From Brooklawnia propionicigenes (lineage in GTDB: Bacteria > Actinomycetota > Actinomycetes > Propionibacteriales > Propionibacteriaceae), in NCBI RefSeq assembly GCF_030297015.1, contig NZ_AP028056.1, forward strand, positions 1,870,939 to 1,934,938: a stretch of DNA of 64,000 nucleotides. Direction: 5' to 3'. Made by a program: the position numbers and the translations under genes. Shown piece by piece: positions 1-64,000 of the stretch; the stretch's first letter is position 1, and the number at the start of each line of letters is the position of its first letter. Below the pieces are notes generated by a model. It worked only from the letters and a program-made list of their open reading frames with translations, was not told the DNA's origin and made no database searches.

Positions 1-1
1 C

Positions 2-1504
2 GCCAGCGGCGATCAACAGAAATCAGGCTTGGACCGTTGGTTCGAAATCACTCAAAGAGGCTCATCTGTTTCCCGCGAGGTGCGCGGCGGCTTGGTGACC
101 TTCTTCACTATGGCCTACATCATCGCGCTGAACCCGCTGATCGTCGGGACGGCAACCGACAAGAACGGCAATCTGGTTTCGGGTGCACCGAAATTCACCG
201 ATGCTGCCCAGACGATCGTCGACTCGGCCGCGGTCGGCCAGTCGATCGCGATGGTGGCGGCAGCAACTGCCCTGGTGGCAGGGCTGATGACGATCCTCAT
301 GGGTGTCGTCGGACGCTTCCCGATCGGCATCGCGACGGGCCTTGGCCTCAACGCGATGCTCGCCTACGTGGTCGCGCCGCAGATGACCTGGCCGCAGGCG
401 ATGGGACTGGTGGTCTGCGAAGGCATCCTGGTCACCATTCTGGTGCTCACCGGCTTCCGTGAGGCGGTCTTCCGCGCGGTGCCGCCGAGCCTTCGCACCG
501 CGATCAGTGTCGGTATCGGCCTGTTCATCACGTTCGTCGGCCTGGCGGATGCGGGCATCGTTCGCCCCGGCAGCCCCCTGGTGCAGTTGGGCGTCAACGG
601 CTCGCTCGTCGGCTGGCCGATCTTCGTCTTCGTCGCGACCTTCGTGGTGCTGGCGGTGCTGTACATGCGTAAGGTCCGTGGTGCCATGCTGTGGGCTATC
701 TTCGGCGGCACGGTGCTGGCCGTGATCTTGGAGGCCGCTGCGAAGATCGGTGCGGTCTCGCCCGACCATGCGACCGGCTGGGCGCTGAACGTTCCGGCGT
801 TCCCGGGCTGGCAGGCGTTCGCCAGCCCCGATCTTTCGCTGCTGGGCAAGGTCGACGTCTTCGGTGGTTTCGCCACTGACGGCACTGTGACGGTGGCCAG
901 CGTGCTGACCGCGTCGATGCTGGTCTTCAGCCTGCTGCTCGCCGACTTCTTCGACACCATGGGCACGGTCGTGGCGGTCGGTGCCGAGGGCGGCATCCTG
1001 AACAAGGCCGGCGAGCCGCCGCACCTGCGCGAGATCCTGCTCGTCGACTCGCTGGCCGCCCTGGCCGGCGGTGCCGCCTCGGTCTCCAGCAACACCAGCT
1101 ATGTCGAGTCGACCGCCGGTGTCGCCGAGGGTGCCCGGACGGGCATCGCGTCCATCGTCACCGGCGTCGGCTTCTTGGTGGCGCTGTTCATCACCCCGAT
1201 CGTCAACATGGTGCCTTCCGAAGCCGTCGCCCCGGTGCTGGTGGTCGTCGGCTTCCTGATGATGACCCAGGTCACCGAGATCCCGTGGAGTGATATCGAG
1301 ATCGCGCTGCCGGCGTTCGTCACGATCGCCTTCATGCCGTTCACCTACTCGATCACCGTCGGTATCGGCGCGGGCTTCATCATGTTCGTGGTGATGAAGA
1401 TCTTCCAGGGCAAGGCTGCCAGGGTCCACGTGCTGATGTGGATCGTTGCGGCGCTGTTCGCGATCTACTTCATGCAGGGCCTGATCACCGGCGCCTTCGC
1501 CTGA
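2..1504 (+). CDS. NCS2-family (AzgA-like) purine permease, 5' end outside window
   Basis: Polytopic inner-membrane nucleobase transporter of the NCS2 family, AzgA-like branch, expected to import adenine, guanine or hypoxanthine with protons. The protein has the family start (DRWFEITQRGS, REVRGGLVTFFTMAYI), a DFFDTMGT segment and about a dozen hydrophobic helices. The only in-frame start here is TTG at 29, but the frame is open to position 2 and actinobacterial homologues usually carry a short extra N-terminus before the DRWF-like motif, so the true start is probably left of the window. The stop at 1502-1504 is followed by 60 bp and a convergent gene. A purine-deaminase homologue 5 kb away fits a purine salvage theme, though the two are not in one operon. 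Family is confident; exact substrate is not. Confidence 0.9.
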   Translation, partial: ASGDQQKSGLDRWFEITQRGSSVSREVRGGLVTFFTMAYIIALNPLIVGTATDKNGNLVSGAPKFTDAAQTIVDSAAVGQSIAMVAAATALVAGLMTILMGVVGRFPIGIATGLGLNAMLAYVVAPQMTWPQAMGLVVCEGILVTILVLTGFREAVFRAVPPSLRTAISVGIGLFITFVGLADAGIVRPGSPLVQLGVNGSLVGWPIFVFVATFVVLAVLYMRKVRGAMLWAIFGGTVLAVILEAAAKIGAVSPDHATGWALNVPAFPGWQAFASPDLSLLGKVDVFGGFATDGTVTVASVLTASMLVFSLLLADFFDTMGTVVAVGAEGGILNKAGEPPHLREILLVDSLAALAGGAASVSSNTSYVESTAGVAEGARTGIASIVTGVGFLVALFITPIVNMVPSEAVAPVLVVVGFLMMTQVTEIPWSDIEIALPAFVTIAFMPFTYSITVGIGAGFIMFVVMKIFQGKAARVHVLMWIVAALFAIYFMQGLITGAFA

Positions 1505-1564
1505 TCAATGGCGAAGACGACGACGACCGGTCGGTGAACGGGCCGGCAGGCTGAATCAGGGGCG

Positions 1565-2221
1565 TCACGGCATCCAGGTCACGACCAGATCTGGGGCCGG
1601 GCGCCCCTGCTGCTTCGCCTGGTCCGTCCAGGCGGGGTAGTCGTCCAAGAACTGCCGGAAGGGACGCACCGCGGCGGCGGTCTTGGCGTCCAGGCCGTCG
1701 GCGATCTCGTCGATGGCCTGCCGGGTGGCGAGCACATGGGCATGTTTGGCGTATCCCCAACGCTGCCCTGGCAAGGGAAAAAGCGGGATCTGCGGGTCGC
1801 CCTGCAGCAGCTTCTCCAAGGCGAACTGGCTCGGCAGTCCGGCGGTGGCCAGGTCGAATTCCAGATCCGACATCTCACGTTCGTCGACGTCGAGGTCCAG
1901 GCGTCCCCAGCTCAACTCGCCCAGCCAGGCAAGAACGATCTGCCAGGCGTAGCCCTGCCGCTCGGGCCCGATGGCGTGGGCGGTCAGCAGAGCCTCGACA
2001 TCGGGCGGGGCCGGACGATGGGGCACCGTCGGCGGATCGATGGGCCTTTTCATCGCCGGGCCGACGCGTCCCAGCAGCTTGCGGCGGCGGCCATGGGGGT
2101 CGGCAGGGGCAGGGAAGTCGGCAGCCGCGATCTGCCGTAGCCGGCTGGCCAGTTCGGGTTCAGCCCCGAACATGTCACGTAGTTCGGTGATTCCGATCGC
2201 AAACTGCGACAACCGTCCCAT
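1565..2221 (-). CDS. Conserved hypothetical protein, 218 aa
   Basis: I do not recognise this protein. It is soluble in appearance, with no signal peptide or membrane segment. The sequence is rich in Leu, Ala, Asp and Pro with a Trp-rich centre (GYAWQIVLAWLGELSWGRLDLDVDE) and a C-terminal stretch of charged helices. Codon usage and GC-rich third positions match the neighbours, supporting a real gene. It converges with the purine permease and is divergent from the secreted protein at 2336, separated by about 115 bp that would hold both promoters. No catalytic motif is evident. Confidence 0.6.
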   Translation of the reverse strand: MGRLSQFAIGITELRDMFGAEPELASRLRQIAAADFPAPADPHGRRRKLLGRVGPAMKRPIDPPTVPHRPAPPDVEALLTAHAIGPERQGYAWQIVLAWLGELSWGRLDLDVDEREMSDLEFDLATAGLPSQFALEKLLQGDPQIPLFPLPGQRWGYAKHAHVLATRQAIDEIADGLDAKTAAAVRPFRQFLDDYPAWTDQAKQQGRPAPDLVVTWMP

Positions 2222-2335
2222 GTCATGAGGTTAGTCGCTGAACAGTCTCAGTAGCGCGCGATACGGCGGTCTGCTGTACTGGCGGGGCTGAGGGTTAGCT
2301 AGACTGTCGCGGGTACTCAATGGACAGGAGCGCCG

Positions 2336-3358
2336 ATGGCAAGGGTTCAGCCGCCACTGGCCTGTGCTGCGGCATCGCTGCTGGTCTTCGGAATGGCTGC
2401 TCCGGCCGCTGCAAGTCCGGGCGATGTCATTACGTTGGCCGACCCCAGCTTGAGCGCTTCGGGCGCGTTGGCCGCCGATCCGGCGAGGGATGTCTATTGG
2501 ACGGCTGCCGGTTCGGGTGCGGTGCAGGCCATCAACCCGGACGGATCGACCGCAGGTGAGGTGAGCTACGCTGCCGCTCCGACCGGCGTGGAGGCCCTCG
2601 CCATGTTCGACGGCGCGCTTTACGTCGGCGATGTCGGTGGCGCCCGCTCAGCGGTCACCGTCTACCGTCTCAATTCGATGGACTACGGCACATCCGCGGC
2701 CTTCACCCAGTGGACGCTGCACTATCCGGACGGCGCGCACGACGCGATGACCATGATGGTCTCGCCGCGCGGCAACATCTGGATCGTCACCAAGGGATCG
2801 CCGGGCGGGCTCTACTACGTCGAAGCGCCCGGGACGCTCGCCGAGCTGACCCTGGAGCGGGTGGCTGACGCACCCGATTGGGTGACCGATGGCGTCTTCA
2901 CGGACGGATCCACTGCCGTGCTGCGCACCTATAACAGTGTGCTGACCTTCGACATGATGGATTATGCGGTGACGGCGGCTGAGGTGGCGCCCGCGCAACC
3001 GCAAGGAGAATCCGTCACCACAAGCCTCGACGCCACGGGACTGGTGCTGGGCAGCCGCAACGACGACCGGCTGCTGGAGGTCACCGCGCCGACGACGATG
3101 GCCGATGTCGGTGAGGCACCCTCGACTCCGCCGGGCACCGCGACCGTCGCTGAGCCCACCGAGGCCCCGACGACGGCGGTCGAGGAGGCCGAGACGACCT
3201 CTGCTCCCACAGATTCGGAAACCCAGGCCGGCAAGTCCGGGGGCGGGCGAGGCAGGTACGGTGCGTTGGCTATCGCCGCGCTGGTGTCGGTGGTTGCCGG
3301 GGGAATCGCCTACCTGACGAGCAAGCCGCCGTCGAAGCATTACCGGCGGCGTCACTAG
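2336..3358 (+). CDS. Secreted, C-terminally anchored protein with propeller-like domain
   Basis: The 340-aa protein begins with a Sec-type signal peptide (Ala-rich core, likely cleavage after an Ala-Ala-Ala run near residue 28). The main domain (about 30-240) has repeated short strands such as ARDVYWTAAGSGAVQAINPDGS and GALYVGDVGGARSAV, resembling the blades of NHL or SMP-30-type beta-propellers. Residues 255-300 form a Pro/Thr/Glu-rich stalk, followed by one membrane helix near 312-330 and a very basic tail ending RRRH. This layout indicates an extracytoplasmic domain held at the membrane. The start is ATG at 2336, just after a GGAGCG-type ribosome site. The gene ends 1 bp before the convergent acVLRF1 gene. 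Function is unknown. Confidence 0.7.
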   Translation: MARVQPPLACAAASLLVFGMAAPAAASPGDVITLADPSLSASGALAADPARDVYWTAAGSGAVQAINPDGSTAGEVSYAAAPTGVEALAMFDGALYVGDVGGARSAVTVYRLNSMDYGTSAAFTQWTLHYPDGAHDAMTMMVSPRGNIWIVTKGSPGGLYYVEAPGTLAELTLERVADAPDWVTDGVFTDGSTAVLRTYNSVLTFDMMDYAVTAAEVAPAQPQGESVTTSLDATGLVLGSRNDDRLLEVTAPTTMADVGEAPSTPPGTATVAEPTEAPTTAVEEAETTSAPTDSETQAGKSGGGRGRYGALAIAALVSVVAGGIAYLTSKPPSKHYRRRH

Positions 3359-3359
3359 G

Positions 3360-4052
3360 CTATTCGGCGCTGTCGGCGGCCGGACGGTCGGGCCCGGCGT
3401 CGGCGATCGCGGTGGCGTCCAGGTCGATCGGGATGCTGCGGGCCTGTCGGACCGCTTCCGCCAGCACGTTCAGCCGGGCGTCCGGTACCGCAAGCAGTGG
3501 CACGCCGTGGGGCAGCCGCGCCAACCCGGACAGCCGCGGATCGGCGAGCACATCGGCCACGGCGGTCTTGTCGCCACCGGTGATCAGCGCCTCACAGCCG
3601 TCGAGTCGGGGCAGTAGGACTTCGGCGGCATCGTCCGCGGCTTGTTGGTAGGCGAAGCGAGTCTGATTGGCGCGGCGGCGGGCATAACGCTGCTGCGACC
3701 AGCCGCCGGCCTTCGTCCGCGATTGCACGTAGTGCCGGGAGGTGCGATGGACGATCAACTCGTCGCCGTCGGCCACGCCCACGGCGCTGGCAGCTTTGCG
3801 CACCAACAGCACCGCGACGCGACGCGGGCGGACGAGCTGGGCCAGCGCGTCCGGCAGGCTTGTGGCCGGGTCGAGTGGTTCCCAACGGTTGATCAGGCGT
3901 GCTCGAGCGTCATCGGCGGCCTGCAGGAATATCGCGCCGGGCAGAATGGTTGAGGTGACGGTTCCATGGCGGGATTCGAATCGCTCGATCCAGCCGGGCA
4001 ACCTTCCGGTGGCGACGCTGACGCGGCGAGCAGTTGGGAAATCCATGCTCAT
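3360..4052 (-). CDS. acVLRF1-family peptidyl-tRNA hydrolase (Vms1/eRF1-like)
   Basis: Actinobacterial member of the VLRF1 (Vms1-like release factor) family. These proteins have an eRF1-like fold and are expected to release nascent chains from peptidyl-tRNA on stalled 50S subunits during ribosome rescue. The key signature is residues 121-137, a GGWSQQRYARRRANQ-type segment matching the catalytic loop (G-x-x-Q followed by basic residues) of Vms1/ANKZF1. The N-terminal half (residues 1-110) is a beta-rich domain containing VAVLLVRKAASAVGVADGDEL, and the C-terminal third has the alternating fold with ITGGDKTAV. Length (230 aa) is normal. Starts at 4052 or 4046 are possible. It faces the DtxR gene across about 90 bp with DtxR-like boxes, so shared metal-linked control is possible but inferred. 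Confidence 0.85.
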   Translation of the reverse strand: MSMDFPTARRVSVATGRLPGWIERFESRHGTVTSTILPGAIFLQAADDARARLINRWEPLDPATSLPDALAQLVRPRRVAVLLVRKAASAVGVADGDELIVHRTSRHYVQSRTKAGGWSQQRYARRRANQTRFAYQQAADDAAEVLLPRLDGCEALITGGDKTAVADVLADPRLSGLARLPHGVPLLAVPDARLNVLAEAVRQARSIPIDLDATAIADAGPDRPAADSAE

Positions 4053-4085
4053 TGCGCCATGCTATGCCTTGGCGGAGACGTTATG

Positions 4086-4130
4086 TTAGGCCATGCTAAG
4101 CGTGGCAGTCGGTTAGGCTTTCAGCTAACC
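4086..4130. promoter_or_regulatory. Two DtxR/IdeR-like operator boxes upstream of the DtxR gene
   Basis: Two dyads sit between the divergent acVLRF1 and DtxR-family genes. The first, TTAGGCCATGCTAA, is at 4086-4099 with TTAG/CTAA arms. The second has GGTTAG at 4111-4116 and CTAACC at 4125-4130, perfect 6-bp arms. Both echo the DtxR/IdeR consensus (TTAGGTTAGSCTAACCTAA). The second overlaps the ribosome-binding region (AGGAGGG at 4131-4137) of the DtxR gene, so binding would probably repress it. Autoregulation is inferred. Confidence 0.55.
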
Positions 4131-4142
4131 AGGAGGGCCCGA

Positions 4143-4835
4143 ATGAACGATCTGATCGATACCCCGGAGATGTATCTGCGCACCATCCTCGAGCTTCACG
4201 AAGAAGGCATCGAGCCACTACGTGCGAGGATCGTCGAGCGGCTGCATCAGTCGGGTCCGACCGTGAGCCAGACCGTGGCCCGGCTGGAGCGCGATGGGCT
4301 GCTGACGGTGCAGGACAACCGGCGCATTGAGCTCAGCGAGATCGGCTGGGAGCGTGCCCGCAAGGTGATGCGCAAGCACCGGTTGGCCGAGCGGATGTTG
4401 TCGGACATCATCGGACTCGACTACTCGATCGTGCACGAGGAGGCCTGCAAGCTGGAGCATGTCTTCGGTGATGCCATCGAGGAGCGGCTCACCGTGCTGC
4501 TGAACTCGCCGCAGCTGTCGCCCTATGGCTGTCCGATCCCATCGCTTGAAGGTGAACTTCATCCGGAGGTCTTCCGGGAGGGTGTGGTCGCGCTGGCCGA
4601 GGTCGTGACCGGCGAGGTGCAGAGTTTCAACCTGGTGCGGCTGAGCGAGTTCGTCCAGGCCGACGAGATGGCGCTGACCGGGCTCAAGGATGTCGGTGTG
4701 GTGCCCGATGTGGCGATTTCGGCGGTGGAGGTCCATTCAGCCGTCGAGATCAGGGGCCCCGAGGGGCGGGTCCGGGTCGACAAAGCGATCGCGGGCGGGC
4801 TGTGGGTAGCCGACAAGGAGGCTGTCGCGCACTGA
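4143..4835 (+). CDS. dtxR: DtxR/IdeR-family metal-dependent transcriptional repressor
   Basis: DNA-binding repressor activated by Fe(II) or Mn(II), controlling iron or manganese homeostasis. Residues 1-75 form the winged helix (EMYLRTILELHEEG, GPTVSQTVARLERDGLL) and 76-140 the dimer and metal domain. The C-terminal part is SH3-like. All metal ligands known from DtxR are visible: Met10, the H-x3-E pair in KHRLAER, and the H, C, E and H of HEEACKLEH. The SPYGCPIPSL loop of the family is present too. The start is ATG at 4143 after AGGAGGG; an upstream in-frame extension exists but has no family similarity. Iron versus manganese specificity cannot be read from sequence. A hairpin terminator follows at 4922. 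Confidence 0.92.
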   Translation: MNDLIDTPEMYLRTILELHEEGIEPLRARIVERLHQSGPTVSQTVARLERDGLLTVQDNRRIELSEIGWERARKVMRKHRLAERMLSDIIGLDYSIVHEEACKLEHVFGDAIEERLTVLLNSPQLSPYGCPIPSLEGELHPEVFREGVVALAEVVTGEVQSFNLVRLSEFVQADEMALTGLKDVGVVPDVAISAVEVHSAVEIRGPEGRVRVDKAIAGGLWVADKEAVAH

Positions 4836-4921
4836 TCGCCAAGGGACCTGACTAGGCCGGGGAGCCTGGCGAAAGGGATCTGACAAGGCCGAGGGACCGG
4901 ATAAGAAGAGGCTCTGACGAA

Positions 4922-4963
4922 AGCGCCGCGGACCAGGGATGACCGTCTGCGGCGCTGTTCTTT
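4922..4963 (+). terminator. Hairpin terminator downstream of the DtxR gene
   Basis: Inverted repeat AGCGCCGC (4922-4929) and GCGGCGCT (4949-4956) with a 19-nt loop, followed by GTTCTTT. It lies 87 bp after the DtxR stop and is suitably placed for rho-independent termination. The rest of 4836-5390 shows no supported gene: only short GGGA-rich repeats just after the stop and the 5' flank of the tRNA. Confidence 0.55.
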
Positions 4964-5390
4964 GCGCCCGGTGGGTCGGGTCTTCGCGGGAGGTATTGGC
5001 CAGGGGGTGCGTCCCCTCATTTCGGGGCATAAGGAAAGCGGCTGCCGCACGAGAGGCCGAAGCCGTCTACCCACCCCCAGGAGACAAATCATCGGCGGCA
5101 ACCGCTTTCGTCACCAACAATAACCTATGCGGGACTGAATGCAAGGCGCCGTGGACAAAGTTGCCAAGGAAGAAATGATCTTGGTCTGACGGCCTCTGAC
5201 GGCCCATCTTCGAGGGGGCCGGACGCGCTGTTGATCGCCCGCCGGGCGCCTATTGCGGCCGGTCTCGGCCCTCCCCATCGGGACGAATCGCTCGTCCCGA
5301 TTCCCGGAGACTCGCCGTCGCGAGCGGCAGATTGCGGACGAAGGGTTGGCCGAGTCGGCGTCTGGGTCTACGCTTAGCTGCGTTCGGTAT

Positions 5391-5466
5391 GGCCCCATAG
5401 CTCAGGGGATAGAGCAGAGGTTTCCTAAACCTTGTGTCGCAGGTTCGATTCCTGCTGGGGCCGCCA
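5391..5466 (+). tRNA. tRNA-Arg (anticodon CCU)
   Basis: Full cloverleaf. The acceptor arm GGCCCCA pairs with TGGGGCC, the D arm is GCTC/GAGC, and the anticodon stem GAGGT/ACCTT carries the loop TTCCTAA with anticodon CCT at 5424-5426. The T arm is GCAGG-TTCGATT-CCTGC and the discriminator G is followed by an encoded CCA (5464-5466). It decodes the rare AGG codon. No integration scar is seen at its 3' end. Confidence 0.97.
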
Positions 5467-5646
5467 ATAAAAACACTAGTCAGATGATGGTTGCCGGTTG
5501 AGTAAGGTGGCCATATCGGCGGCAGGCATCCTTGCGAGGCCCTACGAATGGCTGTTTCCAGCAGGTCTCGTGTCTCCGGCACCTGTTCCGCCAAGTGAAG
5601 GGCGGATTGAGCGGACTCGCTCGCGCCGGCGTAGAGATGGGTAGCC

Positions 5647-5684
5647 GATGTGTTCAAATGTCAGCCAGATTTGAACACATCTGG
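5647..5684. promoter_or_regulatory. Perfect dyad with a second, mutually exclusive hairpin
   Basis: A 13-bp perfect inverted repeat (GATGTGTTCAAAT at 5647-5659, ATTTGAACACATC at 5669-5681) has a 9-nt loop. An overlapping second hairpin pairs GCCAGAT (5664-5670) with ATCTGGC (5679-5685) around TTGAACAC. The two cannot form together. The element sits in the 406-bp non-coding stretch between tRNA-Arg and the FMN reductase, about 190 bp before the reductase start. It may be a dyad operator or an RNA switch. The rest of 5467-5872 shows no supported gene. Confidence 0.45.
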
Positions 5685-5872
5685 CGGACATGTCCATTGC
5701 GTGTATGTGTGACTGGCGGCACAGGCTCGCCGCCCGGCGGGATTGTGCGCCATCTTGTCTCCTGTGACGGGGCGAATCCCGATCCTGCGCCGTCGCGTAG
5801 GGAGAGTTCTGCCGCGAGTGCTTCGTCCACGCGATTGAATGGCTGTATCGACACGCACATGGAGGTTTCAGC

Positions 5873-6418
5873 ATGAAGGTGGGGATCGTCGTCGGTTCGA
5901 TCCGAGAGGGACGCAAGGGCATCCACGTTGGCCAATGGGTGTTGGACGAGGCGTCCAAGCGCGAAGACGCCACGTTCGAGCTGATCGACGTGAAGGAGTT
6001 CGATCTGCCCCTGCTGACGTCAAGCACGCTGCCGGCCGCGGCCAAGCGGCAATACGACTTGGAGAACGTGCGCCGCTGGAGCGCGGCCATCGACGCCTGC
6101 GATGCCTATGTCTTCGTGACGCCCGAGTACAACCATGGCGTGCCCGGCGCATTCAAGAACGCGGTCGACCTGCTCGGACCCGAATGGGTGGGCAAGGCAA
6201 TTGGCTTCGTGTCGTACGGGTCGGCCGAGGGCGTCCGGGCCGTGGAGCAGTGGCGCCAGATCGTCGCGAACTTCTCGATGTTCGACGTTCGTGCTCAGGC
6301 GTCGCTGTCGAACTTCACCGAGTTCGCTCCCGATGGCACCGTTGTCCCGGGTCCACGGCGTGCCGGGGACCTCAATGGACTGCTGAATCAGCTCATCGGG
6401 GCCGCCGAGAAGCTTTGA
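5873..6418 (+). CDS. NAD(P)H-dependent FMN reductase family protein
   Basis: Flavodoxin-like flavoprotein of the NADPH-dependent FMN reductase/azoreductase family (181 aa, normal length), likely a soluble quinone, chromate or azo-dye reductase. The FMN phosphate loop is GSIREGRKG near residues 8-16, and the flavin-binding loop of the family, TPEYNHGVPGAFKNAVD, lies near 84-100. A SYGSAEGVRAVEQWR segment follows, typical for isoalloxazine contact. The start is ATG at 5873, seven bases after GGAGG. It is monocistronic: a non-coding region with a strong dyad lies upstream, and a terminator is shared with the convergent deaminase gene downstream. Physiological electron acceptor unknown. Confidence 0.88.
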   Translation: MKVGIVVGSIREGRKGIHVGQWVLDEASKREDATFELIDVKEFDLPLLTSSTLPAAAKRQYDLENVRRWSAAIDACDAYVFVTPEYNHGVPGAFKNAVDLLGPEWVGKAIGFVSYGSAEGVRAVEQWRQIVANFSMFDVRAQASLSNFTEFAPDGTVVPGPRRAGDLNGLLNQLIGAAEKL

Positions 6419-6435
6419 CGGACGGGAGCCCGACG

Positions 6436-6468
6436 CTGGGCATCCCGGGGCTTGCGCGGGATGCCCAG
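6436..6468. terminator. Bidirectional terminator hairpin
   Basis: A 12-bp perfect inverted repeat, CTGGGCATCCCG (6436-6447) and CGGGATGCCCAG (6457-6468), with a 9-nt loop. It lies between the convergent FMN reductase and deaminase genes. No T-tract follows, as is common for GC-rich actinobacterial terminators. Confidence 0.6.
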
Positions 6469-6520
6469 CCTGCGCCCCCTGCCTCCGATCCGCGAGGAGG
6501 GGACGCTGCCGATCAGCGGA

Positions 6521-7531
6521 TCAGGCCCACTCTGCGTAGCTGTCGATCTCGCCGCGCAGCTGTGCCTTCAACACCGCCGGAGCCCAGGAGATGTCCACGG
6601 CGTTGCGCGCAAGCTGGGTAAGGAACTCGTTCGAGACATCACCCTCGTCGGCCACCCGCTGGTAGTTCTCCGCGATGTAACCACCGAAGTACGCGGGATC
6701 GTCCGAGTTCACGGTCACCTTGACGCCCTCCCCGGCCAGCTGCTTGATCAGCGCAACCTTCGAGCCGTCCGACACCCAGGTGTTCGAGATCGGGCAAGAG
6801 GTCAAGCCGATGCCGCGTTCTGCGATCAGCCTCACCAGCTCCGGATCCTCGACAATGTTGGTGCCGTGGTCGATGCGCGCCACCCCGATCTCCTTGATCA
6901 CGGTGGCGATGTGCTCGATCGAGCCGGGGATATCGACGTCGCAGTGCATCGTCAGCAGATAGCCTTCGGCCTTCGCCCTCGCGAACACGGACGCGAACTT
7001 CGACGGCGGGTTGCCGTTCTCGTCCGAGTCGAGGCCCACGCCCAGGATCCACCTGCGGTAGGGCAGCGATTCCAGCAGCGTTGCCATCGCGTACTCGGGC
7101 TGGAAATCGCGTAGAAAGCACATGATCAGCGCGGACGTGATGCCGAGCTGCTGCTCGGCTTCTATCTGTGCCCGCCGGAGCCCCGTGATCACGGTGTTGA
7201 ACGGGACGCCGCGCGAGGTGTGCGCCTGTGGATCGAAGAAGATTTCGGCATAGCGCAGATTCTGCGGCGCCACCTTGCGGAAGTAGGCCATCGCGAGGGC
7301 GTAGAAGTCCTCGGCGGTCTGCAACACGCTCATGCCGTCGTAGTAAGCGTCCAGGAACGAGGTCAGATCATCGAACTTGTAGGACGCCCGCACCTGCTCG
7401 GGCGTATCGAAAGGGAGCTTGATCCCGTTTCGTTGCGCCAACTCGAATTTCAGTTCCGGTTCGAGGGTGCCTTCGATGTGCACATGCAACTCGACTTTGG
7501 GCAGACCCAGGACGAATGGTGAGATTTCCAT
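6521..7531 (-). CDS. Adenosine/adenine deaminase family protein with altered active-site motif
   Basis: A 336-aa TIM-barrel metallohydrolase of the adenosine deaminase superfamily. The N-terminal metal site HVHIEGTLEPEL and the LDSDENGNPPSKF segment are closer to the adenine-deaminase (Aah1/PA0148-like) branch than to classical adenosine deaminase. RIDHG, TSCPISN and VNSDDPAYF, carrying further metal and base contacts, are present. Unusually, the canonical HAGE motif, whose Glu donates a proton to N1 of the purine, reads HCDVD here, so the catalytic Glu is absent or replaced. The substrate is therefore uncertain. It would act in the cytosol in purine salvage if active. The gene stands alone, convergent with the FMN reductase. 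Confidence 0.85.
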   Translation of the reverse strand: MEISPFVLGLPKVELHVHIEGTLEPELKFELAQRNGIKLPFDTPEQVRASYKFDDLTSFLDAYYDGMSVLQTAEDFYALAMAYFRKVAPQNLRYAEIFFDPQAHTSRGVPFNTVITGLRRAQIEAEQQLGITSALIMCFLRDFQPEYAMATLLESLPYRRWILGVGLDSDENGNPPSKFASVFARAKAEGYLLTMHCDVDIPGSIEHIATVIKEIGVARIDHGTNIVEDPELVRLIAERGIGLTSCPISNTWVSDGSKVALIKQLAGEGVKVTVNSDDPAYFGGYIAENYQRVADEGDVSNEFLTQLARNAVDISWAPAVLKAQLRGEIDSYAEWA

Positions 7532-7649
7532 AGCTCCATCCTGCTACTGACCCAGGTAGTTGGGTCTAGTTAGCTGCGGGCCCCGCAGATAATCCGACCC
7601 ATCAACCAGGCAGCGCGGACTCGTCGCCGGTGCAGGTAGGTTTCTTCCC

Positions 7650-8027
7650 ATGAGCGAAGCAGAATTGGCCGGCCTGGTGGCGCGTTCGCTGACTGGCGAG
7701 GACGCCCTGCCATCGGGTCGTCCGGGAGCCGACGCCACGCAGCCCGCCCGAATTGCTGATGCTCTCAGGGCCGCTGGCTGGACCACCGACCGGATCGCCG
7801 CAGTGCGGGAAGCTGCCATCCAGGCCGGACATCCCTGGCCCTTCCCGGTACCGGCAGACCTGCGCGGCACTGTCGGTGCCGCGCAGCTGCTGACCGCCAG
7901 CTGGGCGGTCGCCGGGGAGCTCTCCGTCGGCGCCGAGGTACGACTGCGCGACAGCTCGATGCCACTCAGCACCCATGATCGAGCCCTGCTGCAGGAGCGC
8001 CCACCTCATCACGGAAATGTGGGCTGA
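7650..8027 (+). CDS. Hypothetical protein, 125 aa
   Basis: I do not recognise this small protein. It is Ala/Leu-rich, helical and soluble, with a helix-turn-like stretch (ARIADALRAAGWTTDRIAAVREAAIQ) that might bind nucleic acid or protein. The start is ATG at 7650 with only a weak purine stretch upstream. Its 3' end overlaps the beginning of the lipoprotein frame by a few bases if the latter begins at 8017, suggesting translational coupling. It could also be a chance open frame in GC-rich DNA, so confidence is moderate. Confidence 0.5.
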   Translation: MSEAELAGLVARSLTGEDALPSGRPGADATQPARIADALRAAGWTTDRIAAVREAAIQAGHPWPFPVPADLRGTVGAAQLLTASWAVAGELSVGAEVRLRDSSMPLSTHDRALLQERPPHHGNVG

Positions 8028-8040
8028 CAAGGTGGGCTGC

Positions 8041-8937
8041 GTGTCGCGGAAGGGGTTCGCCGGTGCTGCCGCGGTAGCCCTGTTGTGCGGGTGCACAGCG
8101 TTCGGCCCAGCGGCCCATCCGACCCAGCGGGCGGTCGAGTCCATTCTCGACGGCGCCGGTCAATCCGTGTTCACCCGCCTGGTACTGACTCCGGATGCCC
8201 ACGACATCCAGGTCGCGGTGCGTGTCGACGGGACCGAGATCTGGTGGACGCAATCGGGGGCCGGCGATCGCGTCGTCCAGCCATCGGTGGTCGGTGCCAG
8301 CCGCCCGGACGCGGTCGACTTCGATGCGCTGGATGCCCAGCTTGCTTCTGTCGCGCAGTCGTGCGACCTGGATCCCCAGCTGGCCGTGTTCGTAGCTGCG
8401 ACCGGGGCGTTGGTCGCCGACTCAACGTGTGATGGCCGGCTCACCGCGACATCGCTGCGAGGTGGCGAGCCCGCCTCCGCAGATATCGATCTGGCCAGTG
8501 TCGAGGGCATCGACCGGCTGCTGGCCGAGGTGTCCGCGGCGCTGCCGAATCAGCGCGCCTATCAGATCAGCCTGCCCGGTCCGGCGTCACCGCGCGGCGA
8601 CACGGCCCGCGCCGAGGGAGGCCCATGGGTGCTCGCCGATGGAACCACCTGCATGGTCAGCTATCTTCGTGCCGGCCAGGACGCAGCCACCGGCCAGGTG
8701 CGGAGTTTCCGCTGTGACGGTTACGGGCAGCAGACGGTCGACTATGACGCTCAGCAGCCGTTCGACCCGGCCGCGCTGAGCGCTGCGGACATCCGCAGCG
8801 CGATGGCTGACGGCTTGGCGGCCAGCGGATTCGACCCGCAAATGGTGAGTTACTACGGTATTTATGAGCTGCTGGGCACCGGAACGATGCTGGCGATCAT
8901 CACATCCGATGGGAACTACCACGAGAGCAGCCTCTGA
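8041..8937 (+). CDS. Putative lipoprotein
   Basis: Predicted membrane-anchored lipoprotein of about 298 aa. The N-terminus VSRKGFAGAAAVALLCGC has a basic start, a hydrophobic core and a lipobox-like LLCG-C, with the lipidated Cys near residue 18. I chose GTG at 8041 because it places the basic residues directly before the core; ATG at 8017 is an alternative that overlaps the preceding gene. The mature part is Asp/Ala-rich, contains four further Cys that could form disulfides (two in SCDLDPQ and STCDG, two in TTCMV and RCDGYG), and has no catalytic motif I can identify. A terminator shared with mscL follows. Function unknown. Confidence 0.65.
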   Translation: MSRKGFAGAAAVALLCGCTAFGPAAHPTQRAVESILDGAGQSVFTRLVLTPDAHDIQVAVRVDGTEIWWTQSGAGDRVVQPSVVGASRPDAVDFDALDAQLASVAQSCDLDPQLAVFVAATGALVADSTCDGRLTATSLRGGEPASADIDLASVEGIDRLLAEVSAALPNQRAYQISLPGPASPRGDTARAEGGPWVLADGTTCMVSYLRAGQDAATGQVRSFRCDGYGQQTVDYDAQQPFDPAALSAADIRSAMADGLAASGFDPQMVSYYGIYELLGTGTMLAIITSDGNYHESSL

Positions 8938-8970
8938 CCGCGTGAGCCCACCCTGGCGCCGGCACATCAT

Positions 8971-9054
8971 CTGAACGGCCGGGTCTGAACAGTCGGGTCT
9001 GAACGGCCGAGTCTGAATGGCCGAGTCTGAACGGCCGAATTTGAACAGCCGAAC
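8971..9054. repeat. Six tandem copies of a 14-bp unit
   Basis: Degenerate tandem array with unit CTGAACGGCCGAGT, copies starting at 8971, 8985, 8999, 9013, 9027 and 9041. Copies differ at one to four positions. It begins 34 bp after the lipoprotein stop and ends 11 bp before the shared terminator. Replication slippage is the likely origin, and copy number may vary between strains. Confidence 0.85.
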
Positions 9055-9064
9055 CGGCGCGAAA

Positions 9065-9095
9065 GAGGGGCACGTCCCGTAGGAACGCGCCCCTC
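9065..9095. terminator. Bidirectional terminator between lipoprotein and mscL
   Basis: Arms GAGGGGC (9065-9071) and GCCCCTC (9089-9095), extended inward by CGT/ACG with one mismatch. It is located between the convergent lipoprotein and mscL genes. Confidence 0.6.
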
Positions 9096-9115
9096 GAATC
9101 AGTGAAGCGTGAAGC

Positions 9116-9484
9116 CTAGACCTTGTTGCTCGCGAGCAGATCGCGGATCTCGGTCAGAAGCTCAGCCTCAGTTGCCGCCGAAGCTTCTTCTTCCTTGGTT
9201 GTGTCCATGTGCTCTCGCAGCTTGTTGACGGGCAGCACCAGGGCGAAGTAGACGACAGCGGCGACCAGCACGAAGCCGACCAGCTGAGTCACGAACGGCC
9301 CGAACGGGATGCCGCCAGGCTGCCAGTCATCGAAGTTCGGCGGGCCACCAAGAACCAGAGAGATCAGGCTCAGGACGATATTGGTGAACGACTGAACGAC
9401 GCTGTTGAAGGCAGCGCCCATGATGAATGCGACAGCCAACTCGATGAGATTGCCTCGCATGATGAAATCTTTGAAGCCCTGCAT
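9116..9484 (-). CDS. mscL: Large-conductance mechanosensitive channel MscL
   Basis: Homopentameric inner-membrane channel that opens under membrane tension and releases solutes during hypo-osmotic shock. The family N-terminus MQGFKDFIMRGNLIELAVAF forms the amphipathic helix and the start of TM1. TM2 is TQLVGFVLVAAVVYFALVLP, followed by the charged cytoplasmic helix (KEEEASAATEAELLTEIRDLL). Length (122 aa) is usual. I chose ATG at 9484, preceded by AAGAGGT; a longer frame adds 21 residues unlike the family. In mycobacteria mscL lies in the same neighbourhood as the FmdB, cyclo-ligase and MoeA genes seen here. Confidence 0.95.
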   Translation of the reverse strand: MQGFKDFIMRGNLIELAVAFIMGAAFNSVVQSFTNIVLSLISLVLGGPPNFDDWQPGGIPFGPFVTQLVGFVLVAAVVYFALVLPVNKLREHMDTTKEEEASAATEAELLTEIRDLLASNKV

Positions 9485-9650
9485 AGATACCTCTTGGAGT
9501 GGGATTCGCGCCGCCGGGGCGGCGTCACCTGTTGCTTTGGACGCCAATAACTATAGGTATGCCTAACCACACGAATGCGTTGTCTCAAGGTCTTTGATGT
9601 TCGCGGCGAGCAGAAATCGGCCCCTCGGCGTGGGCCGAGGGAGTCGACGC

Positions 9651-9778
9651 TCCGGCCCGCACCCGATCGTGCGGCGACGCCTCATCCATGGCATCTGCAT
9701 GACGATGGCCATATTCCGGCCTGCGCCCGATCGGGCGGCGACGCCTCGTCCGGGGCATCACTGCATGACGATGGCCAT
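9651..9778. repeat. Imperfect ~62-bp direct repeat at the 3' end of the SAF gene
   Basis: Copy 1 (9651-9712) and copy 2 (9715-9778) share the core GCGGCGACGCCTC and the terminal GCATGACGATGGCCAT. Copy 2 includes the last codons and stop of the SAF gene, so copy 1 is a non-coding echo of its 3' end. This looks like a local tandem duplication that has since diverged. Confidence 0.8.
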
Positions 9779-10375
9779 CCGCATCTGGCTGGACGCAGCC
9801 GCCAACCGCGCGGCGGTCTCGGCGTTCGCAGCAACCACGACCAGCCCACCGGATTCGCCACCACCCAGGCCGCTGCTCTGTGACACCGGCAGGGCGGCGA
9901 CCCGCACATCGGTGGCGAGATCGACCACGCCGCCGTCCATCGTGGAGCCCACCACGGTGATACGGTCGCCCACCTGCAAGAGCGCCACTGTGGCAGCATC
10001 CGGTACCCGGAACGGGACCAGCCGTTCATCGCCGCTGCTGGTTTCGCGTCCGTTCAGCATGTTCGCGCTGGTCACAACGCTGCCCCGCGTGAGACTGCCG
10101 GTCAGTATTCGTCCGATCGCCTCGGCGGGATCGTGGAGTGCCTGGTCGGGCATCAACTCCATCGGAAGCTGGATCACCTGAAGATCAGCTTCGGCCAGCG
10201 TGCTGCCGGCCGATAGCGCGCGAGCCGCGACCACAACCGGGCTGGACTCCGGCCGCGCGGGGGCGAGCGCGGACAGGCTCGCGAAAAGGCAGATCGTCGC
10301 TGCCAGGACACCCAACCCGCGGCGGTGCCACTTGGCGAACCGCGTCAGGCGGGTGAGCAGTTCAGTGGGATTCAT
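9758..10375 (-). CDS. SAF-domain protein, CpaB/RcpC-like
   Basis: A 205-aa protein with an N-terminal membrane helix (residues about 20-42) and a SAF domain (about 45-110: VVVAARALSAGSTLAEADLQVIQLP, then GRILTGSLTRGSVVTSANM). This is the arrangement of CpaB/RcpC Flp-pilus assembly factors and related cell-envelope proteins. A second beta-rich domain (about 120-180) holds DRITVVGSTMDGGVVDLATDV. No other pilus gene lies nearby, so a Flp pilus role is unproven; stand-alone SAF proteins near mscL occur in actinobacteria. The start is ATG at 10375. Its last codons lie in a duplicated 62-bp segment. Confidence 0.75.
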   Translation of the reverse strand: MNPTELLTRLTRFAKWHRRGLGVLAATICLFASLSALAPARPESSPVVVAARALSAGSTLAEADLQVIQLPMELMPDQALHDPAEAIGRILTGSLTRGSVVTSANMLNGRETSSGDERLVPFRVPDAATVALLQVGDRITVVGSTMDGGVVDLATDVRVAALPVSQSSGLGGGESGGLVVVAANAETAARLAAASSQMRMAIVMQ

Positions 10376-10652
10376 ATCCCAAGGATTGGTAAGCGGGCAC
10401 GAAATCGGTCAAGATTTCTGCCCGCTGTGGACAACTCGGTGAACCCGAGTTGGGGGACGGAACTCACCAGAGGTGAATCCAGTGCTCAGGCGTGCCGGTT
10501 CGAGAACTACAGGAGTGCTTGAGTCGAGCCGGTACCGGGGTTGAGTCAGCCCGGAGTACCGGTGTCAGGTCGGAAAAGCGGAGGTGCCGGGGATTAGAGC
10601 GAGAGGCCCGGGGGCGTCGGGCGTCGGCTCGCAGCTACCGGAACTCCGGGCC

Positions 10653-10958
10653 TCAGGCGGCCGCTGAATCCTTGGCCGTAGAGCCGCTCGAGGACGAGGC
10701 CGCGGCGGCCGACGAGGTGCTCGACTCGGCCGCGACCGGGGTCGGGCTGTTGCTGGAGGCCGGGGACGCGACGCTGGATGCCTTGCGCGAATCCGTGGCG
10801 TAGAAGCCGGAACCCTTGAAGACGATGCCGACCGCGTTGAAGACCTTGCGCAGCGACCCGCCGCAATCCGGGCAGATCGTCAAGGGGTCATCAGTGAACT
10901 TCTGAAAGGCCTCGAGATCGTTGTGACAGGCCTGGCAGCGGTACTGGTAAGTAGGCAT
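10653..10958 (-). CDS. FmdB-family zinc-ribbon protein (Rv0991c/Ruc-like)
   Basis: Small zinc ribbon of the FmdB family (101 aa): MPTYQYRCQAC and ICPDCGGSLRKVF supply two CxxC pairs (Cys8/11 and Cys29/32) in the first 40 residues, followed by GIVFKGSGFY. The last 50 residues are a Ser/Ala-rich, probably disordered tail. The M. tuberculosis counterpart at the same relative locus, Rv0991c (Ruc), is reported as a redox-regulated chaperone with a similar tail; a like role here is inferred from synteny and architecture. It is followed 160 bp away by the cyclo-ligase gene in the same direction. The 277-bp gap downstream (10376-10652) holds no supported gene. Confidence 0.88.
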   Translation of the reverse strand: MPTYQYRCQACHNDLEAFQKFTDDPLTICPDCGGSLRKVFNAVGIVFKGSGFYATDSRKASSVASPASSNSPTPVAAESSTSSAAAASSSSGSTAKDSAAA

Positions 10959-11117
10959 CTGATCAGCTTTCGATGTGGTCCGTTCGGGGACGGGTGCCTG
11001 ACGGTGCTAGCACTCGACATCTCCGATTGCCAATGATAACGCCTCGAACCGGATGCAGCATTCCCGTGTCCGTTGTGGTTGCTGTCCGGTTGCCGCGAAT
11101 CTGCGGTGGCAACCGGG

Positions 11118-11756
11118 CTAATCGGCCGCCCGCGCAACTGAGGTTCGGATCGTGCGCGTCGGCGTGACAAGCCAATCGACCGGCTGATCGTGCGGCTCCT
11201 GCGGCACGGTTCGGATCTCGTCATCGTTGAGCAGCGCGATCACCGGCACCCCCGCACGCCGGTGCACCAGCGCCCGGTCGAACCAGCCACCCCCGGTGCC
11301 CATCCGGCTACCATCGCCGCCCGCGCACAATGCCGCCGCGATCACGATCTTCGCCTCGCCGAGCACGCGCGAGCCCAGACCCGGACCGACCGGATCGGGA
11401 ATCCCCAATACCCCCTCGACAAGGTGATCAGGTCCCTCGAACCACGTCCAGTCCGGTTCGCGCCGCGGCCGGCCTCTGTCATAGGTGGTGAGCTTCGGCA
11501 CCAGCACCCGATGCGTATCGGCCAGCGCGGCGACCAGGTCCGCCGTGCCCGGTTCGCCACTGCGCGACAGATAGCAGGCCACGATGGCATCGCGTCCCTG
11601 ATCACCGAGCAGTTCGGACACCAACGCCAGCACCCGGGTGTCGCGCAGACGGTCGTCCGCCAGCTGTTGTTCGGTAGGCCGGGCCGCTCGCTGCCGCCGG
11701 ATCTCGGCGCGGATTCGGTCACGGACGGGGGAGGCTGCGTCCGGTCGGGAGGGCAT
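11118..11756 (-). CDS. 5-formyltetrahydrofolate cyclo-ligase
   Basis: Cytosolic ATP-dependent enzyme that converts 5-formyl-THF to 5,10-methenyl-THF, recycling an inhibitory folate. The 212-aa sequence has the N-terminal RAEIRRQRAARP helix, a central VACYLSRSGEPGT segment, and the phosphate-binding signature GDGSRMGTGGGWFDRAL, equivalent to the family GxGxGYYDR motif. The start is ATG at 11756, only 17 bp from the divergent MoeA-like gene, so the promoters must overlap. In mycobacteria galU lies between these two genes; here it is missing. Confident assignment. Confidence 0.92.
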   Translation of the reverse strand: MPSRPDAASPVRDRIRAEIRRQRAARPTEQQLADDRLRDTRVLALVSELLGDQGRDAIVACYLSRSGEPGTADLVAALADTHRVLVPKLTTYDRGRPRREPDWTWFEGPDHLVEGVLGIPDPVGPGLGSRVLGEAKIVIAAALCAGGDGSRMGTGGGWFDRALVHRRAGVPVIALLNDDEIRTVPQEPHDQPVDWLVTPTRTIRTSVARAAD

Positions 11757-11773
11757 TCACCTATCGTAGGGCC

Positions 11774-13039
11774 ATGCGCTTGTTCAAACGCCGCAGCGAA
11801 GCCATCGAAGTCAGTGTGCCGGTCGAGCCCGAGCCTGCCGCCACGCTGCCCGACCCTCCGGGCACCGATGCGCGAGGACGCCGCAGCGTCGCCGACGAAC
11901 GCGACTACCTGTTGTCGCTGATCACCCCGCTGCCTGCCTTCGGCATGTACCTGCTGGACGCCTGGGGGACCGCGGTCTGTGAGGACATCATCGCCGACCA
12001 CAACCTGCCCGATGATGACCTGGTGGCCGTCGCAGGTTTCGCGGTGCGCGCCGACGATCTGTCGGGCGCCGACGAGCCGGGCGGGGCCAAGCTGCGGCTG
12101 CGTGACGACGACAAGGTCTTCAAGGTCGGATCGGCGGTCCCGGTGCACGCCGGCCAGCCGTTGCCCGCCGGCGCCGATGCCGTCATCGCCGAGTCCGACG
12201 CCGAGCTCAACGGCACCACGTTGTCGGTGACGCGCCCGGTGAAGTCTGGCGATCATGTCCGCTGGACCGGCTCCGAGGCCCGTGCGGGGGTGCCGATCAT
12301 GCGTTCGGGACAGCGCCTGGACGCCCGGAGCAGCGCTCTGCTGGCCCTGGCCGGGATCGACCGGGTGCTGGCGCGACCGCGTCCGAGGGTGGTGGTGCTC
12401 AGCGTCGCCGCGGACGATCCCCAGCGCGCGGACGTGGAGTCGCCGTTGCTGGCGGCGGCCATCAAGGCAGACGGTGCCCAGGTGTGGCGGGTCGGCAATG
12501 CGAACGGTACTGACCGTGAGCTGCAGGATCTGATCAGTGACCAGCTGATCCGCGCTGACATCGTGGTGGTCTCGGGCGAGCTTTCCGAATCGACGCAGCT
12601 GTGCCGGGTGGTGGCGTCGATGGGCCTGATGGATCTCGCCGATGTCGCTCTCGAACCCGGCGGACGCATCGGCTTCGCCGTAGTCGGTGAGGACGAGATC
12701 CCGCTGGTGCTGTTGCCCGACGAGCCCGTGGCCTCGTACATCGGCTATCAGTTCTTCGTGCGGCCGTTGATCCGCAAGCTGATGGGTGCCCCAGTGGTCA
12801 CCCAGGCAACGGTGAATTGCCTAACCGGCGGCGAACTGCACGGACGCGAAGGCGTCGTCACGGTGCGGCTGGGGGCCGTGCGTGAACAGCAGGGCGAGAA
12901 TGTCGTCGTCCCCTTGGGCAATCCCGAACACCCACGGCTGAGCGACCTGGTGAGCGCGGACGCGCTGGTCGTCTTGGACGAGAAGGGCCCCACGGTCTCG
13001 CTCGGCGAGCGCGTGGGCTGCTGGCTTCTCGATGACTGA
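11774..13039 (+). CDS. MoeA/Glp-like protein with degenerate catalytic motifs
   Basis: A 421-aa protein aligning in layout with MoeA, the molybdopterin molybdotransferase, and with gephyrin E domains. An N-terminal unique region (1-50) is followed by a MoeA-like segment (DAWGTAVCEDIIADHNLP, AVAGFAVRADD), beta domains, a MogA-like subdomain (RPRVVVLSVAADDP) and a C-terminal FVRPLIRKLMG domain. Three hallmark motifs are eroded: the Asp of DGYAVR is Ala (AGFAVR), the SGGVSxGDYD loop reads SGELSESTQL, and PGNPVS reads PDEPVAS. I infer that it may no longer insert molybdate. It overlaps the next gene by 8 bp in an operon conserved with Rv0994-Rv0996. Confidence 0.75.
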   Translation: MRLFKRRSEAIEVSVPVEPEPAATLPDPPGTDARGRRSVADERDYLLSLITPLPAFGMYLLDAWGTAVCEDIIADHNLPDDDLVAVAGFAVRADDLSGADEPGGAKLRLRDDDKVFKVGSAVPVHAGQPLPAGADAVIAESDAELNGTTLSVTRPVKSGDHVRWTGSEARAGVPIMRSGQRLDARSSALLALAGIDRVLARPRPRVVVLSVAADDPQRADVESPLLAAAIKADGAQVWRVGNANGTDRELQDLISDQLIRADIVVVSGELSESTQLCRVVASMGLMDLADVALEPGGRIGFAVVGEDEIPLVLLPDEPVASYIGYQFFVRPLIRKLMGAPVVTQATVNCLTGGELHGREGVVTVRLGAVREQQGENVVVPLGNPEHPRLSDLVSADALVVLDEKGPTVSLGERVGCWLLDD

Positions 13040-13745
13040 ACCGGGTGCGTCCGATACCCCGATTGCCGGCTGGCCGACCGGCGTGGTCTTGCCGTCCGAG
13101 CACAGCTGGCCGGTCGCGATCCGGGTCGGCGCGGTGGTCCTGCGTCCGCTCGTCCGACGCGACGAACGGGCCTGGGACCAGCTACGGGCGGCCAACCACG
13201 CGTGGACGCATGAGTGGGACGCCACGCTGCCCCCGGACGCGCGCTATGAGCCGATGCCCTACCGCGCCTGGTTGCGACGCACGACCGCGCAGGCCAAGGC
13301 GGACAGTGTGCTGCCCTGGGCGCTGGCGGTCGACCCGGGGTGGCCCGGCGCCCCGACCCAGGTCGGCCGGACGCGGCTGATCGGACAGCTGACCGTCTCG
13401 AACATCCTCGCCGGTTCGGCGCGCTCGGGGGTGATCGGCTATTGGATCGATCGCAACCACGCCGGACGCGGATTCGTCCCGGCTGCGGTCGCGTTGGCTT
13501 GCGACTACTGCTGGCAGGTGATGCGGCTGCATCGCATCGAGATCTGCATTCGCCCGGAGAACGCGCCCAGCCTGCGCGTGGTGGCCAAACTCGGCTTCCG
13601 TGAAGAGGGGCTGCGTCCACGATTTCTGCACATCAACGGCGATTGGCGTGATCACCGGGTCTTCGCCCTCAACCGCGAAGAGGTGCCCGGCGGACTGCTG
13701 AACCGGTTGCTGCCCGACGGCCGGCTGCCGAGGCTCACACCATGA
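13032..13745 (+). CDS. RimJ/RimL-type GNAT N-acetyltransferase
   Basis: GNAT-family acetyltransferase (237 aa), the counterpart of Rv0995 (annotated RimJ). Such enzymes transfer acetyl from acetyl-CoA to protein N-termini or small molecules; the target here is unknown. Motifs visible are VVLRPLVRRDERAW at the start of the fold, the IGYWIDRNHAGRGFVPAAVALAC acetyl-CoA loop (Q/RxxGxG/A type) near residues 135-157, and RIEICIRPENAPSLRVVAKLGFREEG near 175-200. The ATG at 13032 overlaps the MoeA-like gene, implying translational coupling. Confident at family level. Confidence 0.88.
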   Translation: MTEPGASDTPIAGWPTGVVLPSEHSWPVAIRVGAVVLRPLVRRDERAWDQLRAANHAWTHEWDATLPPDARYEPMPYRAWLRRTTAQAKADSVLPWALAVDPGWPGAPTQVGRTRLIGQLTVSNILAGSARSGVIGYWIDRNHAGRGFVPAAVALACDYCWQVMRLHRIEICIRPENAPSLRVVAKLGFREEGLRPRFLHINGDWRDHRVFALNREEVPGGLLNRLLPDGRLPRLTP

Positions 13746-13830
13746 AGATCAAACTCGGGTCGTAAAGCTGCGATATGCGCGGCGCGCCTGGCTGACGGCC
13801 CGCGCACTGGGCCCTAGTTTGGGTCGCGTG

Positions 13831-14595
13831 ATGACAGGAGTGATCTTCGGGGCAATCGTTGTCGTGTGGCTGATCATTCTTGTGCCCCAATACCTTGGGC
13901 AGCACGACCAGGGCAGCCGCATCGACGAACGGACGATCGATGAGTTCGCCGACTCGATGCGCGTTATTCGGCGTAGTGGCCAGCCGGAACAGGGCTTCTT
14001 GACCGATTCGGGCGCCCAGGTTTCGACCCCGCACACCCGGCGGGCCGCCCGGCGTGATCTGCGCAAGATCTCCCATACCGCGATGCGGCGCCGCAAGGTC
14101 GGCCTGCTGGTGCATCTGGCGATGCTGGTGGTCGGTGTGGTGGCGCCGTTCGTGCTGCCGATCTCGCACTGGTGGGTCGTGCTACCGGTCGTCCTGCTGA
14201 TCGGCTGGATGATCCTCAGCCGCATCAGTGTGGTGACCATCGACCGCATGCTCGAAGCCGAGCGTGAGGAACTCATGTTCGGCGACGAGGAGATGACCAT
14301 CGTGATCGGCGATCCGTCTCACACTGCCCGGGACGAAGCTGAACCGAAGACCGAGACCGAACGTTCGATCGACCTGGCCGGCTCGATCGGTGAGTCCCTC
14401 GGGTCGCTGTGGGATCCGATCCCGGTGACGCCGACGACCTACGTTTCGCGGCCGCTTCTGCCGCGTTCAGTGCGGACGATCGACTTGGCCGCGCCGGTTG
14501 CATCCAGCGAGCTGGGTGTTCCGGTCACCGCGGAGCGGCCCGTCCGTGGGCGCGACGATGCTCGGGACGAGTTGCCTCCGGCGATCGGCGAGTAG
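13831..14595 (+). CDS. Small conserved actinobacterial membrane protein (Rv0996-like position)
   Basis: About 254 aa. A hydrophobic N-terminal helix (TGVIFGAIVVVWLIILVPQYL) is followed by a basic loop and two closely spaced membrane helices near residues 92-135, then a soluble acidic C-terminal region. I chose ATG at 13831; TTG at 13819 and GTG at 13828 are in frame. It occupies the place of M. tuberculosis Rv0996, a conserved membrane protein of unknown role after the acetyltransferase. It is the last chromosomal protein gene before tRNA-Ala and the mobile element. Confidence 0.72.
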   Translation: MTGVIFGAIVVVWLIILVPQYLGQHDQGSRIDERTIDEFADSMRVIRRSGQPEQGFLTDSGAQVSTPHTRRAARRDLRKISHTAMRRRKVGLLVHLAMLVVGVVAPFVLPISHWWVVLPVVLLIGWMILSRISVVTIDRMLEAEREELMFGDEEMTIVIGDPSHTARDEAEPKTETERSIDLAGSIGESLGSLWDPIPVTPTTYVSRPLLPRSVRTIDLAAPVASSELGVPVTAERPVRGRDDARDELPPAIGE

Positions 14596-14707
14596 TCCTG
14601 TCGAGCCTGCTCGGCAGAGGTACCGAGTGGCCTTGCGGCCGTCGCCGAGGTGCGGAAATCTCGCCGGCGGGCGTCGCTTTGGGGTCAGGGACGAGGTCGT
14701 GTACCAT

Positions 14708-16459
14708 CTACGGGTACCGCAAAAACGGTCCTGGGGCATTGGCGCAGTTGGTAGCGCGTCTCGTTCGCAATGAGAAGGTCAGGGGTTCGAATCCCCTATG
14801 CTCCACCGCACGCACAAGGCTCGAACCCTTGCCAACGGAAACGTTGGTCGAGGTTCGGGCCTTGTTCGCGTCTGCGGCCCAGGACAGGGCGTTGGCGTTG
14901 ACCTGCGGATCGAGGAGCATCTCGAAGGGCTGGTTGTGCTCGACGCGCAGCTCGTTGTCCTCGTCGATGAAGACCTTGGTGAAGAAGGCCTGGTTGCACA
15001 GGCGCCGGTTGGTGTCGTCGCAGCGGGTGTAGATGTCGGCGCAGTTGGCGAGTAGGCCGAGGGCGTCGTCGAGGTGGGCTCGGGCGTCGGCGTAGTCGCC
15101 GAAGTGGGCGTCGATGCGGCGGGTCACTTGGTTGAGTTCGGCGACGATGCGGTCCTGCTCGCGCTTGAGCACGGAGAGCGGGATCGCGTCGGCGTAGTGC
15201 GCTTGCATGAGGCGGTCCTGCTCGCTTTCGAGCCGGTCACGGTTGGTGGTGAGGCGTTCCAGTTCCTCGGTTTCGACGGCCATGAGCCGGTCGAACTCGT
15301 GGTGGAGCATGCCCGCGAGGGCGTCCTGCTGGGCGGGCGTGATCTGGACGCGGGTGTAGTAGTCCTCGACGAGCTTCTCGACGTCTTCGATGAGCATCGC
15401 CTGGCGTGTGCAGTCGGTGCGCTTGGAGTGCCGACCGGAGCACACGAAGTAGCAGTAGACGTTGCCGTGGCGGTTCTTCGCGTTGGAGACGATGAGCCGG
15501 GAGCCGCACTGGCCGCAGTGGATGGTGCCTTTGAGGTAGTGGCCGTGGACTTGGGTTGCCTCGACGGCGCACTGGTGCGCGGTGAGCACGGACTGTACCT
15601 GGTACCAGACCTCGGCTGGCACGAGTGCCGGGTGGCTTCCCTTGTAGCGGGTGCCCCTGTAGATGACATCGCCCTTGTAGTACGGGTTGGTCAGGAGCCG
15701 ATGGATGGTGGATACCGCCAGAGGCTTCGCCGGCCTCTTCGGCGTGGGCAGGCTGCGCAGCCCGCGCGAGGTGAGTTCGTCGTGGAGTTGGCTGACGCTC
15801 CAGTTGCCCGAGGCGTACGCCTTGAACGCCCACTCGATCATCGGTGCTCGCTCGGGATCGAGCTCGATGGTGCGGACTTCGCGCCCGAGCTCGTCGCGCT
15901 TGCGGACGTTCAAGTAGCCGATGGGCGCGCGCCCGTTCGTGCCGCCGCCGATGGCCTTCTGGTTCATGCCTTTGGCGACCTCGGTGGCGAGGTTGCGGGA
16001 GTAGAACTCGGCGATGGTGGACATGATGCCGTGCAGCAGCATCCCGGAGGGGGTCTCGTCGATGTTCTCGGACGCAGACACGAGCATAACCCCGCACTGT
16101 TGGAGTGCGAGGTGGATACTCACGTCGTCGGCGCGGTTGCGGGCGAGCCGGTCGACCTTGTGAACGATGCAGTACGCGACCTTGTTGGCCTTGACATACT
16201 GGATCATCCGCATCAGCTCGGGCCGGTCGGACGACTTGGCTGAGGCTCCCGCGTCGACGAACTCCTCGACGATGCCGGCGCCGAGCTGTTCGGCCTTACG
16301 CCGGGTCGCTTCGCGCTGGGCAGGGATCGAGAAGCCTTCGTCGGTCCCGCCCTTCTCGGCCTGCTCGCGGGTGGAGACCCGCAGGTACGACACGGCGGCA
16401 GCCGCAGTCTTGGGCGGGTCGATGAGGCTGGCTGCCGGATCGTCGGCAATGGTGGTCAT
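14708..16459 (-). CDS. Large serine recombinase (integrase)
   Basis: Site-specific recombinase (583 aa as read) of the large serine family, expected to integrate and excise the element. Resolvase domain: AVSYLRVSTREQ holds the nucleophile Ser28, with HKVDRLARNRADDV and the E-helix following. The Recombinase domain begins near PIGYLNVRKRDELG, and the zinc ribbon has CGQCGSRL and a later CSGRHSKRTDC. A coiled-coil stretch (about 375-465) typical of the family follows. The last 35 residues are translated from the antisense of tRNA-Ala and its flank, so the original C-terminus was probably different in the circular form. The start is ATG at 16459. It terminates the leftward transfer operon. Confidence 0.92.
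   Translation of the reverse strand: MTTIADDPAASLIDPPKTAAAAVSYLRVSTREQAEKGGTDEGFSIPAQREATRRKAEQLGAGIVEEFVDAGASAKSSDRPELMRMIQYVKANKVAYCIVHKVDRLARNRADDVSIHLALQQCGVMLVSASENIDETPSGMLLHGIMSTIAEFYSRNLATEVAKGMNQKAIGGGTNGRAPIGYLNVRKRDELGREVRTIELDPERAPMIEWAFKAYASGNWSVSQLHDELTSRGLRSLPTPKRPAKPLAVSTIHRLLTNPYYKGDVIYRGTRYKGSHPALVPAEVWYQVQSVLTAHQCAVEATQVHGHYLKGTIHCGQCGSRLIVSNAKNRHGNVYCYFVCSGRHSKRTDCTRQAMLIEDVEKLVEDYYTRVQITPAQQDALAGMLHHEFDRLMAVETEELERLTTNRDRLESEQDRLMQAHYADAIPLSVLKREQDRIVAELNQVTRRIDAHFGDYADARAHLDDALGLLANCADIYTRCDDTNRRLCNQAFFTKVFIDEDNELRVEHNQPFEMLLDPQVNANALSWAADANKARTSTNVSVGKGSSLVRAVEHRGFEPLTFSLRTRRATNCANAPGPFLRYP
14733..14805 (+). tRNA. tRNA-Ala (anticodon CGC), integration site of the ICE
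   Basis: Cloverleaf: acceptor GGGGCAT with ATGCTCC, D arm GCGC/GCGC, anticodon stem TCTCG/TGAGA with loop TTCGCAA (anticodon CGC), T arm AGGGG-TTCGAAT-CCCCT, discriminator A at 14805. CC follows but then G, so the CCA is not fully encoded. The recombinase gene on the opposite strand reads straight into this tRNA, marking it as the likely left attachment site. Confidence 0.95.
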
Positions 16460-16465
16460 CGGGGG

Positions 16466-16531
16466 CTCACTCTCACGCGGTTCGACCCTCGCGCTCCCAC
16501 TGTTGGTGGGAGGGGTGTTGATCGTGAGAGC
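16466..16531. promoter_or_regulatory. Nested inverted repeats upstream of the recombinase gene
   Basis: An outer pair CTCTCACG / CGTGAGAG (about 16469-16476 and 16523-16530) encloses a tight hairpin CTCCCAC / GTGGGAG (16494-16500 and 16506-16512, 5-nt loop). It lies in the 181-bp gap between the recombinase start and the preceding gene. It may terminate operon transcription or control the recombinase. Confidence 0.45.
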
Positions 16532-16640
16532 AGCCGTCGAAGGCTGTAGGGCGAGACCCGATGGTCTCGGTGCGTGTTGCCCGCCGAGCGGCGAGGTTTA
16601 GGCCACAACACCCCGCATCGCGAGGCTTGCACAGTTCATT

Positions 16641-16868
16641 CTACCGGGCGGCTTCAGAGGCGGCCAGGCCATCCGGCGCCGCCCGGTAGGTGTCGGGCAC
16701 CCGCTCGGCCGCGCGGGCCGCGCGGCTCTCGCCGGTCTCCTGCAATGTCAGCCGGATGAGAACCTCGGCGAGCTTGTGCAGGTCGGCGCGTTCGCGGTGG
16801 ACGGCCCGGACGGAGAACGACCGCTCCTCGTAGGGGCGACGGTCGGTCTTCTTGGCGTAGCGGCTCAT
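16641..16868 (-). CDS. Small basic hypothetical protein, 75 aa
   Basis: The protein reads MSRYAKKTDRRPYEERSFSVRAVHRERADLHKLAEVLIRL onward: basic at the N-terminus, helical in the middle and Ala-rich at the end. I do not know its function; small genes of this kind are common beside the recombinase in actinobacterial conjugative elements. The ATG at 16868 lies just 5 bp after the end of the upstream gene. A longer frame reaching 17276 exists but overlaps the better-supported upstream gene, so I reject that extension. Confidence 0.65.
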   Translation of the reverse strand: MSRYAKKTDRRPYEERSFSVRAVHRERADLHKLAEVLIRLTLQETGESRAARAAERVPDTYRAAPDGLAASEAAR

Positions 16869-16872
16869 CGGT

Positions 16873-17430
16873 CTACTGCGCTTCGTCGTCGTCCAGGCCG
16901 GCGAAGAACTCGTCTTCGGCCTCCTGGCGCTTGCGGACTTGGGCGATGACGAACTCGACGAACTCGGCGTCCCGGTCGGTGAAGGTGAAGTCCTGGATCG
17001 TGGGTGCCGGGTCCTCACCGGGCCACGCAGCTTGCCGGGTCGGGCGGTCGCGGTCCCCACGAGTGCCGCAGGCCGTGACCCAGTAGCGAAGCCGCTCTCG
17101 AGCGTCGGCGAAGTCGCGGTGCCAACCGAGCGGCGCGGATGCGTTCTGCTCGGGGTCGTAGGCCGCGAGCCAATGCAGGTGCAGCGCCGACAGCTCCCAG
17201 ACCATCTCCGGGTGGTGGTGCCAGAACGGCGGCACCACCGCGACCGGGAGGCCATAGGTGCGCCGCAGCCAGTCAACCCACCGGTTCAGCGCGAGCCATT
17301 CCTGCTCCAGCTCGTGCGCCGTCAGCAGGTTCCAGTTCACGGGGTGCGGCGGTTCGGGCATGTCCGCGTTCGTGACACGGGGCGGTCCGTCGAAGACGTC
17401 CGGCTCATCCATCTCATGCTGATCGTTCAT
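16873..17430 (-). CDS. ICE-associated protein, DUF4913-like, 185 aa
   Basis: Trp- and His-rich soluble protein with the segment LNRWVDWLRRTYGLPVAVVPPFWHHHPEMVWELSALHLHWLAAYD and later WHRDFADARERLRYWV. The pattern (pole-position Trp/His, Pro-Pro-Phe-Trp, short C-terminal acidic helix) resembles the DUF4913-type proteins found with the SSB and coupling-protein genes of actinobacterial conjugative elements. The role is unknown. The start is ATG at 17430, chosen because the 33 upstream in-frame residues overlap the SSB gene end and look unconserved. Encoded 19 bp after the SSB gene. Confidence 0.7.
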   Translation of the reverse strand: MNDQHEMDEPDVFDGPPRVTNADMPEPPHPVNWNLLTAHELEQEWLALNRWVDWLRRTYGLPVAVVPPFWHHHPEMVWELSALHLHWLAAYDPEQNASAPLGWHRDFADARERLRYWVTACGTRGDRDRPTRQAAWPGEDPAPTIQDFTFTDRDAEFVEFVIAQVRKRQEAEDEFFAGLDDDEAQ

Positions 17431-17449
17431 GGTGCTTCGACTCCCGAAC

Positions 17450-17890
17450 TCACATGCTGACCGGGGCGTGCGCCGCGGTCGCTGCTCGCTGCGTCGGCTC
17501 GTACGTTGCTGCGTCCCGGCCCACTCCATTGCGCGGCGTCCGGTCGACCTCGTAGCGGGTTCGCGCGGCGTCGTGGCCGATCTTCTTGGCGACGAACTCT
17601 TCGCCCTCGATTGCCTGACCGTTGCGCTCGTAGTTGACCGGCCGCGTGTAGCCCTCGGCGACGAAGTTGTCGCCCTGGGCGAAGCTCGCGTGCGCGTGCT
17701 CAGCGGAACGCCCGAACATCACCAAGTGGTGGTAGGTCGTCTCGGTCTGCGTGAACGAGCCGTCGTCCTCGCGGCGGAAGTGCTCCTTGCCGATACGGGC
17801 GAAGAACCTGGCGTCTCCCTTTGCCGTCTCGGTGAGCAACGGCTCCGAAGCGATGAAGCCTGACAGCGATTCCTGGGTGTGAATGGCCAT
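17450..17890 (-). CDS. ssb: Single-stranded DNA-binding protein
   Basis: OB-fold SSB homologue (146 aa) with the beta-strand pattern GFIASEPLLTETAKGDARFFARIGKE, TYHHLVMFGRSAEHAHASFAQGDNFVAEGYTRP and a short C-terminal region lacking the acidic DDDIPF-like tail of chromosomal SSB. Such plasmid- or ICE-borne SSBs coat the transferred strand and aid its conversion in the recipient. The start is ATG at 17890 behind a GGAGGAGG-type site. It lies downstream of the coupling protein, separated by 80 bp. Divergent from housekeeping SSB but the fold assignment is good. Confidence 0.82.
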   Translation of the reverse strand: MAIHTQESLSGFIASEPLLTETAKGDARFFARIGKEHFRREDDGSFTQTETTYHHLVMFGRSAEHAHASFAQGDNFVAEGYTRPVNYERNGQAIEGEEFVAKKIGHDAARTRYEVDRTPRNGVGRDAATYEPTQRAATAAHAPVSM

Positions 17891-17970
17891 GATGGCCTCC
17901 TCCTGACTCGGGCGACCAACTGCGTGTGGGTCGCTCTGTCAGGCAGGTGCACTGGAGCTTCCAAGCGTCG

Positions 17971-19749
17971 TCAGGAGGCGGGACGGTGGCGCAGAAGCGC
18001 TTCGAGTTCGTCGCGGTCAGTGCGGAGCTGCGCTGCGTCGGGCCGGGTCGGCCAGGCGCGCAGGTCGGTGACGATGGGCGGCGCAGAGCGCAGCATCGTG
18101 ATGCCGGTGCCGAACGGCAGTGTTCGGATGCGGTCTGGCGGCAGGATCGGGACGCGGCGGATCGAGCGCTGATTCGAGCGGGTGCCGTGGTCGCCGAGGG
18201 TCACGCTGTCGGTGTACTCGTCGCGCTCTCCGATGAGCGTGGAGAGGTCTTGGAGGTCACGGCTGTTGGATGCGCCGCCGAGGATGATCTTGACGATGCT
18301 GGCGTCCCAGATCGCGCCGGCCTGATGCTCACTCCACCTGTCGCGAGCCTGGGCGAGGGACTGCAAGACCGGCATGGTCGTGATCCCGGTGCCGCCACCT
18401 TCGGCCATGAGCGTCGGCAGTGACGGCAGCGGCGCGAGGTTTCCGATCTCGTCGAGCGCGAGCAACAGCGGCGGGTCGAGCCGGGCTCCCGGTGAGCGTG
18501 CGGCGAGTCGGCGGGCGGTTTCGATGAGGTCTTCGACGAACGCCGCGACCAGCGACGCGGAGGCTCCCGCTCCGGCACCGGTGGCGAGCAGGTAGAGGGT
18601 GCCTTGCTCGGTGAGGAAGGTCTCGGGGTCGAAGTGTTCGTGCGGTCCTGGCGTGACAGCATCGAGCACGCGCGGGTCGGCGAGGGCTGCGAGCGCGAGG
18701 GAGACGCCTTGCCAGATGCTGTCGCGGGTCTTGGGGTCGGCGTCGATCATCGCGGCTAGCGAGTCGTCCCAGCCCATCGCGGCGTTCGGGTGCGAGTTGA
18801 GGATCGCGACGGCCTCCGACGCCGCGCTGGGATCAAGAGTCCACCTGAACAGCTCGGCCGGCTGGCGGCCGTCGAGCGCGGCAGCGTGCAGCAGGCTCTG
18901 GAGTGCTGTGCGGGTCTTGCCCTCCCAGAACCCGCCGGACTCGACCCCGCCAGCACTGAGGCCTGTGGCGGCGGCGAGGCCGTTGGCGCGGATCATCGCG
19001 GTCAGCGGATCGTCGCACCCGCGAATGGGCGACCAGCGCAGCCCGGCGGGGATGTCCTCGGCGAGGTGTTGCGGGTCGAACACGGCGACCGGCCCGCCCT
19101 TGCGGCGTCGGTCGCGGAGGGTGGCGGTGAGGTTATCGGGCCTGGTGCTGGTGGTGACGACCGCTCCGGGTGCGTCGAGGATCGCGTTGATGACGACATG
19201 CAGGCCCTTGCCTGAGCGGGGCGGGCCGATCAGCAGGATCGAGTCTTCGACCGATGCCCAGACCTTCGTTCCACGACTGGCACCGAGCAGGTAGCCGACA
19301 TCCTGCGGTGCTGGCGACTCCAAGGAGGGCCGCAGCGTGGCCGCGCGGTGAAGCAGTGCTTTCGCGGATGCGGCGGTCTTGACCTCGTGGCTGGTCGCGA
19401 TCCCCGCCAGTCGGTGCGGGTCGGTCTCTGTCTTCCGCGTGTGGCGGCGCAGCACGATCCACACCCAGACGATCCCGGCAGCGAGTCCGCCGAGCAGTGC
19501 CGTGCTGACAAGCCAGTAGACGACCGGGTTGAGTCCGTCGGCACCGAGCGCGGTCGCTGGATCGCCGGGGTTGAACAGTACGGCGAGCCCCGCCGCTGCG
19601 CCGGCGTCTGGTTGCGGTGTGCCGGTGAGGAACGCGGCGACGCTACCAGCGGCGCGGAGGGCGAGAGCGATCCCGAACATGCCGATCAGGCCAATGAGGG
19701 CGGCGTTGGTGAGTTCGTCGCCCATGCCCGCGGCTTGCCGCTGGTTCAT
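17971..19749 (-). CDS. VirD4/TraG-type T4SS coupling protein
   Basis: Membrane-anchored hexameric ATPase that brings the relaxosome to the conjugation channel (592 aa). Two to three N-terminal membrane helices (about 12-40 and 78-100) precede the Walker A motif LIGPPRSGKG (about 172-181) and a Walker B LLLALDEIGNLAPL (about 415-428), followed by the TraM-recognition/TraG-D C-terminal region (GITTMPVLQSLAQARDRW, KIILGGASN). Start and stop overlap the neighbouring gene by ATGA, showing tight coupling. Belongs to the actinobacterial ICE type found with SCO6880 and TrbL homologues. Confident. Confidence 0.92.
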   Translation of the reverse strand: MNQRQAAGMGDELTNAALIGLIGMFGIALALRAAGSVAAFLTGTPQPDAGAAAGLAVLFNPGDPATALGADGLNPVVYWLVSTALLGGLAAGIVWVWIVLRRHTRKTETDPHRLAGIATSHEVKTAASAKALLHRAATLRPSLESPAPQDVGYLLGASRGTKVWASVEDSILLIGPPRSGKGLHVVINAILDAPGAVVTTSTRPDNLTATLRDRRRKGGPVAVFDPQHLAEDIPAGLRWSPIRGCDDPLTAMIRANGLAAATGLSAGGVESGGFWEGKTRTALQSLLHAAALDGRQPAELFRWTLDPSAASEAVAILNSHPNAAMGWDDSLAAMIDADPKTRDSIWQGVSLALAALADPRVLDAVTPGPHEHFDPETFLTEQGTLYLLATGAGAGASASLVAAFVEDLIETARRLAARSPGARLDPPLLLALDEIGNLAPLPSLPTLMAEGGGTGITTMPVLQSLAQARDRWSEHQAGAIWDASIVKIILGGASNSRDLQDLSTLIGERDEYTDSVTLGDHGTRSNQRSIRRVPILPPDRIRTLPFGTGITMLRSAPPIVTDLRAWPTRPDAAQLRTDRDELEALLRHRPAS

Positions 19750-20294
19750 GTCAGCCGCCGCACCGCGAGCGTGCCCGAGATGCGCCCGAACAGGATCACC
19801 TCGTGTGTGCCGTCCGGCAGGTCGTCGAGGTCAATGAGCGTCCGGGTTTCGCCGGTTCCGGTGGCGTCGGTGTGGGAGTCGATCGTCGCGACGGCGACAT
19901 CCTCGCCGGGGACGAACCCGCCCGCGGTGACCTCGGCCAAGCGCGGCATCCGTCGGGCGTGACGGCTCCGACGAGTCTCCGGCACCGGGTTCTCGGTCGG
20001 TGCCGCTGCGCGTCGGGGCTTGCGGGTGCGGAGGATGTCGGGGAAGACGCTGCCATCGTTCTCGCGCACTTCGACCCGGACCGCGATGGTGCGGTCCTTG
20101 GTGATGGCATCCATGAGCGGCCCGAACGTCGCCCGCGTCCAAGCGCTCCCGTCCGGCGACGCGAACGGTGTCCCATCGACCATCGCGGCGAGGGTGCCGT
20201 CTTCGGCGACGGTCACGAGGACATGCGGCAGCTCGACGGGAGCCGTGTTCTCGTCGTCGGTCGTGGTGGATCGGCGTGGGCCATTGAGGTTCAT
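19746..20294 (-). CDS. ICE hypothetical protein, 182 aa
   Basis: Soluble protein with a basic middle (TRKPRRAAAP, RRSRHARRMP) joining two beta-rich halves: PHVLVTVAEDGTLAAMVDGTPF and TRTLIDLDDLPDGTHEVILFGRISG. No known motif. It is locked between the VirB4-like and VirD4 genes with 4-bp overlaps at both ends, so it is certainly part of the transfer operon; a role as an accessory to one of the ATPases is a reasonable guess only. The start is ATG at 20294; upstream in-frame sequence belongs to the neighbouring gene. Confidence 0.72.
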   Translation of the reverse strand: MNLNGPRRSTTTDDENTAPVELPHVLVTVAEDGTLAAMVDGTPFASPDGSAWTRATFGPLMDAITKDRTIAVRVEVRENDGSVFPDILRTRKPRRAAAPTENPVPETRRSRHARRMPRLAEVTAGGFVPGEDVAVATIDSHTDATGTGETRTLIDLDDLPDGTHEVILFGRISGTLAVRRLT

Positions 20295-21775
20295 CGGTGG
20301 CCTCCGGCTGCACGGGTGCTGGTGTCGAATAGTGCGAGTTCGTCGGGGTGGAGTTGGTGTTGGCAGACGAAGCTTCTGGCCTTGATCCGCCATAGGCCTT
20401 GTCCGACGCCGAGGTTTGGCAAGAGCTGCTGCTCGGTGCCGGTCAGGCCGAGAGCGGTAGCGGTCGGTCCGAGTTGGTCGGACTCCTGCCGGTACACGAT
20501 CCGCGTCTCGGCGTTCGCAAGCAGTGAGTTGGCCAGCGAGCGCATGGCGGAGCCCTGGTCGCCCACGTTGTCGAGGTCGGTGAGCTTGTGGAAGATCAGC
20601 ATGTTCGCGATCCCGTAGTGCCTGGCGAGTCGCCAGTGCGCATCCATCCGCCGCAACAGAGCCGGGTGGGACATGAGCCGCCAGGCCTCGTCGTAGATCA
20701 CCCACCGCTGCCCACCGTTCGGGTCGAGCAGCGCAGACTCCATCCACGCCGACGAGCACGTCATCAACACCGAAATGAGCGTCGAGTTCTCGGTGACCCG
20801 CGAGAGATCGAGCGAGATCATCGGCAACGACGGATCGAACGCGACCGTCGAAGGCCCATCGAACAGCCCGGCCAGGTCACCGGCCACGAGGCGGCGCAGC
20901 GCATGGCCGACAAGCCTGCCGTCCTCGGCCAACCTGCCGTCGGCATCCGCACTCGGGGCGAGGATGCGATCAACGACCATCGGCAGGATCGGCACGTCGT
21001 TCTCCCGCACCGTCTGAGTCAGGGCGATGTCGATCGCGGTGTGCTCCAACGGCGACAAGCCGCGCGCGAGCACGGTCTCCGCGAGGGCGCCGATCAGGTC
21101 ACGGCGTCGCGCAGCGACGGTCGAGGCCCACTGCTCATCCGAGAGTCCGCTGGGCCGGTGGCCTTCGTCGAGTGGATTCAGGCGAGTGTTGAGTCCGTGG
21201 CCGAGGACGATGGCGCGTCCGCCGACGGCGTTGGCGACGGCGGTGTGTTCGCCCTTTGGATCGCCGGGAACGTACACGCGCCGCCCGAACGGTAGCGACC
21301 GCGTGTAGAGGGACTTGGCCAGCGATGACTTGCCGGAGCCGACGATCCCGGCCAGCACCACGTTGGGTGCGGTGATGATGCCGCGTGCGTAGAGCACCCA
21401 CGGGTCGTAGACGAAGCTCCCGCCCGAGTAGAGGTCTTGGCCGACGAACACGCCGTCGGCGCCGAGACCGCCCTCGGCGACGAACGGGTACGCGCCCGCC
21501 AGTGTCGCCGACGTGTCCTGATGCCGCGTCAGATGAAACCGACCTGGGGTGCGCAGCCGCGCAGCACCGGACTCGCCCGCCTTCGGCAGGTAGATCGTCG
21601 CGCGGCGCTCGGCGCGCTCCTGCTCAGCCTTCGCCTTCGCGGCGGCGATCGCGGTCCTGTGCTGCTCGGCGTGGAGCCTCGCCTCGGCCTTGCGGCGCTG
21701 CTTGCGGAGCTTGCGCCGCTCCTTCGACGGTGCCACCAGAACGGCAGTGTGCAGCCGCGCGCGATCCTCGGTCAC
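20291..21775 (-). CDS. VirB4-like conjugation ATPase
   Basis: Cytoplasmic ATPase powering type IV secretion assembly (about 494 aa). A charged Lys/Arg coiled N-terminus (KERRKLRKQRRKAEARLHAEQ) is followed by the RecA-like fold with Walker A LAGIVGSGKSSLAKSL and Walker B RWVIYDEAWRLM. The tail has DLDNVGDQGS and the arginine-bearing region typical of VirB4/TraC C-terminal domains. I chose GTG at 21775, which overlaps the upstream stop (GTGA); the frame is open further but reads as low-complexity Arg/Gly. The N-terminal VirB4 half seems to be carried by the separate SCO6880 protein, as in other actinobacterial elements. Confidence 0.88.
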   Translation of the reverse strand: MTEDRARLHTAVLVAPSKERRKLRKQRRKAEARLHAEQHRTAIAAAKAKAEQERAERRATIYLPKAGESGAARLRTPGRFHLTRHQDTSATLAGAYPFVAEGGLGADGVFVGQDLYSGGSFVYDPWVLYARGIITAPNVVLAGIVGSGKSSLAKSLYTRSLPFGRRVYVPGDPKGEHTAVANAVGGRAIVLGHGLNTRLNPLDEGHRPSGLSDEQWASTVAARRRDLIGALAETVLARGLSPLEHTAIDIALTQTVRENDVPILPMVVDRILAPSADADGRLAEDGRLVGHALRRLVAGDLAGLFDGPSTVAFDPSLPMISLDLSRVTENSTLISVLMTCSSAWMESALLDPNGGQRWVIYDEAWRLMSHPALLRRMDAHWRLARHYGIANMLIFHKLTDLDNVGDQGSAMRSLANSLLANAETRIVYRQESDQLGPTATALGLTGTEQQLLPNLGVGQGLWRIKARSFVCQHQLHPDELALFDTSTRAAGGHR

Positions 21776-22602
21776 CGCACCAGCCCCCGCGCCTGCTTGA
21801 CCGCCGTGATCTTGGCCGGCTCGAACCACGACCCGTCTCGCTTCGGCGCGGGCAGGTCGGCCCGCTCTGGGGCGCCCGGCGACGAGTGCGACACCAGCAG
21901 TTCCGGCCCACCCTGCACCGGCTCGGGCTCGATCTGTTCGGCGGCCTGGGTCTCTGCCTCCGGTTCGGTGTAGCGGCGCAGCAACGAGACGTAGCCGACG
22001 TGCGGGTTGACGACCAGGGCGTAGTCGCCCGAGAGCGCCACCCGGTCGTTTGTTCCCTCGCCGGGCTCGTCGTAGACGTATCCGTTCTCCAGCGCGGCCT
22101 GCGTGGTCTCGTCGCCGTAGTCCCACTGCGCGAGGAAGTCCACCGCATCGACATGGCCCAGCTCGCCGAGGATGCGCAATGGCCGGTCGGCCTCTTCGCC
22201 CTGGAGGAACACCACGCTGACCCACCGCGACGGCGCGGCCTCCTCGACGGCGGGCTCGGGATGCCAAGCGATCCGCCCCGCAGCGATGAACCCCTCCGCG
22301 AGCCGGTCATACGCCCGGTCGACGAGACTCGCGGCCTGACGCAACTCCTCCGCAGTGGCGAGCGCGTCCCGCACTCCTGCCTCGTGGCTGCCGGCGTCGT
22401 TGAAGGCGTGCGCGGCCTTGCGCTCGTGAACATCAGCGATCTGGTCGAGCGCCTGCCGCAGCGACCGCATCCCCGAGGACAGGTCACCGATAACCCCATA
22501 CATCTCGGCTGGCTGATCGAACCCCCGGCTCGCGTGAGTGAGTCCGCGCAAGGCTTCGGACGCCTCAGCGGCATCGGCAGTCGAATCGAAGAACGTGGGC
22601 AT
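21772..22602 (-). CDS. Conserved ICE hypothetical protein, 276 aa
   Basis: Soluble protein. Residues 1-115 are helical (DAAEASEALRGLTHASRGFDQPAEMYGVIGDLSSGMRSLRQAL), 120-210 are mixed (PSRWVSVVFLQGE, LAQWDYGDETTQAALENGYVYDE) and the C-terminal 70 are Pro/Glu-rich. I know similar proteins only by their place between SCO6880 and VirB4-like genes of actinobacterial elements; no function is established to my knowledge. The start is ATG at 22602 preceded by GAGGAGG. A rightward two-gene cargo cassette now separates it from its presumed operon partner SCO6880. Confidence 0.75.
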   Translation of the reverse strand: MPTFFDSTADAAEASEALRGLTHASRGFDQPAEMYGVIGDLSSGMRSLRQALDQIADVHERKAAHAFNDAGSHEAGVRDALATAEELRQAASLVDRAYDRLAEGFIAAGRIAWHPEPAVEEAAPSRWVSVVFLQGEEADRPLRILGELGHVDAVDFLAQWDYGDETTQAALENGYVYDEPGEGTNDRVALSGDYALVVNPHVGYVSLLRRYTEPEAETQAAEQIEPEPVQGGPELLVSHSSPGAPERADLPAPKRDGSWFEPAKITAVKQARGLVR

Positions 22603-22735
22603 GGTCGGCCTCCTCGCAAGTCGTGTGACCAGGAGGTGTGCTGCGATGACCCAGGCGCTGTCGAAGGCGGCTGACATACTTGATGGAGGCGTCGGAGGGA
22701 GGCACGAGGCAGTCACCGGCGAGAAGGAGAGCCAC

Positions 22736-24439
22736 ATGGACGACCCGCGCGACGAGTCCGGTAATGATGACGCCGTTGGCAGGCAGACCGCAGAGGATGG
22801 TCAGGTCAGGTCCGACGCGCTTGAGCTCGCAGCGTCCACGACCCTCGTCGAGGTGACGCCAGGCGTCGCAGTCGTATTCGGCGAAGTCCCCGACGGTCTT
22901 GAACTCATCAGCCTTGACATGGTGCCGTCCTTCGACCGCGCTCAGCTCTCCACCGCTCTCGGCTCCTTCGGCAACGCAGGCACGATCGTCGGGAACGTCG
23001 CAGAGGCTGTATCGAGCGCGCAAGGCCTCTTCCGCGTCAACGATGCGACGCTATCTCTGTTGAAGAGCGGCGGGGAGATGGCAGCAAAGGACGGCGCCAA
23101 GCTCGGGGCGATCTTCAAGAACGGTGAACTGGTCGCCCAGGCGCGATTCATCCCAGCCTCCATGACGGCCGCCACGGCGATCGCAGCTATCGGCCCGGCC
23201 GTCGCCATGATCGCGCTCCAAATGCAGCTCGGCGAGATTTCCGGCCTCGTCCGCTCCAACATCCAGCTCACGACGCAGACGCTCAAGGCCATCCGAAACG
23301 AGCAATGGGCAGAGCTTGAAGGGCTGGCGGAGTCCGTCGATGAGGCAGTCAAGGAGACCCGCGAACTCGACGCCATCACAGACTCTGTCTGGGAGCCCAT
23401 CGCTCCCAGCGGTCCCAACATCCGCAAGCAATTGAAGCTATACCGCAAGAACGTGGCAGGCCATGTCCAGGAACTCGGGAAGTTGGACAGTCGCGCTCGC
23501 CGCCAGTACCTCGAATCCAACGCCGAAGCAATCGTCTTCGATACCTACGCGCTTCTCAGCTCACTCAAGACCCACGCGGAGTACCAGGCTGTCCGGGCCG
23601 CCCTCGCCAGAACACGAAGCACCAACGACGAGAGCGAAGCGCAGCTCTTCGACCGGATCGCCCGGAACACTCCCGTCGAGATCGACGAGTCGCTCTCCGA
23701 AATCCGATCGCTGACCGAGTCGCTCGTCCGCGAGTTGCGGATCATCGCCGAACTCCCCGGCCGCGCCACCGTGCCTCTCACGAAGAAGCGAAAAGACGCC
23801 AAGGCTTCTCAACTCACTTGCAGGCAGCTCCTCGAAGCGATCGACCCTTTGGCCAACATGCTCCAGCCAGCAGTCGAGATGCCAGCAGTACCAGCGGCGG
23901 TATGCGCACCCGAAGGGCTTGAACTCGATCCGTATCTGCATATCCTTCGGTGGTTCCTTGAGGATGGCGAGACGCTTCGCAGCGTGGCCTTCCCATACGA
24001 AATGGGAACTCACAACTTCGCTGGCGTCGTGCCGGCCATTCTCGCCAGAAGGGTTGATGCGACCTGGGATGCGCTCGCGCCAGGAAGAGCCAGTGCCATC
24101 GTTGAGAAGCTCGCGTCGAGCACGTTCGTAGCGGTGACTGACCGACGGATCGTCACCGCTAACCCAGGGAACCTCCTAAAGCGAGGCGAACTCGGCCCGA
24201 TCTACTCCCTGGATGACGTGCGGAATGTACGCGGTCGCTCGCACCGCGGAGCGGGCGTCCGACCCACTATCGACGTGGCCACAGAGGAGCGCGATCTGCA
24301 TTGGATGTTCCCCGACGCCGCGGAGCACGAAGACATCGACAGCCTGGCGGCGGCTCTCTCCGAAAGAACGCCCCACGCTGTTTCGGCCCCGACAGCGATT
24401 GAAGGACTTGCCACAGCAGACTCCGCCATCGACGCCTAG
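22736..24439 (+). CDS. Cargo protein of unknown function with hydrophobic core and PH-like C-terminus
   Basis: 567-aa protein on the opposite strand from the transfer operon. Residues about 45-130 form a helical region (STALGSFGNAGTIVGNVAEAVSSAQG). About 145-175 is a hydrophobic stretch (FIPASMTAATAIAAIGPAVAMIALQMQ) that could span or insert into a membrane. A long helical region follows (about 180-390; SNIQLTTQTLKAIRNEQWAELEGLAESVDEA). Near 500-550 the pattern FVAVTDRRIVTANPGNLLKRGELGPIYSLDDVRNV resembles a bacterial PH-like domain. The start is ATG at 22736 after AAGGAGAG. The gene is followed 19 bp later by a zinc-motif gene. Function unknown; a defence or toxin role is a guess from its cargo position. 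Confidence 0.75.
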   Translation: MDDPRDESGNDDAVGRQTAEDGQVRSDALELAASTTLVEVTPGVAVVFGEVPDGLELISLDMVPSFDRAQLSTALGSFGNAGTIVGNVAEAVSSAQGLFRVNDATLSLLKSGGEMAAKDGAKLGAIFKNGELVAQARFIPASMTAATAIAAIGPAVAMIALQMQLGEISGLVRSNIQLTTQTLKAIRNEQWAELEGLAESVDEAVKETRELDAITDSVWEPIAPSGPNIRKQLKLYRKNVAGHVQELGKLDSRARRQYLESNAEAIVFDTYALLSSLKTHAEYQAVRAALARTRSTNDESEAQLFDRIARNTPVEIDESLSEIRSLTESLVRELRIIAELPGRATVPLTKKRKDAKASQLTCRQLLEAIDPLANMLQPAVEMPAVPAAVCAPEGLELDPYLHILRWFLEDGETLRSVAFPYEMGTHNFAGVVPAILARRVDATWDALAPGRASAIVEKLASSTFVAVTDRRIVTANPGNLLKRGELGPIYSLDDVRNVRGRSHRGAGVRPTIDVATEERDLHWMFPDAAEHEDIDSLAAALSERTPHAVSAPTAIEGLATADSAIDA

Positions 24440-24458
24440 AGATTGCGCGAGTGCAGGC

Positions 24459-25277
24459 ATGAGTGAGCAGGAAGGCTTCCGGCCGACGGGTGGGCGGGCA
24501 AGGAGCGGCAAGTGCGCGCTGTGCGGGGCCCGGGCAAGACTCACCAAGGCACACGTGCCACCGAGAGCTGCATTCAACAATGGGAGCTTCTCTTGGGGCG
24601 GCACGACAGCAGGCAACCGACTTGCCCACGGGCGTCCACGACTCGGTGGCGCCAGCCTGTATGCGCATTGCGAACCTTGCCGGGCAGCCACATCCCCTTG
24701 GGATGACGAGTACATTCGGTGGGCCTACACCTTTGCAGTCAACCTGCTCCACTCCCAATGGAAGGGCGAGCGGACTCATATTGAAGGAAAGCTCAACGAG
24801 GTTCGCCCGGGCCGATTCATCCGCTCCGCGCTCGCGGGCATGACAGCGCTGACTCCGAAACTCATCGATTCACACCCTGACCTGGTCGGGGCCGTGCGGC
24901 ATGGAGTCGCAGCCCCAGCGCCAGAGGGCATCCGGCTCTTGGCGGCGATCGCGCCGGACGGAGCGGCGGCGGTCCTTGAGGGAGCACACGAGGGCTTGGC
25001 CGTAAAGCTGTCGCGGGATGGTGGAAGGGACGATGAATGGACGACAACGACCACACCGACAATCTCTGCCGTGATTCACTTCCCTCCGTTCAGCTTGCTG
25101 CTCGCGGATGGCCAGCTGGTGAGCGCTTTGCCACATGCCGACTGCACGGACTGGCTAGAACTCGGGGTCGACGACCTCGCAGACGTGTCCCTGGTGCTTC
25201 CCGTGGTCGATCTGCCACGAACCCCAGACGCGCCGGTTCCTGTTTCGATGCTTCGGTTCATCGAGGCGCGAGCCTGA
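24459..25277 (+). CDS. Zinc-motif (HNH-like) cargo protein
   Basis: 272-aa protein, second gene of the cargo pair. The N-terminus has KCALCGARARLTKAHVPPRAAFN (residues 19-41) and, about 45 residues later, YAHCEPCRAATSPWDDEY, giving two CxxC pairs around an AHVPP motif. This pattern is seen in HNH-like proteins of the LTxEHVPP group, so a zinc-bound nuclease or a nucleic-acid-binding fold is possible. The rest (90-272) is alpha/beta without motifs I recognise. The ATG at 24459 lies 19 bp past the upstream stop, so the pair is probably one transcript. It converges on the SCO6880 gene. Confidence 0.7.
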   Translation: MSEQEGFRPTGGRARSGKCALCGARARLTKAHVPPRAAFNNGSFSWGGTTAGNRLAHGRPRLGGASLYAHCEPCRAATSPWDDEYIRWAYTFAVNLLHSQWKGERTHIEGKLNEVRPGRFIRSALAGMTALTPKLIDSHPDLVGAVRHGVAAPAPEGIRLLAAIAPDGAAAVLEGAHEGLAVKLSRDGGRDDEWTTTTTPTISAVIHFPPFSLLLADGQLVSALPHADCTDWLELGVDDLADVSLVLPVVDLPRTPDAPVPVSMLRFIEARA

Positions 25278-25322
25278 TCCCCGGAGCAGGGGTCGGGTCA
25301 CGCCGCGGCGGTGGCGGTTGAC

Positions 25323-26792
25323 CTAGACCCGGCGGCAGAGCGGGAGCGCGGCGGCGGTGAACGCGGCGGCTTGCTGTCCGACGAGGAGCCGGGTCTCACA
25401 GGATGCCTGGATCGCGGCTTGCTCGATGGCGGCAACGGCTGCGTCGAGTTCTTCGACGGTGGGTGCGGAGACGGCGATGAGGCCGGTGTAGCGAAGGATG
25501 CCGTGTCCGGCGGTGAGATCGGCTTCTTGTTGGAGCACGTCGTGGTACTCGGCGGTCTGGGAGGCATCTTCGATCTGGCCGATCTTCGCGCGCTGGGCCT
25601 GGTCGGAGATGTGCTCGACCTTCTTCTTGCGGATGTCGCGAGCGGCAGCATCGGAGCGCATCGGGGTGCAGATCAGCGAGAACGATCGCTGGATGCCAGT
25701 GGACAGCAACACCGGCGACAGGAACCCCGGATACACCAGCGACCGCGGCCACTCGCTGACCCAGAGCACCGCATGGTGAGCGGAGTCGGTGCGCAACCTG
25801 CCCCAGGTCTCGGTGACGGCAACCGGCCCCGCAGTCGCAAGCGACTGGCCGAGCCTCCCGTGGCGTTCCAGCGTGGCGGCGATGGCGGGGTCGTAGGCCG
25901 AGCGCAGCATCACCGCGATCTGCCCCGGTGTCAGCCACCCGGACGGCGAGAGGTCGGCGGAGCGGAGCGCGGCGACGAGGGTGTTCATCTCCTGGCGCAG
26001 CACGGCGGCGGCACCGCGTATCCCGCCGCCAGCGGTCCTGATCTGACGGGCACTGGTCTTCATGTCCAGTGACAGCGAGAGCGTGGTGGCGTGTCGTTCG
26101 CCGGCGGGCCCGGCGCGGTCGATGAGTTCGGCGTAGGTGTCGGCCGCCCACGAGCCGTCCGGGGTGCCGTGGGTGGCCCACCATTCGGCCAGTCCGGTGC
26201 CGGAGTCCGGGAGGGTGCGTTCGAGGACTTGCAGCGTCGCGATCCGCCCGGAACGGCAGACGGTGGCCAGGACGCGGCCCCAGGAGCTGACGCGGCGTTC
26301 CTGCTCGCCGGGATCGAGGAGCACGAACGCGGGATGGGTGACCTCGCACACGACGGTCAACGTGGCGGCGTGGGGGTCGTGGATCATGCCGGCGCTGGTG
26401 TCGGGGTCGGTGTACTCGCGCAGTCGCGCCATGTCGCCGGGCAGTGCGAGGGTGCCGACAGGGCGCGGGACGACGATCCTGAGCCGGTACAGCAGTTGGC
26501 CGCCGGTGGTGCGCCACAGCCACCAGCAGGCGATGGGTAGCCACTCCACGATGGGACGGCCTGCGATGGGTATCCAGGTCAGGGCTGCGGCAAGTACCCA
26601 GATGGGCGCGGTGTAGGCGAGGAGCATCCCGCCGCCGGCGTAGAACGCGCCGATGAGCGTGGCTCCGCCGATGGCAAGCGTGATGAGCTGGGTCAGCGAC
26701 AGGCCGAGAAGGACACCACGGCGGGTGAGGCGGGAGAACTTCACCGGCACGAGTTCGCCCGCGGTCGGGTGGTCGTGGTTCGTGCTGCTCAT
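25323..26792 (-). CDS. SCO6880-family conjugation protein (VirB3/VirB4-N-like)
   Basis: 489-aa membrane protein of the SCO6880 family, standard in actinobacterial conjugative elements. It starts with KFSRLTRRGVLLGLSLTQLITLAIGG, two membrane helices (about 25-75) and then a large cytoplasmic part (RLRIVVPRPVGTLALPGDMARLREYTD; SLSLDMKTSARQIRTAGGG) resembling the N-terminal region of VirB4. It probably forms the inner-membrane base that works with the ATPase encoded at 20291. The start is ATG at 26792, 3 bp after the stop of the TrbL-like gene. Confident family call. Confidence 0.88.
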   Translation of the reverse strand: MSSTNHDHPTAGELVPVKFSRLTRRGVLLGLSLTQLITLAIGGATLIGAFYAGGGMLLAYTAPIWVLAAALTWIPIAGRPIVEWLPIACWWLWRTTGGQLLYRLRIVVPRPVGTLALPGDMARLREYTDPDTSAGMIHDPHAATLTVVCEVTHPAFVLLDPGEQERRVSSWGRVLATVCRSGRIATLQVLERTLPDSGTGLAEWWATHGTPDGSWAADTYAELIDRAGPAGERHATTLSLSLDMKTSARQIRTAGGGIRGAAAVLRQEMNTLVAALRSADLSPSGWLTPGQIAVMLRSAYDPAIAATLERHGRLGQSLATAGPVAVTETWGRLRTDSAHHAVLWVSEWPRSLVYPGFLSPVLLSTGIQRSFSLICTPMRSDAAARDIRKKKVEHISDQAQRAKIGQIEDASQTAEYHDVLQQEADLTAGHGILRYTGLIAVSAPTVEELDAAVAAIEQAAIQASCETRLLVGQQAAAFTAAALPLCRRV

Positions 26793-26795
26793 CGT

Positions 26796-28184
26796 CTACT
26801 CCTTCGGTGGGCGTGGCGCGGGCGCAGGGGGCTGCTTCGGCGGCGGTGACGGGTCGGTGCTCGGCGGTCGTGGTGCCAGGCTCGACGGTGGTGCCGCAGG
26901 TGAGGCTGCGGGCGGTGGCGGTGTCTGCGCGGCGGCGTCGGCGGCGTGCTCGCCCTGGACACCCAGCGCGGTTCCGGCCTTCGGCCCGGCGGTCGCGGCA
27001 CCCTTGGCGACACTCGCTCCGATCACCACCCCTGCTGCCACGGGACCGGCTGCGGCTGCACTGCTCCCGCCTGCTGCTGCTCCACCACCGGCGGCGCCTC
27101 CGCCGCTCGCGGCGGGTGCCGGCGCTGGGGTCTTCGGCGGTGGCGGTGTGCTACTTCCTCCACCGGAGCCTCCGCCCGCGTTCCCGCCGCTGCTGGTTCC
27201 GTCGAGTACCTTCTTCGGGTCACCGCCACCTTGCGGCTTGGTCGGGACCGGGATTGGCCGGTTGAGTGCGCTCTTGGCGTCCTGCTCGGAGCCGATTGCG
27301 TGGTACATGTCGAACCCGACGAACGCGATGAACTTGTAGGTGAGATAGGGCGCGAATGCGGCCATCGCCATCAGCACGATCCCCGCGATGGGATCGCTGA
27401 CCGAGGCGAGGTCAGCATCGATCGGTGCAGAGACCTGGGTGATCGCGACGAGGAACATCACGACGAGCACGAGCTTGGAACAGATCAGCGCGACGACGAA
27501 CATCGCCCACTTCCCGATCCACCCCCGCGAGGCATCCCAGGATGCGCCGCTGAACGCAAGCGGCGCGAACACGACCGCCACCAGCAAGAGAGCTTTCCTG
27601 ACGAGGAGGGACAGCCACACAATCGCGGCGGCGGTGATCGCAAGCCCGGCCATGAAGATCGTGATGATCGCACCGACGCCGGGAGCGGCGGTATTGATGC
27701 CGACCAGGCCTGCGGCGAGGAGGGCGATCTTGTCGCCCATCGACTCAGTGGTCTCGCCGGCTGCCTGCACGATCCCGATGCACAACTGATCGATCACTTC
27801 CAGCAGCAGCGCCGTGAGCGTGATGACCACGAACGACCCGAGGACCGACTTCGCCAGCCCCAGGGCGGCGCGGGTGAGGGCGGTGGGGTCGCGGCGGATC
27901 AGACCGGTAATGAGTTGGAGGCAGAAGAAGATCAGCATCACGAAGACCGCGATGCCGAACAGCAGGTTGTAGACGGCGATGTAGCCGGGCTTGGTGACAT
28001 CCACCAGGGTCGTGGTGTCGAAGACCGACCAGACCGCCTCGAACAGCCACCCGGCGGCGGCGCCCATCGCCTGGGCGAGCCAGTCGAACGGGGCCGCGAC
28101 CAGAGACGCGGCTCCTTCGCCGACGGCATCGCAGACCGAGGAGATCACGGGAACATCGCACACGCCCATTACGAACACCAGCAC
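26796..28184 (-). CDS. TrbL/VirB6-like conjugal transfer membrane protein
   Basis: 462-aa polytopic protein. Residues 1-300 contain about six membrane helices (YIAVYNLLFGIAVFVMLIFFCLQLITG, SVLGSFVVITLTALLLEVI, GAIITIFMAGLAITAAAIVWLSLLVRKALLLVAVVFAPLAF). This matches TrbL/VirB6, the inner-membrane channel subunit of type IV secretion. The last 150 residues are a low-complexity Gly/Ala/Pro tail, common in actinobacterial versions. The start is uncertain: GTG at 28184 or ATG at 28169, neither with a strong ribosome site. It lies 18 bp after the DUF6112-like gene at 28203. Confidence 0.85.
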   Translation of the reverse strand: MLVFVMGVCDVPVISSVCDAVGEGAASLVAAPFDWLAQAMGAAAGWLFEAVWSVFDTTTLVDVTKPGYIAVYNLLFGIAVFVMLIFFCLQLITGLIRRDPTALTRAALGLAKSVLGSFVVITLTALLLEVIDQLCIGIVQAAGETTESMGDKIALLAAGLVGINTAAPGVGAIITIFMAGLAITAAAIVWLSLLVRKALLLVAVVFAPLAFSGASWDASRGWIGKWAMFVVALICSKLVLVVMFLVAITQVSAPIDADLASVSDPIAGIVLMAMAAFAPYLTYKFIAFVGFDMYHAIGSEQDAKSALNRPIPVPTKPQGGGDPKKVLDGTSSGGNAGGGSGGGSSTPPPPKTPAPAPAASGGGAAGGGAAAGGSSAAAAGPVAAGVVIGASVAKGAATAGPKAGTALGVQGEHAADAAAQTPPPPAASPAAPPSSLAPRPPSTDPSPPPKQPPAPAPRPPKE

Positions 28185-28202
28185 TCTCGACGACAGGGTG
28201 GG

Positions 28203-28523
28203 TCAGACGGACTGGCCGACGTTCCAGAAGAAGTTGATGAGCGTCACGCTCGCGCCGCAGATCACCGCCGCGCCGCAGGAGACGAGGACGCCGACCTTCC
28301 CGCGCGAGGCGAGGTGCGGGTTCGACGAGTTCGCGCCGAAGCCCCACACGATCGCGGACGCGATCAGCGCGAGCACGCTGAGGATCAGGCCGATGGTCAT
28401 CACCGCGCCGACGATGATGCGCAGCTGGTTGATCCCCGGCAGGCCGTTGGTGTTGGGGTCGATGTTGATGTCCATCGGCACCAGCAGCGGCGCGGACATG
28501 ACGTTGGCGAGCAGATCGAACAC
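28203..28523 (-). CDS. DUF6112-like two-helix membrane protein (paralogue 1)
   Basis: 106-aa protein with two membrane helices (IIVGAVMTIGLILSVLALIASAIVWGFG and GKVGVLVSCGAAVICGASVTLINFFW) around a basic loop. The layout matches VirB2/VirB3-sized T4SS membrane proteins and the DUF6112 family of actinobacterial elements. The start is GTG at 28523 with AAGGAGA upstream. It is a clear paralogue of the 88-aa protein at 29570: both have GGIGDLR/INQLR-type starts, a RIGVLV/KVGVLV motif and a W-containing end. The Ymh-type cargo gene sits between the two. Confidence 0.78.
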   Translation of the reverse strand: MFDLLANVMSAPLLVPMDINIDPNTNGLPGINQLRIIVGAVMTIGLILSVLALIASAIVWGFGANSSNPHLASRGKVGVLVSCGAAVICGASVTLINFFWNVGQSV

Positions 28524-28686
28524 GGTAGGTCTCCTTGGCGACAGGCGGCCCGCCCACGGAATCGCAGACGGGGTACACGCGACAGGTGCGCGCTCGTCGC
28601 CGTCCCCGTCGGTGGCCGCCCGTAGCCTTGGAGTATCTGTGCGTCGCTCGCCCGCACGGGACCGCCGGACGAGAGGTGCAAGGAAC

Positions 28687-29555
28687 ATGAGTCAGTACGG
28701 GGTGGATTACCTCCAGCGATTGCGTGCCGCTGTTGAGAAGTTCGAGGAAGCGTTCGACGCCTGGATGAGCACTCAGGTTGAGTCGGATCACATGTCGGCG
28801 CGCGGCCTCTTTCCTACTGTGTGGACAAAGGAAGGCCAGGATCAGAGCGAGGTTCAACGGCTCGAACTCGGTGTCGCGGAGGCTGCTGGCCTGGCGGCGA
28901 GCGCTGTGTCAGTGACCGGCGCCTACATTGGGATCGCTGGTCTCGGGGCGATCGACCCGATCTCCAACTGGTCATTCATGTCTGCACCCAAGGCCCCCAT
29001 CGCGCCTCGGGATATTCGGACTACGACCGCCAACGTCAAGGGCAGGCTCGACGCGATGATCGTCGACGCCGAGTCACGTACGGACTCTGACCTTCCGACC
29101 TTCGCTCCCGCACAGTTTCACCCCGTGGTCTGGGCTGGTGCTTCCGCCCATTGGACGACGCATCAGTACCGAGTGGCAGTTCGTGAAGCGGCCGAAGGCC
29201 TCACGGTCCACTGGAAGGAACGTCTCGGCCGGAACGATGTCGATGACACGGTCTTCTGGCAGCAGACGTTATCGCCGGGCGCTCCTGAACCGGGCAAGCC
29301 GAAGCTCACCTGGCCGGGGGGGGGTCGGATGACAAGACGGTGAAGAGCATGCGCGGTGGTCTTGAACCGCTCGCTAAGGCCCTCAACGCCCTGGCCACTG
29401 GTCTGAACCTCACGGTCCGCAACGTGACGACCCACACACGCACCGAACTGTCCGAGCAGGAAGCGATGGAGCGCCTCGCGGCATACAGCTACCTCGCGCG
29501 CCTGCTCGACCAGTGCGAGACAGCGAGCGCCGACACGGAGGAATCGGACCGATGA
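28687..29555 (+). pseudogene. TIGR02391/Ymh-like HEPN-type gene broken in a G9 run
   Basis: The first part (28687-29343) ends PGAPEPGKPKLTWPGGG and then shifts frame. The missing C-terminus continues in another frame to 29555 with KTVKSMRGGLEPLAKALNAL and RNVTTHTRTELSEQEAMERLAAYSYLARLLDQCE, the typical end of TIGR02391 (Ymh) proteins. The break is at a run of nine G (29316-29324); seven or ten G would give one frame of about 289 aa. The fragment after the break carries R-N-V-T-T-H, matching the Rx4H motif of HEPN ribonuclease domains. It may be a sequencing error, a decayed gene or a phase-variable switch. It lies opposite to the transfer operon, as a cargo gene. Confidence 0.75.
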
Positions 29556-29569
29556 CCGCGACGCCGCAA

Positions 29570-29836
29570 CTACAAACTTGAACCGACTGTGAGGAGCCAG
29601 TTCATCCATGCCACGCCGCCTCCGGCGAGGACGGCCGCGCCGACGGCGACGAGCACACCGATTCGGCCTTTGCTGGCGGTGGCGTAGTTACCGTGGGCGG
29701 TCGCGATGGCCCAGACGACTGCAGAGACGATCAGCATGAGGACGGCGACGATGAGGATGAACGTCAGGAGCGCGCCGACGACGGCGCGGAGGTCGCCGAT
29801 GCCGCCGAGTCCGTCGAAGTCGGGGAAGACACCCAT
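29570..29836 (-). CDS. DUF6112-like two-helix membrane protein (paralogue 2)
   Basis: 88-aa protein: a short N-terminus FPDFDGLGGIGDLRAVVGAL, then two membrane helices (LTFILIVAVLMLIVSAVVWAI and GVLVAVGAAVLAGGGVAWMNWLL). Matches the DUF6112 family in actinobacterial conjugative elements, probably a pilin- or VirB3-sized channel component. The start is ATG at 29836, 6 bp downstream of the stop of the lytic-enzyme gene. Related to the 106-aa protein at 28203. Confidence 0.8.
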   Translation of the reverse strand: MGVFPDFDGLGGIGDLRAVVGALLTFILIVAVLMLIVSAVVWAIATAHGNYATASKGRIGVLVAVGAAVLAGGGVAWMNWLLTVGSSL

Positions 29837-29842
29837 CGCCGG

Positions 29843-31456
29843 TCACCCTGCCTTGACGGTGACGTGGAGGTGGTCGTAGTGGCCTCCGGTGATGGAGGCG
29901 GGGTCGTGCATACCGCCTCCGTTGTAGGGTCGCCAGCCGTCGGCGACGCGTGCGACGGACCAGATTTGGCCTTGCCAGATCAGGTACTCGACGCCGAGCA
30001 CGTCGGCGTTGTCCTTCATCCAGTTGGTGACCTTCCAGCCGGCGTCGAGTTGGGCCGGGGTGGGGCGCTGGCCGATGCGGTTGCCGAAGGTGATGTCGCA
30101 CGCTCTGCCGAGGGGATGCTCGGACTTGGTGCCGGGGCGCGGTGAGTAGCAGCCCCAGCCGGTGTCGGGGAACGCGGCGAGGGTCTGCTGGTAGAGGTGC
30201 AGCATGCGGGCGGTGATCTTGCCCGAGCTGGTGGGATCGTCGACGAGCCGGTCGGGGTCTCCATCGACGCCGGTCGGCGTGCCCGCAGTGGTGGTGTTGC
30301 AGGCGGTGGGTGATCCGCTGGTCGCTGTCGGCAGGTTCGCGGCCCCGCGCTCGTTGAGCCAGGCGGCGGCGTCGATGGCCTCACCGTTCGTGCCACCGGG
30401 CCGGACCTCGAAGTGCAGATGCGCACCGGTGCTCATGCCCGAGGAGCCGACATCGCCGATGTGCTGCCCCGCGCTCACCCGGTCGCCGGGACGGACGTGG
30501 ATGCCGCTCTGCCACATATGGGCGTATGCCGTGGCGACGGTCTTGCCGTCGATGGTGTGCTCGATGACGATGAGACCGCCGTACCCGCCTGAAAACTCCG
30601 CGACGGTGACTGTGCCGTCCGCGGTGGCGAGGATCGGGGTGCCGTCGGGCGCGGCGAAATCGGTGCCGGTGTGCATCTTCCGTTCGCCCGTGATCGGGTG
30701 CACCCGCATCCCGAACGGCGAGGTCAGCACCCAGGTGCCCTCGGGTAGCGGGAACACCACCCGCAATGACGAGACCGCCGGCCCACCCATGCCGCGAACC
30801 GGAGTGCTGCCGCCGCTGGTGAGGGCGGCGAGGATGCTGTCGGCGACGGGCGCGTAGTTGCGGTATCGGTCGGGGTAGGCAGAGACCTCGACGGCTTGGG
30901 CGGCTTCGCCGGGGTCCATCTGTTGCCAGCCGGGGATGTCGAGCAGGCCCCGCGGTGAGGGGTAGTTCGGTCCGGTCGGTCCGCCGAAGAACGCTCGCGC
31001 CTGATAGTTCGGGTCCATCAGTTCGGCGACCGAACCCCAGCCCGATTGCGGGCGCATCTGGAACAGGCCGAGGGAGTCGTGGTCGCCGCCGTTGCCGTCG
31101 TTGGGGTAGTTCGCCGACTCGGGGTAGGTGCTCGTGTTGGTGAGCATCCGTAGCGTGGACTCGGTGAGCGCGGCCATCAGCGCGATCTTGATTCCAGGCT
31201 TGCCCACGTCGGTGATGCCGTTGCCGACGGCGATGATCGTTGCCGCGTGCGTGAGCTGCTGACGGTTCAGAGTGAAGGTCTCGCCGTTCGCGGTGGTCAC
31301 GGTGAGCGAGTCCGGGATCGGGCCGAGGTTCACGGTCCCGGCAGGGGTGGCGCAGTAGGCGGCAGCGGGGTTCATCAGCACCCCGATCCCGAGGAGTGCT
31401 GCGGTGGGGGCGAAGAACAGCAGCGCCAGGGCTGCGATGGCGGCTTTGCGGAACAC
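29843..31456 (-). CDS. VirB1-like transglycosylase/M23 peptidase fusion
   Basis: Secreted or anchored cell-wall hydrolase that would open peptidoglycan for the transfer channel (about 537 aa). Order: N-terminal hydrophobic segment (residues 1-30, AAIAALALLFFAPTAALLGIGV), a lysozyme-like region (SLGLFQMRPQSGWGSVAELMDPNYQARAFF), an M23 LytM-type domain (HPITGERKMHTGTDFAAPDG, then HLHFEVRPGG, giving the H-x3-D and HxH zinc ligands), and a C-terminal domain with SEHPLGRACDI as in VanY-like or ARB_07466-like folds. The GTG at 31456 is chosen for spacing from GAAGGGGG. It lies 13 bp after the VirB8-like gene. Confidence 0.86.
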   Translation of the reverse strand: MFRKAAIAALALLFFAPTAALLGIGVLMNPAAAYCATPAGTVNLGPIPDSLTVTTANGETFTLNRQQLTHAATIIAVGNGITDVGKPGIKIALMAALTESTLRMLTNTSTYPESANYPNDGNGGDHDSLGLFQMRPQSGWGSVAELMDPNYQARAFFGGPTGPNYPSPRGLLDIPGWQQMDPGEAAQAVEVSAYPDRYRNYAPVADSILAALTSGGSTPVRGMGGPAVSSLRVVFPLPEGTWVLTSPFGMRVHPITGERKMHTGTDFAAPDGTPILATADGTVTVAEFSGGYGGLIVIEHTIDGKTVATAYAHMWQSGIHVRPGDRVSAGQHIGDVGSSGMSTGAHLHFEVRPGGTNGEAIDAAAWLNERGAANLPTATSGSPTACNTTTAGTPTGVDGDPDRLVDDPTSSGKITARMLHLYQQTLAAFPDTGWGCYSPRPGTKSEHPLGRACDITFGNRIGQRPTPAQLDAGWKVTNWMKDNADVLGVEYLIWQGQIWSVARVADGWRPYNGGGMHDPASITGGHYDHLHVTVKAG

Positions 31457-31469
31457 GACCACACCCCCT

Positions 31470-32162
31470 TCAGCGCAGCGGGTTGTCGAGCTGGGACAGC
31501 CGCAGCAGGTGGCAGGTCGGGTAGGTCGGTGCGCAGACGACGAACACGGTGAACGCGACCGGATGCTCGCTGGTGACCGGCTGGCCGTTCCAGACCCCGG
31601 CACGGTGGCGGGTGCCCTCGATCGTGACGGCTGTAGTTCCGGCCGCGAGCTGCTCTGGCTGGGCCTGCGCGACGGCGTCGGCCCAGGCGGCGGGGATGTA
31701 GGCGGTGTCGATGGTGAGGTGCTGGCGGGTGGCGTACTGGCGCAGCTCGATCCAGGCGTCGCGGGTCGGCAGGTACGCGGCCACGTCGGAGGCGAGCCCG
31801 GCTTGCTCGTCTCCGCTGGGGTCACCGACCGCGAGGATCGCTGAGGTGTAGTCCAGCGGCCACAGCCCCGAGGCCGTGTCCCACGCGAACAGCGTGGACG
31901 CGACGCCCTGAGCGAAGGTCTCGGGATTGGCCGAACGCGGAACCACTGGAACCCGTGGTGGCTGGGGCGTGCTCGGTGCCACGGTCGGCGGTGCCGTCGT
32001 GGCCGGGCCGGGCTCCGGGTCGGGATCGGTGCTGGTGCTGCTTCGGGGCCCGGTGAGGAGTCCGTACACGCCGACGCCGGCCAGGAGCAGCAGGACGATG
32101 CCGGCGGTGATGAGGGCGACGAGTCGGCGGCGGTTCCAAGGATCAGTAGGTGCAGGGCTCAT
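31470..32162 (-). CDS. VirB8/TcpC-like conjugation protein (tentative)
   Basis: 230-aa protein with a short basic cytoplasmic start (DPWNRRRL), one membrane helix (VALITAGIVLLLLAGVGVYGLL), a Pro/Thr linker (residues 35-75) and a C-terminal extracytoplasmic domain (PETFAQGVASTLFAWDTASGLWPLDYTSAILAVGD and later AFTVFVVCAPTYPTCHLLRLSQ). This topology and the NTF2-like pattern fit VirB8/TcpC scaffold proteins. The start is ATG at 32162; an 8-residue longer version is possible. Encoded between the ParB-like and lytic-enzyme genes. The assignment rests on layout rather than strong motifs. Confidence 0.68.
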   Translation of the reverse strand: MSPAPTDPWNRRRLVALITAGIVLLLLAGVGVYGLLTGPRSSTSTDPDPEPGPATTAPPTVAPSTPQPPRVPVVPRSANPETFAQGVASTLFAWDTASGLWPLDYTSAILAVGDPSGDEQAGLASDVAAYLPTRDAWIELRQYATRQHLTIDTAYIPAAWADAVAQAQPEQLAAGTTAVTIEGTRHRAGVWNGQPVTSEHPVAFTVFVVCAPTYPTCHLLRLSQLDNPLR

Positions 32163-32198
32163 GCCGAGCAGGTGCGCACCCGGCACCTCTGCCCGTTG

Positions 32199-33200
32199 TC
32201 ACAGTGCGCGGAGTCGTGGCCGCTCCGCCGCGCCGCCGCGGGCGGCTCGGAGTGCGTCGGCGAACCGGACGGTGCCGTCGGCGGTGGCGAGGAAGTTCTC
32301 GAACTGCTCGTCGGTCAGTTCACCGGCGAGAGTCTCGGCGTCGTAGTGGGTCCACCAGTTCGTCAGTTCGCCCCAGGTCTGGATGAACGCGCGCAGTGGG
32401 TAACGGACGGGTTGCCCGTCTTCGGTGGCCAGGGGCAACGGACGCGGTGGGGTGCGCCTGCCCTTCTTGATCGACTTCGCGCGGGCCACGGCTGCTTCGG
32501 CGCGGGCGTGCAGCTCTGCCTCGCGCCGCTCCCGCTCGGTGGTGTCGGCGTCGCGGATCGCTTGATAGATCGGATGCACCGAGTCCCCGGCCTCGATCCG
32601 CTCCAGCCCGGCGGCGGCCTCGGCGCGCAACGTCTCGGGCTGGGTGGGGTTGTTGGCGACGTCTTCGAGGTAGCCGATCTTCTCCAGTGTCGTGTGCGAC
32701 GCGCCGCCGGGAATCATCGCCGCCGCCTGCTCCCGGGCCTTCCCGAGCGGCCCGTTCGACGGTGGTGCAAAGTTTGCACCACCGTCACTTCCGGGCTGAT
32801 TCTCGCTGCTGAACTGGGTCGCGCTCTTGCGGCGGGCGGCGTCTTCGGCCATGACCTGCTTGAGTTCTCGGTAGAGGCCGGCGGCTTCGAGCTGGGTGTA
32901 GGGCTTGTGGAGCATGTTGTCGTCCTGCTCGGCAAGGAGCTGCCCGAGCCGGTCGGACAGGCCACTGCGAACCCACACGTTGACGGTGCGCCAGCCCAGC
33001 TTCTTGATCGCGGCAAGGCGTCGTGCTCCGCACACGAGCACGCCGTCGATTGTGATCGTGAGCGGTTGCAGCAGGCCGTCGCGGTCGATGGATGCCGCGA
33101 GGGCGTCGATGTCGCCGAGGTCGGCGCGGTGCCGGGCGCCGACGAGGATCGAATCGACGGTGCGGTCGAGCTGGATGCTGCCGATCAGCGGCTCGGTCAC
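32199..33200 (-). CDS. ParB/Spo0J-like partition or regulator protein
   Basis: 333-aa protein with a ParB N-terminal nuclease-like domain: IDALAASIDRDGLLQPLTITIDG then the signature CGARRLAAIKKLGW (about residues 57-70). A helical DNA-binding part (LLAEQDDNMLHKPYTQLEAAGLYRELKQVM) and a basic linker (SIKKGRRTPPRP) follow. In conjugative elements such proteins aid maintenance of the excised circle or regulate transfer. Its ATG at 33200 overlaps the upstream stop (ATGA). No ParA partner is visible in the window, so a classical partition pair is not shown. Confidence 0.85.
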   Translation of the reverse strand: MTEPLIGSIQLDRTVDSILVGARHRADLGDIDALAASIDRDGLLQPLTITIDGVLVCGARRLAAIKKLGWRTVNVWVRSGLSDRLGQLLAEQDDNMLHKPYTQLEAAGLYRELKQVMAEDAARRKSATQFSSENQPGSDGGANFAPPSNGPLGKAREQAAAMIPGGASHTTLEKIGYLEDVANNPTQPETLRAEAAAGLERIEAGDSVHPIYQAIRDADTTERERREAELHARAEAAVARAKSIKKGRRTPPRPLPLATEDGQPVRYPLRAFIQTWGELTNWWTHYDAETLAGELTDEQFENFLATADGTVRFADALRAARGGAAERPRLRAL

Positions 33201-34084
33201 GACGACTCACCGCCTCCACCGTTCGGAGCGGCCAGAGCGAGCGCGAGGATCAGATCGTCGTCGCGGAGCAGCAGGTCGAGCGTCTCGCCCAACAGCAGCC
33301 GGAGCAGGACGCCGCGGCCACTGCTGGTGGCCACGTAGGCCGGGTGCGGGTTCCCGAGCAGCGCCTTCAGCAGCGCGGCCCAGGAGCGGCGCGGCAGGTC
33401 GAGCAGTGCCCGCGCGTGCCGATCGCGGCGCAGCGTCTCGTAGGCGGACTGGCGGGTGCCGGCCTTCATCAACGCTCCGCAGACGTGCTCGACGGCGGCC
33501 CGTGCGGTGTCGGTTGGCCAGTCGAGCAGGCACAGCATCGCGATGGCGTCCTCGGCGGCCGATCCGGCGGACATGCATGCCTGCGCCGACCCGAGACTGT
33601 CGCGCGGCTCAGGTTCGAGGTCGCTGGGACGCAGGTCGGTGGTGTGGAACGCGGGATGATAGTCGGCCAGCGCGGTGTCGCGTTCGGAGAACCGTTCGGG
33701 ATCGTGGAACGCCGAAACGTGCGCGCGACGAGCCTGGTGCACCGAGCAGAGCAGGCCTTGGGCGCGTTCCTCGTAGACGCAGGTGATCCGCACGGCGTGG
33801 GTGATGATCGCCCACGGATCGTTGGCCTCGCGGGTCGAGCGGTACTGCATCGCGTCGAACGCCGCCGTCACCGCTTCCCAGGTGTCGAGCTTGTGCTTCC
33901 TCGCGAGAGCGCGGTACTTGTCGGCGGCGAACTCCATCAGATCGCGAGCCACCGGGTCGTGAACCCAGGCATCCTCGCCGCCCGCGGCGAGACGATTGAG
34001 CAGGGCGCGCAGGCCCTCGCCGGTGGTGAAGTCCTCAGCCCCGAAGGCCGTCTGCTCGGTGCTGGTGCGGGTTGGCGTGGTCAT
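33197..34084 (-). CDS. ICE hypothetical protein, 295 aa
   Basis: Helical soluble protein that I cannot name. Notable stretches are VARDLMEFAADKYRALARKHKLDTWEAVTAAFDAMQ, DPWAIITHAVRITCVYEERAQGLLCSVHQARR and DLPRRSWAALLKALLGNPHPAYVATSSGRGVLLRLLLGETLDLLL. It lies directly before the ParB-like gene with ATGA overlap, so the two are translated together and may act together. The start is ATG at 34084; the 26 upstream in-frame residues are Arg/Thr-rich and lack a ribosome site. The 93-bp gap upstream (34085-34177) shows no gene. Confidence 0.72.
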   Translation of the reverse strand: MTTPTRTSTEQTAFGAEDFTTGEGLRALLNRLAAGGEDAWVHDPVARDLMEFAADKYRALARKHKLDTWEAVTAAFDAMQYRSTREANDPWAIITHAVRITCVYEERAQGLLCSVHQARRAHVSAFHDPERFSERDTALADYHPAFHTTDLRPSDLEPEPRDSLGSAQACMSAGSAAEDAIAMLCLLDWPTDTARAAVEHVCGALMKAGTRQSAYETLRRDRHARALLDLPRRSWAALLKALLGNPHPAYVATSSGRGVLLRLLLGETLDLLLRDDDLILALALAAPNGGGGESS

Positions 34085-34177
34085 GGTGTCGGCACCTCCT
34101 GGCAGGCAGGTGAGCACTCGCTCCCACGAGCGCGTCCTGCATGCCGATGCCGTCGCCACCATGACCTCTCACCACCG

Positions 34178-34582
34178 TCAGCTCATCGAGACCCCAGAGC
34201 GGGACACCTGCGAGGCAGGCGCGCTGCTGCGCCCGAACGCCGAGATCGGCGGCAACCGCCGGGCGCGATCCCCGAGACGACGAACACCGGCACCGAGCGG
34301 GGTGCGGGTGCGGCGTGCCAGCTCGGCCTGGAAGTCGAGGCCACGACCGGCGGCGTGCGCGGAGTGCCGGGCGATCAGGTCGGTGGGGCGCACCCACTCC
34401 ACGCCGCGCCCGCGAACGAGCGCGTGCTGCTTGTCGTCGCGGGCGACCTGCGCGGCCCGCACCGCCTCCGGCGTACTCGTCGCTTCGACGGGCTCGGGGC
34501 GCTCCCGCGTCTCCTCGGGCACCAGCCGTGCCGGATCGGGCCTCGCGGGATCGTTGCGCTGCGGGTTCTCAGTGGTGTTCAT
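34178..34582 (-). CDS. ICE hypothetical protein, 134 aa
   Basis: Polar, Arg/Pro-rich protein, probably partly disordered at the start (NPQRNDPARPDPARLVPEETRERP), with the segment VEWVRPTDLIARHSAHAAGRGLDFQAELARRTRTPLG in the middle. The combination suggests a small nucleic-acid-binding or regulatory protein, but no family is recognised. It is joined by a 4-bp overlap to the DUF2637-like gene and is therefore part of the operon. Confidence 0.6.
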   Translation of the reverse strand: MNTTENPQRNDPARPDPARLVPEETRERPEPVEATSTPEAVRAAQVARDDKQHALVRGRGVEWVRPTDLIARHSAHAAGRGLDFQAELARRTRTPLGAGVRRLGDRARRLPPISAFGRSSAPASQVSRSGVSMS

Positions 34583-35262
34583 GGGGTCGTCTCCTCCCGC
34601 TCGTCGGCGGTATCGGTGGTGTCAGTGAGGTGCGCGACGGCGAACCAGCGGCCCACGGTCGAGGGATGCACCCCGAGTTCGCGGGCGATCCGCTTGTTCG
34701 ACCAGCCCGCCTCCCGCAGCTCCCACCCCAGAGCCCGCCGATCAGCCACACCGTCCTCGCGACGGCCAGCCTCCGTGTCGGCGGACGGCAGGGCTGGCAT
34801 CGACTCCGCAGTCGCCGTCGAGAACGACACGGCGTCGGCAGGTTCTTTGTCGGGGCCGGTGGTGCGGGTAAGGATCACGGTCAGGTGCGTGATGGCGAGC
34901 AGCACCACGGGCGGCACGGCTGCGACCGAGGCCGCGAGCATCCTGGGAACATCTGCGTCTGCGGCGACGACGGCGTGAATCGCGTTCGCCGTCACCGACA
35001 CGAGCGCGCCGCCGACCAGCAGCGCCCACGGATACCAAGCCGAGCGTTGCCCGGCGAGGGCGACGACGGCGACCGTGGCGACCACGATGATGCCGTCCAC
35101 AATCAGTGGCCACGCCCACGCCTGCACCGCCCCGATCCCGGAGCGAGCGGCCAGGTCGGCCAGCGACGTGAACGACAGCCAGAACGCCCCGGCGGCGATG
35201 AACACCGTCCCCGCGACCGCCGTCATGGCAGCCCAGCGCCGCCCTTCCGATTCACGCATCAC
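34579..35262 (-). CDS. DUF2637-type membrane protein with C-terminal HTH
   Basis: 227-aa protein with four membrane helices (MTAVAGTVFIAAGAFWLSFTSLADLAA; AWAWPLIVDGIIVVATVAVVALAG; YPWALLVGGALVSVTANAIHAVVA; ASVAAVPPVVLLAITHLTVIL), as in DUF2637 proteins of actinobacterial plasmids and elements. A C-terminal helix-turn-helix follows (LREAGWSNKRIARELGVHPSTVGRWFAV). DUF2637 proteins are linked to plasmid spread and replication regions. It overlaps both neighbours by ATGA. Predicted to be a membrane-bound DNA-binding protein. Confidence 0.82.
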   Translation of the reverse strand: MMRESEGRRWAAMTAVAGTVFIAAGAFWLSFTSLADLAARSGIGAVQAWAWPLIVDGIIVVATVAVVALAGQRSAWYPWALLVGGALVSVTANAIHAVVAADADVPRMLAASVAAVPPVVLLAITHLTVILTRTTGPDKEPADAVSFSTATAESMPALPSADTEAGRREDGVADRRALGWELREAGWSNKRIARELGVHPSTVGRWFAVAHLTDTTDTADEREETTP

Positions 35263-36191
35263 AGCCCGGCCCTCCCCAAGGCTGCGGACGGCGGGCTCGC
35301 CGCGCGGCCGAACCAGCGACCCGCGCTCTGGCTCCGGCTATCGGACGTGGCCTCCGATGCGGGCTGGGTGGCTCGGTAGGCGGAGCGCACGGTCGTGGTG
35401 ATCTCGCGATCACCCAGACCCGCCGAGTGTGCCGCAGAACCCAGCGCATCGAGCGCGTCCGTGGCCGAGACGCCATTCTCGGCAAGGCGGCAAGCGGCCC
35501 AGAACAGGCCCCGGTTCCGCTCACCCTCACCCCGCCCCGCGACCCAAGCCGCCAACCGCTCAGCATCCACATCCATCGAGCCGCTGCTGGCGCGCGACGG
35601 GGCGACGGGGCGCGGGTCGAGAAAGTCCCGCAGCCGGGCCGCGTCCACCGTCCCGACCGAGTGCGCGGCGATATCGGCGACCTCGTAGCGCTTCACATGA
35701 CCGTCGATGATTCGCTGGGAAGGCGGAGCGATGATGTAGCGGCCGTCGCCCCGGAAATCGACGCCCACGTCAGCTGCCTGCCACGACCGCTGCTCCCTGC
35801 CTTGTGTCGCCGGGAAGTACACGTGCGCGCCACCGGTGGGTGTGCGCACCAGCAGACCCGCTCCATCGACGAGCCCCGCCTCGGAGGCGCGCTCGAATGC
35901 CGCGCGGCCATCGTGGGGGCCATGGACATCGACATCGGCGACGACAACGCCCGATGCAGCGCCCGTCGGGATGCCGATGTTCGCGTCCGGTGTGCGCGAC
36001 CACCACGCCGCGACCTGTTCCGGGTCGCTGCTCGCATCGAGGAACCCACGACGGGTGAGCGGACGCTTCCCCTCGACCAGACACGGGAACACGGGCACGC
36101 GGGCCGCCGCGAGGGCGCCCGCCGCGAACGCCAGGCTTGGCGCGCGATCCACACGGATGAGCGCCGCCAGGACATCGAATGCTTCAGGCAT
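35259..36191 (-). CDS. Bifunctional primase-polymerase (AEP/Prim-Pol)
   Basis: 310-aa archaeo-eukaryotic primase-type protein for priming or replication of the circular or single-stranded ICE form. Visible motifs: GKRPLTRRGFLDASSDPEQVAAWWSRTPDANIGIPTG, the metal-binding VVVADVDVHG, RTPTGGAHVYFP with a catalytic-type His, and DFRGDGRYIIAPPS. The C-terminal part (about 205-280, ERNRGLFWAACRLAENGVSATDALDAL) is the helical PriCT-like region. Its ATG overlaps the stop of the ArdC-like gene (ATGA). No replicative helicase domain is fused, unlike the larger phage forms. Confidence 0.87.
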   Translation of the reverse strand: MPEAFDVLAALIRVDRAPSLAFAAGALAAARVPVFPCLVEGKRPLTRRGFLDASSDPEQVAAWWSRTPDANIGIPTGAASGVVVADVDVHGPHDGRAAFERASEAGLVDGAGLLVRTPTGGAHVYFPATQGREQRSWQAADVGVDFRGDGRYIIAPPSQRIIDGHVKRYEVADIAAHSVGTVDAARLRDFLDPRPVAPSRASSGSMDVDAERLAAWVAGRGEGERNRGLFWAACRLAENGVSATDALDALGSAAHSAGLGDREITTTVRSAYRATQPASEATSDSRSQSAGRWFGRAASPPSAALGRAGL

Positions 36192-37270
36192 CACAGCCCT
36201 CGCCCTGCCAGCGCTGGCACCGGCGCAACACGCGGATGATCCGCCTCCACCCCATGCGCAGCCGCACGGGAAGTTCGCGGACTGGGGGTGTCGCGTTCGA
36301 GGCCGGGCGGGGTGCCGTCGCCGCCCTGGAGCGTGTCGAGCTGGTCGAGGATCGCCAGCGCGGTCTTCCGCACCCGCTCGCCGGTGCCCTGCACCACCTG
36401 GGCGGGCTCTTGACCGTCCACGCGGGTGGCCCAGGTCGAGACGTACGGGATCGTGTACCCGGCGGTGTCCATGCCGTGCGCGGCGCCAATCATCAGCGCG
36501 ACGGACTCGGCTTCGACCTCGCGGATGCCGCGATGCTGCCGCGCCTCTTCGTCGTCGGGATCGTGCATCAGCACGTGCGCCAGCTCGTGCGCGAGGGTCT
36601 TGACCTTCGCGGCAGGGTCCATGTTCTCCCTCACGGCAACCGTGCGCGCCTCGAAGTCGGTCATGCCGTTCGCGCCGGAGATCATCCCCTCGTACGGCAC
36701 CCGCAGCACCTCGAACCCCGCGCCGCGAATCTGCCCGGCCAGCCCCTCCCACAGCCCCGTCGGTGCTTCGCCTTCCAGCAGCGTCGGAGCGGGCGGCACC
36801 GGCAGCGGCTCGCCGTCGGTCTGGGAGGCATCCCACACGTAGGCCGGCCTGGCCCCGACCATCCGCGAGCGCACCACCTCGCCGGCCTTCGGCTTCTCCC
36901 TCGGTCCGAGCCGTCGCCACGATCCCGCATCGGCAGGGGTCGCGGTAGCGAACCGGCCCGTTACGGGCGCGAAGATCATGTACCCCGGCTGGCCCTTCAT
37001 CACCTGACGACCCAGGCCCTGCCACTGCCGGTACCCGGCGACCAGCGTCGGGAACGGCTCCGGCACCCGGCCCGCCTCGAACGCGGCCTCGTGCTGCACC
37101 CAGATCAGCATCGTGTTGTTGAACGAGCGGCTGCGGAACCGGGCTGCGAACGCCAGCGCCTGCCGCCAGTCATCGCCCGAGACCAGTGCTTCCACCGCGC
37201 CGGTCAGCTTCTCGTGCAGCTCGTCGAGCTTCGCCTCCCGCGCCGCCCGGGCGTCCTCGTTCGATGCCAT
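36191..37270 (-). CDS. ArdC-like antirestriction/zincin protein
   Basis: 359-aa protein with an ArdC-type N-terminal ssDNA-binding domain (SFNNTMLIWVQHEAAF; YRQWQGLGRQVMKGQPGYMIFAPV) and a SprT-like zincin domain (KTLAHELAHVLMHD with HExxH near 235-239, plus a downstream E in EVEAESVALMIGAAHG). ArdC proteins protect incoming single-stranded DNA and counter restriction. Being first in the transfer operon fits early expression on entry. I chose ATG at 37270 (GAGGAGG upstream). An in-frame ATG at 37369 has a strong AAGGAGGTGAG site and could add 33 residues or a leader peptide. Confidence 0.86.
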   Translation of the reverse strand: MASNEDARAAREAKLDELHEKLTGAVEALVSGDDWRQALAFAARFRSRSFNNTMLIWVQHEAAFEAGRVPEPFPTLVAGYRQWQGLGRQVMKGQPGYMIFAPVTGRFATATPADAGSWRRLGPREKPKAGEVVRSRMVGARPAYVWDASQTDGEPLPVPPAPTLLEGEAPTGLWEGLAGQIRGAGFEVLRVPYEGMISGANGMTDFEARTVAVRENMDPAAKVKTLAHELAHVLMHDPDDEEARQHRGIREVEAESVALMIGAAHGMDTAGYTIPYVSTWATRVDGQEPAQVVQGTGERVRKTALAILDQLDTLQGGDGTPPGLERDTPSPRTSRAAAHGVEADHPRVAPVPALAGRGL

Positions 37271-37414
37271 GACCCGGCCTCCTCTTCGGTGAGCCGCGAC
37301 GAGAGTGCGCGCGGCGGTACACCTTCCAGGTGGGCGAGAACACCCGCCGCCATGCCGTGAATCAGACATCGCTCACCTCCTTGAGGCAGACCAGGCGAAG
37401 ACCACACCCAAGCG

Positions 37415-37474
37415 TTGAGCATGCTCAAAATATCCTGGAGTCCTGTTCTAACATCGACCATTGAGCATGCGCAA
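37415..37474 (-). promoter_or_regulatory. Two 14-bp palindromic operators before the transfer operon
   Basis: TTGAGCATGCTCAA (37415-37428, perfect) and TTGAGCATGCGCAA (37461-37474, one mismatch) lie 46 bp apart, start to start, upstream of the ArdC-like gene. On the minus strand a TATTTT -10-like box touches the first palindrome. The same motif occurs twice before the XRE regulator gene at 58701, so both promoters are probably controlled by that regulator. Confidence 0.7.
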
Positions 37475-37551
37475 GCCCGTGGTGCCTCACTGTCAAGTCC
37501 CCGGATGGTGGGGGGCCGTGCCTCACATACTTTTCCCCGCGAGGCGGGGGG

Positions 37552-37662
37552 TTAGCTGGCTCGGGTTTTGAGGCCTGTGGGGTCGGGGGCTTTCCAGCTG
37601 ATGTGGTCGTGGAGGCGTCGTGTCTTGCGGGCTGCGAGCCTGGTGAGTTCTTGCTGGATCTC
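37552..37662 (-). pseudogene. 3' fragment of the outer IS transposase
   Basis: Reads TEIQQELTRLAARKTRRLHDHISW and ends LKTRAS, the usual C-terminal helix of this transposase type. It joins in frame to residue Thr of LQRRIT at about 57336 across the CGGT duplication. Separated from the rest of its gene by 19.7 kb. Confidence 0.8.
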
Positions 37663-37693
37663 GGTTGTCGCGCGTCAGACTTAGCCCTGATCC

Positions 37694-39124
37694 GTAAGTT
37701 CTTGGGTGGCCCGGGAGGGCTGGGTGTGGCTGAGCCTTGATCGCCCCTGATGGCTCCGATGGATTGGCCGCCCGGCTCCTCCTGGGACGCCTTGACTGCT
37801 GATTGAGATGCGCGTCCTGGTCGCTGTTTACGGATCTGTCGGCGGGGTGTTCCTTCGGGCCACGACATTGCTCGCATGCTCGAAGGAGGAACTTGATGAA
37901 GGAACAGATCCCGCTCGGCTGGGCGGGCATCGATGTCGGCAAAGGTCATCACTGGATCTGCCTCATCGACGAGACCGGCACCACGGTCTGGTCGGCGAAG
38001 GCGGTGAACGACGAGGCAGCGATCCTCGACGCGGTCAGCAGCGTGCTCGCCCGCGCCGACGAGGTCGTCTGGGGAGTCGACGTCACCGGGACCATGTCCG
38101 GGCTGCTGCTCGCGTTGTTGGCGGCGCACGGTCAGCGAGTGAGGTACGTGCCCGGCCGGACGGTGAACCAGATGTCGGTCGCATACCGCGGTGAAGCCAA
38201 GACCGACGCCCGCGACGCCTACGTCATAGCCGAAACGCTGCGGCACCGCGGCGATCTTCAGGAGGTGGAGGTCTCCACCTCGTTGGTGACCGAACTGCGG
38301 CTGCTGGTGACTCATCGCACCGACCTGGTCGGTGACCGGGTCCGGATGGTCAACCGGCTCCGTGACGTGCTCAGCGGCTACTTCCCTGCACTGGAGCGGT
38401 CGTTCGACTACGCCCACAGCCGCGGCGCGCTGACCCTGCTGACCGGCTACCAGACGCCGCAGGCGATCCGCCGGACCGGTGCGTCGCGGCTGCGGGCATG
38501 GCTGGTCAAGCGGAAGGTCCGCAGCGCCGACCAGATCGCAGCAGCCGCACTGGTCGCGGCCAAGGCCCAGCAGACCGTCGTGCCCGGGCAGGACGTCGCG
38601 GCCAGCATCGTGGCCGACCTCGCCACCCAGCTCCTGGCGATCGGTTCGCGGATCTCCGAGCTGGACGCCCGGATCACCAGCACCTTCCGGGGCGCACCCC
38701 CAAGCCGAGATCATCGAGTCCCTGCCAGGCATGGGCCCGATCCTGGGCGCCGAGCTCATCGCCGCAGCAGGCGACCTCAACGGCTACGCGAACGCCGGCC
38801 GGCTCGCCTCAGCCGCCGGGCTGGTGCCGGTCCCGCGAGACTCCGGACGGCGCACCGGGAACCTGCACCGCCCGCAGCGCTACTCACGCAAGCTGCGCAG
38901 GGTGTTCTACCTCTCCGCCTCAGCCGCCATGATGCGCGAGGGACCCAACCGCGACTACTACCTCAAGAAGCGCGGACAGGGCCACGGACACGTCCAAGCG
39001 CTCATCGCGCTATCCCGCCGACGCGTCGACGTCCTCTGGGCTCTGCTTCGCGACAACCGGCTCTTCGAAATCGCTCCACCTACTCGAGAACCGATGGCTC
39101 GAACGGCTTGACAAAGTCATTGAG
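37694..39124 (+). mobile_element. IS110-family element 1, inside the left repeat of IS1380 copy 1
   Basis: About 1.43 kb. It separates CCCTGATCC (37685-37693) from AATCCACCGAGGT (39125-39137); rejoined, these give the same repeat that ends IS1380 copy 1 at 40760 (CCCTGATCCACCGAGGTT on the reverse strand). About 200 bp of non-coding left-end DNA precedes the transposase gene, room for a bridge RNA. Exact ends are uncertain by a few bases. Confidence 0.7.
37896..39111 (+). pseudogene. IS110-family transposase, frameshifted
   Basis: DEDD/Ser-type transposase of the IS110 family. The N-terminal RuvC-like half is intact (GWAGIDVGKGHHWICLID; KTDARDAYVIAETLRHRG), and the C-terminal transposase_20 half (EIIESLPGMGPILGAELIAAAGDLNGYANAGRLAS) continues in another frame. 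The shift is one extra base in the C run at 38697-38701; with four C the frame reads GAPQAEIIESLPGMG and is whole, about 404 aa. The ATG at 37896 has GAAGGAGGA upstream. The element is probably immobile unless the run reverts or is a sequencing error. Confidence 0.85.
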
Positions 39125-40760
39125 AATCCACCGAGGTGAGTCGGGGGGTTGAGCGTGGCGTAGCGCGAGAGTGCCCCTCTGAGCAGGGAGGATGTTGATT
39201 GCGACGTCAACTTCCACCCACTCAAGAGGGGCACCTCGTAGGTGAAACCTTCTCACGCTGTACGGGCCGTGTTCGATGACCCGAACCTGGTGTCGGCTGC
39301 TGGTCTGGTTCCCGCGCTGCGGCTGGCCGGGGCGGCCGGGCTTGAGGACCTCCTCGAGCAGCGGTTGAGCGTCGGGTCGCCGAACGCGACGACGAAGGCG
39401 ACATGCGTGGTCGCTGGGATGCTGGCGGGCGCGGACAGCATCGAGGACCTGGACCTGCTGCGCCACGGCGGGATGGCCCGGTTGTTCGAGGGGGTCCGAG
39501 CCCCGTCGACGTTGGGCACGTTCCTGCGCTCGTTCACCCACGGGCACGTGCAGCAGCTCGACGCGGTGAACGGCCGGCTCCTGGCCGGTCTGAGCACCCA
39601 GGTGCCTGGTCTGCTCCCTGGGGGCGGGTGTGCGGCGGGGATGGCGTTCATCGACCTGGACGACACCATCCGTGAGGTCCACGGCTACGCCAAGCAGGCC
39701 GCCGCCTACGGCTACACCCGTCAGCGGGGTCTGAACGTCCAGCTCGCGACCGTGTCCACACCGTTGGCAGCGCCGGTGATCGCTCGCGCGCGGCTACGAC
39801 GGGGGAACACCGCTTCGGCGGCCGGGGCCGGGCGGATGCTCGCCCAGGCGATCGTGACCGCCCGGGCCGCCGGTGTCCGGAGCCAGGTGCTGTGCCGGGC
39901 GGACTCAGCCTACTACGGGTGGGCGCTGGTGGGCACCGCCCTGCGTCACGACGCCTGGTTCAGCGTGACCGCGCGGATGGACCCCAAAGTCACCGCCGCG
40001 ATCGCGAGTATCGCCGAGGACGCGTGGCACCCGATCCAGTACACCCACGCGGTCTTCGACCACCAGGAGCAGCGCTGGATCAGCGACGCCGAGGTCGCCG
40101 AGATCGACTTCGTCGCGTTCACCGGGCGTCGCAAGGCCGAGCACGTGCCCTGCCGGCTGGTCGTGCGCCGGGTCCGGCGTCTTGGCCCGTCCGGGCACGG
40201 CAACGACCAGGGTGAGCTGTTCGCGAGCTACCGTCACCACGCGTTCATCACCAACTCCACCTTGGACACCGTCGCCGCCGACGCCCGCCACCGCGACCAC
40301 GCGATCGTCGAGCAGGTCATCGCCGAGCTCAAGGACGGGCCCCTGGCACACCTGCCCTCAGGCCACTACGCGGCCAACGCGGCCTGGGTCGCCTGCGCAG
40401 TCATCGCGTTCAACACCGCCCGCGCCACCGCTGCTGCGGCGGACCTGGCCAAGGCCCGGTGGGCGAGCCTGCGCAAGAAGATCATCAACGTCCCCGCGCG
40501 AATCGCCGCGTCCGGCCGCCGCCTCATCCTGCACCTGCCCGTCCACTGGCCCTGGGCCCAGCACTGGCAGACCCTGCACGCCGCTGCGACCGGCCCACCC
40601 CGGCCGCTCACAACCTGACCAACCCGCCCCCACAGGCACGACCAAGGACCCCGACAGTGGAAGAGCCGGACAGACCGGCAGGCCAAGCACACCCACCACG
40701 CTGCCCCAGCCGAACCCCACCACCGACGGCCACCACCGAATCAACCTCGGTGGATCAGGG
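39125..40760 (+). mobile_element. IS1380-family element, copy 1 (left repeat split by IS110)
   Basis: Inner left repeat AATCCACCGAGGT at 39125-39137; right repeat ACCTCGGTGGATCAGGG ending at 40760. The outer 9 bp of the left repeat lie at 37685-37693 beyond IS110 element 1. The element carries an intact-looking transposase. It is the left arm of the composite transposon. Confidence 0.78.
39242..40618 (+). CDS. IS1380-family transposase, copy 1
   Basis: 458-aa DDE transposase of the IS1380 family. N-terminal DDPNLVSAAGLVPALRLAGAAGLEDLLEQRL and KATCVVAGMLAGADSIEDLDLLRHGGM are typical. The catalytic core shows AFIDLDDTIREVHGYAKQAAAYGYT (first Asp), CRADSAYYGWALV (second Asp) and DHAIVEQVIAELKDGPLAHLPSG (Glu). 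No frameshift is seen. GTG at 39242 is the start, preceded by a palindromic leader (GAGTGCCCCTCT and AGAGGGGCAC). It is related to but clearly different from copy 2 at 54535. Confidence 0.92.
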   Translation: MKPSHAVRAVFDDPNLVSAAGLVPALRLAGAAGLEDLLEQRLSVGSPNATTKATCVVAGMLAGADSIEDLDLLRHGGMARLFEGVRAPSTLGTFLRSFTHGHVQQLDAVNGRLLAGLSTQVPGLLPGGGCAAGMAFIDLDDTIREVHGYAKQAAAYGYTRQRGLNVQLATVSTPLAAPVIARARLRRGNTASAAGAGRMLAQAIVTARAAGVRSQVLCRADSAYYGWALVGTALRHDAWFSVTARMDPKVTAAIASIAEDAWHPIQYTHAVFDHQEQRWISDAEVAEIDFVAFTGRRKAEHVPCRLVVRRVRRLGPSGHGNDQGELFASYRHHAFITNSTLDTVAADARHRDHAIVEQVIAELKDGPLAHLPSGHYAANAAWVACAVIAFNTARATAAAADLAKARWASLRKKIINVPARIAASGRRLILHLPVHWPWAQHWQTLHAAATGPPRPLTT

Positions 40761-40818
40761 CTGAGCCGGCAGCGAGCAGTGGCGAACCCGGCGTCGGTGT
40801 CCCCCTCGGAGGCCGTCC

Positions 40819-43800
40819 ATGTCCGTCGCTCCCCGCCACCGGGCGCGCAGTGCACCCCGACCGGTCCGCCGGTCCCGCCCCGTCGCCACCGTCCTGGCCG
40901 TCCTCGCCCTGGTGCTGACCGGGTGGATCGCACCGGCCAGTGCCGACACGATCAGCTCGAGCCTCGGCATGGACGGCCGCACCACGGTCGTCGCAGGCTC
41001 CTCGACCGTCGTCGACTTCTGGCTCGTCCAGACCAGCGACGACGGTCGCCCCAATTGCAACGTCAACCCCGGCACGCTGCGTCTCGCCGTCGCCCCTGCC
41101 GTCACCGTCACGGCCCCCACCCTGGTGATCCGCGACTGCGGCCAGGCCGCGGGGGTCCCGGTCACGTTCTCCGGTGCGACACCCGGCGAGTACGTCGTGA
41201 CCGCGTCGATGGACGACGTGCGGGGCGGCAGCTTCACCAGCGCGACCTTCACGCTGACGGTGGCGGCCCCGGCCGACACGACCGCGCCCGTGCTCGCCCT
41301 GCCCGGCCCGCTGACCGTCGAGGCGACCGGCCCCTCCGGCGCGCCCGCCGCCTGGACCGCGTCCGCGTACGACGAGGGCGATGCCGCCTCGACCCCGGTG
41401 ACCTGTACGCCCGCCTCGGGCAGCACCGTTGGCCTCGGGACCACCACGGTGACGTGCACGTCCGTCGACTCGCGCGGGAACACGGCGACCGGCACCTTCG
41501 GGGTCACGGTGGTCGACACGACCGGACCGGTCATGTCGCCGCAGACCGTGACCGCCGAGGCGACGTCAGGCGGCGGTGCCGTCGTGACGCTCGCCGTCAC
41601 CGCGCACGACCTCGTGGACGGCCCGGTCGGCGTCCTGTGCCAGACCCCGGCCGGTGACCTCTACCCCCTCGGGACGACCGAGGTCGGGTGCTCGGCCTCC
41701 GATAGCCGCGGGAACGGGTCGACCACGACGGCGACCGTCACCGTCGCCGACACCATCCCCCCGTCGATCTCCGTGCAGGACCTCACCGTCGAGGCCACCT
41801 CGGCCGCCGGGGCGGTGGTCGAGTACGTCGCGACGGCGGCCGACGCCGTCAGCGGTCCGGTGCCCGTGGTGTGCGGCACCGCCTCCGGTGCCGTGTTCCC
41901 GCTCGGCACCACGACCGTTCACTGCGAGGCCACGGACGCCGCCGGGAACACGGGCTACGCCTCCTTCCAGGTGACCGTCGCCGACACGACCGCGCCCACC
42001 CTCACGCTCCAGAGCGTGACGGTCGAGGCCACCGGGCCGAGCGGAGCCGTCGCGGCCTTCGCGACCTCCGCCCACGACGACGTCGACGGCGAGCTCGAGG
42101 TGAGCTGCAGCCCGACCGCGGGCTCGCTGTTCGCGCTCGGGACGACCACGGTCGCGTGCTCGTCCACCGATGCGGCGGGGCAGACCGCCTCGGGCGAGCT
42201 GACGGTGACCGTCGTCGACACGACGCCCCCCGTGCTGGACCTCACCGATCTGGTCCTCGAGGCCACCGGACCGGACGGTGTCGTGGCGACCCCGATCGCG
42301 CCGAGCGCCACGGACCTGGTCGACGGTGTCCTGCCGGTCGACTGCGGGATCGCGCCGGACACGCTCTTCCCGCTCGGGGTGACCGAGGTCGCGTGCTCGG
42401 TCGAGGACAGGGCGGGCAACCCCGCCTCCGGTACGTGGACGATCCGGGTGGTCGACACCACCCCGCCCGTCCTCCAGGTCCAGGACCTCGTCCAGGAGGC
42501 CACCGGGCCCGACGGCGCGGTCGTCACCTTCGCCCCGGTGGTCACGGACGCCGTGAGCCCCGACCTGGTGGCCGGCTGCGCACCGGCCTCCGGGAGCACC
42601 TTCGGCCTGGGTAGCACCCCCGTCAGCTGCTCGGCGACCGACGCCGCGGGCAACACCGGCGTCGCCGCGTTCGTCGTGACCGTCGAGGACACCACCGCAC
42701 CCGCCTACGCCCCGGCCGACGTCGTCGTCGAGGCGACGGGAGCCGACGGGGCCGTGGCGACGTGGGGTACCACGGCCCACGACCTCGTGGAGGGCCCGAT
42801 CACCGCCTCCTGCACCCCCGCCCCCGGGTCGGTCTTCCCGATCGGTACGACGACGGTCGAGTGCTCCGTCGCGGACAGCCTCGACAACCGCACGACGGCG
42901 TTCCTCACCGTCACCGTCGAGGACACGGTGGGCCCCGAGCTCACCCTCCCCGGCACGGTCGTCGCCGAGGCCACCGGGCTGGACGGCGCCGACGTCACCT
43001 TCCGGGCCTCGGCCGTCGACCTGGTCGACGGTGAGACCGAGGTCGACTGCCGGCCGGCGTCCGACAGCCGGTTCGCACTCGGCTCGACGACCGTGACCTG
43101 CTCGTCCCGGGACGCGCAGGGCAATACCACCGAGGGCTCGTTCGAGGTCCTCGTGCAGGACACCACCGGCCCGGTCGTCTCCGTGGCCTCCCGGACCGTC
43201 GAGGCGACGGGGCCGGACGGCGCGGTGGTCGACCTCGAGGCCACCGCTCGCGACGCCGTCGACGGTGACCGCCCGGTGATCTGCGTCCCGGCGTCGGGGA
43301 GCACGTTCCCCCTGGGTGAGACGACGGTGACCTGCGAGTCGTTCGACAGCCGGGACAACCGCGGGGTCACCGAGGTGACCGTCACCGTGGGTGACACCAC
43401 CGCTCCGGCGCTCACGCTCGTCGACGTCGTCGCCGAGGCGACCGGTCCGCTGGGGGCGGAGGTCACCTACGTGGCCACGGCCGTCGACGTGGTCGACGGG
43501 GACGTGGATGTGACGTGCGACCCGCCGTCGGGCAGCCTCTTCGCGATCGGCGCGACGACCGTCGGGTGCTCGGCGTCCGACACCCGGGGCAACACCGCCG
43601 AGGACACCCTCGAGGTGCTCGTTCGTGACACCACCGCGCCCCGGCTCACGCTGACGGGTGCCACGGTCGAGGCCACCGGGCCGAACGGTGCGACCGCGAC
43701 GTTCACGGCCACGGCGGAGGACCGGGTCGACGGCGACGTCACGGTCGCCTGCGACTACGCCTCGGGAGCGACGTTCCCGGTGGGGACCACCACCGTGGCC

Positions 43801-44913
43801 TGCACCGCGACCGACGCGGCCGGGAACACCGGGTCCGGCGAGCTGCTGGTCGTCGTGACCGACACGACGGCGCCCGACCTCACCCTCCCGGTCGTCGCTC
43901 CCCAGGAGGCGACCGGAGCCGCGGGGGCCGTGGTCGCGTTCGAGGCGACCGGGTTCGACCTGGTCGACGAGGACGTGCCGGTCGTGTGCGCACCGGCCTC
44001 GGGCTCGATGTTCCCCCTCGGTGCCACGGAGGTGAGCTGCAGCGCCGAGGACTCGCGGGGCAACCGCGTGTCCCGCTCGTTCGAGGTGACGGTCGTGGAC
44101 ACGACCGCCCCGGTCGTCACCGTCACACCGGTGACGGTCGAGGCCACCTCGCCGGACGGTGCCGCGGTTGCGTACACCGCCACGGCCGTCGACCTCGTCG
44201 ACGGGACGGTCCCCGTGACCTGCACGCCGGCCCCGGGGAGCGTGTTCCCCCTGGGGGCCTCCGAGGTCGAGTGCGAGGCCGTGGACGCCGCCGGCAACTG
44301 GGCGGTCACCCGCCACGGGGGCATCACGGTGGTCGACACCACGGCGCCCACGTTGTCCGTGCCGGGCAGCCTGACGGTGACCGCGACGTCCGCGGCCGGC
44401 GCGGCCGTGTACTACGCGGTCTCCGCGACGGACCTGGCCGACCCGGACCCCCTGGTCGCGTGCAGCGTCGCCTCGGGTGCGGTCGTCCCGCTCGGCACCA
44501 CGACCGTGACGTGCACCGCCACCGACGCGTCGGGCAGCACCGCGCAGAGGTCGTTCACCGTCACCGTCCAGGTGGCGTGGTCGGGCCTGGCGGCGCCGAT
44601 CTCCGTCGACGGCAGGGCGGCCTTCAAGTCCGGGTCCACCATCCCGGTGAAGTTCTCGCTCACGGGCGCGAGCGCCGGGGCCACCGGAGCGCCGGCGACC
44701 CTGTCCGTGGCGAAGGTCGGCGCGGCAGGCGGGGAGGAGAGCCTCACGGTGCTCTCCACCTCGGCGGCGGACTCGGGCAACCAGTTCCGGGTGTCCTCGG
44801 GCCAGTACGTCTACAACCTGAGCACGAAGGGCTGGGGCGAGGGCGTCTACGTCCTGCGGCTCGACCTCGGTGACGGGGTGGACCGGGCGACGCAGATCAC
44901 CGTGCGTCGCTGA
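40819..44913 (+). CDS. Secreted protein with 14 HYR-type repeats
   Basis: 1364-aa exported protein. A twin-Arg-rich signal region (RRSRPVATVLAVLALVLTGW, cleavage near ASA-DT) is followed by an N-terminal domain (about 45-150) and fourteen HYR (immunoglobulin-like hyalin) repeats of about 82 aa. Each begins DTTxPxL, contains VEATGPxGA and LGTTxVxCSA, and holds a Cys pair. The C-terminal domain (about 1255-1364) has the PxKF pattern, SGSTIPVKFSLTG, ending in an all-beta VLRLDLGDG segment. No LPxTG anchor or membrane helix. Likely an extracellular adhesion or matrix protein. It starts 58 bp past IS1380 copy 1 and is the first passenger gene. Confidence 0.88.
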   Translation: MSVAPRHRARSAPRPVRRSRPVATVLAVLALVLTGWIAPASADTISSSLGMDGRTTVVAGSSTVVDFWLVQTSDDGRPNCNVNPGTLRLAVAPAVTVTAPTLVIRDCGQAAGVPVTFSGATPGEYVVTASMDDVRGGSFTSATFTLTVAAPADTTAPVLALPGPLTVEATGPSGAPAAWTASAYDEGDAASTPVTCTPASGSTVGLGTTTVTCTSVDSRGNTATGTFGVTVVDTTGPVMSPQTVTAEATSGGGAVVTLAVTAHDLVDGPVGVLCQTPAGDLYPLGTTEVGCSASDSRGNGSTTTATVTVADTIPPSISVQDLTVEATSAAGAVVEYVATAADAVSGPVPVVCGTASGAVFPLGTTTVHCEATDAAGNTGYASFQVTVADTTAPTLTLQSVTVEATGPSGAVAAFATSAHDDVDGELEVSCSPTAGSLFALGTTTVACSSTDAAGQTASGELTVTVVDTTPPVLDLTDLVLEATGPDGVVATPIAPSATDLVDGVLPVDCGIAPDTLFPLGVTEVACSVEDRAGNPASGTWTIRVVDTTPPVLQVQDLVQEATGPDGAVVTFAPVVTDAVSPDLVAGCAPASGSTFGLGSTPVSCSATDAAGNTGVAAFVVTVEDTTAPAYAPADVVVEATGADGAVATWGTTAHDLVEGPITASCTPAPGSVFPIGTTTVECSVADSLDNRTTAFLTVTVEDTVGPELTLPGTVVAEATGLDGADVTFRASAVDLVDGETEVDCRPASDSRFALGSTTVTCSSRDAQGNTTEGSFEVLVQDTTGPVVSVASRTVEATGPDGAVVDLEATARDAVDGDRPVICVPASGSTFPLGETTVTCESFDSRDNRGVTEVTVTVGDTTAPALTLVDVVAEATGPLGAEVTYVATAVDVVDGDVDVTCDPPSGSLFAIGATTVGCSASDTRGNTAEDTLEVLVRDTTAPRLTLTGATVEATGPNGATATFTATAEDRVDGDVTVACDYASGATFPVGTTTVACTATDAAGNTGSGELLVVVTDTTAPDLTLPVVAPQEATGAAGAVVAFEATGFDLVDEDVPVVCAPASGSMFPLGATEVSCSAEDSRGNRVSRSFEVTVVDTTAPVVTVTPVTVEATSPDGAAVAYTATAVDLVDGTVPVTCTPAPGSVFPLGASEVECEAVDAAGNWAVTRHGGITVVDTTAPTLSVPGSLTVTATSAAGAAVYYAVSATDLADPDPLVACSVASGAVVPLGTTTVTCTATDASGSTAQRSFTVTVQVAWSGLAAPISVDGRAAFKSGSTIPVKFSLTGASAGATGAPATLSVAKVGAAGGEESLTVLSTSAADSGNQFRVSSGQYVYNLSTKGWGEGVYVLRLDLGDGVDRATQITVRR

Positions 44914-44922
44914 TCCGATCCA

Positions 44923-44960
44923 GCACGAGGGCTCCCGGCGTGGCCGGGGGCCCCTCGTGC
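44923..44960. terminator. Strong bidirectional terminator
   Basis: Long inverted repeat: GCACGAGGG-CTCCCGGC and GCCGGGGG-CCCCTCGTGC around a GTG loop (44923-44960). It lies between the convergent HYR gene and the P-type ATPase gene. Confidence 0.75.
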
Positions 44961-44978
44961 GCGCGGGCCCCGCCTTGC

Positions 44979-47759
44979 TCAGGACGCCGTCAGGGTGGGC
45001 GGGAAGACCCGCCGCAGGGCCGCCTTCGCCACCTCGACCACCAGGAAGACCCCCACCGCGATACCGAGGGTCAGCCCCCAGTAGGACGCGGGCAGCGGCG
45101 CGGAGCCGAACAGCGTGTTCATGACGGGCGCGTAGACGAACAGCGCCTGGAGGGCGAGGAGCGCCGCCACCGAGAGCCACACCACCTTGTTCGAGAACCA
45201 CTGCCCCAGCCGCAGGCTCGACCCGCGCAGGTTGCGGCAGTTGAACAGGTACCCCACCTGGCCCATGGCCAGCGTCGTCACCGCGAGCGTCTGCGCCTGG
45301 GCGTCGGCGATGCCCTGCCCACGGGCCAGGTAGTACATCGCCCAGGTCGCGCCACCGATCAGGAGGGACGTGAGGGCGATCTGGGCCAGCGCGGCCTTGT
45401 CGACGATCGCCCCGCCGGGGATCCGCGGGGGCCGGCGCATGACGTCCGGCTCGGCCGGCTCGAAGGCGAGTGCGAGCGACAGCGTCACCCCGGCGATGAG
45501 GTTCACCCAGAGGATCTGCACCGGCGCGAGGGGGAGGGCCAGGCCGAGCATGACGGCGGTGAGCAGCACCAGCGACTGCGCCCCGTTCGTCGGCAGCAGG
45601 AAGACGATCGACTTCTGGATGTTGTCGAACGTCCGGCGTCCCTCCTCCACAGCCTTCTCGATGGTGGCGAAGTTGTCGTCGGCCAGGACGATCTCGGCCG
45701 CCTCCTTGGTGGCCTCCGTGCCCTTGATCCCCATGGCGACGCCGACGTCGGCCCGGCGCAGCGCCGGGGCGTCGTTGACGCCGTCCCCGGTCATGGCGAC
45801 GACCTCGCCGTTCGCCTGCAGGGCCTGGACGAGACGGAGCTTGTGCTCGGGGCTGACCCGGGCGAACGTGTCGTACCGGCGGACGATCCCGCGGAGGTCC
45901 TCGTCGCTCGCGGCGTCGAGCTCCCGGCCGGTGATCGCCTCGTCGGCGGTGTCCGTCGAGGTGTCGATGATGCCCATCTGGCGACCGATGGCGGTTGCCG
46001 TCCCGGTGTGGTCGCCGGTGATCATCTTTACGCGGATGCCGGCCTCCTTGGCCTCGGCGACCGCGTCGATCGCCTCGGGACGGGGCGGGTCCAGGATGCC
46101 GACGACCCCGAGCAGCACCAGGTCGCCGTCCAGGTCGCCGAGGGTGAGGGTCTGGTCCCCGCTCTCGTTCGCACCCTGCTCGGCCGTCCGGCGGGCGGCG
46201 GCGAGGACCCGCAGCCCGCGGGCGCCGAGCTCCTCGACGCGGGCGTCCCACGCGGCGCGGTCGAGGGCGTGGGGCTGCCCGTCGGGGCCGAGCTCGGTGG
46301 CGCAGCGGTCCATGACGCGGTCGGGCGCGCCCTTTACGTGGACGACGACGTGCCCCTCAGGGGTCCGGTCGAGCGTCGCCATGAGCTTGTGCTCCGACTC
46401 GAAGGGCACGGCGGCCAGCCGCTCGTGGCCGTCCGCGTCGAACCCGACCTTCGCGGCCAGGGCGAGCAGGGCGCCCTCGGTGGGCTCGCCGACGACGCTC
46501 CACCGGCCCTCCTGCTCCGCCAGCGTCGAGTCGTTGGCGACGGCCATCGCGGTGACGAGCGCGCGCAGGTCGGCGTCGGCGTCCAGCGTCGCGTCCCGCC
46601 CCTCGGCGGTCACCCGGCCGGACGGCTCGTAGCCGAGGCCCTCCACCTCGTAGGCCCGCGCGGGCGTGACGACGTCCTGCACCGTCATCTCGTTCTTGGT
46701 GAGGGTGCCGGTCTTGTCCGAGCAGATCACGGTCACCGAGCCGAGGGTCTCCACGGACGTCAGGCGCCGGGTGATGGCGTTGCGCCCGGCCATGTGCTGG
46801 ACGCCCCGCGCGAGGGTGATGGTCACGACGGCGGGCAGGCCCTCGGGGATCGCCCCGACGGCGAACGCGACCGCTGCCGTCAGCAGCAGGGCGATCGGGT
46901 AGTCGTGGACGGTCCCGCCGAAGACCATCATGAGCACGGCCACGCCCAGGATGATCTTGGACAGCAGCACGCTGAACCGGTGGATCTTCCTCTCCAGCGG
47001 CGTCTGCAGCTGCTCGACGGAGTCGATCATCGAGCTGATGCGGCCGATCTCCGTCTGCGGCCCGGTGGCGACGACGACGCCGGTCCCGCGCCCGCTGACC
47101 ACGAGGCTGCCGGAGTACGCGACGCAGAAGCGGTCGCCGATGCCGGCGTCCTCGTCGACGGGCTCCGTCTGCTTGTTCACCGGCTCGGACTCGCCCGTCA
47201 GGCCGGACTCCTCGGTGCGCAGCTCGGTGGCCGCGACGACCCGGAGGTCCGCCGGAACGCGGTCCCCCGACTTGAGTCGCACCACGTCGCCGGGCACGAG
47301 CGTGTCCGCCTCGACCTCCGACCACCGGCCGTCCCGCCGGACGTGCGCCGTGAGCGACAGCATGGTCCGCAGGCCCTCGAGGGCGCGCTGCGCCCGCCCC
47401 TCCTGGACGAAGCCGATGACGGCGTTGATGACCGCCACCGCGAGGATGACCGCCATGTCGACCCACTCGCCCAGCACGGCCTTGAGCACGGCGGCGGCGA
47501 GTAGCACGTAGATGAGGACGTCGTTGAAGTGCCGTGCGAGCCTCAGCCAGGCCGGGTCCGGCTCGGCCTCGGGCAGCCGGTTCGGCCCGTACCGGTCGAG
47601 CCGCTCGGCGGCCTCGGGCCCGGAGAGGCCGGCATCCGTCACGCCCAGCTCAGCGAGCACGGCGTCGACCGGGCGCGCGTGGGCGGTGCCCACCGCAGCC
47701 CGAGCGTCGTCGTCCACGGCCCGGTCGGGCTGGGGCGGCTCGGAGATGGTGTGCGTCAT
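44979..47759 (-). CDS. PII-type P-type cation-transporting ATPase
   Basis: 926-aa P-type ATPase with the full set of PII features: N-terminal cation-ATPase domain (GLSGPEAAERLDRYGPNRLPE), LTGESEPV in the actuator, the M4 motif AVGAIPEGLPAVVTI, the phosphorylation site SDKTGTLTKNEMTV, and the hinge TGDGVNDAPALRRADVGVAMG. Ten membrane helices are likely. Compared with SERCA, M4 Glu is kept, but M5 reads PTNGAQ (Glu to Gln) and M6 NLIAGVTLSLALAFEP lacks the Thr-Asp pair that binds calcium, so calcium transport is doubtful. It is the last gene of the operon with the antiporter-like subunits, 19 bp after them. Confidence 0.93.
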   Translation of the reverse strand: MTHTISEPPQPDRAVDDDARAAVGTAHARPVDAVLAELGVTDAGLSGPEAAERLDRYGPNRLPEAEPDPAWLRLARHFNDVLIYVLLAAAVLKAVLGEWVDMAVILAVAVINAVIGFVQEGRAQRALEGLRTMLSLTAHVRRDGRWSEVEADTLVPGDVVRLKSGDRVPADLRVVAATELRTEESGLTGESEPVNKQTEPVDEDAGIGDRFCVAYSGSLVVSGRGTGVVVATGPQTEIGRISSMIDSVEQLQTPLERKIHRFSVLLSKIILGVAVLMMVFGGTVHDYPIALLLTAAVAFAVGAIPEGLPAVVTITLARGVQHMAGRNAITRRLTSVETLGSVTVICSDKTGTLTKNEMTVQDVVTPARAYEVEGLGYEPSGRVTAEGRDATLDADADLRALVTAMAVANDSTLAEQEGRWSVVGEPTEGALLALAAKVGFDADGHERLAAVPFESEHKLMATLDRTPEGHVVVHVKGAPDRVMDRCATELGPDGQPHALDRAAWDARVEELGARGLRVLAAARRTAEQGANESGDQTLTLGDLDGDLVLLGVVGILDPPRPEAIDAVAEAKEAGIRVKMITGDHTGTATAIGRQMGIIDTSTDTADEAITGRELDAASDEDLRGIVRRYDTFARVSPEHKLRLVQALQANGEVVAMTGDGVNDAPALRRADVGVAMGIKGTEATKEAAEIVLADDNFATIEKAVEEGRRTFDNIQKSIVFLLPTNGAQSLVLLTAVMLGLALPLAPVQILWVNLIAGVTLSLALAFEPAEPDVMRRPPRIPGGAIVDKAALAQIALTSLLIGGATWAMYYLARGQGIADAQAQTLAVTTLAMGQVGYLFNCRNLRGSSLRLGQWFSNKVVWLSVAALLALQALFVYAPVMNTLFGSAPLPASYWGLTLGIAVGVFLVVEVAKAALRRVFPPTLTAS

Positions 47760-47778
47760 CGTCGGTCCTTTCTGGGGG

Positions 47779-49605
47779 TCACTGCCCGGGAAGGGTCAGG
47801 CTGAGCAGGAGGGCGAGGGTCACGAGCGCGGCCATGGCCGCTCCGGTCGAGCGGCGCGTGGTCCACGCCTCCATGCGGTCGAGGAGAACCTGCCGGTCCC
47901 TCGCCCACCGGGCGGGTCCCGCCGTCGTGACGGCGACCGACCGGACGGCACGCGCTCCGATCGTACCACCACTGACGACGCCCTGTCTCAGCAGGGCGGC
48001 CCCGCGCTCACAGGTGACCACCAGGTCACCGGCCGGGACGGGCAGGACGGGCAGCGTCCGGCGTCGTGCGACGGCGCGGGCGAGCGCGGCGAGCGCAAGG
48101 CCGAGGAGCACGGGCCAGGTCGCGTCCCACACGACGACACCGGTCGGCGCGTCCACCGCCGCGAGGACACGGACCGGCAGCACCGCGGTGGCCGCGACCA
48201 CCGCGGCGAGCAGGAGCAGCCACGGCACGAGGGACGTCCCTGCCGTGCCGGTCACCGTGCCGGTCGCCGTGCCGGTCGCCGTGCCGGACGCAGTGCCGGT
48301 CGCCGTGCCGGACGGCGTGACCCCGGACGTGCCGGGCCCCGGCCGCGCCGCGGTCCCGTGCGCGGACCACCCGGGCACGAGGAGGAGCAGGCGCACCATG
48401 AGCACGGTCGTCCCGGCGGCGGCGAGGGACAGGGCCAGGCCCACGGCGTCGCCGACGGCGGCGAGCTCCAGGCCGTGCTTGACCCACCCCTTCGCCACGG
48501 CCCCGCTGGTCGCGGGCAGCCCGGCGAGCGAGGCCGCCGCGAGCACCATGCCGACGAGCAGCACCCGGTGCGTCCGCCTCGAGGCCGTGCGCCGGACGAG
48601 ACCGACCCCGAGGAAGAGGGCGGCCTTCGCCAGGCCGTGGTGCAGCGCGTACACGGCAGCGCCCGCGAGTGCGACGGGCGCCGCCTCCGGCACCCGGAGC
48701 GCCACGCCCACCAGGACGGTGAGGAACCCCATCTGGCTGACGCTCGAGTACGCCAGCACCACCTTGGGGTCGCGCTGGGTGAGGCCCAGCGCCACGCCGG
48801 CGAAGGCGGTGAGCACACCGGCGACGATCACCACGTCGGACCACGAGACCAGCGCCGCCTCACCCGCCGGCAGCAGCCGCACCCAACCGACCAGGCCCGC
48901 CTTGATCATCGCGCCGCTCAGCGCGGCGCTGGCGGGGAACGGCGCGGCCGGGTGCGCGAGGGGCAGCCACACGTGCAGGCCGATGACGCCCGCCTTGATG
49001 CCGAACCCCGCGAGCAGGAGACCGATCAGGAGATCCCGGTGGTCCGACGTCGCGACGGTCGCGGCGACGTCGTCCAGGCACAGGCCGGGCGCCTCGGACA
49101 CGGCGAGGAGCAGCGCCCCGAGCAGCAGCGTCTCGCCGATCACGGCGAGCACGACGTAGACCCGGCCCGCCCGGCGCGCCGCATCGGTCCGGGTGTGGAC
49201 GACGAGGCCGTAGGCGGCGAACGTCATCACCACGAACGCGGAGTAGAAGGTCACGACGTCCGTCGCGACGATCAGCCCCACGTTGCCGGTGAGGGCGAGC
49301 ATCCAGAGGACGGCGTACCCCCGGTGCTGCTCGACCTCCGCGCGGCTGTAGGCCCCGGCTGCCGCCCACACGAGTGCCGTCAGCAGCAGCAGGAGCCGCC
49401 CGACGTCGTCGACGCCGGGCTGGACGCCCAGCAGCAACCAGTCCAGGCGGAGCGCCGGGAGGGCCTCCCCGAGCAGGGCGAGGACGGCGGCCGGCGCCGG
49501 GGCGGCGACGAGCAACCAGGACGTGCGCGGACCTGGCCGCGCGGCCAGGAGCACCGCGGCGAGGACGGGGAGGAGGACCGGGCCGAGCCAGAGGAGGACG
49601 CTCAC
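47779..49605 (-). CDS. NuoL/MrpA-like proton-conducting membrane subunit
   Basis: 608-aa member of the complex-I/Mrp antiporter-like family (Proton_antipo_M). About 14 membrane helices. Conserved charged residues: Glu in TM5 (AVIGETLLLGALL), Lys in FGIKAGVIGLHVWLPLAHPAAPFPASAALSGAMIKAG, Lys in HHGLAKAALF and Lys in GAVAKGWVKHG. A low-complexity GT-rich linker near residue 440 is encoded by a 12-bp tandem repeat, and the C-terminal tail has a further helix. GTG at 49605 overlaps the next gene upstream (GTGA). Couples proton movement to ion exchange if functional, but no NADH-oxidising or hydrogenase partner is nearby. Confidence 0.85.
   Translation of the reverse strand: MSVLLWLGPVLLPVLAAVLLAARPGPRTSWLLVAAPAPAAVLALLGEALPALRLDWLLLGVQPGVDDVGRLLLLLTALVWAAAGAYSRAEVEQHRGYAVLWMLALTGNVGLIVATDVVTFYSAFVVMTFAAYGLVVHTRTDAARRAGRVYVVLAVIGETLLLGALLLAVSEAPGLCLDDVAATVATSDHRDLLIGLLLAGFGIKAGVIGLHVWLPLAHPAAPFPASAALSGAMIKAGLVGWVRLLPAGEAALVSWSDVVIVAGVLTAFAGVALGLTQRDPKVVLAYSSVSQMGFLTVLVGVALRVPEAAPVALAGAAVYALHHGLAKAALFLGVGLVRRTASRRTHRVLLVGMVLAAASLAGLPATSGAVAKGWVKHGLELAAVGDAVGLALSLAAAGTTVLMVRLLLLVPGWSAHGTAARPGPGTSGVTPSGTATGTASGTATGTATGTVTGTAGTSLVPWLLLLAAVVAATAVLPVRVLAAVDAPTGVVVWDATWPVLLGLALAALARAVARRRTLPVLPVPAGDLVVTCERGAALLRQGVVSGGTIGARAVRSVAVTTAGPARWARDRQVLLDRMEAWTTRRSTGAAMAALVTLALLLSLTLPGQ
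48245..48316. repeat. Six tandem copies of a 12-bp in-frame unit
   Basis: Unit GTGCCGGTCGCC with copies starting at 48245, 48257, 48269, 48281, 48293 and 48305. The 12-bp length keeps frame and encodes the GTATGTASGTATGT linker of the NuoL-like protein on the minus strand. Copy number changes would only alter linker length. Confidence 0.85.
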
Positions 49606-51152
49606 GGGCCCATCACCGCCTCGCTGATGGACAGCGCCCAGGTCAGGGGGCTCAGCGGCGACGCCGCCAGGACCCCGACGAGGAGCACGCTGACGCCGGT
49701 GACGAGGGTCGGGAGCAGCAGCCAGGGGTCACGCTCGGCCGACCGGGGACCGGCGGGCGCGGGCGCGGACCGACCGGCGGGCGCGGACCGACCGGCGGGC
49801 GCGGGTGCGGGCGTGTCCGGCGCGTAGAACCACGCGCGGGCGAGCACCGGCAGGAAGTACGCCGCGTTCAGCGCGCTGCTGAGCAGGAGCACGGGGACGA
49901 TCCAGCCCTGCCCGGCGTCCAGAGCGCCGGTGCCCAGGTACCACTTGCTGATGAAGCCCGCCGTCGGCGGGATGCCGATCATGCCCAGCGCCGCGATGGT
50001 GAACGCCGTCATCGTCAGAGGCATGCGCCGGCCGATGCCGCGCATCTCGCTGATCTTCGTGACGCCCGCCCGCTTGGCGAGGATCCCGGCGCAGTAGAAC
50101 AGGGTGACCTTCTGGATCCCCTGGTGGACGAGGTGGACCAGGCCCCCGGCCAGCCCGGCGACGCTGAGGATCGTGATGCCGAGGACCACGTAGGACAGCT
50201 GGCTCACGGTGGAGTACGCCAGGCGTCGCTTGAGGTCGTCCTGGGCGAGGGCCCGGGCGGACCCGTACACGATCGTCACGGCGGCCAGTACGGCGAGCGG
50301 GGTCAGCAGGCCGAGCTGCTGGACCAGGTGGACCCCGTACAGGTCGTGCACCACCCGCACGATCCCGTACGCGCCGGCCTTGACGACGGCGACGGCGTGC
50401 AGGAGGGCACTCACGGGCGCCGGCGCGACCATGGCCTTGGGCAGCCAGCCGTGGAGCGGGACGATGGCCGCCTTGACGGCGAGCCCGCCCACCAGCAGCA
50501 CGAAGAGGAGCGTCAGCAGTCCGGGGTGCGTGGCCGCGAGCCCGGTCAGCGGCGCGTAGTCGAGGAACTCCACCGGCCCGGCCAGGACGTGCAGCAGGGC
50601 GATCCCGACGAGCAGCACGGCGCCGCCCGCCACGCTGTAGACGAGGTAGGCGCGGGCGCCGAGCAGCGCCTTGCGCGTGCCCTGGTGGGCCACGAGCGGG
50701 TAGGTCGCGATGGTCAGGAGCTCGTAGAACAGCAGGAAGGTGACGAGGTTGCCGGCCAGCGCGATGCCGATCGTCGCGGTCACGCACAGGCTGAAGAAGC
50801 CGAAGAACCGGGACCGGCGCTGCCCGGCCTCGAGGAACCCGATCGCGTAGACGGTCGTGGTCAGCCACAGCAGCGAGGACAGCGTCACGAAGAGCAGGGG
50901 GATGCGGTCGACCCGCAGCACCAGGTCGATCCCGGGCAGCAGGGCCCGGCGCCACTCGTACTCCTGCCCGGATGCCACCCCTACGAGCAGCGCGAGCACG
51001 AGGCCGAGCTTGACGACCGCGCCGGCCATGTTGACCACGCGGCGCGGACCCTCGCTCCGCTCCGGGAGCAGGAAGATCACCACCGCCGGGACGAGTGCTG
51101 TCAGCACGAGTGCCAGCGGGAGGAGGGGCGCGAGCTCAGGCACCGCCACCAC
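49602..51152 (-). CDS. MrpD/NuoM-like proton-conducting membrane subunit
   Basis: 516-aa Proton_antipo_M protein with about 14 membrane helices. TM5 carries ELLTIATYPLVAHQG with its Glu; the TM7-TM8 region is GLAVKAAIVPLHGWLPKAMVAPAPVSALLHAVAVVKAGAYG; TM12 shows HQGIQKVTLFY and later TAGFISKWYLG. These are the ion-path Lys and Glu of MrpD/NuoM/NuoN subunits. Start GTG at 51152 follows GCAGGAG and overlaps the next gene upstream by 17 bp. Part of a four-subunit membrane module. Confidence 0.85.
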   Translation of the reverse strand: MVAVPELAPLLPLALVLTALVPAVVIFLLPERSEGPRRVVNMAGAVVKLGLVLALLVGVASGQEYEWRRALLPGIDLVLRVDRIPLLFVTLSSLLWLTTTVYAIGFLEAGQRRSRFFGFFSLCVTATIGIALAGNLVTFLLFYELLTIATYPLVAHQGTRKALLGARAYLVYSVAGGAVLLVGIALLHVLAGPVEFLDYAPLTGLAATHPGLLTLLFVLLVGGLAVKAAIVPLHGWLPKAMVAPAPVSALLHAVAVVKAGAYGIVRVVHDLYGVHLVQQLGLLTPLAVLAAVTIVYGSARALAQDDLKRRLAYSTVSQLSYVVLGITILSVAGLAGGLVHLVHQGIQKVTLFYCAGILAKRAGVTKISEMRGIGRRMPLTMTAFTIAALGMIGIPPTAGFISKWYLGTGALDAGQGWIVPVLLLSSALNAAYFLPVLARAWFYAPDTPAPAPAGRSAPAGRSAPAPAGPRSAERDPWLLLPTLVTGVSVLLVGVLAASPLSPLTWALSISEAVMGP

Positions 51153-52569
51153 CTCCTGCTCCCACCTGGACGAGCAGGACGAGGGTCTCGGGGAACAGCC
51201 CGAGGACCAGGGCGAGCAGGGCCAGGGCCAGGGCGACGGCGTCGGCCGGGTGCCGGACGACCCGCGCGCCCGGGGCCGACGAGGCCTGGAGGCACGGCTG
51301 CAGCAGGCGGGTGAGGTAGGCGGCCGTGAGGAGGCCGCCCCCCACGACCGTCACCGCCCACCACCACTGCCCGGTCTCCATGCTCGCCAGGAGGAGGTAC
51401 CACTTGCCGACGAAGCCGGCGGTGGGCGGCAGGCCGACGAGGCTCACGGCGCTGATCCCGATGGTCAGGACGGCGACCGGTCGCCGGGCGGCGGCACCCG
51501 CCAGCCCGGCGACCGTGGTGCTCCCCATCGTCACCGCGAGCAGGGAGACGGCCATGAGCAGGGCAGCCTTCGGCAGCGCGTGGGCGATCGCGTGGACCAC
51601 GCCGCCCACCCAGGCGTGGTCGGAGCCGGCGCCCGCCAGCGGCACGATCAGCAGGAGCAGGCCCAGCTGGGCCACCGTGGAGTACGCGACGAGCCGCTTG
51701 ACCTCGGTCGCCCGCAGCGCTGCGACACCGCCCCAGAGGACGGCAGCGGCGCCCAGCGCTCCGAGCAGCTGGGCGGCAGCGGCCGGAGGGACCTCCACCG
51801 GCCCGGTGAGCCAGACCCGGGCGAGCACGACGAAGGCGCTCTTGACGACCAGGGCCGAGAGCCAGGGGCTGACGGCGCTCGCCGCCGTCGCGTGAGCGGC
51901 AGGGAGCCAGAAGTGCAGGGGGAACACCGGGACCTTGAGGAGCAGGCCGGCGGTGAGGAGGGCGAGACCGAGCCGGCCCTCGGCCGTGTCCGTGAGGGTG
52001 CCGGGGATCTCGTGGAGCACCACGGTCCCGGTGGCGAGCCACACGAGGGCCGCGCCGGAGAGGAAGGCGAGGGCGGCGGCCATCTCGGCGTAGAAGTAGC
52101 GCGCGCCGGCGGCCAGGCGCCGGCGGCCGCCGCCGAGGACCACCAGGGCGGCACCGGTCACCGCGACCAGCTCCAGCATCAGGTACGCCGTGATCAGGTC
52201 GCCCGCGAGCATCACGCCGTGCAGGCCGGTGAGCAGGGCCAGGCCGAGCGGCCAGTAGGCGGGGCCGACCGCCCCGGTCCCCGGCCCCTGGGTGACCGCG
52301 AACAGCGTCGTCAGGAGGGCCACGGTGGCCGACACGAGGACGAGACCCGCGGCCAGTCCGTCCGCCACCAGCACGACGGTGGCCTGCGGGGGACCGAGCG
52401 GGACGGTCAGGACACCCGTGAGCAGGACCGACCGGGCGAGCAGGACGGCGAGCACCAGGGTCGTCGCCGCGGTGCCGACGGCGGCGACCGGCCGGTGGCG
52501 GGCAGGGAGGAGGGCGCAGGCGCCGGCGCCGAGGGCGGGCACGGCGACCAGCGCGAGGATCAGGGCCAC
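51136..52569 (-). CDS. NuoN/MrpD-like proton-conducting membrane subunit
   Basis: 477-aa third antiporter-like subunit. Diagnostic segments: LELVAVTGAALVVLGGG (TM5 Glu), GLLLKVPVFPLHFWLPAAHATAASAVSPWLSALVVKSAFVVLAR (TM7-TM8 with Lys), ALPKAALLMAVS and GFVGKWYLLLASM (TM12 Lys). I chose GTG at 52569, which overlaps the 3' end of the NuoK-like gene; the longer frame upstream reads as Arg/Pro-rich and unlike any member of the family. It is clearly diverged from the two neighbours, suggesting old duplication rather than a recent one. Confidence 0.83.
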   Translation of the reverse strand: MALILALVAVPALGAGACALLPARHRPVAAVGTAATTLVLAVLLARSVLLTGVLTVPLGPPQATVVLVADGLAAGLVLVSATVALLTTLFAVTQGPGTGAVGPAYWPLGLALLTGLHGVMLAGDLITAYLMLELVAVTGAALVVLGGGRRRLAAGARYFYAEMAAALAFLSGAALVWLATGTVVLHEIPGTLTDTAEGRLGLALLTAGLLLKVPVFPLHFWLPAAHATAASAVSPWLSALVVKSAFVVLARVWLTGPVEVPPAAAAQLLGALGAAAVLWGGVAALRATEVKRLVAYSTVAQLGLLLLIVPLAGAGSDHAWVGGVVHAIAHALPKAALLMAVSLLAVTMGSTTVAGLAGAAARRPVAVLTIGISAVSLVGLPPTAGFVGKWYLLLASMETGQWWWAVTVVGGGLLTAAYLTRLLQPCLQASSAPGARVVRHPADAVALALALLALVLGLFPETLVLLVQVGAGGGGGA

Positions 52570-52865
52570 CGCGAGGGGTCCTCGTCCAGCGGGAGGTCGG
52601 CGTGCCCGAGCTCGGGGCGCCGACCGGCGCCCTCCAGGTACCGGGCGACCAGCAGGAGGCCGGCGATCGTCAGGGCGCTGAGCGCCGCGGCGACGACGGC
52701 CCCCGTCCGGTGGGGCCCGAGGGCGACGAGCCCGACCACAGGTCCGGCAGCCATGACCGTGAGGCCTCCGAGCCGGTGCCGGGCCTGGTGGGCGGTGAGG
52801 AGCGCGGCGGCGCCCCCGGCGACGGCGATGACGCAGAGGGCGAGGAGCAGGGCCGGGAACTCCAT
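52560..52865 (-). CDS. NuoK/MrpC-like small membrane subunit
   Basis: 101-aa protein with three membrane helices (FPALLLALCVIAVAGGAAALL; LGGLTVMAAGPVVGLVALG; GAVVAAALSALTIAGLLLVARYL), the size and layout of NuoK/MrpC subunits, with an acidic C-terminal tail. First gene of the passenger operon. Its start, ATG at 52865, lies only 17 bp from the IS1380 terminus at 52882, so transcription may begin within the IS. Very short family, hence the moderate confidence in naming. Confidence 0.75.
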   Translation of the reverse strand: MEFPALLLALCVIAVAGGAAALLTAHQARHRLGGLTVMAAGPVVGLVALGPHRTGAVVAAALSALTIAGLLLVARYLEGAGRRPELGHADLPLDEDPSRWP

Positions 52866-52894
52866 GCCACGAGTCTATCGGCCCGGATCCACCG

Positions 52895-54286
52895 CTGCGA
52901 TAGGTGGTCTGGCGGCGCGTGTGGAAGATCAGATGCCCTCTGACGCGAAGATTCACCTCTTGTCAGGAGGCGCGGTCGAGGGTGACGGTGTAGCCGAGGG
53001 CTTGGAGTTGGGCGATGGCGCGTTGCTTGGTTCGGTCGGGGTGGAGCTGGTTGAAGTAGTCAGCGCCGGGGTCGTCGTAGAGCGCGCCAGTGGTGCCCAT
53101 GTGCCAGATCGCGATGAGCATGGAGTGCTGGATCGCGACGTTGGCCTTCATGGGTCCGCGGCGGGCAGCGATCCGCCGGTATCTCGCGCCCAGGTAGGTG
53201 TGGGGGTTCTGGGCGCAGGACATCGCCGCCGCCCCGAGCGCGCCTTGCAGGTAAGGATTGCCCGGGCGGGTGGTGCTCGACTTCACCTTGCCGGCGGACT
53301 CGTTGTTTCCCGGGGTGGTCCCGGCCCAGGAGGCGAGGTGCTTGGCGGTGGGGAATCGGCTCATGTCCGCGCCGGTCTCGGCGACGATCACGTCCGCGGT
53401 CAGGGTGCTGATGCCGGGGATCGTGGAGATCAGTTCCCGGAAGGCACGAAAGGGTTCGATGGCTTCCTCGATCCGGGCGGTGAGTTGATCGATCGCCTGC
53501 GTGTGCTGGTCGATCAGATCCAAGTGGACCCGGGCGAGGAACGCGTGATGCGCACCGAAACGACCCTGCAGGGCCTCGGTAAGCTCGGGGATCTTGACCC
53601 GCATCCGCCGCTTGGCCAAGTCCGCCAACGCGGCCGGGTCACGGTCCCCCGCGATCAACGCTTCGAGCATCGCGCGTCCCGAGACACCGACGATGTCGCT
53701 GGCGACCGCGGACAGCTTGATCCCGGCGTCCTCCAGCAGTTTCTCCAACCGTTGGACCTCCCGGCCCCGCTCCCGGGTGATCGCGGTCCGCGCCCGGGTC
53801 AGGTCCCGCAACTGTCGGATCGGCTCGGGTGGCACGAAAGACCCCCGCACCAGACCATGAGCACCGAGTTGGGCCAACCAGGTCGCGTCATTCACGTCGG
53901 TCTTGCGGCCGGGCAGGTTCTTCACGTGCCGGGCGTTGACGAGCATGACCTCGACCCCGGGCAGGTCCTCTAGCAGGTAGTAGAACGGCTTCCAGTAGTC
54001 CCCGGTCGCTTCCATCACCACACACGTCACCCGCTCGGCGGCAAGGTGGTCCCGCAACGCGAGTACCCCACTGGTCATCGAGGACCAGGTCGTGACGGTC
54101 TCTACCGTCTTGCGTCGCCCTGCCCCCGCGACCCGGACGCACACCTTGGCGTCCTTCTTCGACACATCCAGCCCGGCACAGCGGGCGTGAACGACTTCCA
54201 TCGTCAACCTCCCATCCCTCGAACCAGCCGTCCGTCGCGGGGAGGGCAGGAAGATCGAAAGTCTGACGCTCGGGCTCAAGGCACCA
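52895..54286 (-). mobile_element. IS110-family element 2, inside the left repeat of IS1380 copy 2
   Basis: About 1.4 kb, transposase on the minus strand, opposite in direction to IS110 element 1. It lies between CCCGGATCCACCG and AATCCACGGTT, i.e. in the terminal repeat of its host IS. Non-coding DNA on both sides of the gene (52895-52962 and 54202-54286) could hold the guide (bridge) RNA of this family. Ends are approximate. Confidence 0.7.
52963..54201 (-). CDS. IS110-family transposase, intact
   Basis: 412-aa DEDD transposase. The N-terminal catalytic half has CAGLDVSKKDAKVCVRV (first Asp), VVMEATGDYWKPFYYLLED (Glu) and GRKTDVNDATWLAQLGAHG (two Asp). The C-terminal transposase_20 half has ISTIPGISTLTADVIVAETGADMSRFPTAKHLASWAGTTPGNNESAGKVKSSTTR with the conserved Ser region. 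Start ATG at 54201. No frameshift. IS110 enzymes use a bridge RNA to choose target and donor, so this copy may still be active. It differs strongly from the transposase at 37896. Confidence 0.92.
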   Translation of the reverse strand: MEVVHARCAGLDVSKKDAKVCVRVAGAGRRKTVETVTTWSSMTSGVLALRDHLAAERVTCVVMEATGDYWKPFYYLLEDLPGVEVMLVNARHVKNLPGRKTDVNDATWLAQLGAHGLVRGSFVPPEPIRQLRDLTRARTAITRERGREVQRLEKLLEDAGIKLSAVASDIVGVSGRAMLEALIAGDRDPAALADLAKRRMRVKIPELTEALQGRFGAHHAFLARVHLDLIDQHTQAIDQLTARIEEAIEPFRAFRELISTIPGISTLTADVIVAETGADMSRFPTAKHLASWAGTTPGNNESAGKVKSSTTRPGNPYLQGALGAAAMSCAQNPHTYLGARYRRIAARRGPMKANVAIQHSMLIAIWHMGTTGALYDDPGADYFNQLHPDRTKQRAIAQLQALGYTVTLDRAS

Positions 54287-54534
54287 ATCCACGGTTCCCG
54301 TGGAGCCCTCCACCACCATGCTGACCTACAGGCTCACGAGCACCACAGGGGACATCGGGGTCGACCACGACGAACACAGCAAGTCTGAACCCAACCACAC
54401 CGGCACCGCAACGCTCGAACGGCACCGAATCTTCGCGCACCACGGTGCGCCTCGAAGACGGCGCCGCGTTGCTGACCTGGGAGGATGTGTCTTGCGACGG
54501 ACACGATCGACCAGACCGAGAGGGCATCTGACGG

Positions 54535-55869
54535 GTGCGAGCATCTCACGACCTCAGCCGGGTCTCCACGAGCTTCGATGAGCACAACATCGTGCCGAAC
54601 GCCGGGCTGCTTCCCGCGGCGGTACTCGCCCAGCGGATCGACCTGGCCGGGCTGATCGACCGGCGGCTGCATCTGGCCAAGCACGGCGCGAACGGCGGGG
54701 CCAAGGCGCTGTCGGTGATCGGGTCGATGCTGGCTGGCGGGGACAGCATCGACGACGTCGCGGTCCTGCGCACCGGGGCAGCGGCGTCGCTGTTCGACGC
54801 GACCAGGGCACCGTCGACGGTCGGGTCGTGGCTGCGGGCGCACAAGTGGTCCAACGTCCGCCAGCTCGACGCGATCAGCCGCGAGCTGCTGGCTCGACTG
54901 TGGACGGTTGGCGCCGGGCCGCAGGACTTGAGCGGGCCGCTGACGATCGACATCGACTCCACCATCGTGCAGGTCCACGGCCCCAAGAAGCAGGGCGCCG
55001 CGTTCGGCTACACCAAGGTCCGCGGCTACCACCCCCAGCTGGCCACCTGCGCCCAGACCGGACAGGTGCTGATGAGCCGGCTGCGCGGCGGCAGCGCCGC
55101 CGCGGCCCGCGGGGCGGCGTCCTTCCTGACCGAGACAATCAGCCGGGTCCGCGGCGCGGGCGGGACCGGTCAGCTCACCGTGCGAGCCGACAGCGCCTTC
55201 TACTCCAGGACCGTCATCGCCACCGCCGCCAAGCTCGACGTCCGCTTCTCGATCACCGCCCGCCAGGACAAGCGTGTCCGCGCCGCGATCGCCGCGATCG
55301 ACGAGGCCGCCTGGGCGCCGATCCCGTACTGGCTGAGCACCCCTGAGGTCTCCGGCGCCGACATCGCCGAGACCACCTTCACCGTCTTCGCCGGCGACAA
55401 GCGACACGCCCGCCAGGTCCGCCTGGTCGTGCGCCGAGTCGCCCCCACCCCGGGATCCCAGCTCGCGCTGTTCACCACCTGGGACTACCACGCCTTCATC
55501 ACCGACCGGGACCTGCCCCTGGACCAGGTCGAGGCCGACCACCGCCGCCACGCCGTCGTCGAGCAGACCATCGCCGAGCTCAAGAGCGCCGGCCTGGCGC
55601 ACCTGCCCTCGGGCAAGTTCACCGCCAACGCCGCCTGGCTGGCCCTGGCAGTCATGGCCCACAACCTCGGCCGAGCCGTCGGGCACCTCGCCGGACCCGA
55701 ACTGGACACGGCAACGGCAGCAAGCCTGCGCCGCAAGATCTTCACCATGCCGGGCCGACTCGTCCACAGCGGCCGAAGACGACACCTGCGACTACCCGCC
55801 TCCTGGCCCTGGGCCGACCCCGTCCAACAAGCCCTGACCCGCATCGCCGCAATCCCGATGCGCTGCTGA
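54535..55869 (+). CDS. IS1380-family transposase, copy 2
   Basis: 444-aa IS1380-type DDE transposase: DEHNIVPNAGLLPAAVLAQRIDLAGLIDRRL, SVIGSMLAGGDSIDDVAVLRTGAA, then TIDIDSTIVQVHGPKKQGAAFGYT (first Asp), VRADSAFYSRTVI (second Asp) and HAVVEQTIAELKSAGLAHLPSG (Glu). Start GTG at 54535 is the best fit though weak. The 250 bp between the IS110 end and this start (about 54287-54534) shows no gene beyond a CCACGG/CCGTGG hairpin. The reading frame is intact, so it may have supplied transposase for the composite transposon. Confidence 0.9.
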   Translation: MRASHDLSRVSTSFDEHNIVPNAGLLPAAVLAQRIDLAGLIDRRLHLAKHGANGGAKALSVIGSMLAGGDSIDDVAVLRTGAAASLFDATRAPSTVGSWLRAHKWSNVRQLDAISRELLARLWTVGAGPQDLSGPLTIDIDSTIVQVHGPKKQGAAFGYTKVRGYHPQLATCAQTGQVLMSRLRGGSAAAARGAASFLTETISRVRGAGGTGQLTVRADSAFYSRTVIATAAKLDVRFSITARQDKRVRAAIAAIDEAAWAPIPYWLSTPEVSGADIAETTFTVFAGDKRHARQVRLVVRRVAPTPGSQLALFTTWDYHAFITDRDLPLDQVEADHRRHAVVEQTIAELKSAGLAHLPSGKFTANAAWLALAVMAHNLGRAVGHLAGPELDTATAASLRRKIFTMPGRLVHSGRRRHLRLPASWPWADPVQQALTRIAAIPMRC

Positions 55870-56057
55870 TCACCACCCACCGCCCCGACGACCAGGACCT
55901 CGGAGAAGCCGGCAGACCGGCGACTCAGACCTGCCCGTAACCCACCTCGGCAGCAGAGCACCTACCGACCACCAACGCCCCACCCCAACGCCAAGATCAA
56001 CGGTGGATCCGGGCTTAGTGGCAGGGCCGTTATGTAGGTCCTGAAGGAGAGTCCGAC

Positions 56058-56375
56058 ATGGGAAGACCACCAGTGATCCCGGTGGAGAAGAAGACCAGGA
56101 TTGTGTTGAGCATCCTGGCTGGAGAGATGACGATCGCTGAGGCTGCTCGGCGGGAGAAGGTCAGCGAGCAGTCGATCGGTCGGTGGAAAGCAGACTTCCT
56201 CGAAGCAGGCAAGGCTGGGCTCGCGGCAGGCAAGTCCGGGCCCTCAACTCGTGAGCAGCAGTTGGAGGCTGAGGTCACGGAGTTGACTCAGGCGTTGGGT
56301 GAGGCCGCGGTTGAGATTCGGGTGTGGAAGAAGTCGGCGGAGGGCAGGTTGGGCCCTTCGAGGACCTCGAGGTGA
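56058..56375 (+). CDS. IS3-family transposase OrfA
   Basis: 105-aa HTH protein of an IS3-family element (KTRIVLSILAGEMTIAEAARREKVSEQSIGRWKADFLEAG, then a leucine-rich helical stretch LEAEVTELTQALGEAAVEIRVWKK). Normally it is fused to OrfB by a programmed -1 frameshift near its end. The start ATG at 56058 has GAAGGAGAG upstream. The left terminal repeat of its IS is split 18 kb away at 37666. Confidence 0.88.
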   Translation: MGRPPVIPVEKKTRIVLSILAGEMTIAEAARREKVSEQSIGRWKADFLEAGKAGLAAGKSGPSTREQQLEAEVTELTQALGEAAVEIRVWKKSAEGRLGPSRTSR

Positions 56376-57322
56376 TCCGTTTGGAGGCGGGCATGTCGAC
56401 TTCGAGGTTCGTGAAGCTGATCGACATGCCCGAGCGCACGTGGCGTCGGTGGCAGGCCAAGGCCCGTCAGGGTCAGGGCCCGAAGGGGCCGTGGCCCCAG
56501 CCTGCCCGTAGCGCTGCGCGGGACCTGGTGGTCGGTCATGCGCTGGCCAAGCCGGTGTGGGGGCATCGCAAGATCTGGGCACTGACCCGCCATGACGGGC
56601 ACAAGGTGTCCCAGGCGACCGTGCTGCGGCTACTGCGTGACGAGGGCCTGCTGCTGGCGTCGCAGTCCAGAAGCAGCGCCGTGAACTCGCCGCCGACCGT
56701 AGAGCCGCGTTCGCGAAGATGCCTGATGGCCCGAACCAGGTGTGGCAACTGGACTTCTCCGAGTTCGAGACCACCACGGGCGGCACGTGGCGGATCGCAG
56801 GATGCCGGGACTGGTACTGACAAGTATGAGCATCCCTGGCATGTCTCACCCACCGGGAACAAGCACGACGCGATCGCCGCGGTCGAGCTCGCCTTGGCTG
56901 ACTACGAGGCCCTGTTCGGTCACCCGTTGGCCGATGCCTGCCCGATCAATGAGATCACTGGTGAGGTGCTGCCCGTGGTCACGATCGTGACCGACAACGG
57001 TGGCCCGTTCCGCTCGATCGACTTCGAGTTGTTCATCACCTCGCACCCCGAACTCCAACACGTCCGGACCAGGGTCAAGAGCCCAGGGCAGAACGGCTCA
57101 CGCGAACGCGGGTTCGGCACGTTGAAGTACGAACGCTTGTTCCTCGACGAGATCCCCGACGCGTTGACCTTGGTCGAACGAGCCGAAGACTACCGCATCG
57201 AGTACAACACCCAGCGCCCTCACGAGGCGATCGCCTGGAACCGGCCCCTCGAGGTCCACCTCGGGCGAGCCAGCACGACCGTCCCCACCTTTGAACAAGA
57301 AGAAGTCCTGCCAACTACTTGA
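56324..57322 (+). pseudogene. IS3-family OrfB with two compensating frameshifts
   Basis: The integrase half of the IS3 transposase. The start (MPERTWRRWQAK, KPVWGHRKIWALTRHDGHKVSQATVLRLLRDEGLLL) and end (PVVTIVTDNGGPFRSIDFELF, GQNGSRERGFGTLKYERLFLDEI, EYNTQRPHEAIAWNRPLEVHLG) are in one frame. About 50 codons between roughly 56665 and 56815 are read out of frame: the expected QRRELAADRRAAFAKMPDG and VWQLDFSEFETTTGGTW, with the first catalytic Asp, appear in another frame and then stop. Two opposite shifts restore the frame, so a protein is made but with a scrambled, inactive core. Confidence 0.82.
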
Positions 57323-58478
57323 CGCGGGACACGGTGATCCGGCGTTGTAGCGCGACGGGTTTGAGCGCTGCTTTCCGTGCGGCGAGTTCGGTTTGCTGTG
57401 CGGGGCTGAGCACCTGGGCGGTCAGCAGCCGCTGGTAGGGGGAGCGGGGTGTGTCGTAGACCCGTTTGCGGCGGCCGACGGTGTCGGTGGTCCAGCCGAC
57501 GGGTTTCTTGGTCGGGGTGAGAAAGTTGAGCCGGTCGTTGACCAGCGACCATAGTTCGTTGAGTAGGGCCAGTTCGGTGGCGGTGTCGTAGCGGTGGTAG
57601 AAGCCGTAGCGGCGCACGAGGTGGTTGTTCTTCGATTCGATGGTGGCTTGGTCGTTCTTCTTGTAGGGCCTGGCGCGGGTGAAGAACACTTCGCGTTGCC
57701 CGGCCCAGGCGACCAGGTCGTGGTTGATGAATTCCGATCCGTTGTCGCAGTCGATCCCTGTCACCGCGAACGGCACGGTGGCGACGAACAGGTCGAACGC
57801 GGCTCGGATATGGACGTGGGCGTTGTTGCGGATCGCGTGGGTGAAGACCCAGCCGGTGTGCATGTCGGTGAAGTTGACACTGCGAACGAACTCGCCCCGT
57901 AGCGTCGGGCCGCAGTGGGCCACCGTGTCGACCTCGAAGAACCCGGGTTCGGCTTCGACTTCGTCGCCGGCTTTACGGATCTGGATCGAGTTGCGCAGCA
58001 TGGTGCCCGGTTTGGTTGCCGTCTTCCCTCGGAGAGGGTCAGTGGCCCGGGCAGGGGTCAGGTAGCGGTCGATCGTGGCCGCCGACATCGACTCCAGCTC
58101 GCCGCGGACCTCCAGGCTGTAGCGTTCCTCGCCCCGGATCAGGACACCTTCGGCTTCCATCGCGTCGAGCCAGTCCCCCATACCGGCGGCCAGATACTTG
58201 CCGCAGCTGCCCCCGGAAGTGGCCCACACCTGTTGGAGGACTTTGACCGCGTCGTAGGAGTACTTCCGCGGTTTGGTCTTGCGCCGGTCGATCACCGCGA
58301 CCGTGGCCACCGCCCGACCGGGTGCTTGCTTCGCTCGGGCGACCAGCTGCTGGCGGGCGTGGTCACGGTTCCAGCCGGTGACCTCGACCACGTGATCCAG
58401 GATCACGCTCTTGCCCTTCCTCGGCGCCGCGGCATAAGCCAGGGCGTACTTCTTTGTGATCTCGAACCGGGCTGCCAT
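57315..58478 (-). pseudogene. 5' part of the outer IS transposase (DDE integrase type)
   Basis: 387-codon N-terminal part of an integrase-core transposase: MAARFEITKKYALAYAAAPRKGKSVILDHVVEVTGWNRDHARQQL (HTH), then FFEVDTVAHCGPTLRGEFVRSVNFTD (first Asp), GIDCDNGSEFINHDLVAWAG (second Asp) and KKNDQATIESKNNHLVRRYG (Glu). It ends artificially (LQRRIT then VSRVK) where the IS3 element is inserted; the natural end lies at 37552-37662. ATG at 58478 with GAGGAGAAG upstream is the start. Family name uncertain (ISNCY or IS481-like). The catalytic core is whole, so a slightly truncated enzyme may still be made. Confidence 0.82.
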
Positions 58479-58595
58479 CGACAGCTTCTCCTCAACCTCC
58501 ACACCCCATCCTCGCCGGCATCACGTACGCGGGGGAAAGTGTGTGAGGCACGGCCCCTACGTTCGCGGGGACTATGTGTGAGTCTCGTCGAAGCC

Positions 58596-58637
58596 TTGAT
58601 TTGTGCATGCTCAACGAGTAGCGTTGAGCATGCACAA
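58596..58637 (+). promoter_or_regulatory. Promoter and two palindromic operators of the XRE regulator
   Basis: -35 TTGATT (58596-58601), 17-bp spacer, -10-like TAGCGT (58619-58624). Operator TTGTGCATGCTCAA (58601-58614) fills the spacer and TTGAGCATGCACAA (58624-58637) covers the start region, ideal for autorepression. A CCACCC-GTGA-GGGTGG hairpin (58638-58653) follows in the leader. The same palindromes stand before the transfer operon at 37415 and 37461. Confidence 0.7.
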
Positions 58638-58700
58638 CCACCCGTGAGGGTGGACTACATCGATGCCTTGCCCGTCGCGAAGGGAAGGGGGTCAGCCATC

Positions 58701-59132
58701 ATGACCGAAGACGGGAGCCAGGCTGCGGCTGAAGACCTCGCCAAGCGTCTGCGGCTCCTGATGGATGTCGCCGTCGCCGAGTCCGGCTCCGAACCGACCT
58801 ACTCGCAGATCGCGGATTACCTCAAAGAACGAGGCACCAACCTGTCCCGGTCGCGCTGGACGTACATGGTCAACGGTCACCGCTATGTCCAAGACCCCGC
58901 CGTTTTCGAGGGACTTGCAGCGTTCTTCGATGTCGATGCCGCCTTCCTGATGGGTCAGGACGGTGCCGCCACCCCCGAGAAGGTCGCCGCGCAGCTCGAC
59001 CTCGTTCGGTCCATGCGGGCAGCGAAGGTGAAGTCCTACGCCGCCCGCACCCTCGGCGACATCTCGCCGAAAGCACTCCACGCCATCACCAAGTTCCTGG
59101 ACGAGGAAATGAGCCACATGCCCGAGCACTGA
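58701..59132 (+). CDS. XRE-family transcriptional regulator of the ICE
   Basis: 143-aa repressor. Helix-turn-helix region: ESGSEPTYSQIADYLKERGTNLSRSRWTYMVNGHRYVQDPAVFEGLAAFFDVDAAFLMGQ. The C-terminal helices (EKVAAQLDLVRSMRAAKVKSYAARTLGDISPKALHAITKFLDEEM) probably serve dimerisation. The start is ATG at 58701 after AAGGGAAGGGGG; the frame is open far upstream through the outer IS but that part is antisense to the IS transposase. It is immediately followed by an ImmA/IrrE gene, the classic pair in which the peptidase cleaves the repressor, as in ICEBs1. Probable repressor of both its own and the transfer promoter. Confidence 0.83.
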   Translation: MTEDGSQAAAEDLAKRLRLLMDVAVAESGSEPTYSQIADYLKERGTNLSRSRWTYMVNGHRYVQDPAVFEGLAAFFDVDAAFLMGQDGAATPEKVAAQLDLVRSMRAAKVKSYAARTLGDISPKALHAITKFLDEEMSHMPEH

Positions 59133-59192
59133 CAGGTGTCGCGCGACACGGTGCCGATACCGGTCCCTGCTCCCCACAGAGAGGGGCGAACC

Positions 59193-59657
59193 GTGAATAT
59201 CGAACAGACAGTATCGGCGGCCGTCGCGGGCCTACAGCTCGGGAACACCTTCACCCTCGACACCCTCCTGACCGCAGTTCAGGAACGGCGGCACCGCCGG
59301 CTCCGCGTCGTCGAGCTCGCTGGCCTCGACACCAGCGACGGCATCTGCGCGGTCTGGCTCGTCACCGACACCGCCGATATCGTGCTCCACGCCCGTAGCG
59401 ACTCCGCGCTGCACCGCCAGCAGTTCGTCCTGCACGAGTTCGCCCACATGATCCTCGGCCACTGCGAAGGGCAAGACTGCGCCGCAGAAGACGTGCTCCT
59501 GCCAAACATCCCGCCCTACACCCGCGGACGCCTCCTCAAACGGCAAGACATCGACTGCGAGACCGAGATCGCCGCCGAGTCCCTCGCCGACCGCCTCGCC
59601 GCAGGCATCCGAGGATCGGTGTTCGCCGAGACCCGCTACTCGGAGGTCTTCGGATGA
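59193..59657 (+). CDS. ImmA/IrrE-family metallopeptidase
   Basis: 154-aa zinc peptidase with the motif QFVLHEFAHMILGHCEG (HExxH) near residues 80-96 and the downstream DCETEIAAESLADRLAAGI helix bearing the third ligand (E). ImmA/IrrE enzymes cleave XRE-type repressors and thereby induce mobile elements. I chose GTG at 59193 (GAGAGG upstream); an earlier GTG at 59136 would add 19 residues. It lies 60 bp after the XRE gene and overlaps the next gene by ATGA. The neighbouring regulator is the obvious substrate. Confidence 0.86.
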   Translation: MNIEQTVSAAVAGLQLGNTFTLDTLLTAVQERRHRRLRVVELAGLDTSDGICAVWLVTDTADIVLHARSDSALHRQQFVLHEFAHMILGHCEGQDCAAEDVLLPNIPPYTRGRLLKRQDIDCETEIAAESLADRLAAGIRGSVFAETRYSEVFG

Positions 59658-60661
59658 TCCAGACGCTCGTCGCGACGCTCATGTGGGCGCTCGTGGCGAG
59701 CCTGCTCATCTTCCGCCGCAAACGGGCCGACCGCAGCGTCACCTACGCAGCGATCGCCATCGCCATCGCGATGACCCTGAACGTGGACGCCATCTACACC
59801 GCCGTCGACCCGCTGCTCGGCGGCACCAACCTCGCGACCCTCATCGCGGACGCGCTGCTCATGACCGGGCTGTTCTTCCTCGGTCGCGGCGTCATGAGGA
59901 CCGGTGAATACCGGCCCCGCCTCGTCCGCGCCGTCGTCAGCATCCCCATGCTCGCGGTCTCGTTGCTCGCGATCACCGTCACGTTCCTGTTCATCGACCG
60001 TGGCACGACCACCACCCAGTTCATGAGCAACCTCGGAGACGAACCCGCCGCTGCGGCCTACTCGATCATCAACTTCGTCTACGGTGGCATTGTCATCGCC
60101 ACCATGCTGACCCTCGCCGCCCGGCAATACCGCAACAGCACCGGCATCCAACGCCTCCCGGCGGCCCTCCTGACACTGGGATCAGCGTTCGGCGTTGCCC
60201 TATGCGTTGCGGTGATCGTCATGGACATCGCCCACGTCACCGGCCAACTCGACCTCATGCACGCCGTACAGCCCACCTACGGGCCGCTCTCGCTGCTGAC
60301 GTTCCTGTTCCTCTGCGCCGGCTTCGCCGCCGAGCCCGCCGTCCGCCGCGCCCGGCACCACCTGCGCGACAAGCGCACCGCCGCCCTCGCCGCCGACCTG
60401 GAGCCACTCTGGACCCGGGCAACGAGCCTGCGACCCGGCCTCAGCCAAGCAGACCCCCTCGCCACCAGCGCCGACGATGCAGAAGGACGCCTGCACCGAG
60501 AGATCGTCGAAATCCGCGACGCCATGATCGACCCCCGCATCACCTTCGACACCAACCGCACCGAGCGCGCTCTGCTGGAACTCGCCGAAAGCCACCTCCT
60601 CGGACGCGACCAAACCGTGGTTGCGTCGCGCGCCAAGAACGACGATGGCGGTGCGCTGTGA
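59654..60661 (+). CDS. MAB_1171c-like seven-helix membrane protein
   Basis: 335-aa protein. Residues 1-225 contain about seven membrane helices (TLVATLMWALVASLLIF, TLIADALLMTGLFFLGRGVM, VSIPMLAVSLLAITVTFLFI, AAYSIINFVYGGIVIATMLTLAA, LLTLGSAFGVALCVAVIVMDIA, SLLTFLFLCAGFAAEP). The C-terminal cytoplasmic region has LAADLEPLWTRATSL and DDAEGRLHREIVEIRDAMIDPR, the pattern of MAB_1171c-family proteins (DUF6545-like C-terminus), sometimes called putative transporters. These often sit beside XRE/ImmA genes in actinobacteria. The function is not known to me. It overlaps both neighbours (ATGA, GTGA), so it is translationally coupled to the peptidase and the hydrolase. Confidence 0.75.
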   Translation: MIQTLVATLMWALVASLLIFRRKRADRSVTYAAIAIAIAMTLNVDAIYTAVDPLLGGTNLATLIADALLMTGLFFLGRGVMRTGEYRPRLVRAVVSIPMLAVSLLAITVTFLFIDRGTTTTQFMSNLGDEPAAAAYSIINFVYGGIVIATMLTLAARQYRNSTGIQRLPAALLTLGSAFGVALCVAVIVMDIAHVTGQLDLMHAVQPTYGPLSLLTFLFLCAGFAAEPAVRRARHHLRDKRTAALAADLEPLWTRATSLRPGLSQADPLATSADDAEGRLHREIVEIRDAMIDPRITFDTNRTERALLELAESHLLGRDQTVVASRAKNDDGGAL

Positions 60662-61794
60662 TCCGCCGACTCACCCTTGGGGTCGGCGTCGTCGCTGCAA
60701 CCGCCGCAGGTGTCGGCTGGACCATCGCGCGACGACTCACTGCACCCGTCGGCCCACGAAGGTTCGACCTCACCGTCCACGATGTCGAGCACGACGACGA
60801 CAGCGACCTGATCGTCTTCGACCGTACCGACCAGACCACAGCAGACGGCATCTACAACCTCTGGTTCGAGCACGGCGGCTGGGCACAGCTCTCCGCAGAA
60901 GTCCACGATCGCGGGCCCACCCGCATCGCGCGAAAGATCACGGACGTAGCGCCCGGCCTCGCACCGAAGGCTGGTGATCGTGCCTCGTGGAGCGGCATCT
61001 ACTACGCGACCCCGCACGAGGCCGGACTCGACGCCCGCAGCATCGCCATCACGACCCCCGCAGGACAATGCCCGGCCTGGCGCATCGACGGCGACCCCTC
61101 GACCTGGGCCATCCACGTCCACGGACTCGGAAGCACCCGCGCCGGCACCCTCCGCGGCGTCCTCGCCGCCACCGAAGCCGGCTACACCTCCCTCGTCGTC
61201 ACCTACCGCAACACCGAAGTAGGCCCCCGCATCGGCACCGGCCGATCCACCCTCGGCCACACCGAGACCGCAGACGTTGACGAAGCTATCGGATACGCAG
61301 TCCGACGAGGAGCCCAACAGATCGTGCTGTTCGGCTGGTCAATGGGAGCCGCGATCGCCCTGCAGCTCGCCGACCGGCCCCGACACGAGGGCTTGATCGC
61401 TGCGCTCGTACTCGACTCGCCAGTCCTCGACTGGACCGAAGTCATCAAGACGAACTGCACCCGCAGTGGGCTCCCCGCAGCAGCCGGATATCTCGCTGTC
61501 CCGTGGCTCACCATCGAGCCGCTCGCTCGCCTCGCCGGCCTACCGGGGCGCATCCCACTCCGAGCCTTCGACTGGACCGCCAGAGCCGCAGACCTCACCA
61601 CGCCAACACTGATCCTCCACGGCACGCAGGACGACTCCGCGCCGATCCAGCTCTCACAAGCACTCCCAGACGCACGCCCCGAGCTCGTCGAGCTGGACAC
61701 CTTCGACGCCGACCACACGCTCGCCTGGAACACCGGCCCTGGCCGGTGGCGCTCTGTGGTGACGGCCTGGCTCAGCGCGCACCTCTCGCCCTGA
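60658..61794 (+). CDS. Membrane-anchored alpha/beta hydrolase
   Basis: 378-aa protein with an N-terminal membrane helix (RRLTLGVGVVAATAAGVGWTIARRL), a linker domain (about 40-135), and an alpha/beta-hydrolase fold. Visible: AIHVHGLGSTRAGTLRGV (oxyanion region), the nucleophile elbow VLFGWSMGAAIAL (GxSxG, Ser in SM), the acid ILHGTQDDSAP and the base DADHTLAWN. It looks like a serine esterase or lipase facing the membrane. GTG at 60658 overlaps the upstream stop by 4 bp. As the last member of the XRE-ImmA-membrane-hydrolase run, it may be the effector of the module; the substrate is unknown. Confidence 0.85.
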   Translation: MIRRLTLGVGVVAATAAGVGWTIARRLTAPVGPRRFDLTVHDVEHDDDSDLIVFDRTDQTTADGIYNLWFEHGGWAQLSAEVHDRGPTRIARKITDVAPGLAPKAGDRASWSGIYYATPHEAGLDARSIAITTPAGQCPAWRIDGDPSTWAIHVHGLGSTRAGTLRGVLAATEAGYTSLVVTYRNTEVGPRIGTGRSTLGHTETADVDEAIGYAVRRGAQQIVLFGWSMGAAIALQLADRPRHEGLIAALVLDSPVLDWTEVIKTNCTRSGLPAAAGYLAVPWLTIEPLARLAGLPGRIPLRAFDWTARAADLTTPTLILHGTQDDSAPIQLSQALPDARPELVELDTFDADHTLAWNTGPGRWRSVVTAWLSAHLSP

Positions 61795-61918
61795 TCGCTT
61801 CGACTCACGACACCCACCTCGTTCGGCCACGCCCGGAGAAACCCAACTCAAGCCGTACGTCCGCCGGTATCATCGTGAGTGTTGGCCTGCCTGGGCCATT
61901 GAGCGAGGGAGGACCAAC

Positions 61919-62119
61919 GTGGCTGAGCCGTGGCTGTCCGCAGACGACATCGCCGCCCACCTCGGGGTCACCAAAGACACCGTCTACACCTGGATCGCCG
62001 AGAAGGCCATGCCCGCCCACAAGGTCGGACGCCTCTGGAAGTTCCAGGCCAGCGAGATCGACGACTGGGTGCGACGAGGTGGCGCTGCCGCCGACTCCGA
62101 ACCCCTCCCACCAGGGTGA
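61919..62119 (+). CDS. Excisionase/MerR-type HTH protein
   Basis: 66-aa DNA-binding protein: EPWLSADDIAAHLGVTKDTVYTWIAEKAMPAHKVGRLWKFQASEIDDWVRRGG, the classical excisionase-family (HTH_17) fold. Start GTG at 61919 after GAGGGAGGA. Such small proteins act either as directionality factors for recombinases or as regulators at the front of defence operons; its position 88 bp before the helicase gene and its direction favour the latter. The 124-bp gap upstream holds its promoter. Confidence 0.85.
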   Translation: MAEPWLSADDIAAHLGVTKDTVYTWIAEKAMPAHKVGRLWKFQASEIDDWVRRGGAAADSEPLPPG

Positions 62120-62207
62120 GCACTTCGCTCGCCCGAGCCGTCGCTGACACTTTGTCGGTGGCACCCCATATCCTGATCCACTGCCCAAAACCGGAAGGAG
62201 GCACCTC

Positions 62208-64000
62208 GTGACGGAAGCGACGACCGACGCGACGTTGACGCTCGCGACGCTGCGTGCGGGTCAGCGCCTCCGTGGCCTGGTGCCGGGGCAGACGGTCACG
62301 CTGATCGCCATCGATCCCATCGACGCTGAGCTGTTCGAGGTCTTCTACCGCGACGACTCCGGTCGCAGCGGTGCCCGCGCGATCACTGATGCTGACGCGG
62401 CGCGCTTCGAGATCGCGGGCGACTTCGACTCCGCCCCCGCGTACGACGCGGACCCGGATGAGTTTCGACTCGCAGCCGAGGCGCTGCGGATCAAGTACGC
62501 GGCGCTGTACGACCCGATGGTTGCGGTCAACAGTTCGGACGTGGACCCGCTGCCGCACCAGATTCGCGCGGTCTACGAGGAACTCCTGCCACGCATCCCG
62601 CTACGGTTCCTGCTCGCCGACGACCCCGGCGCTGGCAAGACGATCATGGCCGGCCTGTATCTGAAGGAACTGATCCTGCGCTCGGACTGCGAACGAGCGA
62701 TCATCGTCGCTCCCGGCGGGCTCGTGGAGCAGTGGCGCGAGGAACTCAGTCAGAAGTTCGACCTGCGCTTCGAAATCTTCAGCCGCCAGATGGTCGATGA
62801 CGCCCAGGGCCGCAACGTCTTCGCTGAGCACCCGTTCCTTATCGCCCGCATGGACCAGCTCTCCCGCAGCGAAGACCTGACCGAGCAACTCGGCGAGGTC
62901 ACCTGGGATGTCGCCGTCGTTGACGAGGCCCACCGCATGTCGGCCCACTACTCCTCATGGGCGGGCGAAGTCGACGAGACCAGGCGCTTCAAACTCGGAC
63001 GGCTGCTGTCGGAGACCGCGCACAACTTCCTGCTGATGACCGCGACCCCGCACGCGGGCAAGGAAGAAGACTTCCAGCTGTTCATGTCGCTGCTGGATCG
63101 CGACCGCTTCGAGGGCCAGTACCGGCAAGGCGTACACCGCACCGACACCGACGGCCTGATGCGCCGCATGGTGAAGGAAGACCTGCTCACCTTCGAAGGC
63201 AAGCCGCTGTTCCCCGAACGCAAGGCCTACACCGTTGAGTACGAGCTGAGCCCGGCCGAGCGAGACCTCTATGAGCAAGTCACCGACTACGTCCGCACCG
63301 AGATGGGGCGTGCTGAGCGGATCGCCCAGGCCGGGGACAAGAAGCGCGGCAACAACGTCGGGTTCGCGCTCACCGTGCTGCAACGCCGACTCGCCTCCAG
63401 CCCCGAAGCGATCCTGCGATCCCTGGAACGACGCCAGCAGCGCCTCGACACGAAACTGCGCGAAATGCAGCGCATCACCGACGACGCACGCTTCAGCACC
63501 TCTATCGCCTCACACATCGACGAATGGACCACGGGCAAGACCACGCTCGATTTCGGAAGCGACGCACTACCTGCGTTTTCGGTCGACGACTTCGACGACT
63601 TCGACGAGGAAACGACCGACGAGGAACGCGCCCAGTTCGAGGAACAGGCAGACCAGGTTGTCGATCTCGCCACGGCCGCGCAGACAATCCCCGAGCTGCG
63701 GGCAGAGATCGCGATCCTCGAAGACCTCATCAAAGTAGCCCGGCGCGTCCGGCTGCAAGACGATGACAAGAAGTGGGTGCAGCTGCGCACCATCCTCGAC
63801 GAGCAGCTCCTGACCCACGACGGCTCCGGGGATGCGCGCAAGATCATCATCTTCACCGAGCACCGCGACACCCTTGACTACCTGCAAGCCAAGATCACCG
63901 CCCAGTTTGGGCGCGCCGATTCGGTCATCACCATCCACGGTGGCACCCGACGCGAAGACCGCAAGCTCGCCCGCGAACGCTTCACCCACAACCCCGACAC
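62208..64000 (+). CDS. SNF2-type helicase of a phage-defence locus, 3' end outside window
   Basis: Open frame from GTG at 62208 (AAGGAGG upstream) to the window end, 597 codons seen. N-terminal region (1-110: LRAGQRLRGLVPGQTVTLIAIDP), then the helicase core: Q-like DPLPHQIRAVYEELLPRIPLRFLLADDPGAGKTIMAGL (Walker A), VVDEAHRMSAHY (motif II), LLMTATPHAGKEEDF (motif III), a long helical insert, and the start of the second RecA domain (KIIIFTEHRDTLDYL, ITIHGGTRREDRKLA). Such LADDPGAGKTI helicases are typical of DrmD in class 1 DISARM and of loci with DUF1156-type methylases. Partners must lie to the right of the window, so the system type is not fixed. Confidence 0.85.
   Translation, partial: MTEATTDATLTLATLRAGQRLRGLVPGQTVTLIAIDPIDAELFEVFYRDDSGRSGARAITDADAARFEIAGDFDSAPAYDADPDEFRLAAEALRIKYAALYDPMVAVNSSDVDPLPHQIRAVYEELLPRIPLRFLLADDPGAGKTIMAGLYLKELILRSDCERAIIVAPGGLVEQWREELSQKFDLRFEIFSRQMVDDAQGRNVFAEHPFLIARMDQLSRSEDLTEQLGEVTWDVAVVDEAHRMSAHYSSWAGEVDETRRFKLGRLLSETAHNFLLMTATPHAGKEEDFQLFMSLLDRDRFEGQYRQGVHRTDTDGLMRRMVKEDLLTFEGKPLFPERKAYTVEYELSPAERDLYEQVTDYVRTEMGRAERIAQAGDKKRGNNVGFALTVLQRRLASSPEAILRSLERRQQRLDTKLREMQRITDDARFSTSIASHIDEWTTGKTTLDFGSDALPAFSVDDFDDFDEETTDEERAQFEEQADQVVDLATAAQTIPELRAEIAILEDLIKVARRVRLQDDDKKWVQLRTILDEQLLTHDGSGDARKIIIFTEHRDTLDYLQAKITAQFGRADSVITIHGGTRREDRKLARERFTHNPD

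Follow-up and report, generated by a model that had tools for sequence, protein, structure and literature searches.

The window, the whole stretch of 64,000 nucleotides of the Brooklawnia propionicigenes genome that was analyzed, contains the left part of an 82-kb ICE integrated in tRNA-Ala, whose extent was determined from the empty site in the conspecific genome G137. The left attachment core, TCCACC (14802..14807, forward strand), is located at the 3' end of tRNA-Ala, and the left end of the ICE carries a large serine recombinase (14708..16459, reverse strand) with Resolvase, Recombinase, and zinc-ribbon domains; the right end, at 96834-96839 when the coordinates are extended, falls outside the window. 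Transfer and replication genes occupy 17971..35262 on the reverse strand and encode Prim-Pol (35259 onwards), DUF2637, ParB-like, M23, SCO6881, SCO6880, VirB4-like, and TraG/VirD4 proteins, with some rightward genes interspersed among them. Integrase, coupling protein, VirB4-like protein, relaxase, and att sites are all present on one integrated element, which classifies it as a T4SS-type ICE, and its TrwC relaxase, integrase, coupling protein, and VirB4-like protein are a combination shared with the T4SS-type ICEs of Actinobacteria, 17 of which are listed in PMC3218068.

Two divergent gene sets flank the control region. The first gene of the leftward operon (36191..37270, reverse strand) encodes an ArdC-like protein with ArdcN and M78 domains. 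The rightward set, all on the forward strand, comprises an EspR-like XRE regulator of 143 amino acids (58701..59132), a small ImmA/IrrE-like protein with the HEXXH motif HEFAH (59193..59657), and a membrane protein of the MAB_1171c family (59654..60661; NCBIfam NF042915, 111.9 bits against a cutoff of 100). When compared with their relatives, the XRE, HEXXH, MAB_1171c, and ArdC proteins are all full length.

The palindrome TTGNGCATGCNCAA occurs exactly four times in the 3.21-Mb genome, and all four copies border these gene sets: O1 (TTGAGCATGCTCAA, 37415..37428), downstream of the predicted leftward promoter; O2 (TTGAGCATGCGCAA, 37461..37474), overlapping its -35 hexamer; O3 (TTGTGCATGCTCAA, 58601..58614), in the spacer of the predicted rightward promoter; and O4 (TTGAGCATGCACAA, 58624..58637), at its probable start. 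Each position is kept in relatives. The preliminary description had placed palindromes at exactly these four positions and had named their being common elsewhere in the genome as grounds for doubt; every position holds an exact match, and the genome has no further copy. A first-order model predicts 0.0016 exact palindromes in 64 kb and 0.078 over the genome, and the reversed pattern, used as a control, has no match in the whole genome. The palindrome is unusual only in its exact class, since the window contains 21 matches when up to three mismatches are allowed, compared to a mean of 17.9 in shuffled sequence. Among the matches listed in literature searches, there was no published description of the operator region; the 14-mer TTGAGCATGCTCAA was absent from the 10 papers listed of the 66 matched by a text search and is probably absent from all 66, as the search ranked those with the most terms first.

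O1 and O2 are separated from O3 and O4 by an inserted stretch of 21,113 bp (37478..58590), whose limits follow from an alignment to relatives without the interruption and to two related IS copies. It is bordered by 5-bp target duplications, AAGCC, at 37473..37477 and 58591..58595 (both read on the forward strand), and the two related IS copies are likewise flanked by 5-bp repeats. Its first 67 bp (37478..37544) match the left end of those copies (L043 and L044), and its last 1.2 kb (57378..58590, reverse strand), which includes the transposase (open reading frame 57315-58502), matches them at 79 to 80%. IS481 is the best NCBIfam match of the transposase (E = 6.5e-10), with IS30 close behind, but at 39 bits the match falls below the equivalog cutoff of 224, so we refer to the element only as IS481-like. 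The terminal inverted repeats and 5-bp duplication are further likenesses to the IS481 family, of which this element is at most a divergent relative, and it differs in carrying 19.8 kb of invading DNA. Since the 67 bp on the left and the 1.2 kb on the right are nonoverlapping parts of the 1.4-kb IS, a single invaded copy is more probable than a composite transposon bounded by two complete ones. When 10.3 kb of the insert cargo was searched class-wide, the P-type ATPase found matches almost everywhere, which made the search uninformative.

IS copies are frequent points of erroneous joins, and the 21-kb separation could in principle have been produced by assembly. A second assembly, G204, whose bin is 9% contaminated, has on contig C65 a second copy of the insertion, and that contig differs on the right side; but it has the same left junction and the same insert interior. 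The genome itself is one contig, and the junctions carry a 5-bp duplication as the related IS copies do, all of which makes an artifact extremely improbable.

Candidate core promoters could be assigned on both sides of the insertion. For the leftward promoter, P_L (reverse strand), the predicted -10 hexamer, placed by position and alignment, is TAGAAC (37445..37450), and the predicted -35 hexamer, TTGCGC (37469..37474), is part of O2. For the rightward promoter, P_R (forward strand), conservation points to TTGATT (58596..58601) as the -35 hexamer and TAGCGT (58619..58624) as the -10 hexamer. Among 61 distinct control regions, the P_L -35 hexamer is almost invariant, and its C, which falls on the palindrome's free position, is present in all 61. 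The TTG of the P_R -35 hexamer is likewise found in 61 of 61, as are the A and last T of its -10 hexamer (first T, 60 of 61), whereas the P_L -10 hexamer occurs at two spacings in the alignment of relatives. Strict sigma-70 promoter scans detected neither P_L nor P_R, and their role as the promoters of the switch is proposed from sequence comparison. In relatives, the two -35 hexamers are 3 bp apart, and the transposon landed between them, so that neither the predicted core promoters nor any of the four sites was broken.

The arrangement that preceded the insertion is preserved in uninterrupted relatives, in which a compact region with the palindromes lies between the same gene sets. The preliminary description had taken uninterrupted relatives without the palindrome between these genes as counting against it and had argued that excising 37484-58584 rebuilds a compact divergent region; both the insertion and the rebuilt arrangement stand, with the bounds corrected by six bases at each end. 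We compared 80 loci, 79 of which include upstream sequence, and at least one exact site precedes the XRE gene in 78 of those 79; none of the 80 has an exact site elsewhere in the locus. Allowing two mismatches, O1, O2, and O3 are in register in 72 of the 80 loci, and O4 as well in 68. Three or more sites occur in 15 of 197 family genomes, all 15 of which carry XRE; the reversed control pattern yields three and four sites in two of the 197. Ten stretches with isolated exact sites from other genomes of the family were examined; 9 encode none of the seven window proteins tested, and the tenth is G204 contig C65, with its second copy of the insertion. Among more distant EspR-type homologues recovered class-wide, 1 of 29 loci has exact sites (L137, with Thr54) and 28 have none. 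The viral contigs searched contained no relative.

By both sequence and fold, the XRE regulator is EspR-like. Its profile match to EspR (E = 1.4e-10) extends over most of the protein, its model has a helix-turn-helix at residues 34-43/50-58, and EspR of Mycobacterium tuberculosis is its best Foldseek match (E = 1.9e-3, probability 1.00) and its nearest solved protein. ImmR is absent from the sequence matches, and SinR and DdrO are weak fold matches. XRE differs from EspR in its recognition helix and in being an ICE regulator whose sites are restricted to one region.

The gene for the HEXXH protein follows XRE in 79 of the 80 loci, and in the 80th the contig stops after XRE. The zinc-motif residues H81, E82, and H85 are invariant in 31 sequences, 28 of which have weak, subthreshold matches to the M78 family (14.5 bits for the protein in the window, under the curated cutoff of 22). 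The protein has no sequence match in the PDB, its fold match to PprI is nonsignificant, and no other family or fold match reached significance. An M78 domain above the cutoff cannot be assigned to the peptidase of the XRE operon: that domain belongs to ArdC, and the XRE-linked HEXXH protein is the product of a separate gene.

Because the control region also adjoins the ArdC and Prim-Pol genes, ArdC or a host factor might bind the palindromes, or the palindromes might serve in the initiation of transfer or replication. ArdC was rejected as the partner since the sites persist where it is absent: 15 of 15 loci that lack ArdC and include upstream sequence keep them. Moreover, the layout of the sites follows the two divergent promoters, and their centers vary with the recognition helix of XRE, moving from GCATGC toward ACATGT where Thr54 is replaced by Met. 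Sites of Thr54 proteins are centered on GCATGC, and those of the Met54 homologues L019 and L106 are of the ACATGT type; this covariation is uncorrected for relatedness and includes only these two Met54 cases, each with one hybrid site. Two Thr54 loci (L046 and L098) also have one hybrid site each, and the Thr54 homologue L138 has only degenerate sites. Among plasmid homologues of 37 to 47% identity, ACATGT-centered sites occur in five of the seven records examined; plasmids L025 and L026 have no sites, nor do L139 to L141, which have Phe, Ala, or Ser at position 54. The persistence of sites without ArdC and their change with residue 54 make another binder or function very unlikely, and the original proposal that XRE recognizes the four palindromes as its cognate sites is well supported by these comparisons.

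EspR is described as an activator or nucleoid-type organizer, and as the nearest solved relative of XRE it raises the prospect that XRE, too, binds its sites mainly in such a role and not as a repressor. We consider this improbable: the sites are restricted to one region, and O2 lies over the predicted -35 hexamer, O3 in the spacer, and O4 over the start, placements on predicted promoter parts that suit repression. XRE would then act as the repressor of both operons.

ICEBs1 of Bacillus subtilis offers the closest model considered for such a switch: ImmR, which is cleaved by ImmA, has six binding sites there, distributed over both promoters (PMC8960796, PMC6540685). ICEBs1 likewise has a small helix-turn-helix regulator gene adjoining a HEXXH peptidase gene, multiple sites at two divergent promoters, and ICE transfer genes opposite. 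The ICE in the window matches the ImmR/ImmA type in having adjacent regulator and HEXXH peptidase genes; putative regulator sites lie at both of its predicted divergent promoters. It differs in that its regulator is nearest to EspR, not to ImmR or SinR, in having four 14-bp palindromes and a third gene, that of the MAB_1171c membrane protein, and in having no Rap/Phr pair among the families scanned. Cleavage is established for ImmR by ImmA; here, the HEXXH peptidase may cleave XRE, and the MAB_1171c protein may sense the signal.

Taken together, the palindromes are likely the XRE operators of a switch of the ImmR/ImmA kind, whose EspR-like regulator would now work in trans on two halves that lie apart. 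In the ancestral ICE, four operators would have lain within ~0.3 kb between back-to-back promoters, with O2 covering the leftward -35 hexamer, O1 downstream of it, O3 in the rightward spacer, and O4 over the rightward start. When bound, XRE would repress both the leftward ArdC/Prim-Pol/transfer operon and its own operon of XRE, HEXXH peptidase, and MAB_1171c membrane protein. An IS481-like element then transposed between the two -35 hexamers, generating the 5-bp duplication and leaving each promoter with its predicted -35 and -10 hexamers and two operators; other DNA invaded the element later. Since such a regulator acts in trans, the same XRE protein probably still controls both halves, although contact between protein on O1/O2 and protein on O3/O4 would be either lost or spanning 21 kb.

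The torn ICE might instead be a relic, its operators left over, its halves no longer coregulated, and its transfer lost. That 21 kb has been inserted, that none of the 59 copies compared is more mosaic than this one, and that the conspecific G137 lacks the element all favor decay. But the intact sites and predicted core promoters, the full-length XRE, HEXXH, MAB_1171c, and ArdC proteins, and the recurrence of the left junction and interior in G204 (with its 9% contamination) speak against it, and we regard a relic as possible but doubtful.

If a switch in trans is correct, the torn ICE offers a natural experiment, with one repressor acting on operators 21 kb apart, and it poses the question of whether control needs the back-to-back layout and adjacent operators or the sites alone. 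A conserved switch this simple would also provide an entry point to what activates these T4SS-type elements. We offer only tentatively the broader idea that this membrane-signal-peptidase-repressor switch is widespread in actinobacterial ICEs and conjugative plasmids, that a residue 54 operator code (GCATGC for Thr; ACATGT for Met and some other residues) sorts these elements into regulatory groups, that one repressor silences both torn halves 21 kb apart, and that the insert-bearing element still circulates. Conserved switch loci are found in genera including Tessaracoccus, Leucobacter, Microbacterium, Intrasporangium, Kocuria, Brevibacterium, and Actinomyces.

The four occurrences of TTGNGCATGCNCAA listed in the preliminary description, at 37415 and 37461 (O1 and O2, left of the insertion) and at 58601 and 58624 (O3 and O4, right of it), are exact matches. 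The palindrome is not common elsewhere in the genome: these four are the only matches in the 3.21-Mb single contig, in which the reversed control pattern has none, and a first-order model predicts 0.0016 exact sites in 64 kb of sequence and 0.078 in the whole genome. Near matches (up to 3 mismatches) are not enriched in the window (21 versus 17.9 expected); the signal therefore lies in the exact matches, and as an observation these candidate operators are real.

The preliminary description also depended on uninterrupted relatives having the palindrome between the same two genes, and they do. Among the best 80 of 211 relatives from a scan of genome contigs, 79 loci could be judged for upstream sites, since L101 has only 9 bases ahead of its XRE gene; at least one exact match to TTGN[GA]CATG[CT]NCAA lies within 320 bp before XRE in 78 of these 79, and in none of the 80 does the pattern occur elsewhere in the locus. 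The exception, L092, has four sites, each with one or two mismatches. With two mismatches allowed, O1, O2, and O3 are in register in 72 of these 80 loci (all except L088, L101, L110, L118, L119, L123, L124, and L125) and O4 as well in 68; the spacing seen most often, in 24 loci, is 46/22/23, and every one of the 72 has an O2-O3 distance of 22 or 23. ArdC is divergent in 64 of the same 80, the gene for a small HEXXH protein (59193-59657 in the window) is next in 79, and that for a MAB_1171c-family membrane protein (59654-60661) is present in 78; in two of the 16 ArdC-less loci (L081 and L101), the sequence on the ArdC side is too short to judge. Within the family, 17 of 198 genomes searched carry XRE. 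The exact pattern matched in 36 of 197 genomes scanned, and all 15 with at least three exact sites are XRE carriers, the other 21 having one or two; these counts call for caution, as the reversed control pattern reaches three sites in G177 and four in G154. Two XRE carriers lack exact sites: G147, which has ACATGT-type sites, and G201, which has a 25% homologue. The reading of this region as a putative divergent operator is well supported by these comparisons. Two XRE copies (94% and 87%; L012 and L022) occur in one genome, G177, with four exact sites each. In Brevibacterium mcbrellneri (L088, near 4928), one operator and a partial ArdC remain, as if the inter-operator region had been deleted.

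Across 61 distinct control regions, the predicted rightward promoter, P_R, has around O3 an invariant -35 TTG and a -10 TAnnnT whose A and last T are invariant, this last T being common to O4. The -35 TTGCGC of the predicted leftward promoter, P_L, hardly varies but falls within O2, its C at the palindrome's free position being fixed in 61 of 61; a -10 lies at 17 or 18 bp, and P_L is less clear than P_R. Strict promoter scans found neither P_L nor P_R. From the site positions, XRE when bound would lie over the -35 of P_L and over the spacer and start of P_R, a predicted repressor layout for both operons. In the HEXXH protein, H81, E82, and H85 are invariant in 31 sequences, 28 of which give a weak M78 match; a PDB sequence search returned no match, and the fold match to PprI is not significant. 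In ICEBs1, ImmA cleaves ImmR, which binds six sites at both promoters (PMC8960796, PMC6540685). By analogy with this pair, the HEXXH protein may inactivate XRE, a predicted peptidase step through which the switch would work like ImmR/ImmA, but with an EspR-like regulator. For the third gene of the operon, the MAB_1171c-family membrane protein, we infer a role as sensor; one paper reports reduced biofilm in a Mycobacterium abscessus MAB_1171c knockout (PMC8707978).

As to which protein recognizes the sites, they are retained in all 15 ArdC-less loci that have upstream sequence. XRE (58701-59132) has Thr54 in 79 of the best 80 of 211 loci. In counts uncorrected for kinship among loci, the exact sites of Thr54 loci have GCATGC centers, save one hybrid each in L046 and L098, and the Met54 loci L106 and L019 each have three ACATGT sites and one hybrid. 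Seven of 58 plasmid records with a homologue were examined, their XRE being 37 to 47% identical; ACATGT-centered palindromes lie close to the operon in the five that carry Phe, Gln, or His in the residue-54 place and are absent from the two that carry Glu and Ser. Nor are such sites found with three chromosomal homologues bearing Phe, Ala, or Ser, and L138, a Thr54 homologue, has degenerate sites only. Residue 54 lies in the recognition helix (50-58) of the structure model (block pLDDT 94-95), and the closest match among solved proteins is EspR, in a sequence-profile search (E 1.4e-10) as well as in a fold comparison (E 1.9e-3). A plasmid of Arthrobacter sp. FB24 (L023) has related ACATGT palindromes 2.9 kb apart, one (1499) before an operon ending in XRE and one (4434) just past XRE, which are naturally spread-out sites.

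The O2-O3 sequence is unbroken in the five relatives first found (L006-L010), and comparison with continuous relatives defines an insert of 37478-58590 that has AAGCC on either side. It is bounded by the ends of an IS481-like element. Elsewhere in the genome are two full-length relatives of this element (about 1.44 kb, 79 to 80% identical to the window copy), flanked by the 5-bp repeats CTCAT and AGGCC. The window copy retains its first 67 bp on the left and 1.2 kb on the right. The roughly 0.16 kb between them is gone, and in its place are IS110, two IS1380, and an IS3-like gene, in addition to cargo (40819-51152) encoding an HYR-repeat protein, a calcium-type P-type ATPase, and two antiporter/NDH-like membrane proteins; the transposase genes closest to both insert ends face inwards. 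The -35 hexamers are 3 bp apart in relatives (4 bp in the two loci with 23-bp spacing), and an insertion with a 5-bp duplication could start at nine positions of the 312-bp intergenic region and spare both hexamers; the transposon took one of these, an outcome whose chance, taken alone, is about 3% and which could be due to selection or to luck. In the torn copy, the four sites and the two predicted core promoters are undamaged, the genes adjoining the insert are full length relative to relatives, and current co-control is predicted.

The two flanks have different closest relatives. Left of the insert (33197-37477) this is L064 (ArdC, 95.0%; right side, 79.5%), and right of it (58591-64000) it is L048, from Tessaracoccus sp. 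SD287 (MAB_1171c, 97.2%; left side, 81.1%). Across the 58 loci and the window (59 entries), left and right identities otherwise correlate at 0.94, and the window copy is the most incongruent, forming the extreme pair in both directions. The P_R -10 is of the L048 kind and the left side of the other kind. By these sequence comparisons, the ICE is a mosaic, changing at the insertion or within about 30 bp of it. The sole other left junction among 198 genomes is on contig C65 of G204 (L178/L179), where junction and insert interior are the same as in the window, with 3 mismatches over 35000-57377 and 61 over 33183-34999; on its right are a diverged IS copy and then an unrelated flank resembling, by eye, a tRNA-Pro region. 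Either the insert-bearing half spread and recombined, or the G204 bin (400 contigs, 9% contamination) is contaminated or chimeric.

In the conspecific genome G137, an empty site joins tRNA-Ala directly to sequence whose counterpart in the window's genome is at 96834 (extended window coordinates), which sets the ICE at about 82 kb (14808-96839); the core TCCACC is at both ends. Its left side encodes the serine recombinase, TraG/VirD4, a VirB4-like protein, SCO6880, SCO6881, and M23, and beyond the window lie the TrwC relaxase and defense genes. Defense-like cargo of the right part (L135, 23-12623; L136, 3567-4613) comprises HmaA/B/C, Shedu SduA, two candidate defense proteins, and a CBASS-type oligonucleotide cyclase. 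The recombinase open reading frame (14708-16459) overlaps the tRNA-Ala gene in which attL lies (14733-14807). Just past the right end, sequence 99.9% identical to the conspecific (98150-100612, extended; L134) contains a segment similar (77%) to the serine recombinase gene of the window, and given this segment another element may adjoin the ICE there.
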